NCBI GenBank assembly: GCA_948144175.1
Contig: CANXME010000309.1
Location: forward strand, 1,116,001 to 1,180,000
Length of the DNA stretch: 64,000 nucleotides
Origin: Closterium sp. NIES-65
Lineage: Eukaryota; Streptophyta; Zygnematophyceae; Desmidiales; Closteriaceae
Reading direction: 5' to 3'
Positions 1 to 64,000 of the stretch are shown here, piece after piece. A model generated the notes under the pieces. The model worked only from the letters and a program-made list of their open reading frames with translations. It made no database searches and was not told the origin of the DNA. The position numbers were made by a program, and so were the translations under genes. How positions within the stretch are numbered: the stretch's first letter is position 1; each line of letters begins with the position of its first letter.

Positions 1-774
1 CAGTGGTCAGGGTGTAGAGGCTCAACCCAGGCCGACGCGAGAACGTGGCCAGGTGCCGGCCTGTGCGTGCGTCCGTGCAGTGGGTCACCCGCTGACTCGC
101 AGGAGTGAACTGGTGAACCCCCGCATCCTGCAGGTCTGCACCACTCACCAAGTTCGTTGAGAACGAGGGGAGGTACAGGCCAGACAGGGTGCCCGAGGGG
201 GCAGCCGGACACGGGAGGACAGTGGAAAAGTGAGAGAGGACAGGACCCCCAGAGGGGTCAGCCAGGGAGACTGCAACCGGCCGACCAAGCGGCGTGAGTG
301 TGGCCGGTCCCGAAAGAAGGAGCGAGAAGCCCCAGAGTCAAGTGTAAAGGTGAGGGAGGCCGAAGCCAACGCGGTACCTGAGAGCGCAGCCTCACCCGCA
401 CCTGAGGAAGCAGACTCACTAGCACCTAGAGCAGCAGCCGCACCTGTACCTGGAGCAGGAGACTCACTAGCACCCAGAGCAGCAGCAGCCTCACCAGTAG
501 CTAGAGCAGCAGGTCCTATACCCGGGTCAGGCGGTACGCACAGGTGACCGGCACGGTCAGCACTAGTAGGCAATGCATACATGGCAGTGAGAATAGCATC
601 ATAGTCAAGAGCAAATATATCTACCCTCTGCCTAAGCAACTCCACCCAGTCGGGGAGCTCAGCCTCGTCGCCAAACACGGTACGCCAGGCGTCGCTCAGA
701 CGGGCGAAGCAGCGGGACTGTGTATGACCAGGTGTCCCACAAGGCTGACCAGTCCGAGCACTAGTGAGAATCAC
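1..774 (-). pseudogene. Copia A gag C-terminus and protease remnant
   Basis: The minus-strand reading frame from 774 down to 145 carries a retroviral-type zinc knuckle end (CGTPGHTQSRC), the conserved downstream stretch beginning FARLSDAW, an Ala/Gly-rich spacer and the aspartic protease active site LDSGASRSFF. The frame is then lost. Bases 1-145 continue the protease/pre-integrase homology in another frame, with the equivalent of HLATFxRxPGSSLYTLTT at the very start of the window. Upstream, at about 771-1010, the motif LTPQQLREWYA occurs twice. In intact relatives it occurs once just before the zinc knuckle, so this part was duplicated. Not expected to make a working polyprotein. Confidence 0.75.
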
Positions 775-1149
775 GTAAGAGCAGCGAACAGAACTGAGAG
801 ACCCCTACTCTGAGCGTACCACTCACGAAGCTGCTGAGGCGTGAGAGACGCGCGGGGGGGTCGCGGGAGCTGCATCTGGCCGCCACCAGTAGTAGAAGCA
901 GCAGGAGTGGTAGCAGTAGTAGCGCCACCACCCCTACAGCCCCAACCAGCGTACCACTCACGCAGCTGCTGGGGCGTGAGGGACTCACGCAGACGTCGAT
1001 GGGGCTGCATCTGGCTTCACCAGTAGAGGCAGGAGCAGGAGTAGCAGCAGTAAGGCAGGCAGCCAGGCAAGCCAAAAGGGAGGCAGGCAGGCAAGCAGGC
1101 GACGCGCAGCGTGCTAGCAGGGCAGGGGCTCACTAGTGGTGGGTAGAGT

Positions 1150-1486
1150 AGGCTCGGCGACTCAGCGGCTCGGCGGCACGGCGGCTCTGCGGCTCAGGCG
1201 ACTCGGGCGGCTCGGCGGCAGGGCGGCTCGGCAGCAACTGCAGCTCGGCAGCTCGGCGACCCGGCGGCGCGGCTGTAGGGCGGCTCGGCTGCTGGGAGGC
1301 TCGGGTGTAGAGCGGCTCGGCTGCAAGGCGGCTCGGCTACTGGGAGGCTCGGGTGTAGAGCAGCTCGGCGGCGAGGCGGCTCGGATGCAGGGCGGCTCGA
1401 GACGAAGGAGGAGGAGAAGCAGGGGAGACCACACACCTGCCACCGCAAGCGGCCCCCTCAGGTCGCCTCGACAGGCGACGGGAAAA

Positions 1487-1551
<65 letters not shown>

Positions 1552-2180
1552 GGCGGCTCGGTCGGCTCGGGCGGCTCAGGCGGCTCGGGTAGCTCGGGCA
1601 GTCAGCGGCACAGGCGGCTCGGGCGGCTCGGCTCCTCAGCTGCGCAGACGGCTCGGGCGGCTCAGGCTGCACGGCGGCTAACGGGCAGCGTGGGGGGCTG
1701 GGACGGCGGCGTGCAGCAGGGACGGGCGGCGCACGGGCGGTGTGAGGCCGGGACGGGTGAGGGGCCAGGACGGGCGGCGTCCTGGCGCCGAGGGGCCGAG
1801 ACAGGAGAGCGCGGCCGGGGCGGGCGGCACAGGGCGGCTTGGGGCCGGGTCGAGCGGCGCGCGGGCGGTGAGGGGCCGGGACGGGCGCGCGCGGGCGGCT
1901 AGGGGCCGGGACGGGCGCGCGCGGGTGGCTAGGGGCCGGGACGGGCGCGCGCGGGTGGCTAGGGGCCGGGACGGGCGGCGCGCGGGCGGCTAGGGGCCTG
2001 AACAGGCGGCGCGCGAGCGGCTAGGGGCCGTGACGGGCGGCGCGCGGGCGGCTAAGGGCCGGGACGGGCGGCGCACGGGCGGCTAGGGGCCTGAACGGAC
2101 GTGCGCGGGCGGCTAGGGGGCCGCAGGGCAGGCCGAAAGAGTGAGAGCGAGGGCCCGGAGCGCGCTCCGGGCAGAAAGAA
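1150..2180. repeat. GC-rich tandem-repeat leader of Copia A
   Basis: Degenerate tandem repeats fill the stretch between the primer-binding site and gag. Two families are seen: GGCGGCTCGG-like units (about 1160-1680) and units built on AGGGGCCGGGACGGGCG (about 1740-2110). Open frames here are by-products of the low stop-codon density of GC-rich repeats and are not annotated as genes. Confidence 0.8.
1487..1550. repeat. Poly-G run of 64 bases
   Basis: Sixty-four consecutive G residues inside the Copia A leader. The length is probably imprecise, because homopolymers this long are error-prone in any sequencing method. If real it could form G-quadruplexes. Confidence 0.9.
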
Positions 2181-2238
2181 AAGTTTAAAAGTGGTGGGCC
2201 CTAAGCACAGTTCCCACGGGGGAACCTGCTCGATACCA

Positions 2239-2374
2239 TGTGGAAAATAGAACGAGAATGAATGAACTATGAGTGAAGTGAGTACTAATAGCAAAACCCT
2301 AATTGGGTTGTACCCCCTATGGGATACCCCACTGTAGCCTACACAACAGCATAAGCTACATATATGTTGTGACA
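2239..2374 (-). repeat. LTR of Copia A (5' LTR)
   Basis: A 136-bp LTR read on the minus strand as TGTCACAACATATATG...TTTTCCACA. It shares with the LTRs of B and G the block GTATCCCATAGGGGGTACAA and the string CAATTAGGGTTTTGC, and is followed on the minus strand directly by the primer-binding site. Ends are TG...CA. Confidence 0.85.
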
Positions 2375-2524
2375 GCATCTCCACTCCCCAGGAAATCAAC
2401 TTTTGATTTTTCACTCGAAGGGACTCACGCACCTTAGCCTCTAGGAGCCGATGTCCTCGCGTTCTCACGTAAACACGTGCAGCCACGACTGCGCCTAGAC
2501 TAAGCCGAGCCGACGTCCCTCGTA

Positions 2525-3020
2525 ATGGCTGAGCATATGCATGTCGCGACTCTCACGCAAGAGCACTTGAACGAACTGCTGCGGCAAATCCGTGAAAGCT
2601 CTGAAGAAATTGCGGCGCTGACGCCCGAACGCACGTCCCTGCAAAATGACCGCGCACGAGCACAATCCCAAGTACCTGGCACTCCGATTCAGCCCGCACC
2701 ACAGACATCGCAACACGGAAGTATGGGGCAACCCGCGAGCGCCGCAAGTGATGGTGTCATCCGCCATGACGGAGACGACGACCACGGCACGACACAACCC
2801 GACACGACGATACGGCCAGGAATCAGCCTCGAGTCACCATTTCGGTGCCAGCCGGCGAATCAACATTACCGTCGCCGATGCCGCTGAAGCCGCAGCGTCC
2901 GCCATGTTTTGACCCAAGTCAGCGGGGTGGTCCTACCGTTCAGGCGTGGCTCTTCACGTTGAACGTTTTCTTCGACGCGAACTACGTCTCGGAGGATACG
3001 GCGAAGATTCGATACGCCGT
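2525..3020 (+). pseudogene. Chromovirus C gag, N-terminal part
   Basis: The protein begins MAEHMHVATLTQEHLNELL at 2525 and has a short predicted coiled coil (heptad-like Leu/Ile over the first 40 residues), as does the gag of sister element E (MAEFTLATLTQEQLDRLV). The frame is lost near 2840, but the homologous protein continues in another frame through PPCFDPSQRGG and KIRYAV, where it is cut at 3020 by Copia B. The 2380-2524 stretch upstream is untranslated leader. Confidence 0.75.
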
Positions 3021-3157
3021 TGAGAAGAAGTGAACGAGAGAAAAGTGAATGAACTATGTACGAAGTGAGTACAAATAGGAAACCCTAGTTGGGTTGTACC
3101 CCCTATGGGATACCCCACTATAGCCTACACAAATAAGTAAGCTATGATATTCTGACA
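3021..3157 (-). repeat. Copia B 3' LTR
   Basis: 137-bp LTR with TG...CA ends (minus strand TGTCAGAATATCATAGC...CTTCTTCTCA), immediately adjoining TSD GCCGT at 3016-3020. The polypurine tract TATGGGGGTG lies just inside it. Confidence 0.95.
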
Positions 3158-3348
3158 CACCCCCATAGGCAAAGTGGGGGAGAACAAGGGGTCACAAGAC
3201 CAGTCAAGCAAAGCAAAGCAAAGCTCAGGGTGGATCACAAAGTCACCACACATTCCGAGCACAAGTTCAAGGGCCACAAGGCCAGTTGACATGCAAGATC
3301 ATATATAGAGATATACAAGAGTATATATAGGTCAAGGTACAAGCAAGG
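3158..3348 (-). other. Conserved 3' untranslated block of Copia elements
   Basis: Between the RNase H stop and the 3' LTR. It contains the polypurine tract, a triple AGCAAAGCAAAGCAAAGC-like repeat, a CCACAAGGCCAGTT hairpin-like stretch and an AT-rich TATATATAGAG tract. The same block is found in G (45691-45887) and F (49953-50161), so it is maintained although it is not coding. Confidence 0.7.
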
Positions 3349-6300
3349 TCAAGAAGTCAGCAAGTGAGGCAAGACAGGCACAAGACCCAGCTGCGTGCAG
3401 CAACGCTGATGATCACAAGGCGCAAGTGCCTTGGTGAAGACATCAGTAGTGTTGGCCTCAGAGGCCACGTACGCAAGTCGCAACAGTCCACGCTGCTGTA
3501 GCTCACGAGCAAGAAAGTAGCGGAGAGCAATGTGCTTTGTCCTGTGCTCCAGTCGCTGCTCTCGACACAAGGCCAGCATGGCCTTGTTGTCTACGTACAG
3601 GACTGGAGGAGAACGAGGCGGCTCTCCAAGGTCGGTCAGCAGGTAGGTGAGCCAGCGAAGCTCCTGAGCAGCCATAGCCCCGGCGTAGATCTCAGCCTCA
3701 CAACTGGAGCCGAGAACAGAAGACGAGCGGGTAGCTTGCTACGAAACAGAGCCGGAACCAAGGCTGAAGGTGTAACCCTGTGACGACCGCTGCGTAGCCT
3801 GGTCGTCAGCCCAAGAAGCGTCCGCGTGTCCAGTGAGGACCACTGGACTGCGCCCTCCAAGCACTAGCCCCATGCCCGACGTACTGCACAAGTAGCGCAA
3901 CACCCTCTTCGCTGCAGCCATGTGCTTTGGTCGGTGTCTCCCAGGAGCAACATAGCGTGCAAGAATGCTCAGAGGGTATGCAAGGTCAGGTCGTGTGCAG
4001 GTCATCAGGTACATGAGGCAGCCAACAAGCTCTGCATACGGACCACTCGACTCTACGGACTCATCCGAAGGCAGAGCTGAGAGCGAGTGGCGAGTAGGCA
4101 GAGGAGTGGCCTGAGGCGAGGAGTACGTGAAGCCGAAGCGCTGAAGGACCTGCTGCACCATGTGTGACTGAGTCAGGGTAATGGTGCGGCGTGCTCTGTC
4201 CCGGGTGATCTGCAAGCCAAGGTAGCTGCGCAGTTCACCCAAGTGAGTGCACGTGTGTCTCTTCTGCAGCTTGGACTTCACGTAGGCAAGTCCAGCAGTG
4301 TCAGCTGTGGCAAAGACCAAGTCGTCGACGTACACGAGGATGTAGAACGGCGGCAGAGAGGTGTCGGTGCGCAGAAACAGCGACGGGTCGGCTGTAGAAG
4401 GAGCAAACCCAAGTGCCGCCAGCGTATTCCTCAGTGTGTCGTGCCACTCATGTGGCGCCTGGCGGAGACCGTAGACTGGACGCCGGAGACTCCACTGGGT
4501 ACCAGGAGGGAAAGACCCAGTGAAGCCAGGTGGGCGACGCAGCCAGATCTCCTCGTGCAGGCTACCCTGCAAGAAAGCAGTGCTGAAGTCGAGGGAGTGC
4601 AGCTCGTAGTCACGGTGAGCAGCAACGTGCAGCAGTACCCGAAGAGTGGTCATCTTCGGGTGGGGGAGAAGGTCTGAAAGTAGTCAACTCCCTGCCGCTG
4701 ACTGAAGCCACGAGCCACGTAACGCGCCTTGAAGACAGGCGGAGAACCCGGCGGCCGCTTCACCCTGAAAATCCACATGCCACTGACTATGTTCGCCCCA
4801 GGAGGGGGAACAGCGTCAACGTAGGTGCCTGTGGACTTCCAGGAAGCCATCTCTGCATCCATAGCTGCCTGCCACTGAGAGGAGTAGGGACCCTCTATCG
4901 CCTCCGCGTAAGAGCGCGGAGTCGAGATGTCTAGTGCATCCGGGTCTCCCTTAGGGGCGAGCAGTACAGACGCGAGATGAGGTAAAGCGGCGGCCAGACA
5001 CTGGAACTCCTCCTGCCTGTCCTCAAGGACGTCCGTGCCAAGGGCACACTCAACCCCGACGGACGGAGGACAGGCAGACTCAGACTCAGCGACAAGACTA
5101 GCAGCGTACTCTAGACGACAGCGCGTAGCAAAGTCGACGAGCTCAGTGACAAGGGCAGACGCAGCAGAAGACTCGAAAGAAGGGTCAGTGACAGCAGTAG
5201 CAAGGAGACGCGTGACAGTGGGACTGGCAGCACGAAGAGAGTCCGACTCCGGGTCGGCAAGAGCAGGAAGAGAGGAAGAAGGAGGAGAAGGCAAAGGGGC
5301 ACGCAGAGGAGCAGTGGACGGACGCAGAGACATCCGGTGCGTGCCAGGGACAGGAGGAGGACGCTGACGCGAACCGCGACCACTAGTGCGTGCAGGACGA
5401 ACAGGCGACGCAGGACGAGACGCAGGCTCACGACGCTCAGTAAGACCTCCAGTCGGACCAGCGTAGGGAGAAGGAGCAGGCAAAGGGGAGGCAGGCTGTA
5501 GCTGTGACTGGGACTGGACAGGCTGTGGACCCTCTAAGGGAGGAGGAGGAGGACCAGGAGAAGGTGTAAGACCAAGAACCTGCTGCAGGAGCGGAACGAA
5601 GTACGGTCGGGGCCGCGTGGCGACGCCAGAAACAGCAGGGACAGCACCAGCACCCCCAGCAGGAGTACCTGCTCCAGCAGCACCTCCAGCAGTACCTCCA
5701 GCAGCACCAAAACCCCCAGCAGCACCAGGAGCACTGCCAGCCAGACCGCCAGCAGTAGTCTCAGCGCCAACACCCTCAGCAGTACCAGCTCCAGGAGAAC
5801 CCTCAGGCCCAGCAGCTCCAGCACCCACAGCACGAGCACCTCCGGGACGCGTGGCAGCAGCACCCTCTGCAGCCGAAGAACCTCCAGCACCAGCAGCACG
5901 CCTCCAGTGCCGGGCAAACCACTCACGCAGCTCCTGTGGGGAGAGTGGCTCTCGACGAGACGAAGCACCTCCAGGCGGAGAACCTCCAGACGAAGAACCT
6001 CTAGGCTCAGCACCCTCAGGCAAAGAACCTCCAGGCGGAGCACCCCAAGTCTCAACACCCCTAGGCTCAGCACCCCCAGACTCAGTACTCCCAGGCTCAG
6101 CACCCCCAGGCTCAGCACCCCCAGGCTCAGCACCCCCAGGCTCAGCACCTCCAGACTCCGCACCCCCAGGCTCAGCACCCCCAGGCGTAGCACCTCCAGT
6201 CCCAGCACCCCCAGGCTCAGCTCCCGCAACAGCACCAAAGTCACCAGTGACCTTGACAGGCTCGACCGCCTCTACCTGGGACAAACCTGAAGGGGCAGGA

Positions 6301-9293
6301 CCCTGAGGGGGTAGGGGGTCTACCGGGGGGGGACCTGGTACCAAGAAGAGCGGGGGCGGGGGGAGGGACGGAGTGCGGTAGGGGAAGAGGCGGTAGTAGG
6401 GTACCGACTCGTCGAACGTGACGTCCTGGGAGGACAGAACACGTCGAGAGGTGGGGTGGTAGAACTGCCACCCAGGGGCGTCGGGGGGGAACCCCAGGAA
6501 GACGCAGGGAGCAGCGCGAGGGGACAGCTTGTCCGCAGACAAGTCGCGGACAAACGCCCGAGATCCCCAGACCCGGAACGTCGACGCATCGCCAACCTTC
6601 CCCGTCCACAGCAGGGCTGGGGAGGTCTCCGGCCTCGAGACCCTGGGGTGGAGGTTGATCTGATGCGTCGCGTACCTGACCGCAAACGGCCACAGAAAAT
6701 GGGGGGCAGCCGCATGCATCATAGACGTACGGGCGACGTCCATGACCATGCCAATGCGGCGCTCTGCAATCCCATTTTGCTGCGGTGAGTCCGGAAGCGT
6801 GAAGGTCTGGCGGATGCCTTGCGCACGACAGAAGGCACGGAGAAGGCCAGAGGAGAACTCTCCGCCTCTGTCCGAGTGCAGACGCAACACAGGAAAGTCC
6901 GAGCCAAAGCTCTGCCTGAGCTGGAGACGAGCTGCGCGGATCCAGTCGATCAGCACCTCAGTGACATCACCCTTGCTGCGCAAGGGGAAGACTGTGGTGT
7001 AACGCGAGTAGTCGTCAACCACCAACAGGAAGTAGCGCTCGTGACCGAGTCCACGGACGCGGGCAGGGCCCCACACGTCCATGTGAAGCGTCTGCAACGG
7101 AGCCTCTGTCGGAGGAAACTGGGAGGAGTGAGGGGCAGCACGCTGGCGCCCCTCGACACAGGGGACACAGGCAGGGCCAGGGCCCTGAGGAAGGGGAGGG
7201 AGGGACCGGGGGAGACCAAACACAAGAAGACGGGAGGCCATGCCTCTGAGCCGAAGCAGAGAGGGGTGGCCAAGGCGGTGGTGCCAGAGGAGAGTCTCGT
7301 GAGACAGACGGCGACACGAACAGGGGGCAGACTCAGGACCAGACCTGGACGCTGCAGCAAACACCTGACCAGACGAAGGGACTCTACCAGACTCAGCACC
7401 GGGAGGAGAAGCAGTGGTCAGTGTGTACAGGCTCGACCCTGGCTGACGTCTAAACGTAGCCAGATGGCGACCTGTGCTAGCCTCTGTGCAGTGTGTCACC
7501 CGCTGACGAGCAGGAGTGAACTGGTGGACACCCCCATCCTGTAGGTCAGCACCACTCACCAGGTTCGTAGAGAACGAGGGGAGGTAGAGACCAGTCAGGG
7601 TGCCAGAGGGAGCCGCCGGACACGGGAGGACTGTGGAGAAACGAGACAGGACAGGACCCCCAGAGGGGTCAGCCAGGGACACCGCAACCGGCCGACTAAG
7701 CGGCGTGAGAGTGGTGCGGTCCCGAAAGAAGGAGCGAGACGCTCCAGAGTCAAGGGTGAAGGTGTGAGAGGCCGAAGCCGAAATAGTACCTGAGAGTGCA
7801 GACTCACTAGTACCTGAGAGCACAAACACACTAGCACCTAGAGCAGCAGCCTCACTGGCACCTGACGCAGCAGTACCAATGCCCGGGTCGGGCGGGAAAC
7901 ACCGGTAACAGTCACCCTCATCACTAACAGTCACAGCATACATGGCAGCAAGGATAGCATCAAAGTCAAGATCAAAGATAGCTACACCAGCCCTAGACAG
8001 CTCGCCTCAGCGGGGGATCTCAGAGGCCTCCGGAAACTGCTGGCGCCAAGCGTCGGTCAAGCGGGCAAAGCAGCGGCGGGCGGTGTGGGTGCCCCCACAC
8101 TGCTCACCCGCGCGGTCGCCGGTGCGAAGGACGAAGGTGCAGGGACCGAACGCCCCACCACGCTGACGCTGCGAGTACCACTCACGGAGCTGCTGAGGGG
8201 TGGGGACGTCGCGAGAGCGCTGCTGCTGCTGGCGCTGACCACCCCCAGTGCTGCTCCACTGGGACGAGCCACTCCGACCACCTCCACCACCGCCACCCCC
8301 GCCTCCGCCGCCACCGTCGCCACCGCCACCCTCGCCCCCGCCGCTCCCACCGCCACCTCCGCCACCACCTCCGCCGCCGCCGCCGCCGCCTCCACTGCCG
8401 CCACCAGTACCTCCACTCCCGCCACCACCTCCACCGCCACCCCCACTCCCCCCGCCGCCCCCACCTCCTCCGCCACCGCCCCCGCTAGCTCCACCCGCTC
8501 TCTTGCCCCCCTTGCCCCTGCTAGAGCGGCGCCTACCGCTGGGGGCAGACGCCGCACCGACCGACTCCAAACCAACGAGGTCGGCCAAAGCAGCAGAGGC
8601 GACAGAGGGTAACAGGGGGGAGGGAGAACACCCCTCAAAGATGGGGGTGCGAGGGTCACCACGAGAGGCCCCTAGAGCGACTATACTCTTCTGAGCCGCT
8701 AGCAGGGACTTCTCAAGGAGGTCGACAGTGAGGGTGGTGGGACAGACAGAGAGAAATTGGTCCCTAACGGCACGAAGGGACTCAGGGAGACGTGTGACTA
8801 GAAAGTAGAGAGTGATGTACATGGGAGGAGGGTTTGCGGCGCGGAAGTCAGCAGGAAGCACAGCGCGGTAGCGAGTGTCACTAGCGCGGAGGTGGGTAAA
8901 GAGGTCAGCGACTGTGGGAAAGGCAGCGAGGTCAAGGAAGAGGTACGGTAGCATGAGGCGGCTCAGCGTAGCGGAGGAAGGGGAGGAGTAGCGCGCAACT
9001 ACAGCGTCGTTCAAGGCCTGAGCGGTCTTGCACTGGCTAAAGTGCGCACGCTCGGAGGAAGGGAGGTGGCGACGCACAGCAAGACGTGCAGCAGCATCGC
9101 GTGTGGCCTACTTGGAGCGAACAGTGGGGTCAGCATCAGCAGGAGGGGCAGGGACAGCGCCAGAGACAAAGTCAAAGAGAGAAACCTCATCTATCGCATC
9201 GCACAGTAAGTACAGCTGCAGGTCCTCGACCCAGACTGCAAAGTCAATGGCGCGACCCTCAGCATCAAAAGCCAGGACACTGGGGGTGGCCAT
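3349..9293 (-). pseudogene. Copia B gag-pol polyprotein, broken
   Basis: Read right to left, gag starts with the ATG ending at 9293 (MATPSVLAFDAEGRA). It is followed by a Gly-rich spacer, a degenerate zinc knuckle (CGGTHTARRC), protease (LDSGASRSFF), pre-integrase HH-CC, integrase (LHSDRGGEF, QQNGIAERR), a GGAEP-repeat linker, reverse transcriptase (YVDDLVFA) and RNase H (ADASWADD, YVDNKAML). Four lesions are seen against element G: TGG to TAG at 9108-9110 (after TVRSK), a TGA after EIPR at about 8004-8006, a one-base deletion in a C run at about 4656 (FSPT-PKMTT), and TGG to TAG at 3736-3738 (GSVS-W). The longest intact piece, 4650-7943, spans protease to early reverse transcriptase. Confidence 0.9.
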
Positions 9294-9399
9294 TATAGCA
9301 GCTGACAGTCTCACCGAGGAGGAAGAGTCGGGTAGCTCAGTAGTACAGCAACACGGCAGCACAGCGGCTGCGCCGGTCCAGGAGCAGCAGCAGCCCCAC

Positions 9400-10200
9400 A
9401 GGAGCAGGAGCTCGGCACTGCAGGTTGCTCGGGCGGCTCGGGCGGCTCGGGCGGTTCGGGCGGCTCGGGCGGCTCGGACGGCTCGGGCGGCTCGGGCAGC
9501 TCGGGTGGCTCGGGCGGCTCGGGCGGCGCGGGCGTCTCGCAGGCGGCGCACGGGTGACTGCACGAGCGGCCGGGGCGGGTCACGGGCGGCGCGCGGGCGG
9601 CTCACGGGCGGCTGAGGCGGCTCACGGGCGGCTGCACGGGCGGCTGGGGCGGCTCGCGGGCTGCTCGCGGGCGGCTCGCGGGCTGTGCACGGGCGGCGCG
9701 GGCGGCGCATGGGCGGGTGGGTGGCACGCGGACGGGCGGCGCACGGGCGGGCGGCGCACGGGCGGGCGGCTCACGGATGGGCGGCGCACGGGCGGCGCCA
9801 GCGGCTCACGGGCGGGCTGGTGGCGCACGGGCGGGCGGCTCACGGGCGGCGCCGGCTCACGGTCGGGCGGCGCGCGGGTGGGCGGCTCACGGGCGGCGGT
9901 TCACGGGCGGCGGCGCACGGGCGGCGTCTGACGGGCGGCGCTCACGGGCGGCGGCTCACGGGCAGGCCGCGGGCGGCTCACGGGAAGGCCGCGGGCGGCT
10001 CACGGGCGCTAGGGCAGGCCGCGGGCGGCGGCTCACGGGCAGGCCGCGGGCGGCTCACGGGCGCTAGGGCAGGCGCCGGGCGCTAGGGCGCTAGGGCTGG
10101 CGCTTGGGCGGGCGCTAGGGCGGGCGCTAGGGCGGGCGCTAGGGCGCTAGGGCGGGCGCAAGGGTGGGCGCTAGGGCGCTAGGGCGCTAGGGCAGAAAAA
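9400..10200. repeat. GC-rich tandem-repeat leader of Copia B
   Basis: Non-coding leader between primer-binding site and gag. Proximal to gag it is GGCGGCTCGG-like. Further out it becomes GGCGCACGGGCGG-like units and finally GCTAGGGCGGGC-like units (10075-10190). Many overlapping open frames arise from the repeats, but none shows conserved protein. Confidence 0.8.
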
Positions 10201-10261
10201 AAAGTTCTCCGAAGTGGTGGGCCCTAAGCAAAGTTCCCACTGGGGAACCTGCTCGATACCA

Positions 10262-10398
10262 TGAGAAGAAGTGAACGAGAGAAAAGTGAGTGAACTATGA
10301 ACGAAGTGAGTACAAATAGGAAACCCTAGTTGGGTTGTACCCCCTATGGGATACCCCACTATAGCCTACACAAATAAGTAAGCTATGATATTCAGACA
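10262..10398 (-). repeat. Copia B 5' LTR
   Basis: 137-bp LTR, nearly identical to 3021-3157. It is followed by TSD GCCGT at 10399-10403 and preceded on the plus strand by the complement of the primer-binding site. Confidence 0.95.
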
Positions 10399-10403
10399 GC
10401 CGT

Positions 10404-11090
10404 GTCATTGCTGCGAGGATCCGCCATGGACTGGTGGCGTGTCATCGTCACGAAGCCGGTGGACTACGCGACTCTACCGACACAGGAAGGACAAACCGGA
10501 CCCTGGGCGCCGTCGTATTTCGTGGAGGTGCCCCAGTATCGCACGTGGGACGCGTGGTGCGCAGGTCTGCGCGCTCGGTTTGAGCTAATTGCGGCTTCGA
10601 TCGTGGCGCGACTGAGGCTCCACACTTGGCGCCAACTCGGTTCCGTCCAAGACTACACGAGCGGGTTTCTGGCGCTATGCGAGCATGTGGGATACATGCA
10701 TGAGAGCGAGCGCATCGACCGCTACATCGGCGACCTGAAGCAGGACATCGCTCAGGAAATCCAGCTTCGCGGCGTCACTGATTTTTAGGAGATTCTCGCC
10801 ATGGCGGAGAAACTCGATTTCTTCCGCCGACCGAGACCGGAGTCCTACGGAAGCAGCAATTGGGGACATCGGCCTTATGGGACAAATGAGGGCGCTACGA
10901 TACGTGCCGTTGCCGCAAATGCCACTGCCGCACCGTTCAAAGGGCGCTGCTTTGCGTGCAACTAGCCGGGACACCGCAAGAGCGAATGCCCGGAAAACGC
11001 TAAGGGAAAGGGGGAAGTTGAGCAGCAGAAACAGACCAAGCAGCAGGGAAACGCTGGGAGGCAGTAGCAGATGGGCCCTCTACTGACAGG
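10404..11090 (+). pseudogene. Chromovirus C gag, C-terminal part with zinc knuckle
   Basis: The continuation of C gag after Copia B reads SLLRGSAMDWWRVIVTKP and runs to GVTDF, a helical capsid-like region (10402-10788). It then goes on in another frame to a CX2CX4HX4C zinc knuckle (CFACN-PGHRKSEC, about 10950-10990) that contains an in-frame TAG. Sister element E has the same knuckle with an Arg codon at that place. Confidence 0.8.
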
Positions 11091-11119
11091 TCACGCCGCT
11101 CGCCCGACCCAACCGACCC

Positions 11120-12960
11120 TCACCGGGTGATTGTGCCAGTTCACACAATTGACCACACCCGGCCGAATATGGAGGGTACTATGGTAGATAGCCCTATACT
11201 GCTTAGTGGGAAAATCGGGACGGACTTAGTTAAAATCTTCGTAGACGGAGGGGCTAGCCACAACCTTATCAACACTGCCACAGCATGAAAACTGCGACTG
11301 CCACTGGACAGATGCTTACCTGAGATCGACACAAGATTGGTCGACGGTACGCCACTGGCGATACGGGAACGCGTGGACCGAGTTCGGATTCGATGCGGGG
11401 GGAACTTCACGTTTAGCCAGGAAATGCTCGCAACGACCCTCGACGAAACCGATATTTTAACCGGGAGTGATTGGCTACGAGGACACAATCTGCGAATCGA
11501 CTAGACGACGGGTGAGTGCACTGTGCGAGTGAACGGTAACAGCATCGCCTTACCCCGCTGGGGCTCGCCTGAGTCTTCGTCGGTGCGTGTGAACGCGATC
11601 ACGATGAAACGCGTCATAGCGGTAGGAGCTGACGTGTACGCGGTCGACATTCGGAAAGCCGAGGTAGCAGACAAAGGAGGGGACTTACTGAAACTGCTGG
11701 CCGACGTACCGAGTGATCTGGCAGCACTGTTGAAGCAGTATAGTGACATCTTCTGGGACGACCTACCGACGGGACTGCCACCTCAGCGACCGCACGACCA
11801 CATGATCAAATTAGAACCAGGGGCACAGCCAACAGTACAGCGACAGTTCCGACTGACCCAACCCGAACTGGACGAACTGAGGAAGCAGCTGGATTACCTG
11901 TTCGAGAAGGAGTTCAGTCGCCCTAGTTCGTCGCCCTTCGCAGCACCGATACTGTTCACGCCGAAAAAAGACGGGGGATTTCGCATGTGCATAGATGACA
12001 GAGCACGAACAGGGTTACCATAAATCCCATTACCCCATCCCGCGAGCCGACGAACTGATCGACCAACTGCGCACAGCCCGGGTTTTCTCGAAAATTGACC
12101 TTCGGGGAGGTTACCACCAGATTCGCGTCAACCCACCCGACTGCTCTAAGACAGCCTTCCGAACACGCTACGGATCCTTCGAATACACCGTCATGCCCTT
12201 CGGACTGACCAACGCCCCGACCACTTTCCAAATGACCATGAACGAAGCCTTCTACCCGTTTTTAGATAAGTTCGTCATCGTATACCTGAACGACCTACTG
12301 ATTTACAGCCCCGGCAGAGCACATCACTTACAGGACATCGAAGCAGTTTTTAAGATATTGAATGAGAACCGCCTACTGACAAAAGCATCTAAGTGTGAGT
12401 TTTTACAGGACCGACTGGATTTTTTGGGACACATCATTTCAGCTGCAGGAGTGGAAATAGACCCGAAAAAAATTGCGACGATTCAAGCATGGCACACGCC
12501 GACCAACTTGACCGAGTTACAGAGTTTTTTGGGGTTCGTCAACTATGTGCGCCGGTTCGTCCCCGACATGGCGAAGCTGACTGCCCCGTTGACCGGCCTA
12601 CTAAGAAAGGGGGTTGAGTACACGTGGGGGGAGAAAGAGCAAGCTGCCTTCTCGGCCCTAAAAAAAAAATTGTGCTCACCGCCCGTACTTCACATTGCAT
12701 ATCCGCACCATCCGTTCGAGCTCGTCACCGACGCTAGCGACATCGGTGTGGGAGCAGTAGTGTTGCAGGACTTCAGGAACGGCCTTCAGCCAATCGCGTA
12801 CAAGTCCCGCAAGCTGCACCCGCCTGAACGCAACTATCCGATACACGAGCGCGAAATGCTGGCAATCGTGCACGCGTTCAAGGTGTGGCGATGTTACATC
12901 ACGGGAGCAGACCTGACAGTACGGACAGACCACCGATCCCTACAGTACCTTCGTGCATAA
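11120..12960 (+). pseudogene. Chromovirus C protease, reverse transcriptase and RNase H
   Basis: The protease-like part has DGGASHNLINTATA (11248-11290) followed by a TGA, then DILTGSDWLRGHN. Reverse transcriptase starts with the QPTVQRQFRLTQPELDELR box and FRMCID (11523-12000). A base is lost near 12000 and the frame resumes as HYPIPRADELIDQLR..FSKIDLRGGYHQIRV, MPFGLTNAP and YLNDLLIY. The catalytic YIDD box reads YLND, which would remove one of the two metal-binding aspartates. RNase H begins FELVTDASDIGVGAVVLQ and ends DHRSLQYLRA with a stop at 12958-12960. Clearly dead. Confidence 0.88.
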
Positions 12961-12997
12961 CCGAATCTCAACCCACGACAGATCCGCTAGTTGGACT

Positions 12998-13214
12998 TGT
13001 CAGAATATGTTGTTTGTGTAGCTTGCAGTGGGATTCTCAATAGTGAGAACAACCTCTTAGGGTTTGCTATTTGTATCCTGCTGCTTGCTAGTCCAATTAT
13101 TCCTTCCTCATTTCTGTTCGTGCACACAACTCTCGCTCGTACTTGGTGCCTCGCTCTAGTCTTCCTGTGGCCTAGGCTATTAAGCCTAGGCCCGACTACT
13201 TAGTATATTTGACA
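12998..13214 (+). repeat. 5' LTR of element D
   Basis: 217 bp, TG...CA ends (TGTCAGAATATG...TATATTTGACA), next to TSD GGACT. It contains a 7-bp hairpin with loop ATAG at 13033-13050. Confidence 0.92.
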
Positions 13215-14696
13215 TGGTATCAGAGGGCGGCATGTCTGCCGCCTTCCTGTGTATGGGCCCACCACCTGCTTCCACTGTCGTACTGTCCGCCGCGCGCCCC
13301 GTGGTGCGCGGCGCCGGAATCAGGGTTTCTGCCCGCCGCGCGCTCGGGGCGCGTGACGGTTTACCCTTCCGTGGCGCCCGACGTGGCGCCCTTGGGGGGC
13401 ATGCGCGGTCCCCTCCCGTCACCCGTCGAGGCGCTCTCGGGGGCCCGCGCGGCCTCCCTTCCCGTGGCCCGTCGTGGCGACCACGGGGGCCCGCGCGCGG
13501 TCCCCTTCCGTCGCCCGTCGAGGCGCTCTCGAGGACCCACACGGCCTCCCCTCCAGTCGCCCGTCGTGGCGACCACGGGGGCCCGCGCGCGGTCCCTTCC
13601 CGTCGCCCGTCGAGGCGCTCTCGGGGGCCTGCGCGGCTTCCCCTCCCGTCGCCCGTCGTGGCGACCGCGGGGGCCCGCGCGTGGTCCCCTCCCGTCGCCC
13701 GTCGAGGCGCTCTCGGGGGCCCGCGCGGCTCCCTTTCTTGTCGCCCGTCGGGGCGCCCTGGGGGCTGCGCTTCTCCCCCCCCCCCCCCCCCCCCCCCCCC
13801 TCCCTCCTACCTTTCACCTGCATCGGCCACCCATGGAGCAGCCCGCACCTGCAGCAGCCGCCCCTGGAGCAGCTCGTGCCTGCATCAGCCGCCCCAGGAT
13901 CCGCGCGAGCCACCCCAGCAGCAGCCCGCGGCCCGTCCCTGCAGCCTGTCCCGTCCCTCCCCATGCTGCCCATTGCTCCCATTCCGCCGTGCGTTCCGCG
14001 GTGGTGGGGGTGTGGGGTGGCGAGCATGGGGGTGCGAGGTGTGGGTGCTCCCCTTCCCTTTCCCCTCCTCCTTTTTCGTCTCCCACTGCTGCAGCTGCTG
14101 CTGTGGGGGGTGGAGGTGTGGGAGCCGAGGGGAGTGTGTCAGAGGTCCACTGGTGATCCCCGATTGATCCTAGGGAAGGGTTACAGGCTCTTTGTCCTGG
14201 GGGGTTATGGGCGCACTGACCCGCTACTTAACAAGCCATTAAATTCCAATGGTCTAGTAGTTGGGATTCTGACAGAGTGGCCCTGGGGGGGTGACGTGGC
14301 AGTGGAGCTAGGGGTTCAGCAGGGGGTGTGTGATACGGGCGTGGGGCAGTTGGCGGAGGTAGAGCGGAGGTCGCAGTCGTGTCGCCAGCAGCACTAGTAG
14401 TTCGGAGGCTACAATCTCCGTTAGTCGCCAGTCGCCTGTGGGTCAGTTGCTCCAATCAGGAGGCTACAATCTCCGCGGAGCCAGTTACTCCTGTAGTCCG
14501 GGCCATTGCTTCGGTAGCCACTGTGCCAGCAGCTCTTGTATGTCTGCAGCTTCCGCCGTCGCCTCCCATCTCCTCTCCTCTCACAGTCCCTCCTCCTCAC
14601 ATGTCCTCTGTGACTACCCCTAGCTTTACTTGGGCTTGTGAAATATTTTATGACTTCATGTTGTACTGATTATACCTCACTTTGCCTATGGGGGTG
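13215..14696. repeat. Internal non-coding region of element D
   Basis: About 13380-13760 consists of 4-6 imperfect copies of a roughly 110-bp unit built on GTCGCCCGTCGAGGCGCTCTCGGGGGCCCGCGCGG. A run of 26 C follows at 13775-13800, then a Pro/Ala/Ser-coding GC-rich tract and a short AT-richer 3' part. Open frames of about 300 codons exist in all three plus frames here, which is typical of stop-poor repeats, and none contains a known domain. Confidence 0.75.
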
Positions 14697-14913
14697 TGTC
14701 AGATTATGTTGTTTGTGTAGCCTGTAGTGGGGTACTCAATAGTGAGTACAACCCCTTAGGGTTTGCTATTTGTATCCTGCTGCTTGCTAGTCCAATCATT
14801 CCTTCCTCATTTCTGTTCGTACACACAACTCTCGCTCGTACTTGGTGCCTCGCTCTAGTCTTCCTGTGGCCTAGGCTACTAAGCCTAGGCCCGACTACTT
14901 CGTATATTTGACA
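14697..14913 (+). repeat. 3' LTR of element D
   Basis: 217 bp, aligned without gaps to 12998-13214. It is followed by TSD GGACT (14914-14918), and the hairpin is at 14732-14749. Confidence 0.92.
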
Positions 14914-14918
14914 GGACT

Positions 14919-16476
14919 ATCTGGAGTCCAACTTCCACTACACGGTCATGTACAAAAAAGGCGCATCCAACATCGCCGACGCACTCACACGCCCCACCGC
15001 CCAACTCCACGCTATCCTACTCTCCCAAACCAACCCATTGTTAACAGGCCTATTCACCCACGGATACCGTACCGACCCATTTTTCACACGACCGGAAATT
15101 CACAGCAACTAGCAGAGGCCAGAGGAGTCTATTACGTAAAAGGAGGCACCAACCGCATCTAGGTACCCGCGTACTCACTACTAAGGGAACTGCTACTGCA
15201 GGAGGCACACGATGGGATTACCTCGGGACATTTCGGGGTAGAAAAAACGCGACAGCAACTACAGCGGTATTACTACTGGCCGGAGCTGTTGACCAACGTA
15301 CAACACCACGTGGGCTCGTGTCCTACGTGTCAGATGATGGAAGAGCTCGCGAAAAAGAAAGGCGGGTCAATTGCAGCCGATTCCACCGCCTGAGCGCGCC
15401 TGGCAGCAGGTTACCATGGATTTCGTCACGGGGTTACCTTCGAACCCTTGGGGTAACGACGCAGTTATGGTCGTCGTTGACAGGTTGACGAAGATGGCAC
15501 ACTTCGCTGCGTGCAAGAAATCGATCTCAGCCAAAGAAACCGCTCGCCTGTTCATCGCAGCCGTCGTTCGACTGCACGGGATACCAGCCGCGATAATCAG
15601 CGACTGCGACACGAAGCTCACCAGCAACTTCTGGAAGAACCTCTGGGAGCAGTTCGGGACAAGGCTACAGTTCAGCTCGTCGTACCACCCCGAGACCGAC
15701 GGTCAAACGGAGCGGACGAATCAGACGATGGAGCAGTTGATTCGTGCCACATGCGACGACCCGACCACTTGGGAGCAGCAGCTGCCGCTGATCGAGTTTG
15801 CGTATAACAACGCCACGTCAGCGACGACGCGGCAGTCCCCTTTCTACCTGAACTACGGGCAAAACCCTACAGTGCCCATGACACCGAGTCCGGACAACCC
15901 AACACCACGTGCACAGCAATTCGCTGAAATTCTGCAAGCTGCCCGCACCAGAGCCGCAGAAGCAATTAAAAAAGCCAGTGTCATCGCTAAGCGCAACGCT
16001 GACCGCCACCGCCGCCAAGTCACGTACCAGTCAGGAGATTATGTACTGCTCGACACACAAAACTTAAGACTACCAGTCGTACCGAAATTGCGACCCCGCT
16101 ACTGTGGACCATTCCAAATCAGCCACATGATTACCCCGGTGACAGCTCACCTCCTGTTGCCGACGGACTGGTACATCAGCCCTTCGTTCCACGTCAGCAT
16201 GCTTCGCCCATACATCCCAACCACAAGCCAACTGCCTCGTCACCGCCCGCCATCCATGACTCGCCCTGCATCGGAGCCGGTCATCGAGCCCGAAAAAATC
16301 CTGAGCCATCGGATTCGACACCCCACGGGAATCAGGAGGATTTAATTCCTCGTTCGCTGGAAGGATCGCACGCCAACTGAGGATAGCTGGGTGCCCCTGG
16401 CCAACATCGAAAACCACCCTGCCCTGCAAGTGTACCTGAGGAGCCGTGGATTCCGCGATATACACGCACTCGCGTA
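14919..16476 (+). pseudogene. Chromovirus C RNase H end, integrase and chromodomain
   Basis: After D the homology continues YLESNFHYTVMYKKGASNIADALTRP. It then reaches the integrase zinc finger (HDGITSGHFGVEKTRQQL..CPTCQ, about 15205-15340, with several stops). The integrase core is in one long frame (15371-16345) with DFVTGLP, HFAACK, ISDCDTKLTSNFW and SSYHPETDGQTERTNQ, which are the D, D and E residues of the DDE triad. A GPF/Y-like module follows (RPRYCGPFQISHM). The C-terminal chromodomain is visible as ILSHRIRH..FLVRWKDRTPTEDSWVPLANIENHPALQ up to a stop near 16476, with one TAA inside it. The chromodomain places C among the chromoviruses. Confidence 0.88.
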
Positions 16477-16490
16477 GCGGAGGGGGCTTC

Positions 16491-16506
16491 TTAAGGGGGG
16501 GGGTAG
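16491..16506 (+). other. Polypurine tract of chromovirus C
   Basis: A G-run (TTAAGGGGGGGGGGTAG) directly before the 3' LTR, in the expected position for plus-strand priming. Confidence 0.8.
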
Positions 16507-16838
16507 TGAAAGGAATTTTCTCGATATTCCTTAGCGCGCCCTGCACCCATTGTGTACAGCAACAACCGTTTTTTGCCCGTTAATGCTAACGGGGCTTCGC
16601 CGACTTCGCATGCACTGTTTTCCCAAACCTCGCACTACTGGACCGGCCGTGTCGGCCTACACTTCGGGACTAGCCCGAGCCTCGCTTCCAACGTATACTA
16701 CCGTAGCTAGCTCGCACGCACCGCGTTACCGTTTGCATGTTTCGCGTATAAATGTTCGCTCATGCCTTCGCTCACATTTTGTACTCGTTTGACACCTTAG
16801 TGCAATTCTCGTTACTTCGATTCATTGAACCCGTAACA
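16507..16838 (+). repeat. 3' LTR of chromovirus C
   Basis: 332-bp LTR, TGAAAGGAATTTTC...CCCGTAACA. It contains a TATA-like box (GCGTATAAATG, about 16744) as a candidate promoter. Both ends resemble the LTR of element E (TGTAAGGAAAATTCC...CGTAACA on the minus strand). It ends 37 bp downstream of the stop codon of the neighbouring host gene. Confidence 0.85.
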
Positions 16839-16875
16839 GTGTTCCACAAGCCCTGCCCCTCAGCCAGCTTTGTGC

Positions 16876-19800
16876 TCAGGTAGTAAGCAAACTATTCAAC
16901 CTGGCCACCTCTGCTTTTATCTGTTCATGATAATCTGCATAAAACGCATCATATTCTCCATAATCTACAGCTGCGTTCAGCCTCTCAAGGTAACTCGGGC
17001 GATACGTTACGCGGTGGTAACCAGTCCTGGAAATCCGATCAAAGTCACCAGCATCACCAGAGGATCCCTTGCGGAGGTTCAGGCGAGCAACCTGGTGGTG
17101 CGAAATTGAGGGAGAGTGTGATGGAGGGGAAGGGAGAGTGTGATGGAGGGGAATGGAGAGTGTGATGAGGGGAAGGGAGAGTGTGATGAGGGGAAGGGAG
17201 AGTGTGATGGAAGGAAAGGGAAAGCGTGATGGAGGACAGCAGGAGAGTAATGCTGAGATGACTCTAACATGACTACAACAGAAAGGGCTGAAACCTCACC
17301 TGGTAACCAGACAGCCACACTCTTGTCGCCAGCTGTCAGTCCGAAAAGATCGCCGCTTCACCCTCCTGATCATCAGCCTCATCCTGCCCACCCAGGCACC
17401 TTACCACGCTGCGCCTCCACGTGTTTTGCATGGGAAAGCAAAAACCTCACATGTTACCTTGATGATTCGAATGGGTCGAAACCTCACCTGGTAACCAGAC
17501 AGCCACATCCTTGTTGCCAGCTGCCAGTCCGACACAATCGCCGCCTCGCCCTCCCGGTCGTCAGCCTCATCCAGCCCACCCAATCGCCTCAGCACGTTTC
17601 TCCGCACCACCAGAGGCATCCCCGTGACCAGCCCAGTGAAATGCATCCCCAATCCAGTCTCTGGGTCTCTCCTCTTCAACCCTTTCACCCTCCTCCCCCC
17701 TCTCACATTCCTCCCCTCCCTCTCCCCCTCCTCCCCCGCCCCCTCCACCTCATCCTCCTCTCGAGCCAAGTCTGTCCAGAACCTGACGATTTTGCCGGTT
17801 GTAGGGGCGGTGAGATTTGTCATGTTATCCATCCGATAGCCGACCATTCCAAGCCTGGGCCATGCGAAAAACGCAGAGAGCAAATCCTGCAGCCAATCAC
17901 AGCTCTCGGGCGGCAAATAGTCGTCCTGTAGCAGCACTAGCAGGTCGCCTCGTGCCATCCATGCCAGATCATTATACCCCCGGGAATCGTCCACTGAATG
18001 GGGTAGTACCGGCACGACAAAAATCCCCGGATCGGTTTTGGTCCACATTTCCATCCACTGCCCGAGGGTTTTCTCTGGCTCGAAAACATTTACTAGCAAT
18101 TCTGCCCGAGCACCCGGTATTTTTCCAGTGCCCAGCATCCCATTTGTACACTCATATAAACGCTCCACCAACGGTTTTACCCGCTCCGGAGCCCCGTAAT
18201 ACCGAAGCAAGAAGGTGAAATGCGCCCGAACCTTCGGGTACTGGTCCGGAAACAGGTCCGGATCCTTTTGCCAGACGTAAGGTGGAGCTTCCAGGCCCGG
18301 CCGATCCTCGTACCCAGGATCGAGCCTCTCCCAGTCCATGCACTGAGGCTCGGCACCAGCTGCGGCGGCTACAGTGTGAAACCGAGCCAGAAACTCGTCC
18401 TGCTGTGTCGTCCAGTTGCTATGTGGTAACCGCATGCCACAATCCCCTAAAAGCCTATCTTGAATTCGTCGGAGAGTGGACGATGCTGACGTGGCACGTG
18501 CCAGGCTGGCGTCCCGATCAGATTGCGCGTCAGCGACAAATGCTGATGCGGACGAATGGTCGGGTCCCTCTCGGTCGAACGAGAAGGAGTAGATCTGATA
18601 CCACATGACGAAGGCTTCAAGCCGTGTCTTGTTGGCTGGAAGAAGGAGCGGGCAGGCAACAACAACACAACACGCAAAAAAACAAAGGAGAAGAGAGGGA
18701 GCCGGTTCTTGAGAATTCTCAAAACCAGCAAGAGTTCGCATTTGTGTGCATGTTGACTTTTAAGTCGACTCAAAAATCATTTGTGTACATGTTGAGGAAG
18801 GAATGAAAGTAGTGTTTTGAGTCGACTCAAAACACGGTTCGCATTTGTGTACATGTTGAGGAAGGAGTGATACTAATACTGATGCGCACGAATGGTCGGG
18901 CCCCTCTCGGTCGAACCAGAAGGAGTGGAGCTCGTAACACAGTAGAACGGCTTCGAGCCGCTGCTTGTTAGCTGTGGGGAGGAGTGGGAGAGGGGTACGG
19001 GAGAGGGGTCCCTCTCGGTCGAACCAGGAGGAGTAAAGCTGGTATCACACTAGAACGGCTTCGAGCCGTTTCTTGTTGGCTGTGAGGAGTGGGAGAGGGG
19101 TAGGGGCGGGGAGGAGGAGGAGTGGGAGAGGGGTAGGGGCGGGGAGGAGGAGGAGTGGGAGAGGGGTAGGGGCGGGGAGGAGGAGGAGTGGGAGAGGGGT
19201 AGGGGCGGGGAGGAGGAGGAGTGGGAGAGGGGTAGGGGCGGGGAGGAGGAGTGGGCGAGGGGTAGGGGCGGGGAGGAGGAGGAGTGGGAGAGGGGTAGGG
19301 GCGGGGAGGAGGAGGAGTGGGAGAGGGGTAGGGGCGGGGAGGAGGAGGAGTGGGAGAGGGGTAGGGGCGGGGAGGAGGAGGAGTGGGAGAGGGGTAGGGG
19401 CGGGGAGGAGGAGGAGTGGGAGAGGGGTAGGGGCGGGGAGGAGGAGGAGTGGGAGAGGGGTAGGGGCGGGGAGGAGGAGGAGTGGGAGAGGGGTAGGGGC
19501 GGGGAGGAGGAGTGGGCGAGGGGTAGGGGCGGGGAGGAGGAGGAGTGGGAGAGGGGTAGGGGCGGGGAGGAGGAGGAGTGGGAGAGGGGTAGGGGCGGGG
19601 AGGAGGAGGAGTGGGAGAGGGGTAGGGGCGGGGGAAGGGGATGGGGGATTGATACAAATACTAGTGTCACACGCGAAAGGCTTCAAGGCTCTTCTTATTG
19701 ATCCCCAGGTCCATCCCCAGGTCCATCCCCAGGTCCATCCCCAGGTCCGTCCCCAGGTCCGTCCCCAGGTCCATCCCCAGGTAGGTCCATCCCCAGGTAG

Positions 19801-22270
19801 GTCCATCCCCAGGTAGGTCCATCCCCAGGTAGGTCCATCCCCAGGTAGGTCCCTCAGCTCCCTCAGTCGCCGGTTTTTGAGATTTCTCAAAAACCACCCC
19901 TCCAGCTCCCTCAGTCGCCGGTTTTTAAGAATTCTCAAAAACCACCCCTCCGCCTCCCTCAGTCGCCGGTTTTTAAGAATTCTCAAAAACCACCCCTCCA
20001 GCTCCCTCAGTCGCCCCAGTATGAACTGCCCCACTGCCTCTGGGTTGTTCCTCCTCGGTTGTCTCTGGGTTGTTACCGGTTGTACCCCACTCAACCCCAG
20101 ATCCCACTCAACCCCAGATCCCACTCAACCCCAGATCCCACTCACGGTTTTTAGCGTCCATGGCCGCAGCGGTGGCGTTGGCCTGGGCAGCACTGATCCT
20201 CAGATCTTTCAGCAGCGGGCGGTACCCGTCCAATTCCTTGAGCCGCCCCAGCATGAACTGCCTCACTGCCACTTCTCTGTCCCATTGCTGGTAGATCTGC
20301 AGGGCTGGTGGGGGGGAGGGACGGGGGGGGAAGCAGCCAGTGGCCTGAGCAGCACTGAACCAGCAGGAGCAGCAGGTATCCTCCCAGCACAGCCCCTCCG
20401 CAGCGGCCGGTACCGGTCCAATTCCTTGAGTCGCCCTAGCACGAACTGTCTCACTGCCACCTCCCTGTCCCATTGCTGGTAGATCTGCAGGGCTGGTGAA
20501 GGAGGATTGGGGAGGTGGGAGAGGGGGAGGATTGGGGAGGTGGGAGAGGGGGAGGATTGGGGAGGTGGGGTGCAGGTATCAGCCCACCCAACCCAGGTCT
20601 TCCAATCTACCGCAAGGTACCCATTCCGATCCCTCAGCATTCCTGGAGTTGGATCTGAAAAATTCTGTGCCCCTGCCACTGACCTCCATGGAACCTCTTC
20701 TCGAGCCCCTGAGCTCGAGTGTAGAGCTCCAAACACTCCACAAGCGGCCCTTTCTCCTCCTCCCTCCTCTCCCCCTCTCCCCTCCTTCCCGCCTCTCCTC
20801 TCCTCTCCCCCTCCATCCCCTCCTTTCCCTCCCCGTTCGCCCCTACTCTCCCCTTATCCCGCTCCCGCCCTTCTTTCTCTGCAAGCTTCCTCAGGTCAAC
20901 AGTGGTTGCCTGCATGTCCCTTAGAACCGCAGACGCCGTCTCTACGCTGGGAGCCCTCAGAATCGCGTCTGCTGTCGCTTGATCCACCACCGTTGCCTGA
21001 GAGTCTGCCTTATCCCTCTCCTCGCTCAGTTGCTGTATGGCTCGGTCGAGTACGGTGTTGAGGTGTGCTGCATCCCTCTCTAGCCGCCTGTCCAGGTCTT
21101 GAAGCCAGTCGGCCGTGTCCCGGTTGTGCTGCTGCAGCAGACGCAGCAGTGGGGATCTGGAAGTGGAAGAGGCGAGCAGAGGAGAAGAGCGAAAGGAGGG
21201 ACTCGAGTGTATTTAAGAGACGTGAAAGAAGGAGTGTTTTGAGACGTCTCAAAACATTTAAGAGTATATCGTCTTTCGCAAACCAGTGGGTGGGTGGAAA
21301 TTCATGGAGAAGTTATGGTACATTTCCACTCTTTCCGAATTCTGTCTTCCACCGCCACTCGCCTCCTCTTAGACAGCAAAATAGATAAGTGTATCTTCGC
21401 CTCCTCCTTATCCCCCTTCGTCCCATCTCCCCTTTCTCTCCTCCTTCCTTGCATAGCCCTTGCCCCCATTTCCCCAGTCCCTGATCTCTTCCCAAAACCT
21501 CCTTCCCGCCAGTCACTTCCCACTCCTGCTCCTCACCTCTCACCCAAATCAGGGTACAGCGACCAATCATCATCAGCCACGTCATCCCCTTTGCGTTCCC
21601 AGCCCGAATCTGCACGAGACGCAAAACTTTGGTCCCCAAGCTCGCTGTCAAGGAGGGTGGAAAGGTCGTCGCGTGCTGACGTGGATGAAGGTGATTGGAC
21701 AACGGGGGGTGATTGAGAGGAGGAAAGGGAGGAGGAGGGGGAGGAGGACGGGGAGGAGGAGGTGGGGAATGACGAGGGTGAGAAGGCGGAGTGGATGGGA
21801 GAGAGGAGGAGGTGGAGGAAGGCAAAAAGGAGAGCAGCGAAAATCCCAACGGCTATTTTGCCATATGTGCTGCTGGGTTGTAGTAGCCTTGCTGGGATGG
21901 CATCAATCAGCCTGGTTAAGTCCGGTTGAGGTGAGATTCTGCTCGGTAATAGCCTTGTTAGGGTGAGAGATAATTGGCTGATTATAAGAGTGAACCAGCT
22001 GATCATATGGTTGAAGCACGGGTTGCTACCGCCGCTACCTCTGCCTCCTCCGCCGATGCTGCTGCTGCTGCTGTTGCGGCTACTGTCACCATTGTTGCTG
22101 CTGATACCGCTGCTATTCACGTTGCTGACGCCGTTGCTGCTGTTACGGCTGCTGCTGTAACTGTCGCCATTGCCGCTGCTACTGCTGCTGTTGCACTTGA
22201 CGCTGCTACCGCTGACCTTCTCAGCTGCTGGTCGAGAGGCCCGCGATGGCTCCTTCGCTTTCCGCGGCAT
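16876..22270 (-). CDS. Putative Golgi type II glycosyltransferase-like protein
   Basis: Minus-strand multi-exon gene model. Exon 1 (22270-21537) encodes a Ser/Asn-rich cytosolic and stem region with one clear membrane segment (YGKIAVGIFAALLFAFLHLL). Exon 2 (21156 to about 20845) is coiled-coil (LLRLLQQHNRDTADWLQDLD, LERDAAHLNTVLDRAI). One or two further exons lie at about 20745-20600 and 20487-20150 (IYQQWDREVAVRQF..GRLKELDRYRPL). The large catalytic exon (about 18465-17436) has FPDQYPKVRAHFTFLLRYYG, ARAELLVNVFEP, RGYNDLAWMARGDLLVLLQDDYLPP (GT-A-like acidic motif QDDY) and GGLDEADDREGEAAIVSDWQ. The last exon (about 17106-16876, stop 16876-16878) ends DYHEQIKAEVARL. A lumenal sugar transfer role is inferred from TM-stem-catalytic order. 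The exact family is not recognised, and joining of all exons into one gene is an inference. Confidence 0.6.
17270..17400 (-). repeat. Partial tandem copy of a glycosyltransferase exon end
   Basis: About 130 bp closely match 17470-17610, the end of the catalytic exon (GGLDEADDREGEAAIVSDWQ to GYQVRFRP), and lie in the following intron. The copy contains an in-frame stop (FSD-stop-QLATR), so it is unlikely to be used as coding sequence. Confidence 0.8.
18556..19083. repeat. Three copies of an 80-bp intron module
   Basis: The module reads GGTCCCTCTCGGTCGAACNAG, then GGAGTAG..CTGGTATCAC, then GGCTTCGAGCCGTTTCTTG. Copies are at about 18570-18645, 18897-18975 and 19008-19083, with a truncated copy at 19662-19700. 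The module lies in the large intron of the glycosyltransferase gene, so the apparent upstream extension of the catalytic open frame (to 18741) is probably repeat rather than exon. Confidence 0.7.
18704..18835. repeat. Cluster of three TTTTGAG-type palindromes
   Basis: Imperfect copy with AATT centre at 18704-18726, near-perfect copy with TCGA centre at 18758-18775 (one mismatch pair), and a perfect 24-bp palindrome with TCGA centre at 18812-18835. The last two are embedded in a duplicated flank: TTCGCATTTGTGTGCATGTTG at 18735 and TTCGCATTTGTGTACATGTTG at 18838, with another CATTTGTGTACATGTTGAGG between. Confidence 0.9.
19089..19635. repeat. 33-bp minisatellite, about 16-17 copies
   Basis: Unit GTGGGAGAGGGGTAGGGGCG plus GGGAGGAGGAGGA (33 bp), with two units shortened by 3 bp and changed at one base. 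It lies in the large intron of the glycosyltransferase gene. The unit length is a multiple of three, so it gives long open frames on both strands, which are not taken as genes. Confidence 0.95.
19700..19860. repeat. Short tandem repeat CCATCCCCAGGT
   Basis: About eight units of 10-12 bp (CCCCAGGTCCAT), later expanding to 16 bp (AGGTAGGTCCATCCCC). Intronic. Confidence 0.9.
19860..20015. repeat. Three palindromes in a 48-bp tandem repeat
   Basis: The unit CTCCCTCAGTCGCC plus a 24-bp palindrome plus ACCCCTCC is present three times, followed by a fourth CTCCCTCAGTCGCC. The 24-bp palindromes are at 19872-19895, 19920-19943 and 19968-19991. Each departs from perfect symmetry at one position pair, and the centre is GAGAATTCTC-like. 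The CTCCAGCTCCCTCAGTCGCC flank also matches exon sequence (LKELD..RP region, near 20230 and 20420) of the same gene. Confidence 0.9.
20150..20500 (-). repeat. Duplicated exon of the glycosyltransferase gene
   Basis: Two diverged copies of an exon coding IYQQWDREVAVRQF-LGRLKEL with its acceptor (AGCCCTGCAG) are at about 20305-20150 and 20487-20395. Both keep open frames and splice-like ends, so it is unclear whether one or both are used. Confidence 0.65.
21235..21256. repeat. Perfect 22-bp palindrome, ACGT centre
   Basis: A TGTTTTGAGACGTCTCAAAA-type perfect palindrome in intron 1 of the glycosyltransferase gene. The string ATTTAAGAG occurs on both sides (21211 and 21256). Confidence 0.95.
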
Positions 22271-23676
22271 CTCGCTTCAAGAGATGCTTGTGGCTGAAAG
22301 AGAAGGAGCGAAACGCCAGAAAGAGATGCTTGTGGACTCTCCGGACTGTCATTCACTTCTCCAAATTCCCGAATTTCACTCGGCGTTCGAGTTTCTAGAC
22401 GTCTCAAAACTCCAGTTTTCTTTCATTGTGCAGCATTGCTTCTCTTGCGCGCGATGGCCACATCGCGTTTCCGGGTACGGCGGAGGTGCGGGCGGCGCGT
22501 TGTGACTACTGGGGGCGGCTCATAAGGCGGACGGAGAGCGTGTTCAAGTGCTCTCACACACGGTTATCACTCGCTTGAAGCTACTTTATTTCAGCCGCGC
22601 GGGAATGGAGTATAAGGCGTGTGAAAGGCGCTCGCGTTCACACGCTATGCTCTACCTCGTAGTCGACGATTCTGACTTAGATAGAAACGGCATGAAAGCC
22701 GCATACGCGCAACGGTACATTGGCGAGAAAAGACCTCATCGCGGCGCAACGCTACATTGGTGAGGCAGAAATTCCTAAACGGCTGCGAATGTATGAGATG
22801 GCGAGCTGAGCTGTGCTTGGTGTGTTGGCTGGGAATGTGGAGCAAAGATATTATCTAGTTTGTGGCTGGGCATACACCCAAGGTTCAGTTTGGTGCCGTG
22901 GAGTGCGAAAAACCGAAGGTCTTGGCAATACAATGCTTGCTTTTCAGCATCACACATGGACAAACGTCTTTATCTGGTAATATACTCGTTATTGCGTCTG
23001 CTTTTATGGAGATTTCCGAGGTTGCGAAATCTCGGAAAGCACAACCCCTACCGCGCGTAGTGTTCCTCCAAAGCTGTGTTCGACCTTTACGAATTCTTCA
23101 TTTAGATTTGCGAAAGCGTTACCGGGTCAGTCTCACAGGTTCGGCTCCTTCGGAGAAACTAGTACACGCCCTCGTGTAGCCGTTGCAGCCGAAAATCTCA
23201 AGGCTCGATTTTCCTTGGGGATCGCAACGCAAGTCGATTTCTGTTCCAATCGCTGTTCCTCCGCAATGCAGCTACACCATGGCCATAGGTTGGCCTTCAC
23301 CTCTTTCACCTCTTTTCATGGCCGAATCCTTGCCACCATGTGAATCGCTCTGTTCCAGTTGCTGGAGTGATCAACAAGTGACCATGTTGTGATTGTTAGC
23401 GATCATCCTCTAACGGACCAGTCCAGCTCGCTGGAAAAGCGATAAGAACCGTTTTGTGAGAGCTGCTTTTCGATTCGCAAGAATCGGTCGTTTACGTGTT
23501 TGCACTTGGTGCCAGAAGGACCCCTGCTGCATCGCCTTTTGGAAAACCTAGATCCGTCGCTACTGCTTGTTTCCCAAAAATAAACCCAGCATTGACAGGT
23601 GACTTTTGAGTCAACTTAAAAGCGGTCGTTGACTCCAGAGATTTCTCGAAAGTGTTTCCGAAAAATATAACAAGCA
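22271..23676. promoter_or_regulatory. Divergent intergenic region, 1.4 kb
   Basis: This lies between the start of the glycosyltransferase gene (minus) and the TGD4-like gene (plus), so it should hold both promoters. No convincing open frame is seen. It contains an imperfect ACGT-centre palindrome (22391-22410), a second imperfect one (23603-23622) and the repeated string AGAGATGCTTGTGG (22280 and 22322). No clear TATA box could be assigned. Confidence 0.5.
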
Positions 23677-26600
23677 TTGGCAGCTATGCTGCCGAATCGG
23701 GCGATCATCGCGTCGCAGTTTTGGAACCACGAGTGCGGCTCGGCGCAGTCACTCGAAGCCGTGGTCCCCGCTGTCCCGAACGAGCCGCCTTCGACCGGCA
23801 TTCACCTGGGTAGCGGAATCGCGCGATCACAGCAACTGCTGCTCCTGCAGAAGCTCCTACCAAGTACCCCTCCTTTCTCCCTAGCCTTTCTTCCACTGAG
23901 CCGTTTTTCTCTTAGCCATTCTCCCTCTTTGCCGTTACCACCCATTACCTTCCTTGCACTCAGCCGTTCTCCCTCTTAGCCTTCCTTAAAGTAATCATTC
24001 GCTCCGTTTGTCCCTTCCTCCCATTCCCGCATATCGAACCCGTGGACCCCTTGCACTTCTTTTCTCCCCCATTCCAATCCATCATCTACCTCCTATCCGC
24101 CACCGCTACCCTTCCTAGGGTCAGCCGGAAATCCGTCGTCTCATTCACAAGCGGTCATCCGTCTCCCTATCTCTCCTCTCGTCCTCTCATTCTCTTTCTC
24201 TTTCTCGTTCTCCCTATCCGGTCGGCCTCTCACTTTTCTTTCACTCGTGCCCGCCCCGTCCTTAACTCCTCTCTTCCCGGGCGACAGTCCCCTTCACGCC
24301 ATCCTATGCTGCTGACGTGGACGATCAAGGTGGATGGGTGGTCGACCGAGTGCTATCTGGTGTGGGCGGCAGGGACTGGTATGTACAAACCCTAGCTCCA
24401 ACCCCTTATCTTACCATATCGTGCCATGTCTTACCATATCTTATCATATCTTACCATATCTTAATCATATCTTACCATACCTTACCAGATCCAACCGTAT
24501 TATACAACTTTTCAGCATATGTTGCCATCTCTTGCCATATGTTGCTGACATACGTTGTATCTCGCCGTGCTGCTATCAGGTGGGCAACAGTAATGGGCCG
24601 GCTGAGAGTCCAGCGCATGTGGAGAAAGCATTTCCAGCAGCAGACCAACACAACCCTAACCGCCAATGCTCCCCATACAGCAGCAGCAGCAGCAGCAGTG
24701 ACTGATACCGCCACAGGCAACAACAGCAGCAGCGGAAACAGCAGAGCTAAGGACTGCCCCAGTTCCTCCTCAGGATGGTTCCAGGATCCTTCCATGTATG
24801 CGCTCTCGGCCCGTACGCGCATCGCGCTGGGGAAGCAGACTTGGCTAAGCGGCAGTGCTGAGCTAAGCACGCTTGCAGGCCTGGCATCCGCACTTCAGGA
24901 CAAGATAATGGGACGACAAAGGAGGGAAGGTGGTGCTGTGACAGGGAGTGAGGAGGGGAGTGGGGAGCGAGGAGGAGAGGCTTCGGGGTTCAGAGGCTTT
25001 TTCTCGCTACGCCATAAGGTACATGGGGGGCTCTTGTGGTTTCATACAAAACAAAAATATAGGGGAGGGGAGGAGGTGGATGGGGACGGTGGAGGGGTGG
25101 TTTCAGGGTTCAGAGGCTTTGTCTCGCTACGCCATAAGGTACACGGGGGGCTCTTGTGGTTTCATACAAAAAAAAATATTTAGGGGAGGGGAGGAGGGGG
25201 ATGGGGAGGGCGGAGGAGAGGCTTCGGGGCTCAGAGGCTTTTGTTTCGCTACACCATAATGTACATTGGGGGTACTTGTGGTGGCTAAGTGGACTTTTTT
25301 TAGTAGGCTAATAGATCGACTCGTTACACGCGGTTTCTACATTCAGAGGCTTTGTCGCGCTACGCCATAAGGTACATTGGGGGCTCTTGTGGTTTCCTAC
25401 ATAGGGGAGGGGAGGAGGTGGGTGGATGGGGAGGGTGGAGGAGAGGCTTTGGGCTTCAGAGGCTTTGTCTCACTACATCATATGACATAAGGTACGCAGG
25501 GCTCTTGTAGTGGCTAAGAGGATTTTTAACTCGACACAATATTGGCTACTGATAGTCCATTGAACTTTTTCTGTTAGATGGAAGCTCTTCTCATGGACCA
25601 GGATTTGATAGGCCGAGCAGGGTGGGGCGAGCAGGGTGGGGCGAGCAGGGTGGGGCGAGCAGTGTGGGGCGAGCAGGGTGGGGCGAGCAGGATGGGGCGA
25701 ACAGGGTGGGGCGAACAGGGTGGGGCGAACAGGGTGGGGCGAACAGGGTGGGGCGAACAGGGTGGGGCGAGCAGTGTGGGGCGAGCAGGGTGGGGCGAGC
25801 AGTGTGGGGCGAGCAGGGTGGGGCGAGCAGGGTGGGGCGAGCAGTGTGGGGCGAGCAGGGTGGGGCGAACAGTGTGGGGCGAACAGTGTGGGGCGAACAG
25901 TGTGGGGTGAACAGTGTGGGGCGAACAGTGTGGGGCGAACAGTATGGGGCGAACAGTGTGGGGCGAACAGTGTGGGGCGAACAGTGTGGGGCGAACAGTG
26001 TGGGGCGAACAGTGTGGGGCGAACAGTGTGGGGCGAGCAGTGTGGGGCGAGCAGTGTGGGGCGAGCAGGGTGGGGCGAGCAGGGTGGGGCGAGCAGGGTG
26101 GGGCGAGCAGGGTGGGATCGTGCTGGCCCCTACGTGGACCCTTTTTAGAATACCTGTAGATCCTTCTTGTGCCTTCCTTCCCTCCTTTTCCCCGCCGCGT
26201 TCCCTCTTCCCGTGTTTCCGGCACGATTTGATTGCACCAGCAGGGTGGGGCGAGCAGTGTGTGTGTGGACCGCGCTGGCCGCTACTGGACGCTCGTCAGT
26301 CAGTCTGTAACACCACCATTATCCTCCTCCCCTGCCCTGTGTTCCCACATCCGTTCATTCTTTTCTAGATGAAGGGCCACGATTTGATAGCGCGAGCAGG
26401 GTGGGGAGAGCAGTTTGTGCACCGTGCTAGCCGCTACTGGACGCTCCTCACTCAGCTTAAACAGCTTTGTTTGCCCTCCCCCTCCCACGCAGATGAAGGG
26501 TCACGATTTGATCGCCCGAGCGGGTGGGGCGAGCAGTGTGTGGGCCGCGCTGGCTGCTGCTGGACTCCTCTAGAACAGATGTAGACGGTAGACCCATCTC

Positions 26601-28989
26601 CTGCTTTCCTTTCTTCTCCCTGTTGCGCTCCCATCTGCGCTTCTCCAGATGAAGGGTCACGATTTGATTGCACGAGCAGGGTGGGGCGAGCAGTGTGTGG
26701 ACCGTGCTGGCCGCTACTGGACGCTGCCCCGTGCGCTCTCCCTTGACTTCGCCTCCCTGGTCACAAGAGAAGGGCTGCGCTACCGCTTCGGCCTGCAGCA
26801 CGTGGGAGGGAAACCAGAGGTGAGACTAGAAAGCCTGCTGCTGCCCCGTGCGCTCTCCCTTGACTTCGCCTCCCTGGTCACAAGGGAAGGGCTGCGCTAC
26901 CGATTCGGCCTGCAGCACGTGGGAGGGAAACCAGAGGTAAGGCTAGAAAGGCACAGGCAGGCATGTTGCGAGGGGAAGTCTTTGACACGCAGACCGTTGT
27001 GAGAAGAGGTGGCGGCACAAAGTAGCGTTTAGAGCACCTTCCTGACCCTCTCATCCCCCATCGCGCTCTCCCTCCCCCCCGTCTCTCCCTCTCCCCCGTC
27101 TCTCCCTCCCCCCCGTCTCACCCTCTCTCAGGAGAGTGCAAGGCCAGGCCACGGGGAGGCGAGGGTGGTGCCGTGGGGGGCGAGGGCGGGCACGCGGGCA
27201 CAGGCAGGCATGTCACTGGAGGGGAAGGTGACTGTGTGGAAGGACCGATGCGAGAAGAGGCGGCGACAGAAGGAAGCTGCCAAAGCTGCTTCCTCCGTGC
27301 CCTCTGCCTCGTCTTCCTCCTCGTCATCATCATCAGCAGCAGAATTGAAAGCACCGCTCCCATCCTCGTCGTCCTCCTCCTCATCCTCCTCCTCTTTTTC
27401 CTCCTCCTCATCCTCCTCCCAATCTCTTCATCCGCATTCTCCCACCCCTTCATACAACTGGCTGGCTGCTCGTCCACGCATCACCCTATCTGCCGTGCTC
27501 GGTGAGTTCCAATGCTGCTGTACTATCCTCTCTACTCCTCTCAACTCCTCTCTATTCCTCTCTACTCGTCTCCACTCCTTTCTACTCCTCTCTACTCCTC
27601 TGCTCTCTTGTCTCCTCCTCCTACCCCTTCATACAACTGGCTGGTTGCTCGTCCGCGCATCACCCTATCTGCCGTGCTCGGTGAGTTCCAATGCTGCTAT
27701 ACCATCCTCTCTACTCCTCTCTACTCCTCTCTACTCCTCGCTACTCTCTACACCCTCGTCTCCCTCGTCTCCTCCTCCTACCCCTTCGTACTACAACTTG
27801 CTGGCAGCTCCTTCGCGCACCACCGTCTCAGTCAGCCGTGCTCGGTGAGTCCCACCTTCCCTGCTCTTGAGGCATGTTGCTGTCTCACGTGCTTGCACCG
27901 GGATCTCAATCATCAACAGCACAGTTCTTGTATTAGTCGACTCAAAAACATTCATACTCCCCTCCCCCACCCTCTCCCCTCCTCCCCTTTCAGGGGGTCT
28001 GGCTTCCACCGAGATCTCAACCAGCAGCAGCAGCAAAAGCAGCAAAAGCAGCAAAACCAGCAACACCAGCAACACCAGCAACACCAGCAACACCACCACA
28101 ACGCAAAGCCAGGCATCCAGCTCAAGGGTGAACGGAGCAGGGACAATCGGGACGGAAGACACAACGGGGTCCTTCCGTCTCTCCTCTTTCCGTCCCTCCT
28201 CGCTTCAGCTCTCCTCGCTCTCCACCGATCTCTTTGCGTCGGTGGCGGTAACCGCACAGCTGGGCATGTTTGAGCGAGCTCTTTTCGACCACACTCTCCT
28301 CAACGCCACGCTCACCTGTGGCTCCCTCTCTGCTGCTGGCTACAACCTCTCCCAACCTGCGTCCGCCACGTCAGCGCTGGCGCCAGATGCCACGTCAGCG
28401 GTGACGTCAGGTGCCACGTCAGAAGGTTGGCGGAGAGAGGAGCGGGGTGCGCCGACGCTCTCACTGTCATTTCAACAACAGGTGTGTGTGACTGAACCGA
28501 GTGGGACATGTAATGTCAAGTACGGATGAATGATTGTTGCTCTTTTCTTGGCCCCCGCTCATTCCTTGCCCCCGCTCCTGTTCCTTGACTTCTCGTTTGC
28601 CCACCCCCTCCTCTCCCTCCCAACCTGTCTCGCCCCACTCGTTTCCCCTTTTCTGCAGATTTTTGGCCCAGTGAGGGGTCGCTGGGACGCATGCATGGGA
28701 GTGGATGCCAAGAATCCCCTCGCTGCTCCCACCCTGCTCGATTCGACCTATGCCTTCTATTCCTTCCCTCCCCCCCCCACCTCACGTGCAGATTTTCGGC
28801 CCAGTGAGGGGTCGCTGGGACGCATGCATGGGAGTGGATGCCAAGAATCCCCTCGCTGCTCCCACCCTGCTCGACTCAACCTACGCCCTCGATTGCTCCC
28901 TGGAAAGGCTCGGAGCTGCCAGGCTCGTCGTCTGGTATTCGCCAACAAGACGGGAAGGCATGGCGGAGGTTCGGTTGCTGGACCGGTAG
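23677..28989 (+). CDS. TGD4-like: TGD4-like chloroplast envelope lipid-transfer protein
   Basis: Plus-strand gene of about eight exons. Exon 1 (23677 to about 23868) has the N-terminal pattern FW..SLEAVVPAVPNEPPSTGI..GIARSQQL. Exon 2 (about 24291-24378) has PFTPSYAADVDDQGGWVVDR. Exon 3 (24580 to about 24930) has WATVMGRLRVQRMW. A 25-bp microexon (one of five copies, 24994-25483) precedes exon 5 (about 26649-26818, GWGEQCVDRAGRYW, LRYRFGLQHVG). Exon 6 is 27131-27500 (SLEGKVTVWKDR, SYNWLAARPRITLSAVLG). Exon 7 (about 27993-28481) has LFASVAVTAQLGMFERALF and LSLSFQQQ. Exon 8 (28793-28989) has IFGPVRGRWDACMGVDAKN and ends VVWYSPTRREGMAEVRLL. TGD4 in plants is an outer-envelope protein moving ER-derived lipid into plastids. 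The family is recalled from these motifs. Poly-Ser and poly-Gln/Asn tracts make it longer than the land-plant protein. Confidence 0.72.
24994..25483 (+). repeat. Five tandem copies of a 25-bp microexon region
   Basis: The unit is an acceptor-like CAG, the 25-bp exon AGGCTTTGTCTCGCTACGCC plus ATAAG, a donor-like GTACA, then GGGGGCTCTTGTGGTTTC and an intron-like G-rich spacer. Exon copies start at about 24994, 25114, 25233, 25346 and 25459, with period about 115-120 bp. Copy 3 has lost the donor (ATAATG) and copy 5 has an insertion, while copies 1, 2 and 4 keep both splice signals. Confidence 0.8.
25579..26710 (+). repeat. Tandem partial copies of TGD4-like exon 5
   Basis: The exon start (AG then ATGAAGGGTCACGATTTGAT) and the following GCAGGGTGGGGCGAGCAGTG appear at about 25579, 26219, 26369, 26493 and 26649. 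Each is preceded by a pyrimidine-rich acceptor-like tract. Only the last copy (26649) continues into the full exon. The second half of that exon (CCCCGTGCGCTCTCCCTTGA onward) is again duplicated at 26725-26817 and 26842-26937. Confidence 0.85.
25617..26115. repeat. 14-bp minisatellite, about 36 copies
   Basis: Unit GGTGGGGCGAGCAG with variants GGTGGGGCGAACAG and TGTGGGGCGAACAG. The unit is identical to part of TGD4-like exon 5 (coding AGWGEQ) and expands directly from the first partial exon copy at 25579. The long frames through it (14-residue protein period) are by-products. Confidence 0.95.
27602..27850 (+). repeat. Two extra copies of the TGD4-like exon 6 3' end
   Basis: The exon end (ACCCCTTCATACAACTGGCT to the donor CTCGGTGAGT) and the following CTACTCCTCT intron repeats recur at about 27620-27690 and 27778-27850. 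All three copies keep the GTGAGT donor. Confidence 0.85.
27897..28035. repeat. Palindrome half between copies of exon 7 start
   Basis: AGTCGACTCAAAAAC (27935-27949) is a one-and-a-half arm of the palindrome family. The exon 7 sequence CACCGAGATCTCAACCAGCA (28007) is preceded by a near copy CACCGGGATCTCAATCATCA at 27897, so the palindrome lies between the two. Confidence 0.75.
28659..28760 (+). repeat. Partial copy of TGD4-like last exon
   Basis: About 95 bp (IFGPVRGRWDACMGVDAKN to TLLDSTYA) with its own TGCAG acceptor, 134 bp before the complete last exon (28793-28989). It runs into intron-like sequence with no obvious donor. Confidence 0.85.
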
Positions 28990-29854
28990 TTGTTGCTATG
29001 ACGTACGAACCTCAGTGGGTATGGTACGTCCTATACACTACACTCCACTATACTGCTGCTGAGGTTCTCCCGCGGTGCATGTAGCTAGTGAAGCTTGCTG
29101 CAGGTTTTCCCAATTGTTACTGCCCCTCACAAATCTCCATATGTATGGTAATTGTACTCAGATTGCTATTCCCATTTGTCTGACCTACAAGTTTGTGCCT
29201 GATTCTATAGGTGGCGGATACGGTAGGTAGGGAGGGAACTGAGTATAGGATTGCTTGCTCGAAGGACTAATCATTGGCTATCCATTGGTTTGAAACGTTT
29301 CAATGAAAGTGTGTTACGATCCTGAACCATTCATTATAGGATAAATAAGTCCAACAAGAGTAATGTCCTGAACCGCTTACAGTAGTTCCAAATTAGTCCA
29401 CCTCACTCACTGCCCTAATTGCCCTAAACCCTTCCAGTGAAGCATCCCTATCATTGATCTTCTATCACACTACACTGTCACTGGCCCATCTGACAGACAT
29501 CATGATGCATACAACCTTGAATTGTTCCTCCCTATTTCCAGGATATTAGCCTGGACGGCATTTCCACTAAAAGAGAATGTCCCTGCAACGTTTACTGTTG
29601 CACAGGAGACTCCAGAAATTTTGACTTGATGAATTGCGACCCTGTAAGGTCACGCTATGTAACAGGTTTCCATCTGCATCACAAGTCACGCGCCTTCATC
29701 CACTGCACATACCACCAGTCTCCATCCACTTCACATCTTCAGATCTTCCTCATCGTCGTTACAATTGCATGGCTCTCAAACCTGCATCACGCGCTTCCTA
29801 GATCCTCCTCTCCTCAGTGCCACACACCAGGCAGTCAGAGGGCGAGTCAGTGAG
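28990..29854. other. Intergenic region between convergent genes
   Basis: Lower-GC sequence between the stop codons of the TGD4-like gene and the CDPK gene, presumably holding both 3' untranslated regions. No supported gene, RNA or repeat seen. Confidence 0.6.
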
Positions 29855-35843
<5,989 letters not shown>

Positions 35844-37310
35844 CTGCGTGGAGATTGGGAAAATGGATGGACGGGTTGGGATGATTGAAGGACGTTGATG
35901 GATGGAGGGACCAGGAATCCAAAGCAGACGCAGAAATGACATGGATGTGCAAGAAAGAACGGGATCTCATCCTCAACCCTAATCAAACCAGGTACCTAAA
36001 AGGCCATCTGATACGTTGTAAAAAGGGTGCGACACAATGCACTGGGATCGACTCCTGGGTTGAGCAAGGACAGCAGGGACTTGGTACCTGGGTTCGTGGT
36101 GGAGAGTACCCTTCCAGTGAAATGGCGTCTCCGGCCCTGCCACGACAATAAATGATGGTAAGAACTGAGCTAGCAAAAAAACAAGAAAATCCAAAGGGAG
36201 CATGTCGACAATCACTCAAATGTTCATATCTTCCTTCTGTGCCAGCAGGAGAACCATGCAGAGCTACCTCACGTCTTTATTTTGGTAGTAAGAGAGCATT
36301 AGGAGCCTATCGAAAGTGAGAAAGGGGCGCGTGTCAGCTAAAACAATGTCCCGCAAACAAAAGAAAAACGAAAAGAAAAGAGAATAAAATAAAGGGAGGG
36401 GGAAAAAAATACGAAATAGACCGAAGGCCATCTAATATGATACTGTTGAACGAGATTGAGGGTTACCGCATCCATTCGGAGGCCTTGTCAGACGCCAAAA
36501 AAAAATCGAAGCTGATCAGCTATCGGGAAGTCTTATTGGCACGATTCTGGAAATGCCACAGAATATAACTAGTACGCTACGCTAGAAAGTGCCGTCCAGC
36601 ATCAGCTCAAGTAAAAATGAAGGAAACTACTAACGCGGCTGTAACAGCGGATCAATAAAAGTATACGACGGAAGAGCGATGACTGCGCAGGTGAGGAAAG
36701 ATACTGAATACGTCAAGGAACCTAGACTAGTCAGCTATTCTGACGACATTTGGGAAATGACCACCTACACATAGTAGTTGCTGTTGGACTAGCAAGCACA
36801 TCATATCTGCCAAGCACTGTGTGCTGAGAAAAGTAGGGTTCCTGGCAACTTGAAACACTGATGAAAAATGTGCGGTGAGAAACATGTTGAGAGGAGGTGC
36901 AACCTTAGTGTTCCATTGGTCAATGCTCGTTGTGGAAACGCATGAACGATCGCCTGTGGTACTTATGGATTGTGGCGATTGCCAGATGGCCAAATCGACG
37001 GAGAAAGAGCTTCTTCTATCACTCAACTTGACATGCCTCGGAATGTGGGGTGATTCGCAACTGTAAAAGTGTTACTATTACGTACGCTAGAGTGGTAACT
37101 GATGTGGTGACACTCAAAGTGCAGTCAGTCACGTGACTGTACAAGGTCTTCGGGCAGAGAGTGTATATTGGGGGGTGCTGGAGCCTGCAGAAGGGGTACT
37201 CGTGTGTGCGAGGAAGATGCGGCTGTTCCACAACCGAAAAGGCGAAGCAGCCAAGGAAACAGCAACTGGGTTGGATGGGAGGTTGCGAAAGTTGCGGTGG
37301 TGTGATGTTG
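35844..37310. other. Region upstream of CDPK, no gene assigned
   Basis: This should hold the CDPK promoter and possibly an N-terminal exon (a candidate is GRAGDAISLEGYSPPRTQ on minus near 36090-36150, ending at a GTACC donor). The rest (36230-37310) is AT-richer with A-rich tracts and no supported gene. It ends at the chromovirus E target site (AGACT, 37311-37315). Confidence 0.5.
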
Positions 37311-37315
37311 AGACT

Positions 37316-37622
37316 TGTTACGAGTGCAATTGAGTGAACGAACGAGAATTGGGCGAAGAATATATAGCGAAACTACAGTGGTAACGGTAATGGACTGCGG
37401 TTGTCGCGCAACGGGCCTGGGACTGAGGTTGGGAAAAAATGTCGAAGCGGAGGCCCGGAGCGCGGGTTACCCGCCGAGCCGTGAGGTCGAGGTGCGAAGT
37501 GCGAAGATGGCGGGCGGATTGTCGATGCGAGGGTGGTGAGTGGTAACGGTAATGACTGTGGTGCTACAGTGAAATACGTGTTGAGCAGGGATGTGAAGTA
37601 AGGAAAAGGAATTTTCCTTATA
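37316..37622 (-). repeat. 3' LTR of chromovirus E
   Basis: 307 bp, preceded by TSD AGACT (37311-37315). A polypurine tract (minus strand AGGAGGAGGGGTAG, complement of 37623-37636) adjoins it. Relative to the other LTR it lacks 36 bp after GAACGAGAATT. Confidence 0.92.
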
Positions 37623-37639
37623 CTACCCCTCCTCCTAAG

Positions 37640-38297
37640 GAGGTCCTCCTTACGAAAGTGATGTACATCCCTGAAATTTCGGCTGCGCAGATACTCAGTG
37701 AGGACGGGGTGGTTTTCGATTCTGTCCAGGGGAACCCAGTTGTCTTCGGTGGGTGTACGGGATTTTTTCGGGGGTGATGATTGGTTCAGTTGGTGGTCTT
37801 GTCATACTGGCTGGGCGATTGCGTAGTAGTTGGCTCGTGGACGGGACGTAAGGGCAAAGCAGGCTGACGTGGAATGAGGGGCTGACGTACCAGTCAGCAG
37901 GCAGGAGGAGGTGGGCGGTGACAGGTGTAAGCATGTGGCTTATGCGAAATGGCCCGCAGTATCGGGGGCGGAGTTTCGGGGTGATGGGCAGTCGGAGGTT
38001 CTGAGTGTCAAGTAACACTAAGTCGTCGGACTGGTAAGTGACAAGTCTGCGGTGGCGGTCGGCGTTGCGTTTAGCGATGATGTTTGATTTTTTTATTGCG
38101 TCTACTGCCCGGGTACATGCTGCTTGTAATATTTCAGCGAAGTGTTGTGCTCGTGGTACTGGGTAGTCGGGATTCGGGGTCATGGGTACTATCGGGTCTT
38201 GTCCGTAGTTTAGGTAAAATGAAGACTGTTGGGCCGTGGCGGATGGCGAGTTGTTGTACGCGAATTCGATCAGTGGCAGTTGCTGTTCCCACGTGGT
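37640..38297 (-). pseudogene. Chromovirus E integrase C-terminus and truncated chromodomain
   Basis: This continues the integrase from the Copia G insertion point: TTWEQQLPLIEFAYNN, then ARTRA-like linker, NADRHRRLVTYQSDDLVLL, the GPF/Y-like RPRYCGPFRISHM and FHVSLLCPYVPS. The chromodomain is cut short. After TPEKI the sequence jumps to PTEDNWVPLDRIENHPVLTEYLRSR, so the middle (equivalent to the FLVRWKDR part of C) is deleted, about 60 bp. Confidence 0.85.
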
Positions 38298-38429
38298 TGT
38301 CAGAACTCATAGCTTACTTGTTTCTGTAGGCTATAGTGGGGTATCCCATAGGGGGTACAACCCAATTAGGGTTTCCTATTTGTACTCACTTCGTTCATAG
38401 TCATTCCACTTCTCGTTCGTACTTTCTCA
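38298..38429 (+). repeat. Copia G 5' LTR
   Basis: 132 bp, TGTCAGAACTCATAGC...GTACTTTCTCA. The hairpin GTATCCC-ATAG-GGGGTAC is at 38341-38358. By eye it is identical to 45888-46019. Confidence 0.97.
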
Positions 38430-38499
38430 TGGAATCAGAGCAGGTCCCTTCCTAGGGCCTGTTCCTAGGGCCCACCGAAGCGCGCCCCGAGGCGCGCAT

Positions 38500-39720
38500 T
38501 TTTTTTTAGCGACCCTCCGAGTCGCCCCTCCCGTCGTGCTCCCGCTTAGGCCCCTCGTCGGCCCCCGCTTAGGCCCCTCGTCGGCCCCGCTTAGGCCCCT
38601 CGTCGGCCCCTACTTAGGCCCCTCGTCGGCCCCGCGTACCCCTCGTCGGCCCCGCGTAGGCCCCACGTACCCCTCGTCGGCCCCGCGTACCCCTCGTCGG
38701 CCCCGCGTACCCCTCGTCGGCCCCGCGTAGGCCCCGCGTACCCCTCGTCGGCCCCACGTAGGCCCCGCGTAGGCCCCGCGTACCCCTCGTCGGCCCCGCG
38801 TAGGCCCCACGTACCCCTCGTCGGCCCCGCGTACCCCTCGTCGGCCCCGCGTACCCCTCGTTGGCCCCGCGTAGGCCCCGCGTACCCCTCGTCGGCCCCA
38901 CGTAGGCCCCGCGTAGGCCCCGCGTACCCCTCGTCGGCCCCGCGTAGGCCCCGCGTACCCCTCGTCGACCCCGCGTACCCCTCGTCGGCCCCGCGTAGGC
39001 CCCGCCCAGGCCCCGTCTCGGCTCCGTGTCGGCCCCGCGTAGGCTCCGTCGGCCCCGCTTAGGCCCCTCTTCGGCCCCGCGCCGGCCCCACCTACGCCCT
39101 GTCGGCCCCGAGCTGGCCCCGCTTAGGCCCGCCACCGGCCCCTGCTACAGCCCGCCGCGTCGGCCCCGCCTACAGCCCGCCGGCCCGCCTAGGCCCCACT
39201 TCGGCCCCTCGTCGGCCCCACTACAGCCCGCACCGGCCCCTGCTACAGCCCGCCACCGGCCCTGCTACAGCCGCCACCGGCCCCTACTACAGCCCGCCGC
39301 CGGCCCTGCTACAGCCCGCCACCGGCCCTGCTACAGCCGCCACCGGCCCCTGCTACAGCCCGCCACCGGCCCTGCTACAGCCCACCACCGGCCCTGCTAC
39401 AGCCGCCACCGGCCCCTGCTACAGCCCGCCGCCGGCCCTGCTACAGCCCGCCGCCGGCCCTGCTACAGCCCGCCACCGGCCCTGCTACAGCCCACCACCG
39501 GCCCTGCTGCAGCCCGCCGTGCTGCACGTGAGCAGCCCCAGCAGCCCGCGCCGCCCGTGAGCCCCTACGCCACCCGAGCCGCGCGAGACGCCCGAGCCGC
39601 CCGAGCCGCCCGAGCCGCCCGAGCCGCCCGAGCCGCCCGAGCCGCCTAAGCCACGCGAGCCACCTGAGGAGCCGTGCTGCTGTCCCTGAGCTGTGTTCCT
39701 CTACTGCTGACCTACCCGAC
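38500..39720. repeat. GC-rich tandem-repeat leader of Copia G
   Basis: From 38530 to 39050 there are about 25 irregular units on CCCCTCGTCGGCCCCGCGTA with interspersed GGCCCCACGTA units. From 39130 to 39510 units on CCGGCCCCTGCTACAGCCCG follow, and from 39580 to 39650 CGAGCCGCC units just before gag. Non-coding leader. Confidence 0.85.
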
Positions 39721-39753
39721 TCTTCCAGCCCGGTGAGACTTTCAGCTGCTGCC

Positions 39754-40827
39754 ATGGCCACCCCCAATGTTCTTACTTTTGACGCTGAGGGGAGGGCCAT
39801 TGACTTTGCCGTCTGGATTGAAGACCTGCAGCTGTACTTACTGTGTGATGCGATAGATGAGGTCTCTCTCTTTGACTTTGTCTCTGGAGCTGTCCCTGCC
39901 CCGCCTGCTGATGCTGACTCTGCCGTTCGCTCCAAGTGGGCGACCCGCGATGCTGCTGCACGTCTTGCTGTGCGTCGCCACCTCCCTTCCTCTGAGCGTG
40001 CCCACTTTAGTCAGTGCAAGACCGCTCAGACCTTGTACGACGCTGTAGTTGCACGCTACTCCTCCCCTTCCTCCGCTACCCTTAGCCGCCTCATGCTACC
40101 GTTTCTCTTCCCTGACCTCGCTTCCTTTCCCACTGTCGCTGACCTCGTTACCCACCTCCGCGCTAGTGACGCTCGCTACCGCGCTGCCCTTCCTGCTGAG
40201 TTCCGCGCCGCAAACCCTCCTCCCATGTATATCACTCTCTACTTTCTCGTCACCTGTCTTCCTGAGTCCCTTCGTGTCGTTAGGGACCAGTTTCTCTCTG
40301 TCTGTCCCACCACCCTCACTTTCGACCTCCTTGAGGAGTCCCTGCTAGCGGCTGAGAAGAGTATAGTCGCTGTAGGGGCCTCTAGGGGTGACCCTCGCAC
40401 CCCCATCTTTGAGGGGTGTTCTCCTTCCCCCCTGCTGCCCTCTGTCGCCTCTGCTGCTACGGCCGACCTCGCTGGTTTTGAGTCGGTCGGTGCGGCGTCT
40501 GCCCCCAGCGGCAGACGCCGCTCTGGCAAGGGCAAGGGGGGCAAGGGAGCGGGTGGATCTAGAGGAGGCAGTGGCGGAGGAGGTGGGGGTGGCGGGGGGA
40601 GTGGGGGTGGCGGTGGAGGTGGTGGCGGGAGTGGAGGTACTAGTGGCGGCGGTGGAGGCGGAGGTGGCGGCGGAGGTGGTAGCGGAGGAGGCGGTGGGAG
40701 CGGTGGGAGCGACGGTCCTGGTGGGGGAGGTGGCGGTGGAGACGGGGGTGGCGGTGGAGGCGGGGGTGGTGGTGGAGGCGGGGGTCGGAGTGGCTCGTCC
40801 CAGCGGAGCAGCTCTGGGGGTGGTCAG

Positions 40828-40871
<44 letters not shown>

Positions 40872-42969
40872 GCAGCAGCAGCAGCGCTCTCGCACCGTCC
40901 CCGGCCCTCAGCAGCTCCGTGAGTGGTACTTGCAGCGTCAGCGCGGTGGTGCTCTTGGTCCCTGCCCCTACGTTCTTCGCACCGGTGACCGTGCGGGGGA
41001 GAGGTGTGGAGGCGCCCACGCAGCCCGTCGCTGCTTTGGCCGCCTGACCGACGCCTGGCGTCAGCAGTTTCCGGAGGCCGCTGAGATCCCCCGCTGGGGA
41101 GAGCTGTCTAGGGCTGGAGTAGCTATTTATGATCTTGACTTTGATGCTATTCTCTCTGCTATGTATGCTGTGACTGGTAGTGATGAGGATGACTGTTACC
41201 GGTGTTTCCCGCCCGACCCGGGCATTGGTACTGCCGCGTCAGGTACTAGTGAGGCTGCTGCTCTAGGTGCCAGTGCGTCTGTGCTCTCAGGTGCTGGTGA
41301 GTCTGCCCTCTCAGGTACTGTGTCGGCTTCGGCCTCTCACACCTTCACCCTTGACTCTGGAGCGTCTCGCTCCTTCTTTAGGGACCGCACCACTCTCACG
41401 CCGCTGAGTCGGCCGGTTGCAGTGTCCCTGGCTGACCCCTCTGGGGGGCCGGTCCTGGCTCGCTTCTCCACTGTCCTCCCGTGTCCGGCGGCCCCCTCTG
41501 GCACCCTGACTGGTCTCTACCTCCCCTCGTTCTCGACGAACTTGGTGAGTGGTGCTGACCTCCACGATGCGGGTGTCCACCAATTCACCCCTGCTCGTCA
41601 GCGGGTGACCCACTGCACGGAGGAGGATACAGGTCGCCACCTGGCTACGTTTACACGTCGGCCAGGGTCGAGCCTGTACACACTGACCACTGCTTCTCCT
41701 CCAGGTGCTGAGTCTGGTAGGGTCCCTTCGTCTGGTCAGGTGTTTGCTGCAGCGTCCAAGTCTGGTCCTGAGTCTGCCCCCTGCTCGTGTCGTCGTCTGT
41801 CTCACGAGACCCTCCTCTGGCACCACCGCCTTGGCCACCCCTCTCTGCTTCGGCTCAGAGGCATGGCCTCGCGAGTCCTTGTGTCTGGTCTTCCCCGGTC
41901 TCTCCCTCCCCTTCCTCCGGGCCCTGGCCCCACCTGTGTCCCCTGTGTCGAGGGGCGCCAGCGTGCTGCCCCTCACTCCTCCCAGTTTCCTCCCACAGAG
42001 GCCCCGTTGCAGACGCTTCACATGGACGTGTGGGGCCCAGCCCGCGTCCGTGGACAGGGTCAGGAGCGCTACTTCCTGCTGGTGGTTGACGACTACTCGC
42101 GTTACACCACAGTCTTCCCCTTGCGCAGCAAGGGTGAGGTCACTGAGGTGCTGATCGACTGGATCCGCGCAGCTCGTCTCCAGCTTCGGAGGAGCTTTGG
42201 CTCTGACTTCCCTGTTTTGCGTCTGCACTCGGACAGAGGTGGAGAGTTCTCCTCCGGCCTCCTGAGTGCCTACTGTCGTGTGCGAGGCATCCGTCAGACC
42301 TTCACGCTTCCGGACTCACCGCAGCAAAATGGGATTGCTGAGCGTCGCATTGGCATGGTCATGGACGTCGCTCGTACGTCCATGATGCATGCGGCTGCTC
42401 CCCATTTTCTGTGGCCGTTTGCGGTCAGGTACGCTGCGCACCAGATCAACCTTCACCCCAGGGTCTCTCGACCGGAGACCTCCCCAGCCCTGCTGTGGAC
42501 GGGGAAGGTTGGCGATGCGTCGGCGTTCCGGGTCTGGGGATCTCGGGCGTTTGTTCGCGACCTGTCTGCGGACAAGCTGTCCCCTCGTGCTTCTCCCTGC
42601 GTCTTCCTGGGGTTCCCCCCCGACGCCCCTGGGTGGCAGTTTTACCACCCCACCTCTCGACGTGTTCTGTCCTCCCAGGACGTCACGTTCGACGAGTCGG
42701 TACCCTACTACCGCCTCTTCCCCTACCGCACTCCGTCCCTCCCCCCACCCCCGCTCTTCTTGGTACCAGGTCCCCCCCCGGTAGTCCCCCTCCCCCCTCA
42801 GGGTCCTGCCCCTTCAGGTGTGTCCCAGGTAGACGCGGTCGAGCCTGTCGAGGTCACTGGTGACTCTGGTGCTGCTGCGGGAGCTGAGCCTGGGGGTGCG
42901 GAGTCTGGGGGTGCTGAGCCTGGAGGTGCCGAGTCTGGGGGTGCTGAGCCTGGGGGTGCTGAGCCTTGA
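39754..42969 (+). CDS. Copia G polyprotein, gag-protease-integrase part
   Basis: The ATG at 39754 (MATPNVLTFDAEGRA) matches the gag start in B and F. Upstream in-frame codons have no ATG. Gag core runs over residues 1-250. A Gly-rich tract follows (about 40550-40790), then poly-Gln (CAG)n (about 40829-40885), LREWYLQRQRGG and a degenerate zinc knuckle CGGAHAARRC. Protease is LDSGASRSFF (about 41350). Pre-integrase is HHRLGHPS...CVPCVEG. The integrase core has DVWGP, DDYSRY, LHSDRGGEFSSG and DSPQQNGIAERR. A linker of GGAEP/GGAES repeats (15-bp units) follows. The frame ends at a TGA (42967-42969) inside the repeat, where GGA of the CCTGGAGGTGCT unit became TGA. The same frame continues beyond. 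Confidence 0.93.
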
Positions 42970-45690
42970 GGTGCTGTGCCTGGGGGTGCTGAGCCTGGAG
43001 GTGCCGAGTCTGGGGGTGCTGTGCCTGGGGGTGCTGGGCCTGGGGGTGCTGAGCCTGGGAGTGCCGTGCCTGGAGGTGCTGTGCCTGGGGGTGCTTCGTC
43101 TCGCCGGGAGCCACTCTCCCCACAGGAGCTGCGTGAGTGGTTTGCCGGGCGCTGGAGGCGTGCTGCTGGTGCTGGTGGTTCTTCGGCTGCAGAGGGCACT
43201 GCTGCTGCGCGCCCCGCCGGCGCTCGTACTGTGGGTGCTGGAGCTGCTGAGTCTGAGAGTTCTCCTGGAGCTGGTCCTGCTGAGGGTGTTGGCGCTGAGC
43301 CTGCCGTTGGCGGCCCGACTGACAGTGCTCCTGGTGCTGCGGCTGGAGGTTCTGGTGCTGCTGGAGGTGCTGCTGGAGTGGGTGCTCCTGCCGGGGCTGC
43401 TGGTGCTGTTCCTGCTGTTTCTAGCGTCGCCGCGCGGCCCCGACCGTACTTCGTTCCGCTCCTGGAGCAGGTTCTTGGTCTTACACCTCCTCCTCCTCCC
43501 TTAGAGGGTCCGCAGCCTGTCCGGTCACAGCCACAGCTACAGCCTGCCTCCCCTTTGCCTGCTCCTTCTCCCTACGCTGGTCCGACTGGAGGTCTTACTG
43601 AGCGTCGTGAGCCTGCGTCTCGTCCTGTGTCGCCTGTTCGTACTGAGCGCGCTAGTGGTCGCGGGTCGCGTCAGCGTCCTCCTCCTGTCCCTGGCACGCA
43701 CCGGATGTCACTGCGTCCGTCCACTGCTCCTCTGCGTGCCCCTTTGCCTTCTCCTCCTGCTTCCTCTCTTCCTGCTCTTGCCGACCCGGAGTCGGACGCT
43801 CTTCGTGCTGCCAGTCCTACTGTCACGCGTCTCCTGGCTACTGCTGTCACTGACCCCTCCTTCGAGTCGTCTGCTGCGTCTGCCCTTGTCACTGAGCTTG
43901 TCGACTTTGCTGCGCGCTGTCGTCTAGACTACGCTGCTCGTCTTGTCACTGAGTCTGAGTCCGCCTGTCCTCCGTCCGTCGGGGGTGAGTGTGCCCTTGG
44001 CACGGACGTCCTTGAGGACAGGCAGGAGGAGTTCCAGTGTCTGGCCGCCGCTTCACCTCGTCTCGCGTCTGTACTGCTAGCCCCTGAGGGAGACCCGGAT
44101 GCACCAGACATCCCGACTCCGCGCTCTTACGCGGAGGCGATAGAGGGTCCCTACTCCTCTCAGTGGCAGGCAGCTATGGATGCAGAGATGGCTTCCTGGA
44201 AGTCCACAGGCACCTACGTTGACGCTGTTCCCCCTCCTGGGGCAAACATCGTCAGTGGCATGTGGATTTTCAGGGTGAAGCGGCCGCCGGGTTCTCCGCC
44301 TGTCTTCAAGGCGCGTTACGTGGCTCGTGGCTTCAGTCAGCGGCAGGGGGTTGACTACTTTCAGACCTTCTCCCCCACCCCGAAGATGACCACTCTTCGG
44401 GTTCTGCTACACGTTGCTGCTCACCGTGACTACGAGCTGCACTCTCTCGACTTCAGCACAGCTTTCTTGCAGGGCAGCCTGCACGAGGAGATCTGGCTGC
44501 GTCGCCCACCTGGCTTCACTGGGTCTTTCCCTCCTGGTACCCAGTGGAGTCTCCGGCGTCCAGTCTACGGTCTCCGCCAGGCGCCACGTGAGTGGCACGA
44601 CACACTGAGGACTACGCTCGCGGCACTTGGGTTTGCTCCTTCCACTGCCGACCCGTCGCTGTTTCTGCGCACCGACACCTCTCTGCCGCCGTTCTACATC
44701 CTCGTGTACGTCGACGACTTGGTCTTTGCCACAGCTGACACTGCTGGACTCGCCTACGTGAAGTCCGAGCTGCAGAAGAGACACACGTGCACTGACCTGG
44801 GTGAACTGCGCAGCTACCTTGGCTTGCAGATCACCCGGGACAGAGCACGCCGCACCATTACCCTGACTCAGTCACACATGGTGCAGCAGGTCCTTCAGCG
44901 CTTCGGCTTCACGTACTCCTCGCCTCAGGCCACTCCTCTGCCTACTCGCCACTCGCTCTCAGCTCTGCCTTCGGATGAGTCCGTAGAGTCGAGTGGCCCG
45001 TTTGCAGAGCTTGTTGGCTGCCTCATGTACCTGATGACCTGCACACGACCTGACCTCGCATACCCTCTTAGCATTCTCGCACGCTTTGTTGCTCCTGGGA
45101 GACACCGACCAGAGCACATGGCTGCAGCGAAGAGGGTGTTGCGGTACTTGTGCAGTACGTCGGGCATGGGGCTAGTGCTTGGAGGGCGCAGTCCAGTGGT
45201 CCTCACTGGGCACGCAGACGCTTCTTGGGCTGACGACCAGGCTACGCAGCGGTCGTCACAGGGTTACACCTTCAGCCTTGGTTCCGGCTCTGTCTCGTGG
45301 CGGGCTACCCGCTCGTCTTCTGTTCTCGGCTCCAGTTGTGAGGCTGAGATCTACGCTGGGGCTATGGCTGCACAGGAGTTACGCTGGCTCACCTACCTGC
45401 TGACCGACCTTGGAGAGCAGCCTCGTTCTCCTCCAGTCCTGTACGTAGACAACAAGGCCATGCTGGCCTTGTGTCGAGAGCAGCGACTGGAGCACAGAAC
45501 GAAGCACATTGCTCTTCGCTACTTTCTTGCTCGTGAGCTACAGCAGCGTGGACAGCTGCGACTTGCGTACGTGGCCTCTGAGGCCAACACTGCTGATGTC
45601 TTCACCAAGGCACTTGCGCCTTGTGATCATCAGCGTTGCTGCACGCAGTTGGGTCTTGTGCCTGTATTGCCTCACTTGCTCTCCTCTTGA
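42970..45690 (+). CDS. Copia G polyprotein, reverse transcriptase-RNase H part
   Basis: This is in the same frame as 39754-42969, separated only by one TGA. It resumes with the GGAEP linker, SRREPLSPQELREWF, and a variable Pro/Ala-rich stretch. The reverse transcriptase (from about 44140) has WKSTGTYVDAVPP, FKARYVARGFSQ, DFSTAFLQGSL, VYGLRQAP and catalytic YVDDLVFA (about 44707). RNase H-like end has GHADASWADDQ, SSCEAEIYAG and YVDNKAMLAL (about 45444), with stop TGA 45688-45690. All catalytic motifs look intact. Whether it is made depends on read-through of the TGA or on help from another copy. Confidence 0.92.
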   Translation, partial: GAVPGGAEPGGAESGGAVPGGAGPGGAEPGSAVPGGAVPGGASSRREPLSPQELREWFAGRWRRAAGAGGSSAAEGTAAARPAGARTVGAGAAESESSPGAGPAEGVGAEPAVGGPTDSAPGAAAGGSGAAGGAAGVGAPAGAAGAVPAVSSVAARPRPYFVPLLEQVLGLTPPPPPLEGPQPVRSQPQLQPASPLPAPSPYAGPTGGLTERREPASRPVSPVRTERASGRGSRQRPPPVPGTHRMSLRPSTAPLRAPLPSPPASSLPALADPESDALRAASPTVTRLLATAVTDPSFESSAASALVTELVDFAARCRLDYAARLVTESESACPPSVGGECALGTDVLEDRQEEFQCLAAASPRLASVLLAPEGDPDAPDIPTPRSYAEAIEGPYSSQWQAAMDAEMASWKSTGTYVDAVPPPGANIVSGMWIFRVKRPPGSPPVFKARYVARGFSQRQGVDYFQTFSPTPKMTTLRVLLHVAAHRDYELHSLDFSTAFLQGSLHEEIWLRRPPGFTGSFPPGTQWSLRRPVYGLRQAPREWHDTLRTTLAALGFAPSTADPSLFLRTDTSLPPFYILVYVDDLVFATADTAGLAYVKSELQKRHTCTDLGELRSYLGLQITRDRARRTITLTQSHMVQQVLQRFGFTYSSPQATPLPTRHSLSALPSDESVESSGPFAELVGCLMYLMTCTRPDLAYPLSILARFVAPGRHRPEHMAAAKRVLRYLCSTSGMGLVLGGRSPVVLTGHADASWADDQATQRSSQGYTFSLGSGSVSWRATRSSSVLGSSCEAEIYAGAMAAQELRWLTYLLTDLGEQPRSPPVLYVDNKAMLALCREQRLEHRTKHIALRYFLARELQQRGQLRLAYVASEANTADVFTKALAPCDHQRCCTQLGLVPVLPHLLSS

Positions 45691-45887
45691 CCTTGCTTGT
45701 ACTTTCGCATATATATACTCTTGCTCTTGTATATCTCTATATATGATCTTGCATGTGAACTGGCCTTGTGGCCTTTGAACTTGTGCTCGGAATGCGTGGT
45801 GACTTTGTGATCCACCCTGAGCTTTGCTTTGCTTTGCTTGACCGGTCTTGTGACCCCTTGTTCTCCCCCAATTTGCCTATGGGGGTG
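45691..45887 (+). other. Copia G 3' untranslated block and polypurine tract
   Basis: This contains the AT-rich CATATATATACTC tract, GCTTTGCTTTGCTTTGCTTG repeats and the polypurine tract CCTATGGGGGTG (45877-45887) directly before the 3' LTR. It is homologous to 3158-3348 (B) and 49953-50161 (F). Confidence 0.75.
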
Positions 45888-46019
45888 TGTCAGAACTCAT
45901 AGCTTACTTGTTTCTGTAGGCTATAGTGGGGTATCCCATAGGGGGTACAACCCAATTAGGGTTTCCTATTTGTACTCACTTCGTTCATAGTCATTCCACT
46001 TCTCGTTCGTACTTTCTCA
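45888..46019 (+). repeat. Copia G 3' LTR
   Basis: 132 bp, identical by eye to the 5' LTR and followed by TSD GTGGT. Confidence 0.97.
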
Positions 46020-46024
46020 GTGGT

Positions 46025-49000
46025 CGGGTCGTCACACGTGGCCCTGATGAGCTGTTCCATGGCCTGATTTGTCCGTTCTGTCTGTCCGTCGGTTTCCGGG
46101 TGGTATGATGAACTGAACTACAGTCGCGTGCCGAATTGCAGCCACAGGTTCCGCCAGAAGTTGCTGGTGAATTTCGTATCGCGGTCGCTGATGATCGCGG
46201 CTGGTATCCCGTGCAGTCGAACGACGGTGGAGATGAAGAGGCGTGTTGTTTCTTCGGCTGTGATTGATTTTTTGCAGGCTGCGAAATGTGCCATTTTCGT
46301 CAGTTGATCGACGACGACAAGGATCGCGTTGTTCCCACTTGCCCCAGCTGGTAACCCCGTGACGAAGTCCATCGTCACCTGCTGCCAAGCACGCTCTGGG
46401 AGTGGTATCGGCTGTAACTGTCTCGCCGGCCGCTGTCGTGATGATTTCATGAGCTGACAAGTGGGACACGATGCCACGTGTCGTTGTACGTCGGTCAACA
46501 TTTCGGGCCAGTAATAATACCGCTGCAGCTGCTGCCGTGTTTTTTCTACTCCAAAATGCCCCGAGGTAACTCCGTCGTGTGCCTCCTGTAGCAGAAATTC
46601 CCGTAGCAGTGTATACCCAGGCACCCAAATGCGGTCAGTCCCGATTTTTATGTAATATACTCCCTTTGCTGCTGCGAACTGCTACGAATTTCCTCCTGTG
46701 AAGAATGGATCCGTTTAGTACCTGTGGGTGAATAGGCCTGTCAGTAGCGGGCTTGTCTGGGCGATTAGTATTGCGCCGATCTGGGCAGTGGGGCGGGTCA
46801 GTGCGTCGGCGATGTTCGAGGCTCCCTTTTTGTAAGTGACCGTGTAGTGAAAGTTGGAGTCGAAGAAATCGAGCCAGCGAATCTGTCATGGGTTGAGGTG
46901 TGGCTGTGCGCGAAGGTACTGTAGTGATTTATGGTATGTCCGTACTATCACGTTCGCGCCAGTCAAGTAACAGCGCCATACTTTGAGCGCGTGCACGATC
47001 GCAAGCATTTCGCGGTCGTGTATCGGGCAATTTTTCTCGGGCGCATGCAGTTTTCGTGATTCGTATGCGATAGGCTGTAGGCCATTGCCAAAATCCTGTA
47101 GTAGTACGGCTCCGATGGCGATATCGCTTGCGTCGGTAACTACTTCGAATGGGCGGTGTGGGTCGGCGATGCGTAGGACGGGCGGTGAACAGAGAACGTT
47201 TTTCAGGGCAGAGAAGGCAGCATGCTCTTTCTCCCCCCACGTAAAAGCGACCACCTTCCTCAGTAAATCCGTAAGTGGGGCAGTTAATCGTGCCATATCG
47301 GGGACGAACCGACGCACATAATTAACGAACCCTAAAAAGCTATGCAGCTCCGTGATGTTCGTTGGGGGATGCCACGCTTTTACCGTATCCAGCTTCTTTG
47401 GGTCGATTTCAATTCCAGCCTCCGAAATAACGTGCCCCAAAAATTCTAACCTATCCTAGAAGAACTCGCACTTGGAACCCTTGATCAGTAATCTGTGCTC
47501 GTCTAAAACCTTAAACACTGCTTCCAGATCTACTAAGTGTTGCTGCTTATCCCGACTGTACACTAGGATGTCGTCAATGTAAACCATTACACATATATCT
47601 AAGAGCGGCCTAAATGCCTCGTTCATGGTCATCTGAAAAGTTGCCGGTGTGTTGGTCAGCCCGAATGGCATCATAGTGTACTCGAACAACCCGTACCTAG
47701 TCCTGAAAGTTGTTTTTGCGCAGTCCGATGGTTCGACCCTAATCTGATGGTAACCTCCCCGTAAATCTATTTTTGAAAAAACCGGTGTTGTTTTGCAGTT
47801 GGTCGATCAGTTCGTCGGCGCGGGGAATGGGGTACCGCGACTTGACTGTTACCCTGTTCAGTGCTCTGTAGTCGATACACATGTGAAAACCCCCGTGTTT
47901 CTTCGGCGTGAATAGTATCCATGCAGCGAACGGTGGCAAGCTCGGTCTGATGAATTTTTTCTCTAGCAGGTAATCTAACTGCTTCCTTAGTTCGTCGAGC
48001 TCGGGCTGTGTCAGTCTGAATTGGCGCTGTACGGTTGGCTGTGCCCCCGGTTCTAATTCGATTCGGTGGTCATGTGCTCGGTGAGGTGGCAGTCCTTCCG
48101 GTAAGTCATCGGGGAAAATCCCGGGATATCCTTTCAACAGTTTCTGTAATTCGGGCGGTACAGCTACCAGCAGTTTCTTGAAATCACTCGGCAGCCCTTC
48201 TTCCTCTACTACTGCGATGTCTACTGCGTACACGTCAGCTCCAGCAGCAACAACCCTTTTCATTGTGATGGCGTTGATGTGTACCGTTGATGACTCGGGC
48301 GACTGCCAGCGAGGTAGCTCGACCCAGTTACCACTACTTCGCACGGTGCAGCTACCCGTCGTCCAATCAATTCGCGGGTTATACTGTCGCAGCCAATCAT
48401 GTCCTAGTAGAATATCGTGCCCATCCAGTGTCGTTGCGAGCATTTCCTGTGTAAACCCGAAATTTCCCCCCCAGCGGACTTTGACTCTTTCTACCTTTTC
48501 CCGTATGGCCGGTGGCGTGCCGTCGACTAAGCGTGCGTCTATCTCCGGTAAACAAAGGCTAAGTGTTAGTTGCAGTTTTCGTGCGGTTGCGGTATTAACT
48601 AAACAGTGGCTTGCTCCTCCGTCGATAAAAATATTTTCTACTACTCCCTGTATTTTCTCGTAGATCAGTACTGGGCAATCCGTCGCTGTACCCTTCTTAT
48701 TCATCCGAGTCCAATCGATAGCATGAATCGGTACTGTGACTCGGTGAGGGTTGGTGGGGTTGGGCGAGCAGGCAAAATCGTCAGTAGTTGGCCCGATTCC
48801 TACTGACTACTGGCGCTTCCCTGCTTTGGAGACTCCCTCCCCTGTTCTGCTCCGCGGTGCCTTAGCTCCTCTGGGCATTCGCTCTTACGATGGCCCGGCC
48901 TGTTGCAAGCAAAGCAACCCCCCTTAAACAGCGCGGCAGCTGCATTTGTCGCAACAGCGTGTACAGTGGCGTGCTCGATCGGTCCCCGAGGACGATGTAA

Positions 49001-49563
49001 AATGTCGATTTTCTCAACGAGCGTGAGAATCTCGTTGAAGTTCTAGAGCCCGCGTAGCATGATTTCGTGCGAGATGTCGGGCTTCAGCCCTCTGACGTAA
49101 CGGTCCACCCACTCCGCTTCGTGCATATAGCTGACTTGCTCGCATAATGCAAGAAAACCACTCGTATAGCTGATCCAAGCTGCCGCCAAGTGAACAATCT
49201 CTGACCCGCCGAAATAGAAGCCGCGATCGGCTCGAAGCGCGCCCAAAGCCCTGCGTACCACGCCTCCCACGTGCTGTATTGGGCGGTCTCGTAGAATGAA
49301 ATCCAAGTGACAACTGGACCCGTGGGCCCTTCCTCTTGCGACGGTGGCTCGTAGGCGCGTGGCGACGTCACGATGACTCGCCACCAGCCCATGGCGGGGC
49401 CCCTTAGCAGCGAAACGGCATACCGAATCTTCGCTGCATCCGACTCGACATAATTCGCGTCGAAGAAGTTCATCGTGAAGACCCACGACTGAACCGTCAG
49501 GCCTCCACGCTGGCTCAGGTCAAAGCAGGGCGGGCGTTGCGGCTTGAGTGGCATTGGTGCCAT
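46025..49563 (-). pseudogene. Chromovirus E gag (part), protease, RT, RNase H, integrase
   Basis: Read right to left. Gag from PMPLKPQRPPCFDLSQ, AKIRYAVSLLRG, to the zinc knuckle CFACNRPGHRKSEC (about 48900-48860). Protease FIDGGASHCLVNTATARKL and LLGHDWLRQYN. Reverse transcriptase QPTVQRQFRLTQPELDELR, FHMCIDYRALN, YIDDILVYS (about 47580). RNase H FEVVTDASDIAIGAVLLQ, integrase zinc finger and core (DFVTGLP, ISDRDTKFTSNFW, HPETDGQTERT) up to the Copia G site at 46024. Lesions include frameshifts near 49080, 47780 and 46880 and a TAG at 47457-47459 (EFF-stop-DRLEF). The catalytic RT box YIDD is kept, unlike in C. Confidence 0.88.
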
Positions 49564-49569
49564 GATGGC

Positions 49570-49831
49570 CTATTCGCCACTTGTCGCCGCGAACTCCACG
49601 TGCCGACGGGCTTCGCGAGGCTCCCGCGGGCTTGGTGCGACCCTGTTTCCTCCCATGCCAGGCATCGGCTGGGCGGCGCCATCGCTGGCTGCGCCTGAGC
49701 ACTGTCCGACGTTGTTGTTTTGTGTTGGTGTGCCGGACGAGATGACGATCGGCTCGTCTAATTGTGCAGATGCATTTGTCGTTGCGTGTGGTGGTGCTGG
49801 AGTGTTCATCGTTGATTGCTGACGCATGGAG
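49570..49831 (-). pseudogene. Chromovirus E gag, middle part
   Basis: MRQQSTMNTPAPPHATTNAS and following residues to a stop at 49570, an extended low-complexity gag segment. It joins the N-terminal part at 57444-57555 once Copia F is removed (AERDS-MRQQST). Confidence 0.8.
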
Positions 49832-49952
49832 TGAGAAATCTGAAACGAGAATGATTGACTGAGGAATGAAAGTGGTACAAATATGCAACCCTAGAAATGT
49901 GTACCCCATATACGCTACCCCACTACACCCTACACAACATTATAATTAGACA
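49832..49952 (-). repeat. Copia F 3' LTR
   Basis: 121 bp with TG...CA ends, TSD TGGAG on its left, polypurine tract (CCCCCATAGG on plus) on its right. Confidence 0.93.
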
Positions 49953-50161
49953 CACCCCCATAGGCAAAGTGGGGGAGAACAAGGGGTCACAAGACCGGTC
50001 AAGCAAAGCAAAGCAAAGCTCAGGGTGGATCACAAAGTCACCACACTGTCCGAGCACAAGTTCAAGGCCAGAAGGCCAGTTCACATGCAGGAGCACATAT
50101 AAATATATAAAGGCTAAACAAGTAAGAGCAGGAGTATATATATGTGACAGTACAAGCAAGG

Positions 50162-53100
50162 TCAAGAGGTTAGCAAGTGAGGCAAGGTAGGCACAAGACC
50201 AAGCTGAGTACAGAAGCGCTGATGATCACAAGGCGCAAGTGTCTTAGTGAAGATATCAGCACTGTTGGCCTCAGAGGCCACGTACGCAAGTCCCAACTGA
50301 CCACGCTGTTGCAGCTCACGAGCAAGAAAGTAGCGGAGAGCAATGTGCTTCGTTCTATGCTCCATGCGCTGCTACCGACACAAGGCCAGCATGGCCTTGT
50401 AGTCTACGTACAGCACCGGAGGAGAACGAGGCGGCTCTACGAGGTCAGTCAGCAGGTAGGTGAGCGAGCGAAGCTCCTGAGCAGCCATGGCCCCGGCGTA
50501 GATCTCAGCCTCACAGCTGGAGCCGAGAACAGAAGACGAGCGAGTAGCCCGCTACGAAACAAAGCCGGAACCAAGACTGAAGGTGTAACCCTGTGACGAC
50601 CGCTGCGTAGTCTGGTCGTCAGCCCAAGAAGCGTCTTCGTGCCCAGTGAGAACCACTGGACTCTGCCCTCCAAGCACTAGCCCCATGCCCAACGTACTGC
50701 ACAAGTACCGCAACACCCTCTTCGCTGCAGCCATGTGCTCTGGTCGGTGTCTCCCAGGAGCAACATAGCGTGCAAGAATGCTAAGAAGGTATGCAAGGTC
50801 AGGTCGTGTGCAGGTCATCAGGTACATGAGGCAGCCAACAAGCTCTAGGTACGGGCCACTCGACTCTACGGACTCATCCGAAGGCAGAGCTGAGAGCAAG
50901 TGGCGAGTAGACAGAGGAGTGGCCTGAGGCGAGGAGTACGTGAAGCCGAAGCGCTGAAGGACCTGCTGCACCATGTGTGACTGAGTCAGGGTAATGGTGC
51001 GGCGTGCTCTGTCCCGGGTGATCTGCAAGCCAAGGTAGCTGCGCATTTCACCTAGGTCTGTGCACGTGTGTCTCTTCTGCAGCCCGGACTTCACGTGGGC
51101 AAGTCCAGCAGTGTCAGCAGTGGCACAGACCAAGTCGTCGACGTACACGAGGATGTAGAACGGCGGCCGAAAAGTGTCGGTGCGTAGAAACACCGACGGG
51201 TCGGCAGTAGAGGGAGCAAACCCAAGAGCCGCAAGCGTAGTCCTCAGTGTGTCGTGCCACTCACGCGGTGCCTGGCGGAGACCGTAGACTGGCCGTCAAA
51301 GGCTCCACTGGGTGCCAGGAGGAAAAGTCCCAGTGAAGCCAGGTGGACGGCGCAGCCAGATCGCCTCGTGCAGGCTACCCTGCAAGAAAGCAGTGCTAAA
51401 GTCAAGAGAGTGAAGCTCGTAGTCGCGTTGGGCAGCTATGTGCAGCAGCACCCGAAGAGTGGTCATCTTCGGGGTGGGAGAGAAGGTCTGAAAGTAGTCA
51501 GCTCCCTGCCGCTAACTAAAGCAACGAGCCACGTACCGCGCCTTGAAGACAGGTGGAGAACCTGGCGGCCGCTTCACCCTGAAGATCCACATGCCACTGA
51601 CGATGTTCTCCCCAGGTGGGGGAACCGCGTCAATGTAGGTGCCTGTGGACTTCCAGGAAGCCATCTCTGCATCCATAGGTGCCTGCCACTGAGATGAGTA
51701 GGGACCCTCTACGGCCTCCGCGTAAGAGCGCAGAGTCGGGATGTCAAGTGCATCCGGGTCTCCCTCAGGGGTAAGCAGTAGGGACACGAGATGAGGTGAA
51801 GCAGCAGCCAGACACTGGAACTCCTCTTGCCTGTCCTCAAGGACGTCCGTGCCAAGAGCACACTCACCCCCGATGTACGGAGGACACACAGACACAGACT
51901 CAGCAATAAGACTAGCTGCGTAGTCTAGACGACAGCGAGCAGCAAAGTCGACGAGCTCAGCAACAAGAGCAGATGTAGCAGTGGACTCAAAGGAGGGGTC
52001 AGTGACGACGGTGGCAAGGAGATGCGTGACAGCGAGACTAGTGGCGTAATCTAGACGATAGCGAGGAGCAAAGTCGATAAGCTCAGCAACCAAGGCAGAC
52101 GCAGCAGTGGACTCAAAGGAAGGGTCCGTGACAACAGTAGCCAGGAGACACGTGACAGTAGGACTGGCAGCACGAAGAGAGTCCGACTCCGGGTCGGCAA
52201 GTGCAGGAAGAGAGGACTCGGGAGGAGAAGGCAAAGGGGCACGCAGGGGAGCAGTGGACGGACGCAGAGACATCCGGTGCGTGCCAGGGACAGGAGGAGG
52301 ACGCTGACGCGAACCGCGACCACTAGCGCGAGCAGGACGAACAGGCGACGTTGGACGAGACGCAGGCTCACGATGCTCAGCAAGACCTCCAGTAGAACGA
52401 GTGTACGGAGAAGGAGCGGGCAGTAGGGAGGCTGGCGGTAACTGTGACTGTGACTGGACAGGCGGTGGACACTCTAAGGAAGGAGGAAGACCAAGAACGT
52501 GCTGAAGGAGCGGAACAAAGCAGGCTGAGGCCGCGGAGCGACTCCAGACACAGCAGGGACAGCACCAGCACCCTCAGCGACACACCAGCACAAACAGCAC
52601 CTCCAGCTGCAGGACCTCCAACAGCACCAGCAGCACCCGCAGCAGGACCGCCGCCAGGACTGACAGCAGTAGCCTCAGCGCCAGCCCCCTCAGCAGCTCC
52701 AGCTCTAGTCGCAACCGCAGGCCCAGCAGCTCCAGCACTCCCAGGACGAGCACCTCCGGGACCGGCGGCACCGGCACCCTCAGCAGCGGAAGAAGCTCTA
52801 GCTCCACGAGTACGCCTCCAGCGCCAGGCAAACCACACGCGCAACTCCTATGGAGAGAGTGGCTCTCGACGAGACAAAGCACCCGGAGAACCTCCAGACC
52901 CAGCACCTCCAGACGTCACACTAGCAGGTCTAGCGGCCGCTGGCTCCGCACCCCCAGTCTCAGTAGCTCCAGAAGCGCCACCCCCAGGCCTTGCACCCTC
53001 GGGCGAAGGACCCCCAGGCTCAGCACCCCTAGTTGCAGCACCCCCAGGCTCACCACCCCCAGTTGCAGCACCCCCAGGCTCAGCATCCCCAGGCTCAGCA

Positions 53101-56100
53101 CCCGTAGGCACAGCACCCACTCGCACAGCACCCCTAAAGTCAGCACCCCCAAGCTCACCACCCGCAGCAGGACCAGAGTCACCAGTAACCTCGACCGGCT
53201 CGACTGCGTCTACCTGAGACACACCTGAAGGAGCAAGACCCTGAGGGGGGAGGGGGTCTACCGGGGGGGGACCTGGCACAAGGAAGAGCGGAGGCAGGGG
53301 GAGGGAAGGAGTGCGGTAGGGGAAGAGACAATAGTAGTGGACCGACTCGTCAAACGTGATGTCCTGGGAGGACAGAACACGACGAGAGGAGGGGTGGTAG
53401 AACTACCACCCTGGTGCGTCAGGGGGGAAGCCAAGGAAGACACAAGGAGCAGCACGAGGGGACAGCTTGTCCGTAGACAAGTCGCGGACAAACGCCCAAG
53501 ATCCCCAGACACGGAACGCAGACGCATCGCTGACCTTCCCTGTCCACAGCAAAGCTGAAGAGGTCTCCGGCATGGAGACCCTGGGGTGAAGGTTGATCTG
53601 ATGCGCCGCGTACCGAACCGCAAACGGCCACAGAAAATGGGGGGCAGCCGCATGCATCATGGACGTACGAGCGACGTCCATGACCATGCCAATGCGGCGC
53701 TCAGCAATCCCATTTTGGTGTGGAGAGTCCGGAAGCGTCAAGGTCTGGCGGATGCCTCGTGCACGGCAGTAGGCTTGCAGAAGGCCAGAGGAGAACTCTC
53801 CGCCTCTGTCAGAGTGTAGACGCAGAACAGGAAAGTCTGAGCCGAAGCTCCTCATGAGCTAGAGACGAGCTGCGCGGATCCAGTCGATCAACACCTCAGT
53901 GACATCACCCTTGCTGCGCAAGGGGAAGACTGTGGTGTAACGCGAGTAGTCGTCAACCACCAGCAGAAAGTAGCGCTCGTGACCCTATCCACGGACGCGG
54001 GCCGGGCCCCACACGTCCATGTAAAGTGTCTGCGGCGGGGCCTCTGTCGGTGGAAACTCAGAGGAACGAGGGGCAGCCCGTAGCCACCCCTCGACACAAG
54101 GGACGCAGGAAGGACCAGGCCCCGGAGGAAGGGGAGGGAGGGACCGGGGAAGATCAGAGACAAGGACATGGGAAGCCATGCCTCGTAGACGAGGCAGGGA
54201 GGGGTGACCAAGACGTTGGTGCCACAGGAGATTCTCTTGAGAATGGAGGCCATACGAGCAGGGGGCAGACTCAGGACCAGACGTGGACGCTGCAGCAAAC
54301 ACCTGACCCGACGCAACTACCTGGCCAGACGCAGGGACAGGAGGAGACTCAGTGGTCAGGGTGTAGAGGCTCGACCCCGGCCGACGCGTAAACGTGGCTA
54401 GGTGTCTACCTGTGCGAGGGTCCAAGGAGTGGGTCACCCGCTGACGCGCAGGAGTAAAGTGGTGAGCCCCTGCATCCTGTAGGTCAGCACCACTCACCAA
54501 GTTCCTAGAGAACGAGGGGAGGTAAAGACCAGACAAGGTGCCACAGGGGGCAGCCGGACACGGGAGGACAGTAGAGAAGTGAGAGAGGATTGGACCTCCA
54601 GAGGGGTCTGCCAGGGAGACTGCAACCGGCCGACCAAGCGGCGTGAGTGTGGTGCGGTCTCGAAAGAAGGAGCGAGAAGCCCCCGAGTCAAGTGTGAAGG
54701 TGAGGGAGGCCGAATCCGACGCGGTACTTGAGAGCGCAAACTCATCAGCACTTGAGGACGCAGACGCATTGGCACTTAGAGCAGCGGCCGCAGTGGCACC
54801 TAGAGCAGCAGCCTCACCAGTACCTAGAGCAGCAGTCTCAATGCCCGGGTCGGGCGGGAAACACCGGTAACAGTCACCCTCATCAAAGTCAAGATCATAG
54901 ATAGCTACACCTGCCCTAGACAACTCTCCCTAGCGGGGGATCTTAGTGGCCTCCGGGAACTGGTGACGCCAAGCGTCCGCAGGCGGCCAAAGCAGCGCTG
55001 GGTGGGGTGGGCACCCCCACACTGCTCATCCGCGTGGTCGCCGGTGCGAAGGACGTAGGTGCACGGACCAAGACCCCCACCACGCTGACGTTGCGCGTAC
55101 CACTCACGTAGCTGCTGAGGTGGGGGGATGTCCCGAGAACACTGCTGTTGCTGCTGCAACTGGCGCTGACTACCACCGGAGCCGCTCTGCTGCGAAGCGC
55201 CACCCCGACCAGCTCCAGCTCCGCCACCACCGCCTCCTCCACCGCCACCACCACCGCCGCCTCCGCTCCCACCGCTACCGCCTCCGCCGCCACCGCCTCC
55301 ATTGCTGCCACCGACACCTCCACCCCTGCCACCACTCCCGCCGCCACCCCCACTCCCTCCGTCGCCTCCACTGCCACCTCCACCACCCCCGCTAGCTCCA
55401 CCCGCGCCCTTGCACCCCTTGCCCTTGCCAGAGCGGCGTCTCCCGCTAGGGGCAGACGCCGCAGCGACCAACTCAAGACCAACGAGGTCGGTCGCAGCAG
55501 CAGAGGCGACAGAGGGCAAAAGGGGGGAAGGGGAACACCCCTCAAAGAGAGGGTCACTACGAGAGGCTCCTACAGCGACTATGCTCTTCTCCGCTGCTAG
55601 GAGGGCCTTCTCTAGGAGGTCAACAGTGAGAGTGGTGGGACAGACTGAGAGGAAGTGGTCCCTGACTACACGAAGGGAGTCAGGGAGGCGGATGACTATG
55701 TAATAGAGAGTGATGTACATGGGGGGGGGTTCTTGGCGCAGAACTCAGCGCGGTAGCGAGTGTCACTAGTGCGGAGGTGCGTAATGAGGTCAGCGATTGT
55801 GGGAAAGGCAGCAAGGTCAGGGAAGAGGTACGGTAGCATGAGGCGGCTCAGTGCAGCAGTGGCAGGGGAAGAGTAGCGCGCAACTACAGCGTCGTACAAG
55901 GTCTGAGCACTCTTGTACTGACTAAAGTGCGCGCGCTTAGTGGTAGGCAGGTGGCGATGCACAGCAAGACGTGCAGCAGCATCGCGCGTGGCCGACTGGA
56001 AGCGAACAGTGGCGTCAACATCAGTAGTAGGGGCAGGAGAGGCGCCAGAGGTGAGGTCAAAGAGAGAGAGACCGTCTGCCCTATCGCACTGTAGGAAAAG

Positions 56101-56178
56101 CTGCAGGTCATATACCAAGACCTCAAAGTCAATGGCCCGACCCTCAGCGTCAAAAGCGAGAACCCTGGGGGTAGCCAT
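50162..56178 (-). pseudogene. Copia F gag-pol, heavily mutated
   Basis: Gag starts at the ATG ending 56178 (MATPRVLAFDAEGRA). Recognisable parts are the Gly-rich spacer (55120-55430 region), zinc knuckle, protease LDSGASRSFF (about 54685), pre-integrase, integrase LHSDRGGEFSSG (about 53810), RT YVDDLVCA (about 51140) and RNase H. There are frameshifts near 55720, 54960 and 52850, stops in integrase (RS-stop around 53860 and G-stop at 53988), and a TAG replacing Trp in GSGFVS-W (50550). A 130-bp tandem duplication is present at about 51940-52160. Confidence 0.9.
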
Positions 56179-56229
56179 GACAGCAGTAGACTAGCAGTGC
56201 TAACTGTAGGAGAGGGGCAGTGCAGTGAG

Positions 56230-57200
56230 AGAAGCGCTGCTCTCACCAGACAGGGCGGTTCGGGCAGCTCGGCAGCACAGCAGCTCGGCAACACGGCGGC
56301 TCGGGCGACTCGGACGGCTCAACAGCAACTGCGGCTCTACGGCACCAGCAGCTCGGCTCCTCAGCCGCTTAGGCGGCTCGGGCGGCTCGGGCGGCTTGGG
56401 CGGTTCGGGCGGCTCGGGCGGCTCGGGCGGCTCAGGCGGCTCGGGCGGCTCGGGCGGCTCGGGTGGTTCGGGCAGCTCGGGCGGCTCGGGCGTCTTGGGC
56501 GGAACGGGCGGCTCGGGCTGCTCGACTCGGTTGCGTAAGGCGGCAGAGCCGCTGGTAGGGCGACGGGGCCGCAAGGTAGGTGGCGGGGCCGCAGTGAGAG
56601 GGGTGGCGGGGCCACAGCGAAGGGCGGCTGGGCCGCAAGGTAGGCGGCGGGGCCGCAAGGTAGGCGGCGGAGCCGCAAGGTAGGCGGCGGGGCCGCAAGG
56701 TAGGCGGCGGGGCCGTAGCGAGAGGGGCGGCGGGGCCGCAGCGAAGGGCGGTGGGGCCGCAGCAACAGGGGCGGCGGGGCCGCAGCGAAGGGCGGTGGGG
56801 CCGCAGAGAAGGGCGGCGGGGCCGCAACGAAGGGCGGCGGGGCCACAGCGAAGGGCGGCGAGGCCGCAGCGAAGGGCGGCGGGACCGCAACGAAGGGCGT
56901 CGGGGCCGCAGTGAAGGGCGGCGGGGCCGCAGTGAAGGGCGGCGGGGCCGGAGCGAAGGGCGGCGGGGCCGCAGCGAAGGGAGGCGGGGCCGCAGCGGAG
57001 GGTGGCGGGGCCGCAGTGAAGGGCGGCGGGGCCGCAGCGAAGGGCGGCGGGGCCGCAGCGAAGGGCGGTGGGGCCGGGTAAGGGCGGCGCCGGGGCCGTA
57101 GGGCTAGGCGACGGGGCCGTAGGGCTAGGCGACGGGGCCGCTAGGGCGATGGGGCCGCTAGGGCGACGGGGCCGCTAGGGCGGCGTGACTAAGTCGCTAG
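56230..57200. repeat. GC-rich tandem-repeat leader of Copia F
   Basis: GGCGGCTCGG-like units near gag (56250-56530), then about 22 copies of a 21-bp unit GGGGCCGCAGCGAAGGGCGG(C) (56570-57080), then GCTAGGGCGACGGGGCC units (57100-57190). Long overlapping frames on both strands are not taken as genes. Confidence 0.85.
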
Positions 57201-57322
57201 GGCGGCTCGACGAGATGAAAGAGAGGAGCGCAACTCGGGCGGAGCGCGCTCCGGGCAGGAAAAAAAAAATCGACTTGGTGGGCCCTAGGCACAGTTCCCA
57301 GTAGGGAACCTGCTCAATACCA

Positions 57323-57443
57323 TGAGAAAACTGAAACGAGAATGATTGACTAAGGAATGAAAGTGGTACAAATATGCAACCCGAGAAATGTGTACCCCAT
57401 ATAGGCTACCCCACTACAACCTACACAACATTATAATTTGACA
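57323..57443 (-). repeat. Copia F 5' LTR
   Basis: 121 bp, with the primer-binding site on its left and TSD TGGAG (57444-57448) on its right. Confidence 0.93.
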
Positions 57444-57555
57444 TGGAGTCACGTTCCGCCGTGAGCGTTGCAATTTCGAGCGCCGAATCTTCAAGTTGGC
57501 GCACGAGACGGTCGAGCTGCTCCTGCGTCAATGTGGCGAGCGTGAATTCGGCCAT
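57444..57555 (-). pseudogene. Chromovirus E gag N-terminus
   Basis: Starts at the ATG ending at 57555, MAEFTLATLTQEQLDRLV, a short coiled coil like that of C gag. It is cut at codon AERDSM by Copia F. 57556-57736 is the leader with the primer-binding site next to the LTR. Confidence 0.8.
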
Positions 57556-57736
57556 GGCGGGGGTGACGGGCGAGCTCAGCGAGAGCCTCGGTCGTGGCCG
57601 TGCATGCTTACGAGAGAGCACTACGAGCGGCAGTGCTGTGTCGATGAGAGACGTCTACCCCCCAAAAAATTGAAATAGTGGGGAAGCGAAGGTGTGGGTG
57701 CGGTCCGAGAGGAGATCGTAGGCTTTGATAACCAAA

Positions 57737-58079
57737 TGTTACGAGTGCAATTGAGTGGACGAACAAGAATTGCACTATCGAAGCAAGAGTACAATGAGCG
57801 AAGGCATGAGCGAAGAATATATAGCGAAACTACAGTGGTAACAGTAATGGACTGTGGTTGTCGCGCGACGGGCCTGGGACTGAGGTTGGGAAAAAGTGTC
57901 GAAGCGGAGGCCCGGAGCGCGGGTTACCCGCCGAGCCGTGAGGTCGGGGTGCGATGTGCGAAGGTGGCGGGCGGATTGTCGATGCTAGGGTGGTGAGTGG
58001 TAACGGCGCTGACTGTGGTGCTACAGTGATGTACGTGTTGAGCAGGGATGCGAAGTAAGGAAAAGGAATTTTCCTTACA
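57737..58079 (-). repeat. 5' LTR of chromovirus E
   Basis: 343 bp, ending at TSD AGACT (58080-58084). A TATA-like GCTATATATTC on the minus strand (about 57815-57825) is a candidate promoter reading into the element. Confidence 0.92.
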
Positions 58080-58084
58080 AGACT

Positions 58085-58423
58085 CAACCTCAACATCAGC
58101 GTTTCCGTTAGCAATTCAGTATTGTGCAATACAAGGCTCTTTGCAAAGCTGTCTCATGGTAACGAGGTATTCTGGGGCGAGTACATCAGACCTCCGCTTT
58201 TTCTTTGTTGGTTTTGGTTCTTTGGTCATCCTAATCACCCAGCAGCAAATTTCACCTTGTTCCACTCTCGCCAGCGCGCGTCGTAATAATGCTCCAACTT
58301 GAATTTATCGTTATTTTTGCTCTAGTTGTTTTTCTTCATGGAAGCTGCATGGCAGCGGTTAGTAGACTGCTTTTTCGCGTGTCTAGGTGGAATCCTCTAC
58401 GTGTAACATAACGAGTGCTTGCA
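58085..58423. other. Gap between chromovirus E and O-fucosyltransferase exons
   Basis: Host sequence with moderate GC and no gene recognised. It should contain the promoter, the 5' untranslated part or an early intron of the O-fucosyltransferase gene. Confidence 0.4.
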
Positions 58424-60347
58424 GGCGTACGATGGTAATATAATGAAATCTTCAATCTTGAGCAAATATGTCGCTAACGCTCAACGGTCAGCTGAGTTAA
58501 GGGTAAGCATAATTTCTTTCTGCGTGCTGTTTCGCCTGCACAGTTCACCTCATCCTTCCGCAGGAACGCTTACTAGATTATTCCCCTCCGGGAGAAACGA
58601 CTGTAAAAAAATGTGGCCGACGTTTTCATGATTTGATTCATAGGCTACGTGAGTGTTAGTTTTTCCTATCGTTACTACTATGCCGTACGGAATCTCCTCA
58701 TATGCCTTTTGCAGCTCCCTACAAGCCGACTGGTTCATTCCTTGTCACCGTTTGCAATGGCGGTCTCAATCAACAGCGAGGAGCAATTGTCAATGCCGTT
58801 GTCCTAGCACGCTTTCTAAATTTGACACTTGTTGTGCCATTCTTGAAAGCCCACCCTGTCTGGGGAGATAGCAGGTGAATCGTCTGCTTAGTCATTCAAT
58901 TTGATCTCCTGACCGTCATCCATGGGCAAATAACAGTTGAATCAACAGCTCGTTTCAAGATTTATTCAACCTGACGAATTTTGAGTCGGTGCTGAAAGGC
59001 TTCGTCAAAGTGGTTACAACCATCCCTGAAGAGGCAAAACAACTTCCCATTCATGAATTCAGACCTCCTGAAGATGCTCTGGCAACGTTGGATTGGTAGG
59101 GTGTAAGATTTGTTGAATGCCTGTGCCAGCATTCGTGTAATTTCTCCTGAGCACAGGTACGTGGAGAACGTTAAGCCTTCAGCCCAAAACAGCAACATTG
59201 TTCTACTAAGTCCCTTCGCACGGCGCCTTGGAAACGTTCTTCCAGAATCGTGGCAGCTATTCCGGTGCAAGGTCAACTATGAGGTGCGCCTGTTCTGCTC
59301 TGTGCATTGTATTGGCTTAAATGGCTACGCTTGTAACATTTGATCTGTAACAGGGCCTCAGATTCGTGAATTCAATTCTTTTACTGGGAAGAAAGGTCAT
59401 ACGGAGAATGAAGAAGATTTCATCCAACTTCGTGTCATTGCATTGGAGGTTCGAGACTGATGCTGTTGCCTATTCAATGTGTGAATTCGGGGGTGGAGAG
59501 AAGGAGAAGCTGGCTCTAGAGGTATGGAACTATTGTCCTATACCCAGTCTATAATCTTTCTGCCCAGTCTAAAATGTTTCTGCTTGCTGCGATCTCATCT
59601 ACTGTTGGCAGGAGTACCGAGTAGAGCACTGGGACAGAGCAACAAGGAAGCTTCGTGAAGCACTAAATCCTGCTAGCCAGCGTGTACTTGGTCAGTGTCC
59701 AATGAGGGCCATCGAGACGGGCATTTTTATGCGAGCAATGGGAGTTCGCAAAAGCTCAGCCATCTACGTTGCCACATTAGAGGGACAGCTTTTTGGTGGT
59801 AATTATAGCCTTCAGTCTCTGCGATCCATGTTCCCAAATGCTCTGACCAAACGGGACATTCTGACACGGGTACGAGTACTAACAAGGCACACCACGCCCC
59901 CAGTGTCCACACTATTGCTGTGATCACCTCTAATTTACATTGTATATGCAGGAAGAACTTGGTCCGTTGGAGGAGAGGGCATCTGCACTAGCAGCTATTG
60001 ATTACATAGTCTCCACAGAAAGTGGCATCTTCATTCCAACTGCAACGGGAAATTTTCCAAGTTTTGTTATTGGGCACAGGTGATGTGTATGCTCACTCAT
60101 TATGTCGCTGCCTTGTGTTGCGGTGGTCCTTCTGACTTGTGGAAAGTACAGGCTTTACTATGGGCGGAGGAGTGTACAACCGGACTTGAAAAAACTGGCA
60201 TCCTTATACTCATGCCACCACACGTCCAAGGAGCGTGAGTTGCTTGAGCTCGTCAGAGCTGTCCATGAGGACCGCTTTATTTACCACGGGAGGTCAGCAA
60301 CAAGCAACTTCTTTGCAAACCCAGAAGAGTGCCTATGCCCAGCCTGA
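58424..60347 (+). CDS. O-fucosyltransferase family protein (GT65-related)
   Basis: Multi-exon plus-strand gene. Tentative small exons are 58424-58502 and 58562-58641. Clear exons are 58714-58874 (PTGSFLVTVCNGGLNQQRGA, VVLARFLNLTLVVPFL, the family's GG-NQQR motif), about 58950-59098 (LFNLTNFESVLKGFVKVV), about 59104-59284 (NSNIVLLSPFARRLG), about 59355-59521 (KISSNFVSLHWRFETDAVAY, the LHxRxExDMxAxS motif), about 59612-59868 (IYVATLEGQLFGGNYSLQSL), 59952-60079 (DYIVSTESGIFIPTATGNFP) and 60152-60347 (stop 60345-60347). Members sit in the Golgi or ER and transfer fucose. Here LHWRFETDAVAY departs from the usual LHLRYExDMLAF, so the exact activity is uncertain. The start codon was not identified. 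The 5' end may lie left of the chromovirus. Confidence 0.82.
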
Positions 60348-60448
60348 ATGTTAACCCACAAGCTTCATGTTGCATAAATCATTTGTAAATGTAACTAATT
60401 ACTGCTGGAATTTTGTGACAAGAGAAACTTTTTATTGGCAATCATGAA

Positions 60449-63400
60449 TCATGGTTGTAGGATAGCCTGCCCAATCACATCCTTTACAAGCAATTGCGAG
60501 TCAATAAAATTGTCATACCCATGGATAGCCACGATGGTCCTTCCCATTGCATTCACAACCCGTCCACCTTCTTTCACTTCAAACGAGTCTTCTGCACTAA
60601 ACCGATGCAAAACATTCCCTTGCTGTGCATCCTCTATCTTCAAGAAATCTATACCTTCTTTCAAACGCCCTGCATCACAACAATCACTCATTGATTAGGT
60701 AGGAGTTAAGAGAAACAGCCTGGTAAAAAGGCAAGCCGATGCATCAATGCTTTAGATAGCTGCTGCAATGCTGCTTACCTGATCGTACGAGATGGTTCAC
60801 AACAGCTTCATCGCTTCCCTCCAGCGCTATACAATCCTCTGGTAGCCTCTCAAAGTCTTCTATGACCTGTATCAAGAACTCTGGCACCTGGCTCATAGTC
60901 CCCGCCACAAAGCCGGATGTGATTATTCGTGAGTTTGCGAGCGAGAATGCCAGGCGGGTGCCATAACATGCCGCAAGGCGCTTGTGCTCTGGAGGCAGGA
61001 AACGGATGCCATGTGCTGGGTATGTGGTCGAGCCCTGGAAATGGAACATGAAGAGCCACGGAGGGTAAAACGGAACAAGTAGCATACAAATTCAGCCAAA
61101 TACACACAGGTGTATGTGACATACGCAGCCCTTCTGACCCACTTCCCTTTCCCCAATGCACCAGCCTGGGATGCTCCCAGTAAGAAAAAGTACCATGCAG
61201 TGATAAGACATGTCATTGGGAGACGTTCTTGAGGTTTGGAAAAACACATGATAAGGAAACTTACCGTGTAGAGATGAAACGACATGTCGTTGAGTGTAGG
61301 AAAAGGATTGGCAAGAAAGAGAACATCTGTAGGGTCAGTGAGGATGACGGTTCCCTCAAAGTCCAGCGAGCGCAGGAAGAGGTGGAAGGCACGATAGCGC
61401 AGGTTGGTGGCATGCGCTGCTGCCCACTTGCCTGGAAAGGGTGGGTGGGATAGGTCAAGGGGTTCCAGAAAAGCATTATGAGCTTGATGATGCAGGTTGA
61501 TGGCATGTGCTGCTGCCCCACTTGCCTGGAAACGAGTGTGAAAGGTCAAAGGGTTTCAGAAAGGCAAAATGAGCACCACGGCAGCGAAAGACAGAATGAG
61601 TGGGATATGTTACGGGGATACAGAACTCAGAGTAAGCAAGATAATTCAGGCTGATTGGAGGCATGCGGTGGCAGGTTTTGTTTGTAGCTCGGCCTGGTAA
61701 AAAGAAGCGTCGCCAGAGTTGCCCGGGAAAATGGGTTGGTTTGATTGACAAGACTCGTGGGGTTTGGATAGAAGACATGATATGAAGAGAAGAGGAGGTT
61801 GAGGGCGTGGGGGTTGACAAGACATGACAGGAGGTACAGACTGACCGACCTTCTTCTGGTGAGCAGAACGTTTGCAGTGCAACCCCCGGTTGGTGCTTCC
61901 ACCCCTGTGGCCACTCCTGCATGAAAAACACCAGCAGGGAACCACCGTGTACCCCCTCACCCCCACCGTCACTCCCATCCCCTCCTCCACCGCCACCGCT
62001 AATGCTACCGCTGCTGCTTCCCTCTAATACGAATTTTCTAAATGACGTGGCGAGTGCTGATAGGTTGGCAGCGGAAAGGCCGAGCGCGAAGGAGAGGACG
62101 AGGTTGGCGGGGAGCGTTTTGGGAGTGAGCTTGAGGGGGGTCGGGGAGAGCAGCTTGCGCAAAACAATGTCGTCCTCAGCCACCCCCTCACAGGAGCGCA
62201 CCCGCTCCACTGAGGGGTCTGATACGTGCCAAGAGAGAAAAGGGAACGGAGTTGGAGGGGGGGGGAGTGAGCTTGACGGGCGTCAGGGAGAGCAGCTTGC
62301 ACAACACAATGTCGTCCTCTGCGACGCCCTCACAGGAACGCACTCTCTCCACTGAGGGGTCTGACATGGCACGCATGGGCGAGGGGGGGAAGGGAGGGGT
62401 GGAAGGCGAGGGGAGTGAGCTTGAGGGGCGTCGGGGAGAGCAGCTTGCGCAGCACAATGTCGTCCTCTGCGACGCCCTCACAGGACCGCACTCTCTCCAC
62501 TGACGGGTCTGGCATGGCGAGGATGGGCGAGGGGAGGAGAGCATGATGGAGTGGGCGAGGATGGGCGAGGGTGGGAGGATGGAGTGAGCATGAGGGGCGT
62601 CGGGGAGAGGAGCATGCGGAGAACAATGTCGTCCTCTGCCACTCCCTCACAGGACCGCACTCTCTCCACTGATGGGTCTGGTACAGGTCAACAGGGAACA
62701 CGGAATGGGGTTGGGTCCGAAAGGGGGGAGGGGGGAAGGGGAAGGGGAGATGAGCTTGCTCACATGACCGCACTCTCTCCACTGAGGGGTCTCCGCACTT
62801 CCTCACAGGACCGTACGCTCTCCACTGAGGGGTCTGGTACGGGTCAACAGGGAACACGGAATGGGGTTGGGTCAGGGAGGGGGACGATGAGAAGGGAGGG
62901 AAGTTTGTGCAGCAGCACGTCGCGCTGATGGGTCTGTTTGAAGAAGTGTTTTGAGACGTTTTTTGAGACGTCTCAAAACGCTTCTTCAATCACGGGACGA
63001 TGAGAAGGGAGGGAAGATTGTGCAGCACAACGTCGCGCTGATGGGTCTGGCAATCACGGGCGAGGGGAGGAGTGGAAAAATTCAAGGAAAGGGAGGGTTG
63101 GGGGAGGTCGAAGGTGGAGGTGGTGGGGTCGGGGGAACGGGAGGGAAGGGGGAAGGAGCGAGAGGAAGGAGGGGTGTTGGGGTATCGATTGCAGGCTCAA
63201 CGCTTCATTTCCCCTTCCCCTCCCCCCCTTTTCCCCTTTCCACCCCCCTCCCCCTCCCCATACCTCCCCTCTCCCCCACCCCCCCCGTTTCCAACCCCCT
63301 CCCCGTCCCCATACCTTTCCCCCCCCCCCCCCTACCCCCCACTCCACCCCCCAAAAAACATCTCACAATTCACGACAGCTACGCCTTCTGCTGAAGATCC

Positions 63401-64000
63401 TGCTACCAACCCAGCTCCCTGCTCTTCGTGTCGTTTCTCGCCTCCCCGCCCTTCCTCCTTCTCCTCTTCCTCCTCATCGTCGAATCTAAACACCTTGTCC
63501 TCCTCCTTCTCTGCTTCTTCCTCCTTCTTCCTCCTCTCCTCCTCCTCCTTCCTGACCTCTTCTTCTCTCTTCCTCACACTCTCATTCTCAGCGACATTGA
63601 ACCCCTTGTTAATCCCAGCCTGCAAATTGCCATCCTCAGCTCTCAGCTCAGCAGTAGCGCCACTTTCTCGGGTCGTTTCTCTCTTGCTCCCTTCCCCTTC
63701 ACTATTATCACTACCATTACGATTGGTATTCACGGACGGTGGAGTTCCCGACTGGCCACTTCCTGATTGATCCCCATTACTCGTTACTGTACCATTCGTT
63801 ATTTCACCCTCCTTTTCAGCACTTCCCCCTCCTCCTCCTCCTCCTCCTCCTCCTCCTCCTCCTCCTCCTCCTCCTCCTCCTCCTCCTCCTCCTCCTCCTC
63901 CTCCTCCTCCTCCTCCTCCTCCTCCTCCTCCTCCTCCTCCTCCTCCTCCTCCTCCTCCTCCTCCTCCTCCACCCACTCCGCCCATCCCGATTATTCTCCG
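60449..64000 (-). CDS. Putative glycosyltransferase-like protein, runs off right edge
   Basis: Minus-strand multi-exon gene. The last exon (60669-60449, stop 60449-60451) has IDFLKIEDAQQGNVLHRFSA and AIHGYDNFIDSQ. Exon 61034-60779 has GSTTYPAHGIRFLPPEHKRL, NSRIITSGFVAGTM and EGSDEAVVNHLV. Exon 61431-61265 has LRYRAFHLFLRSLDFEGTVI followed by LTDPTDVLFLANPF, an acidic motif typical of GT-A nucleotide-sugar transferases that read TDxxDVxFxxxPF. Exon about 62221-61849 has DPSVERVRSCEGVAEDDIVL and SLLVFFMQEWPQG. Further upstream are QTHQRDVLLHKLP (about 62935-62880) and an acidic Glu/Lys-rich exon (63985-63390) with a poly-Gly tract made by a (CCT)n repeat. The N-terminus, where a membrane anchor would be, is outside or unresolved. 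The family was not matched to a name. Confidence 0.6.
61475..61530 (-). repeat. Partial copy of glycosyltransferase exon start
   Basis: The acceptor CCTTTCCAG-like and first codons of exon 61431-61265 (GKWAAAHAT) recur as GKWGSSTCHQ-type sequence with one extra base. A weaker further trace is at about 61640-61670. Confidence 0.7.
62240..62850 (-). repeat. Five partial copies of exon DPSVERVRSCEGVAEDDIVL
   Basis: The 5' part of exon 62221-61849, with its acceptor, recurs at about 62270-62365, 62415-62510, 62590-62680, 62760-62795 and 62800-62842. The first three keep the frame through LLSPTPLKLT and then diverge into intron-like G-rich sequence. The last two are short. None has a clear donor. 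Confidence 0.88.
62880..63060. repeat. Compound palindrome between two copies of an exon
   Basis: GAAGTGTTTTGAGACG, then TTTTTTGAGACGTCTCAAAA, then CGCTTC (62943-62984), an ACGT-centre palindrome with a partly doubled left arm. It is flanked by direct repeats of about 60 bp: AGGGAGGGAAGTTTGTGCAG (62895) and AGGGAGGGAAGATTGTGCAG (63008), both coding QTHQRDVLLHKLPS / QTHQRDVVLHNLPS on minus. Confidence 0.9.
63828..63970. repeat. (CCT)n microsatellite, about 47 units
   Basis: Uninterrupted CCT/CTC triplets. On the minus strand and in the apparent frame they encode a poly-Gly tract near the visible N-terminal side of the glycosyltransferase-like gene. Confidence 0.95.

Follow-up and report, generated by a model that had tools for sequence, protein, structure and literature searches.

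Short palindromes in Closterium gene space probably derive from the tips of Penelope-like retroelements

Introduction

What are the short palindromes that recur in the gene space of Closterium, and how did they come to lie there? The window, by which we mean the whole 64-kb stretch analysed here, is nuclear DNA of Closterium and holds a series of them (Table 1). Our search of the literature, chiefly non-subscription, found no account of such palindromes in Closterium.

Results

Inspection of the window revealed the motif at every place listed in a first-pass annotation of this DNA, in some cases offset by a few bases. The pattern TTTTGAGNNNNCTCAAAA matched the window 15 times with up to two mismatches, where 0.11 matches were expected and the maximum in 100 shuffles was two; with up to three mismatches there were 17 matches, against 1.58 expected and a shuffle maximum of six. 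Family members make up four of the nine perfect palindromes with arms of at least 7 in the window. The first-pass annotation had proposed a non-random dispersed family and a frequency check over the whole genome, and both came out in its favour: across 874 Mb, TTTTGAGNNNNCTCAAAA occurs exactly 30,327 times (13,080 exact matches have a TCGA centre and 5,851 a GCGC centre), while the reversed pattern occurs four times. A chance origin is ruled out by the window count compared with the shuffles and by the genome count compared with the reversed pattern. The claim that the palindromes avoid LTR elements was likewise borne out in a 264-kb sample, where 87,738 bp of LTR-element bodies contained none of the 85 palindrome sites (up to two mismatches) and none of the 47 exact ones. 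The description of constant arms around a variable centre needs adjustment: the centres are indeed few and self-complementary, but their variation is small, since among 57 non-duplicate exact sites 26 have TCGA, 10 ACGT, eight GCGC, three AATT and 10 another centre. Viral spread was set aside: 10 IMG/VR stretches contain a single copy of GTTTTGAGNNNNCTCAAAAC apiece, a frequency judged to be probably at chance level. A composed query for palindrome-derived peptides within other proteins gave 20 candidates, none of them at E ≤ 10.

Direct repeats flanking the palindromes (X) had not been mentioned by the first-pass annotation. At exact loci outside tandem arrays, a local direct repeat was observed on both sides in 21 of 26 cases, compared with 7.2% of 2,000 random positions, and a junction repeat above threshold was absent at five of the 26. 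This masked test excluded 29 of 85 sites as array-borne; junction tests without array masking are weak because arrays raise the control. The length of X ranged from 11 to 163 bp (80 exact sites, statistic ≥8). With such repeats on either side, the palindromes resemble insertions whose target duplications are long and vary in length. The outer ends of solo palindromes are ragged, left and right arms are unequal in length at several loci (including 21237 in the window), and arms within one site agree better than arms from different sites. A MITE or other DNA transposon, for which exact outer ends and a target duplication of fixed length are expected, fits poorly on account of the ragged ends and the range of X. 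Tandem duplications are frequent in gene space, both with and without palindromes. An age test revealed no correlation between the identity of the X copies and palindrome decay (rho −0.03, n = 30), and a search for an allelic empty site found equal site numbers in three contig pairs, C182/C1052 (5 kb), C10/C1610 (~3.8 kb) and C1165/C1809 (0.5 kb).

A pair of half-motifs 3.65 kb apart led to the first parent element, which by its sequence features appears to be a Penelope-like element (PLE): it has a telomerase-like reverse transcriptase (RT) and pseudo-LTRs (pLTRs), and the 5′ end of the pLTR bears an inverted tail or palindrome. The best fold match of the RT is telomerase TERT (E = 1.5e-9), accompanied by a weak RVT_1 match below cut-off (E = 0.0017); its 39 homologues include relatives in four Closterium strains, and one distant relative carries RVT_1 together with GIY-YIG. 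The sole full PLE with both ends read, a 4.2-kb copy on contig C73, has pLTRs of ~600 bp that are 97.2% alike, an inverted tail at its left end, a 34-nt inverted repeat between its ends and a perfect 43-bp flanking duplication. On both C95 and C2081, RT copies are spaced by 3,628 bp, in keeping with a tandem or partial-tandem arrangement. Canonical PLEs typically encode a GIY-YIG endonuclease, and a hammerhead ribozyme is often present. A search of six ORFs of one damaged copy, the 4.2-kb PLE, found no GIY-YIG at E ≤ 1, and Rfam gave no hammerhead match at E ≤ 1 in L077, the locus of that copy. Endonuclease-deficient PLEs exist, and GIY-YIG is hence not required (PMC3846280).

How closely do the palindromes resemble the ends of these elements? 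All 13 of the sampled RT copies with 51–59% identity to the first one found have a downstream pLTR that starts with the motif, and none of three distant array-type PLEs has it. The four centre classes at PLE pLTR starts are the same four as in the solo palindromes, and the centres covary in 14 PLE cores (six of them distinct), which are self-complementary. The existence of several PLE lineages would explain why the arms stay constant while a handful of self-complementary centres occur. When 152 solo arms from 76 sites, all of them short, were compared with 14 PLE copies, 42 matched a pLTR start of the same class at score ≥4, five matched pLTR starts of another class and none matched the ORF-end side. 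Both arms read as a pLTR start, head to head, in 11 sites, and at 45 of the 76 neither arm reaches score ≥4 against any of the pLTR starts sampled. A PLE origin of the palindromes is thus well supported as far as sequence comparison reaches. What had been called an undescribed stand-alone hairpin element is better read as the terminal sequence of PLEs, and a palindrome thought to be unlike a transposon terminal repeat does resemble a transposon end, namely the start of the PLE pLTR. The view of the palindromes as a product of mobility holds, leaving the earlier interpretation as a whole partly supported.

Table 1. Palindromes and associated repeats in the window (positions in the 64-kb stretch)
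Feature	Position	Context
AATT-class palindrome, 1 mismatch	18707–18724	Intron of Closterium gene at ~17.0–22.0 kb; no junction repeat found
TCGA-class palindrome, 1 mismatch	18758–18775	X copies 18739–18756 and 18778–18795
TCGA-class perfect 24-bp palindrome	18812–18835	X copies 18778–18811 and 18842–18875
48-bp tandem array, 3.5 copies	19851–20015	Three AATT-class near-perfect 24-bp palindromes: 19872–19895, 19920–19943, 19968–19991
ACGT-class palindrome, long left arm	21220–21256	Perfect 22-bp part 21235–21256; 17 bases of left arm match the pLTR start of the PLE in L077; 9-bp repeat ATTTAAGAG on both sides (21211–21219, 21256–21264), under score threshold
ACGT-class half-decayed palindrome, 2 mismatches	22392–22409	No junction repeat found
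TCGA-class (TCAA) palindrome, 1 mismatch	23604–23621	X copies 23568–23598 and 23653–23683; 8 bases of left arm match a PLE pLTR start
TCGA-class half palindrome, 3 mismatches	27930–27947	Similar stretches 27891–27921 and 28002–28032, not above control
Two adjacent decayed palindromes (30278–30295, 30301–30318)	30278–30318	X copies 30214–30277 and 30311–30374
Near-perfect 30-bp palindrome	32904–32933	Inserted in one tandem-array unit; neighbouring unit is an empty site
ACGT-class decayed palindrome, 2 mismatches	33701–33718	No junction repeat found
TCGA-class half palindrome, 3 mismatches	33910–33927	Junction of tandem kinase exon-region copy; X 33740–33914 and 33931–34109
AATT-class decayed palindrome, 2 mismatches	35623–35640	X copies 35544–35619 and 35645–35720 (partial kinase exon)
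ACGT-class 52-bp inverted repeat	62938–62989	Includes the first-pass site 62943–62984; second core-like piece inside; X copies 62881–62936 and 62994–63049

Discussion

A major question is how a retroelement tip could be left behind in both orientations between two copies of its target. We think it probable that the palindromes are ultra-short, two-ended insertions of the PLE tip in which two cDNAs were joined through the palindrome. A cut or break in the target would leave ends staggered over a long and variable distance, and from each 3′ end the PLE RT would copy element RNA, beginning ~10–40 nt from the tip. Because the two cDNAs would share one self-complementary terminus, we infer that they pair at this palindrome and that fill-in synthesis follows. 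In the product, two pLTR tips, the first of them inverted, would lie between two copies of X; if one of the cDNAs were full length, the outcome would be an entire PLE whose 5′ end bears an inverted tail. The palindrome would act as a self-annealing joint, and palindromy would be kept while the centre drifts. More tentatively, we propose that the conserved PLE-tip palindrome may be such a joint, with both ends of a wide stagger primed and the reaction in Closterium mostly halting after 10–40 nt, which would have left tens of thousands of palindromic patches and a fresh tandem duplication at every one.

The same PLE origin could be combined with snap-back self-priming of a single cDNA at its palindromic end, with no annealing of two primed cDNAs. 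The self-complementarity of the PLE cores and the better agreement of arms within a site would fit, and self-priming has been suggested for head-to-head palindromes (PMC3846280); however, snap-back by itself leaves X unexplained, and arm lengths differ between the two sides at several loci, such as 21237, and we consider this route unlikely, if worth keeping in view. Host end joining at staggered breaks might instead capture free PLE-tip DNA as filler, the PLE enzymes being inactive at the site and the tandem duplication arising from paired nicks or filled overhangs. Ragged outer ends, the highly variable length of X and the gene-space tandem duplications that are frequent with and without palindromes would all be in line with this, as would the origin of small tandem duplications from filled-in overhangs (PMC8355091). 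Yet at tens of thousands of places the filler would have to come from the same short end of a single element class, with the tip at its centre, and the full PLE has a flanking repeat of the same kind, so that we judge filler capture to be distinctly improbable.

The remaining two explanations dispense with a PLE origin. The excess of solo copies over RT matches (30,327 compared with 121 scored) would suit an independent MITE-like palindromic mobile element that was captured by PLEs, but the four centre classes are in place at PLE pLTR starts, ragged ends and a variable X are ill-suited to a transposase, and PLE lineages with arms of their own, common to their own solo copies, have already been partly seen; we give this explanation very little weight. 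Absence from LTR bodies might point to a host regulatory or structural site under selection in gene space, which is scarcely credible in view of the junction repeats that flank 21 of the 26 exact loci lying clear of arrays, the insertion with an empty neighbouring unit at 32904–32933 and the identity with PLE ends.

The proposed joining of two cDNAs at a PLE tip has partial counterparts elsewhere. PLEs of Adineta vaga share pLTRs, head-to-head inverted arrangements and target duplications with those of Closterium, and have 18- and 38-bp palindromes at pLTR 5′ ends; by contrast, their target duplications are 8–10 bp and their copy number is low, and the available part of that account does not report a mass of palindrome-only insertions (PMC3846280). 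An X of tens of bp exceeds the 8–10 bp reported for rotifer Penelope and counts against the reading that we prefer, as do the 45 sites with no matching arm, the five exact loci that lack a junction repeat above threshold, the missing correlation of X identity with decay, the equal site numbers in the three contig pairs and the negative GIY-YIG and hammerhead searches in one damaged copy. The Anolis PLE PAc has an RT that begins copying within the RNA, acts on both strands by extension and leaves a 30–40 bp tail, but PAc has GIY-YIG and a hammerhead, neither of which was found in one damaged Closterium copy; the later steps of PLE integration are described there as still to be validated (PMC11167929). 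In mammals, telomerase, an RT of the same type, adds sequence at internal breaks, although it adds telomere repeats rather than a retroelement tip, and the sections available describe no palindromic joint (PMC2246262). The short palindromic repeats of Volvox carteri are selfish, ~50 nt long and located in green-alga introns and intergenic DNA, but they are mainly organellar (nuclear copies being called inert) and of other sequence, and the accessible text draws no link to PLEs (PMC2670323). Small tandem duplications formed by overhang fill-in also duplicate a short stretch at a break, but the copies, in the excerpt available, enclose no fixed palindromic insert (PMC8355091).

The motif is a marker of PLE ends in Closterium, and with more than 30,000 exact cores, at least four classes and covarying centres, the joining step is testable from sequence alone. 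The palindromes hint at how PLEs join two newly made strands. Because the insertions bring duplications of tens of bp inside genes, they could plausibly have produced the partial-exon duplications in the window, and if the palindrome is indeed a self-annealing joint, PLEs would rank among the main sources of locally duplicated exons and introns.

A palindrome family above chance and absent from the LTR elements tested

The first-pass annotation had described a dispersed family of short palindromes, absent from LTR elements, and had proposed counting it in the whole assembly. The family is real and above chance: TTTTGAGNNNNCTCAAAA occurs 15 times in the window at up to two mismatches versus 0.11 expected (100 dinucleotide shuffles, largest count 2), and 17 times versus 1.58 expected at up to three. 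In our assembly (874,075,685 bp, 2,400 contigs; the window is C309:1116001-1180000), the single assembly on which all genome-wide figures rest, the exact motif was counted 30,327 times versus 4 for the pattern read backwards; exact motifs with a TCGA centre number 13,080 and those with a GCGC centre 5,851. Two stretches from contigs C182 and C1052 (L073 and L074) are 99.98% identical over 5 kb, one being inverted relative to the other; these may be haplotigs or assembly redundancy, by which genome-wide counts could be inflated.

The window is Closterium nuclear DNA, because a minus-strand gene at ~17.0-22.0 kb has Closterium protein matches (Naga37s-1, 85% identical across 93% of the query; Yama58-4, 92% across 25%). 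Using the window's LTR-element proteins as queries and merging matches across gaps of up to 1.5 kb, we delimited LTR bodies covering 87,738 of 264,000 bp (C6:40001-140000 and C309:1016001-1180000). None of the 47 exact or 85 near-exact sites in this area lies inside them, confirming the reported absence. Local tandem duplications of partial exons fill gene space (window 17000-38000 and 61400-63100), with a junction palindrome present or absent.

Palindrome sites, their neighbours and continuations of solo arms (arms of palindromes outside a full element) into pseudo-LTRs (pLTRs)
Feature	Position	Relation
Six palindromes	window 18707-19971	flanked by Closterium-gene exon matches, one ending at 18633, the next starting at 20147
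Palindrome	window 21237	flanked by two further exon matches of the Closterium gene
Palindromes	window 33701, 33910, 35623	adjoin protein kinase ORF pieces (assessed visually in the ORF list)
Solo arm	window 21237	continues into L077 pLTR, 17 bases
Solo arm	C6:100101	continues into L091 pLTR, 16 bases
Solo arm	C10:472603	continues into L077 pLTR, 24 bases, one mismatch

Symmetry extends past the 18-mer at 86% of 57 non-duplicate exact sites, over two bases at 60% and over three at 40%, and arm agreement at the first base is 0.74 within a site versus 0.36 between sites (76 sites). One ACGT-class palindrome of 42 bp was counted 36 times, its flanks ending raggedly near CACGTG. ACGT-class arms (L077 170-203, L049, L061, L063, L071 and L072) repeatedly carry this hexamer at their outer end, 12 bases from the core, the intervening 12 bases being variable.

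Many palindromes are flanked by direct repeats

A local sequence, X, stands on both sides of many palindrome sites. Once arrays of 2.6 or more copies had been masked, 31 exact sites at 26 loci remained; a junction repeat scoring at least 8 was present at 21 of these loci (23 sites), against 7.2% of 2,000 random positions scored identically. When sites with one or two mismatches were included, it was present at 29 of 45 loci. Tests restricted to the window, or run without masking, gave a weaker outcome. Unmasked at the same threshold, the repeat was found at 40 of 47 exact sites in C6 and C309 (X of 17-163 bp), 19 of 21 in pieces of C9 and C10 (11-71 bp; first-listed places, a non-random sample) and 21 of 28 in pieces picked by the 42-bp core (17-118 bp), with a median X of 35.5 bp over these 80 sites, some of which lie in arrays. 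At window 32904-32933 the insertion lies within one array unit and the empty site is visible in a neighbouring unit; no empty allele was found in the three contig pairs compared. The palindromes look like insertions accompanied by long duplications of the target. Where X is present as two clean copies, its second copy continues as native sequence with no second palindrome, from which we infer that the palindrome arrived with the duplication or later, not earlier. Palindromic minisatellites, whose unit is X plus palindrome, occur at C6:108027, C6:131439, C10:378176, C16:110025, C18:9243 and C562:80735 (example periods 37, 53, 42, 64, 63 and 45 bp).

The palindrome begins the pseudo-LTRs of a probable Penelope-like element

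A 25-nt half of the 42-bp palindrome was counted 237 times on one strand and 197 times on the other (control 0). On C73, two such halves stand in inverted orientation 3.65 kb apart at a locus (L077) that holds a 4.2-kb retroelement with a reverse transcriptase (RT) ORF. Its two pLTRs of ~600 bp, 97.2% alike, each begin with the palindrome; its left end bears a short inverted tail (34-nt inverted repeat). The element as a whole is enclosed by a 43-bp direct repeat whose copies are identical. The RT retrieved 39 proteins at E<=0.001, including proteins of four Closterium strains; one distant relative, 28% in alignment to the C73 locus, carries RVT_1 and GIY-YIG. The predicted fold of the L077 RT (mean pLDDT 94) best matches telomerase TERT (E 1.5e-9); RVT_1 in this RT itself gave a weak match that falls below cut-off (E 0.0017). 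A search of six ORFs of the element yielded no GIY-YIG, and no hammerhead was detected in L077. We regard the element as a probable Penelope-like element (PLE).

Searching the genome with this RT gave 272 candidates, 121 of them scored matches. We fetched ~750 bp downstream of 16: all 13 copies at 51-59% RT identity, certain of them closely related, carry the motif ~335-400 bp past the RT match, 11 exactly, one at one mismatch and one at two, the last with a change symmetrical across both arms. Their centres are TCGA (6), AATT (4), GCGC, GTGC and ACGT (1 each), and the centre classes of the palindromes derive from PLEs. In the stretch read, the motif was not found at up to three mismatches in the three array-type copies (38-41%); it could lie elsewhere in these longer elements. 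Distant PLE relatives (RT 37-41% to L077), the three sampled copies among them, form head-to-tail arrays on C919, C2347, C969, C927, C614 and C714, with periods of ~7,977, 5,996, 6,020 and 8,900-8,940 bp, which may be telomeric or satellite-like.

Across 14 PLE cores (6 distinct sequences), pairing holds in 98.1% of cells, and three of nine pairs changed on both sides. Most measures stand above the controls, both shuffled and slid; for further pair types, 81 of 500 shuffles attain the observed count. On these few rows, six in number, palindromy itself looks conserved.

Solo copies and a possible route of insertion

Among 152 solo arms (76 sites; score >=4), 42 match the pLTR start of their own class, 5 match those of other classes and none matches the ORF-end side, so that solo copies, where assignable, read as head-to-head pLTR tips and not as copies of the ORF-pLTR junction. 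Both arms match at 11 sites, one at 20 and neither at 45.

Work on a lizard PLE shows both strands being cut and extended, with reverse transcription beginning internally in the RNA (PMC11167929); a study of rotifer PLEs reports 5'-terminal palindromes on pLTRs as well as head-to-head junctions, and suggests self-priming (PMC3846280). Snap-back priming in place of two paired cDNAs is a possible origin of the Closterium palindromes, as is the capture of free PLE tips as filler. In the route we propose, the two ends of a break with a wide stagger would each be extended on PLE RNA near the RNA tip, and the two identical, self-complementary cDNA ends would then pair with each other.
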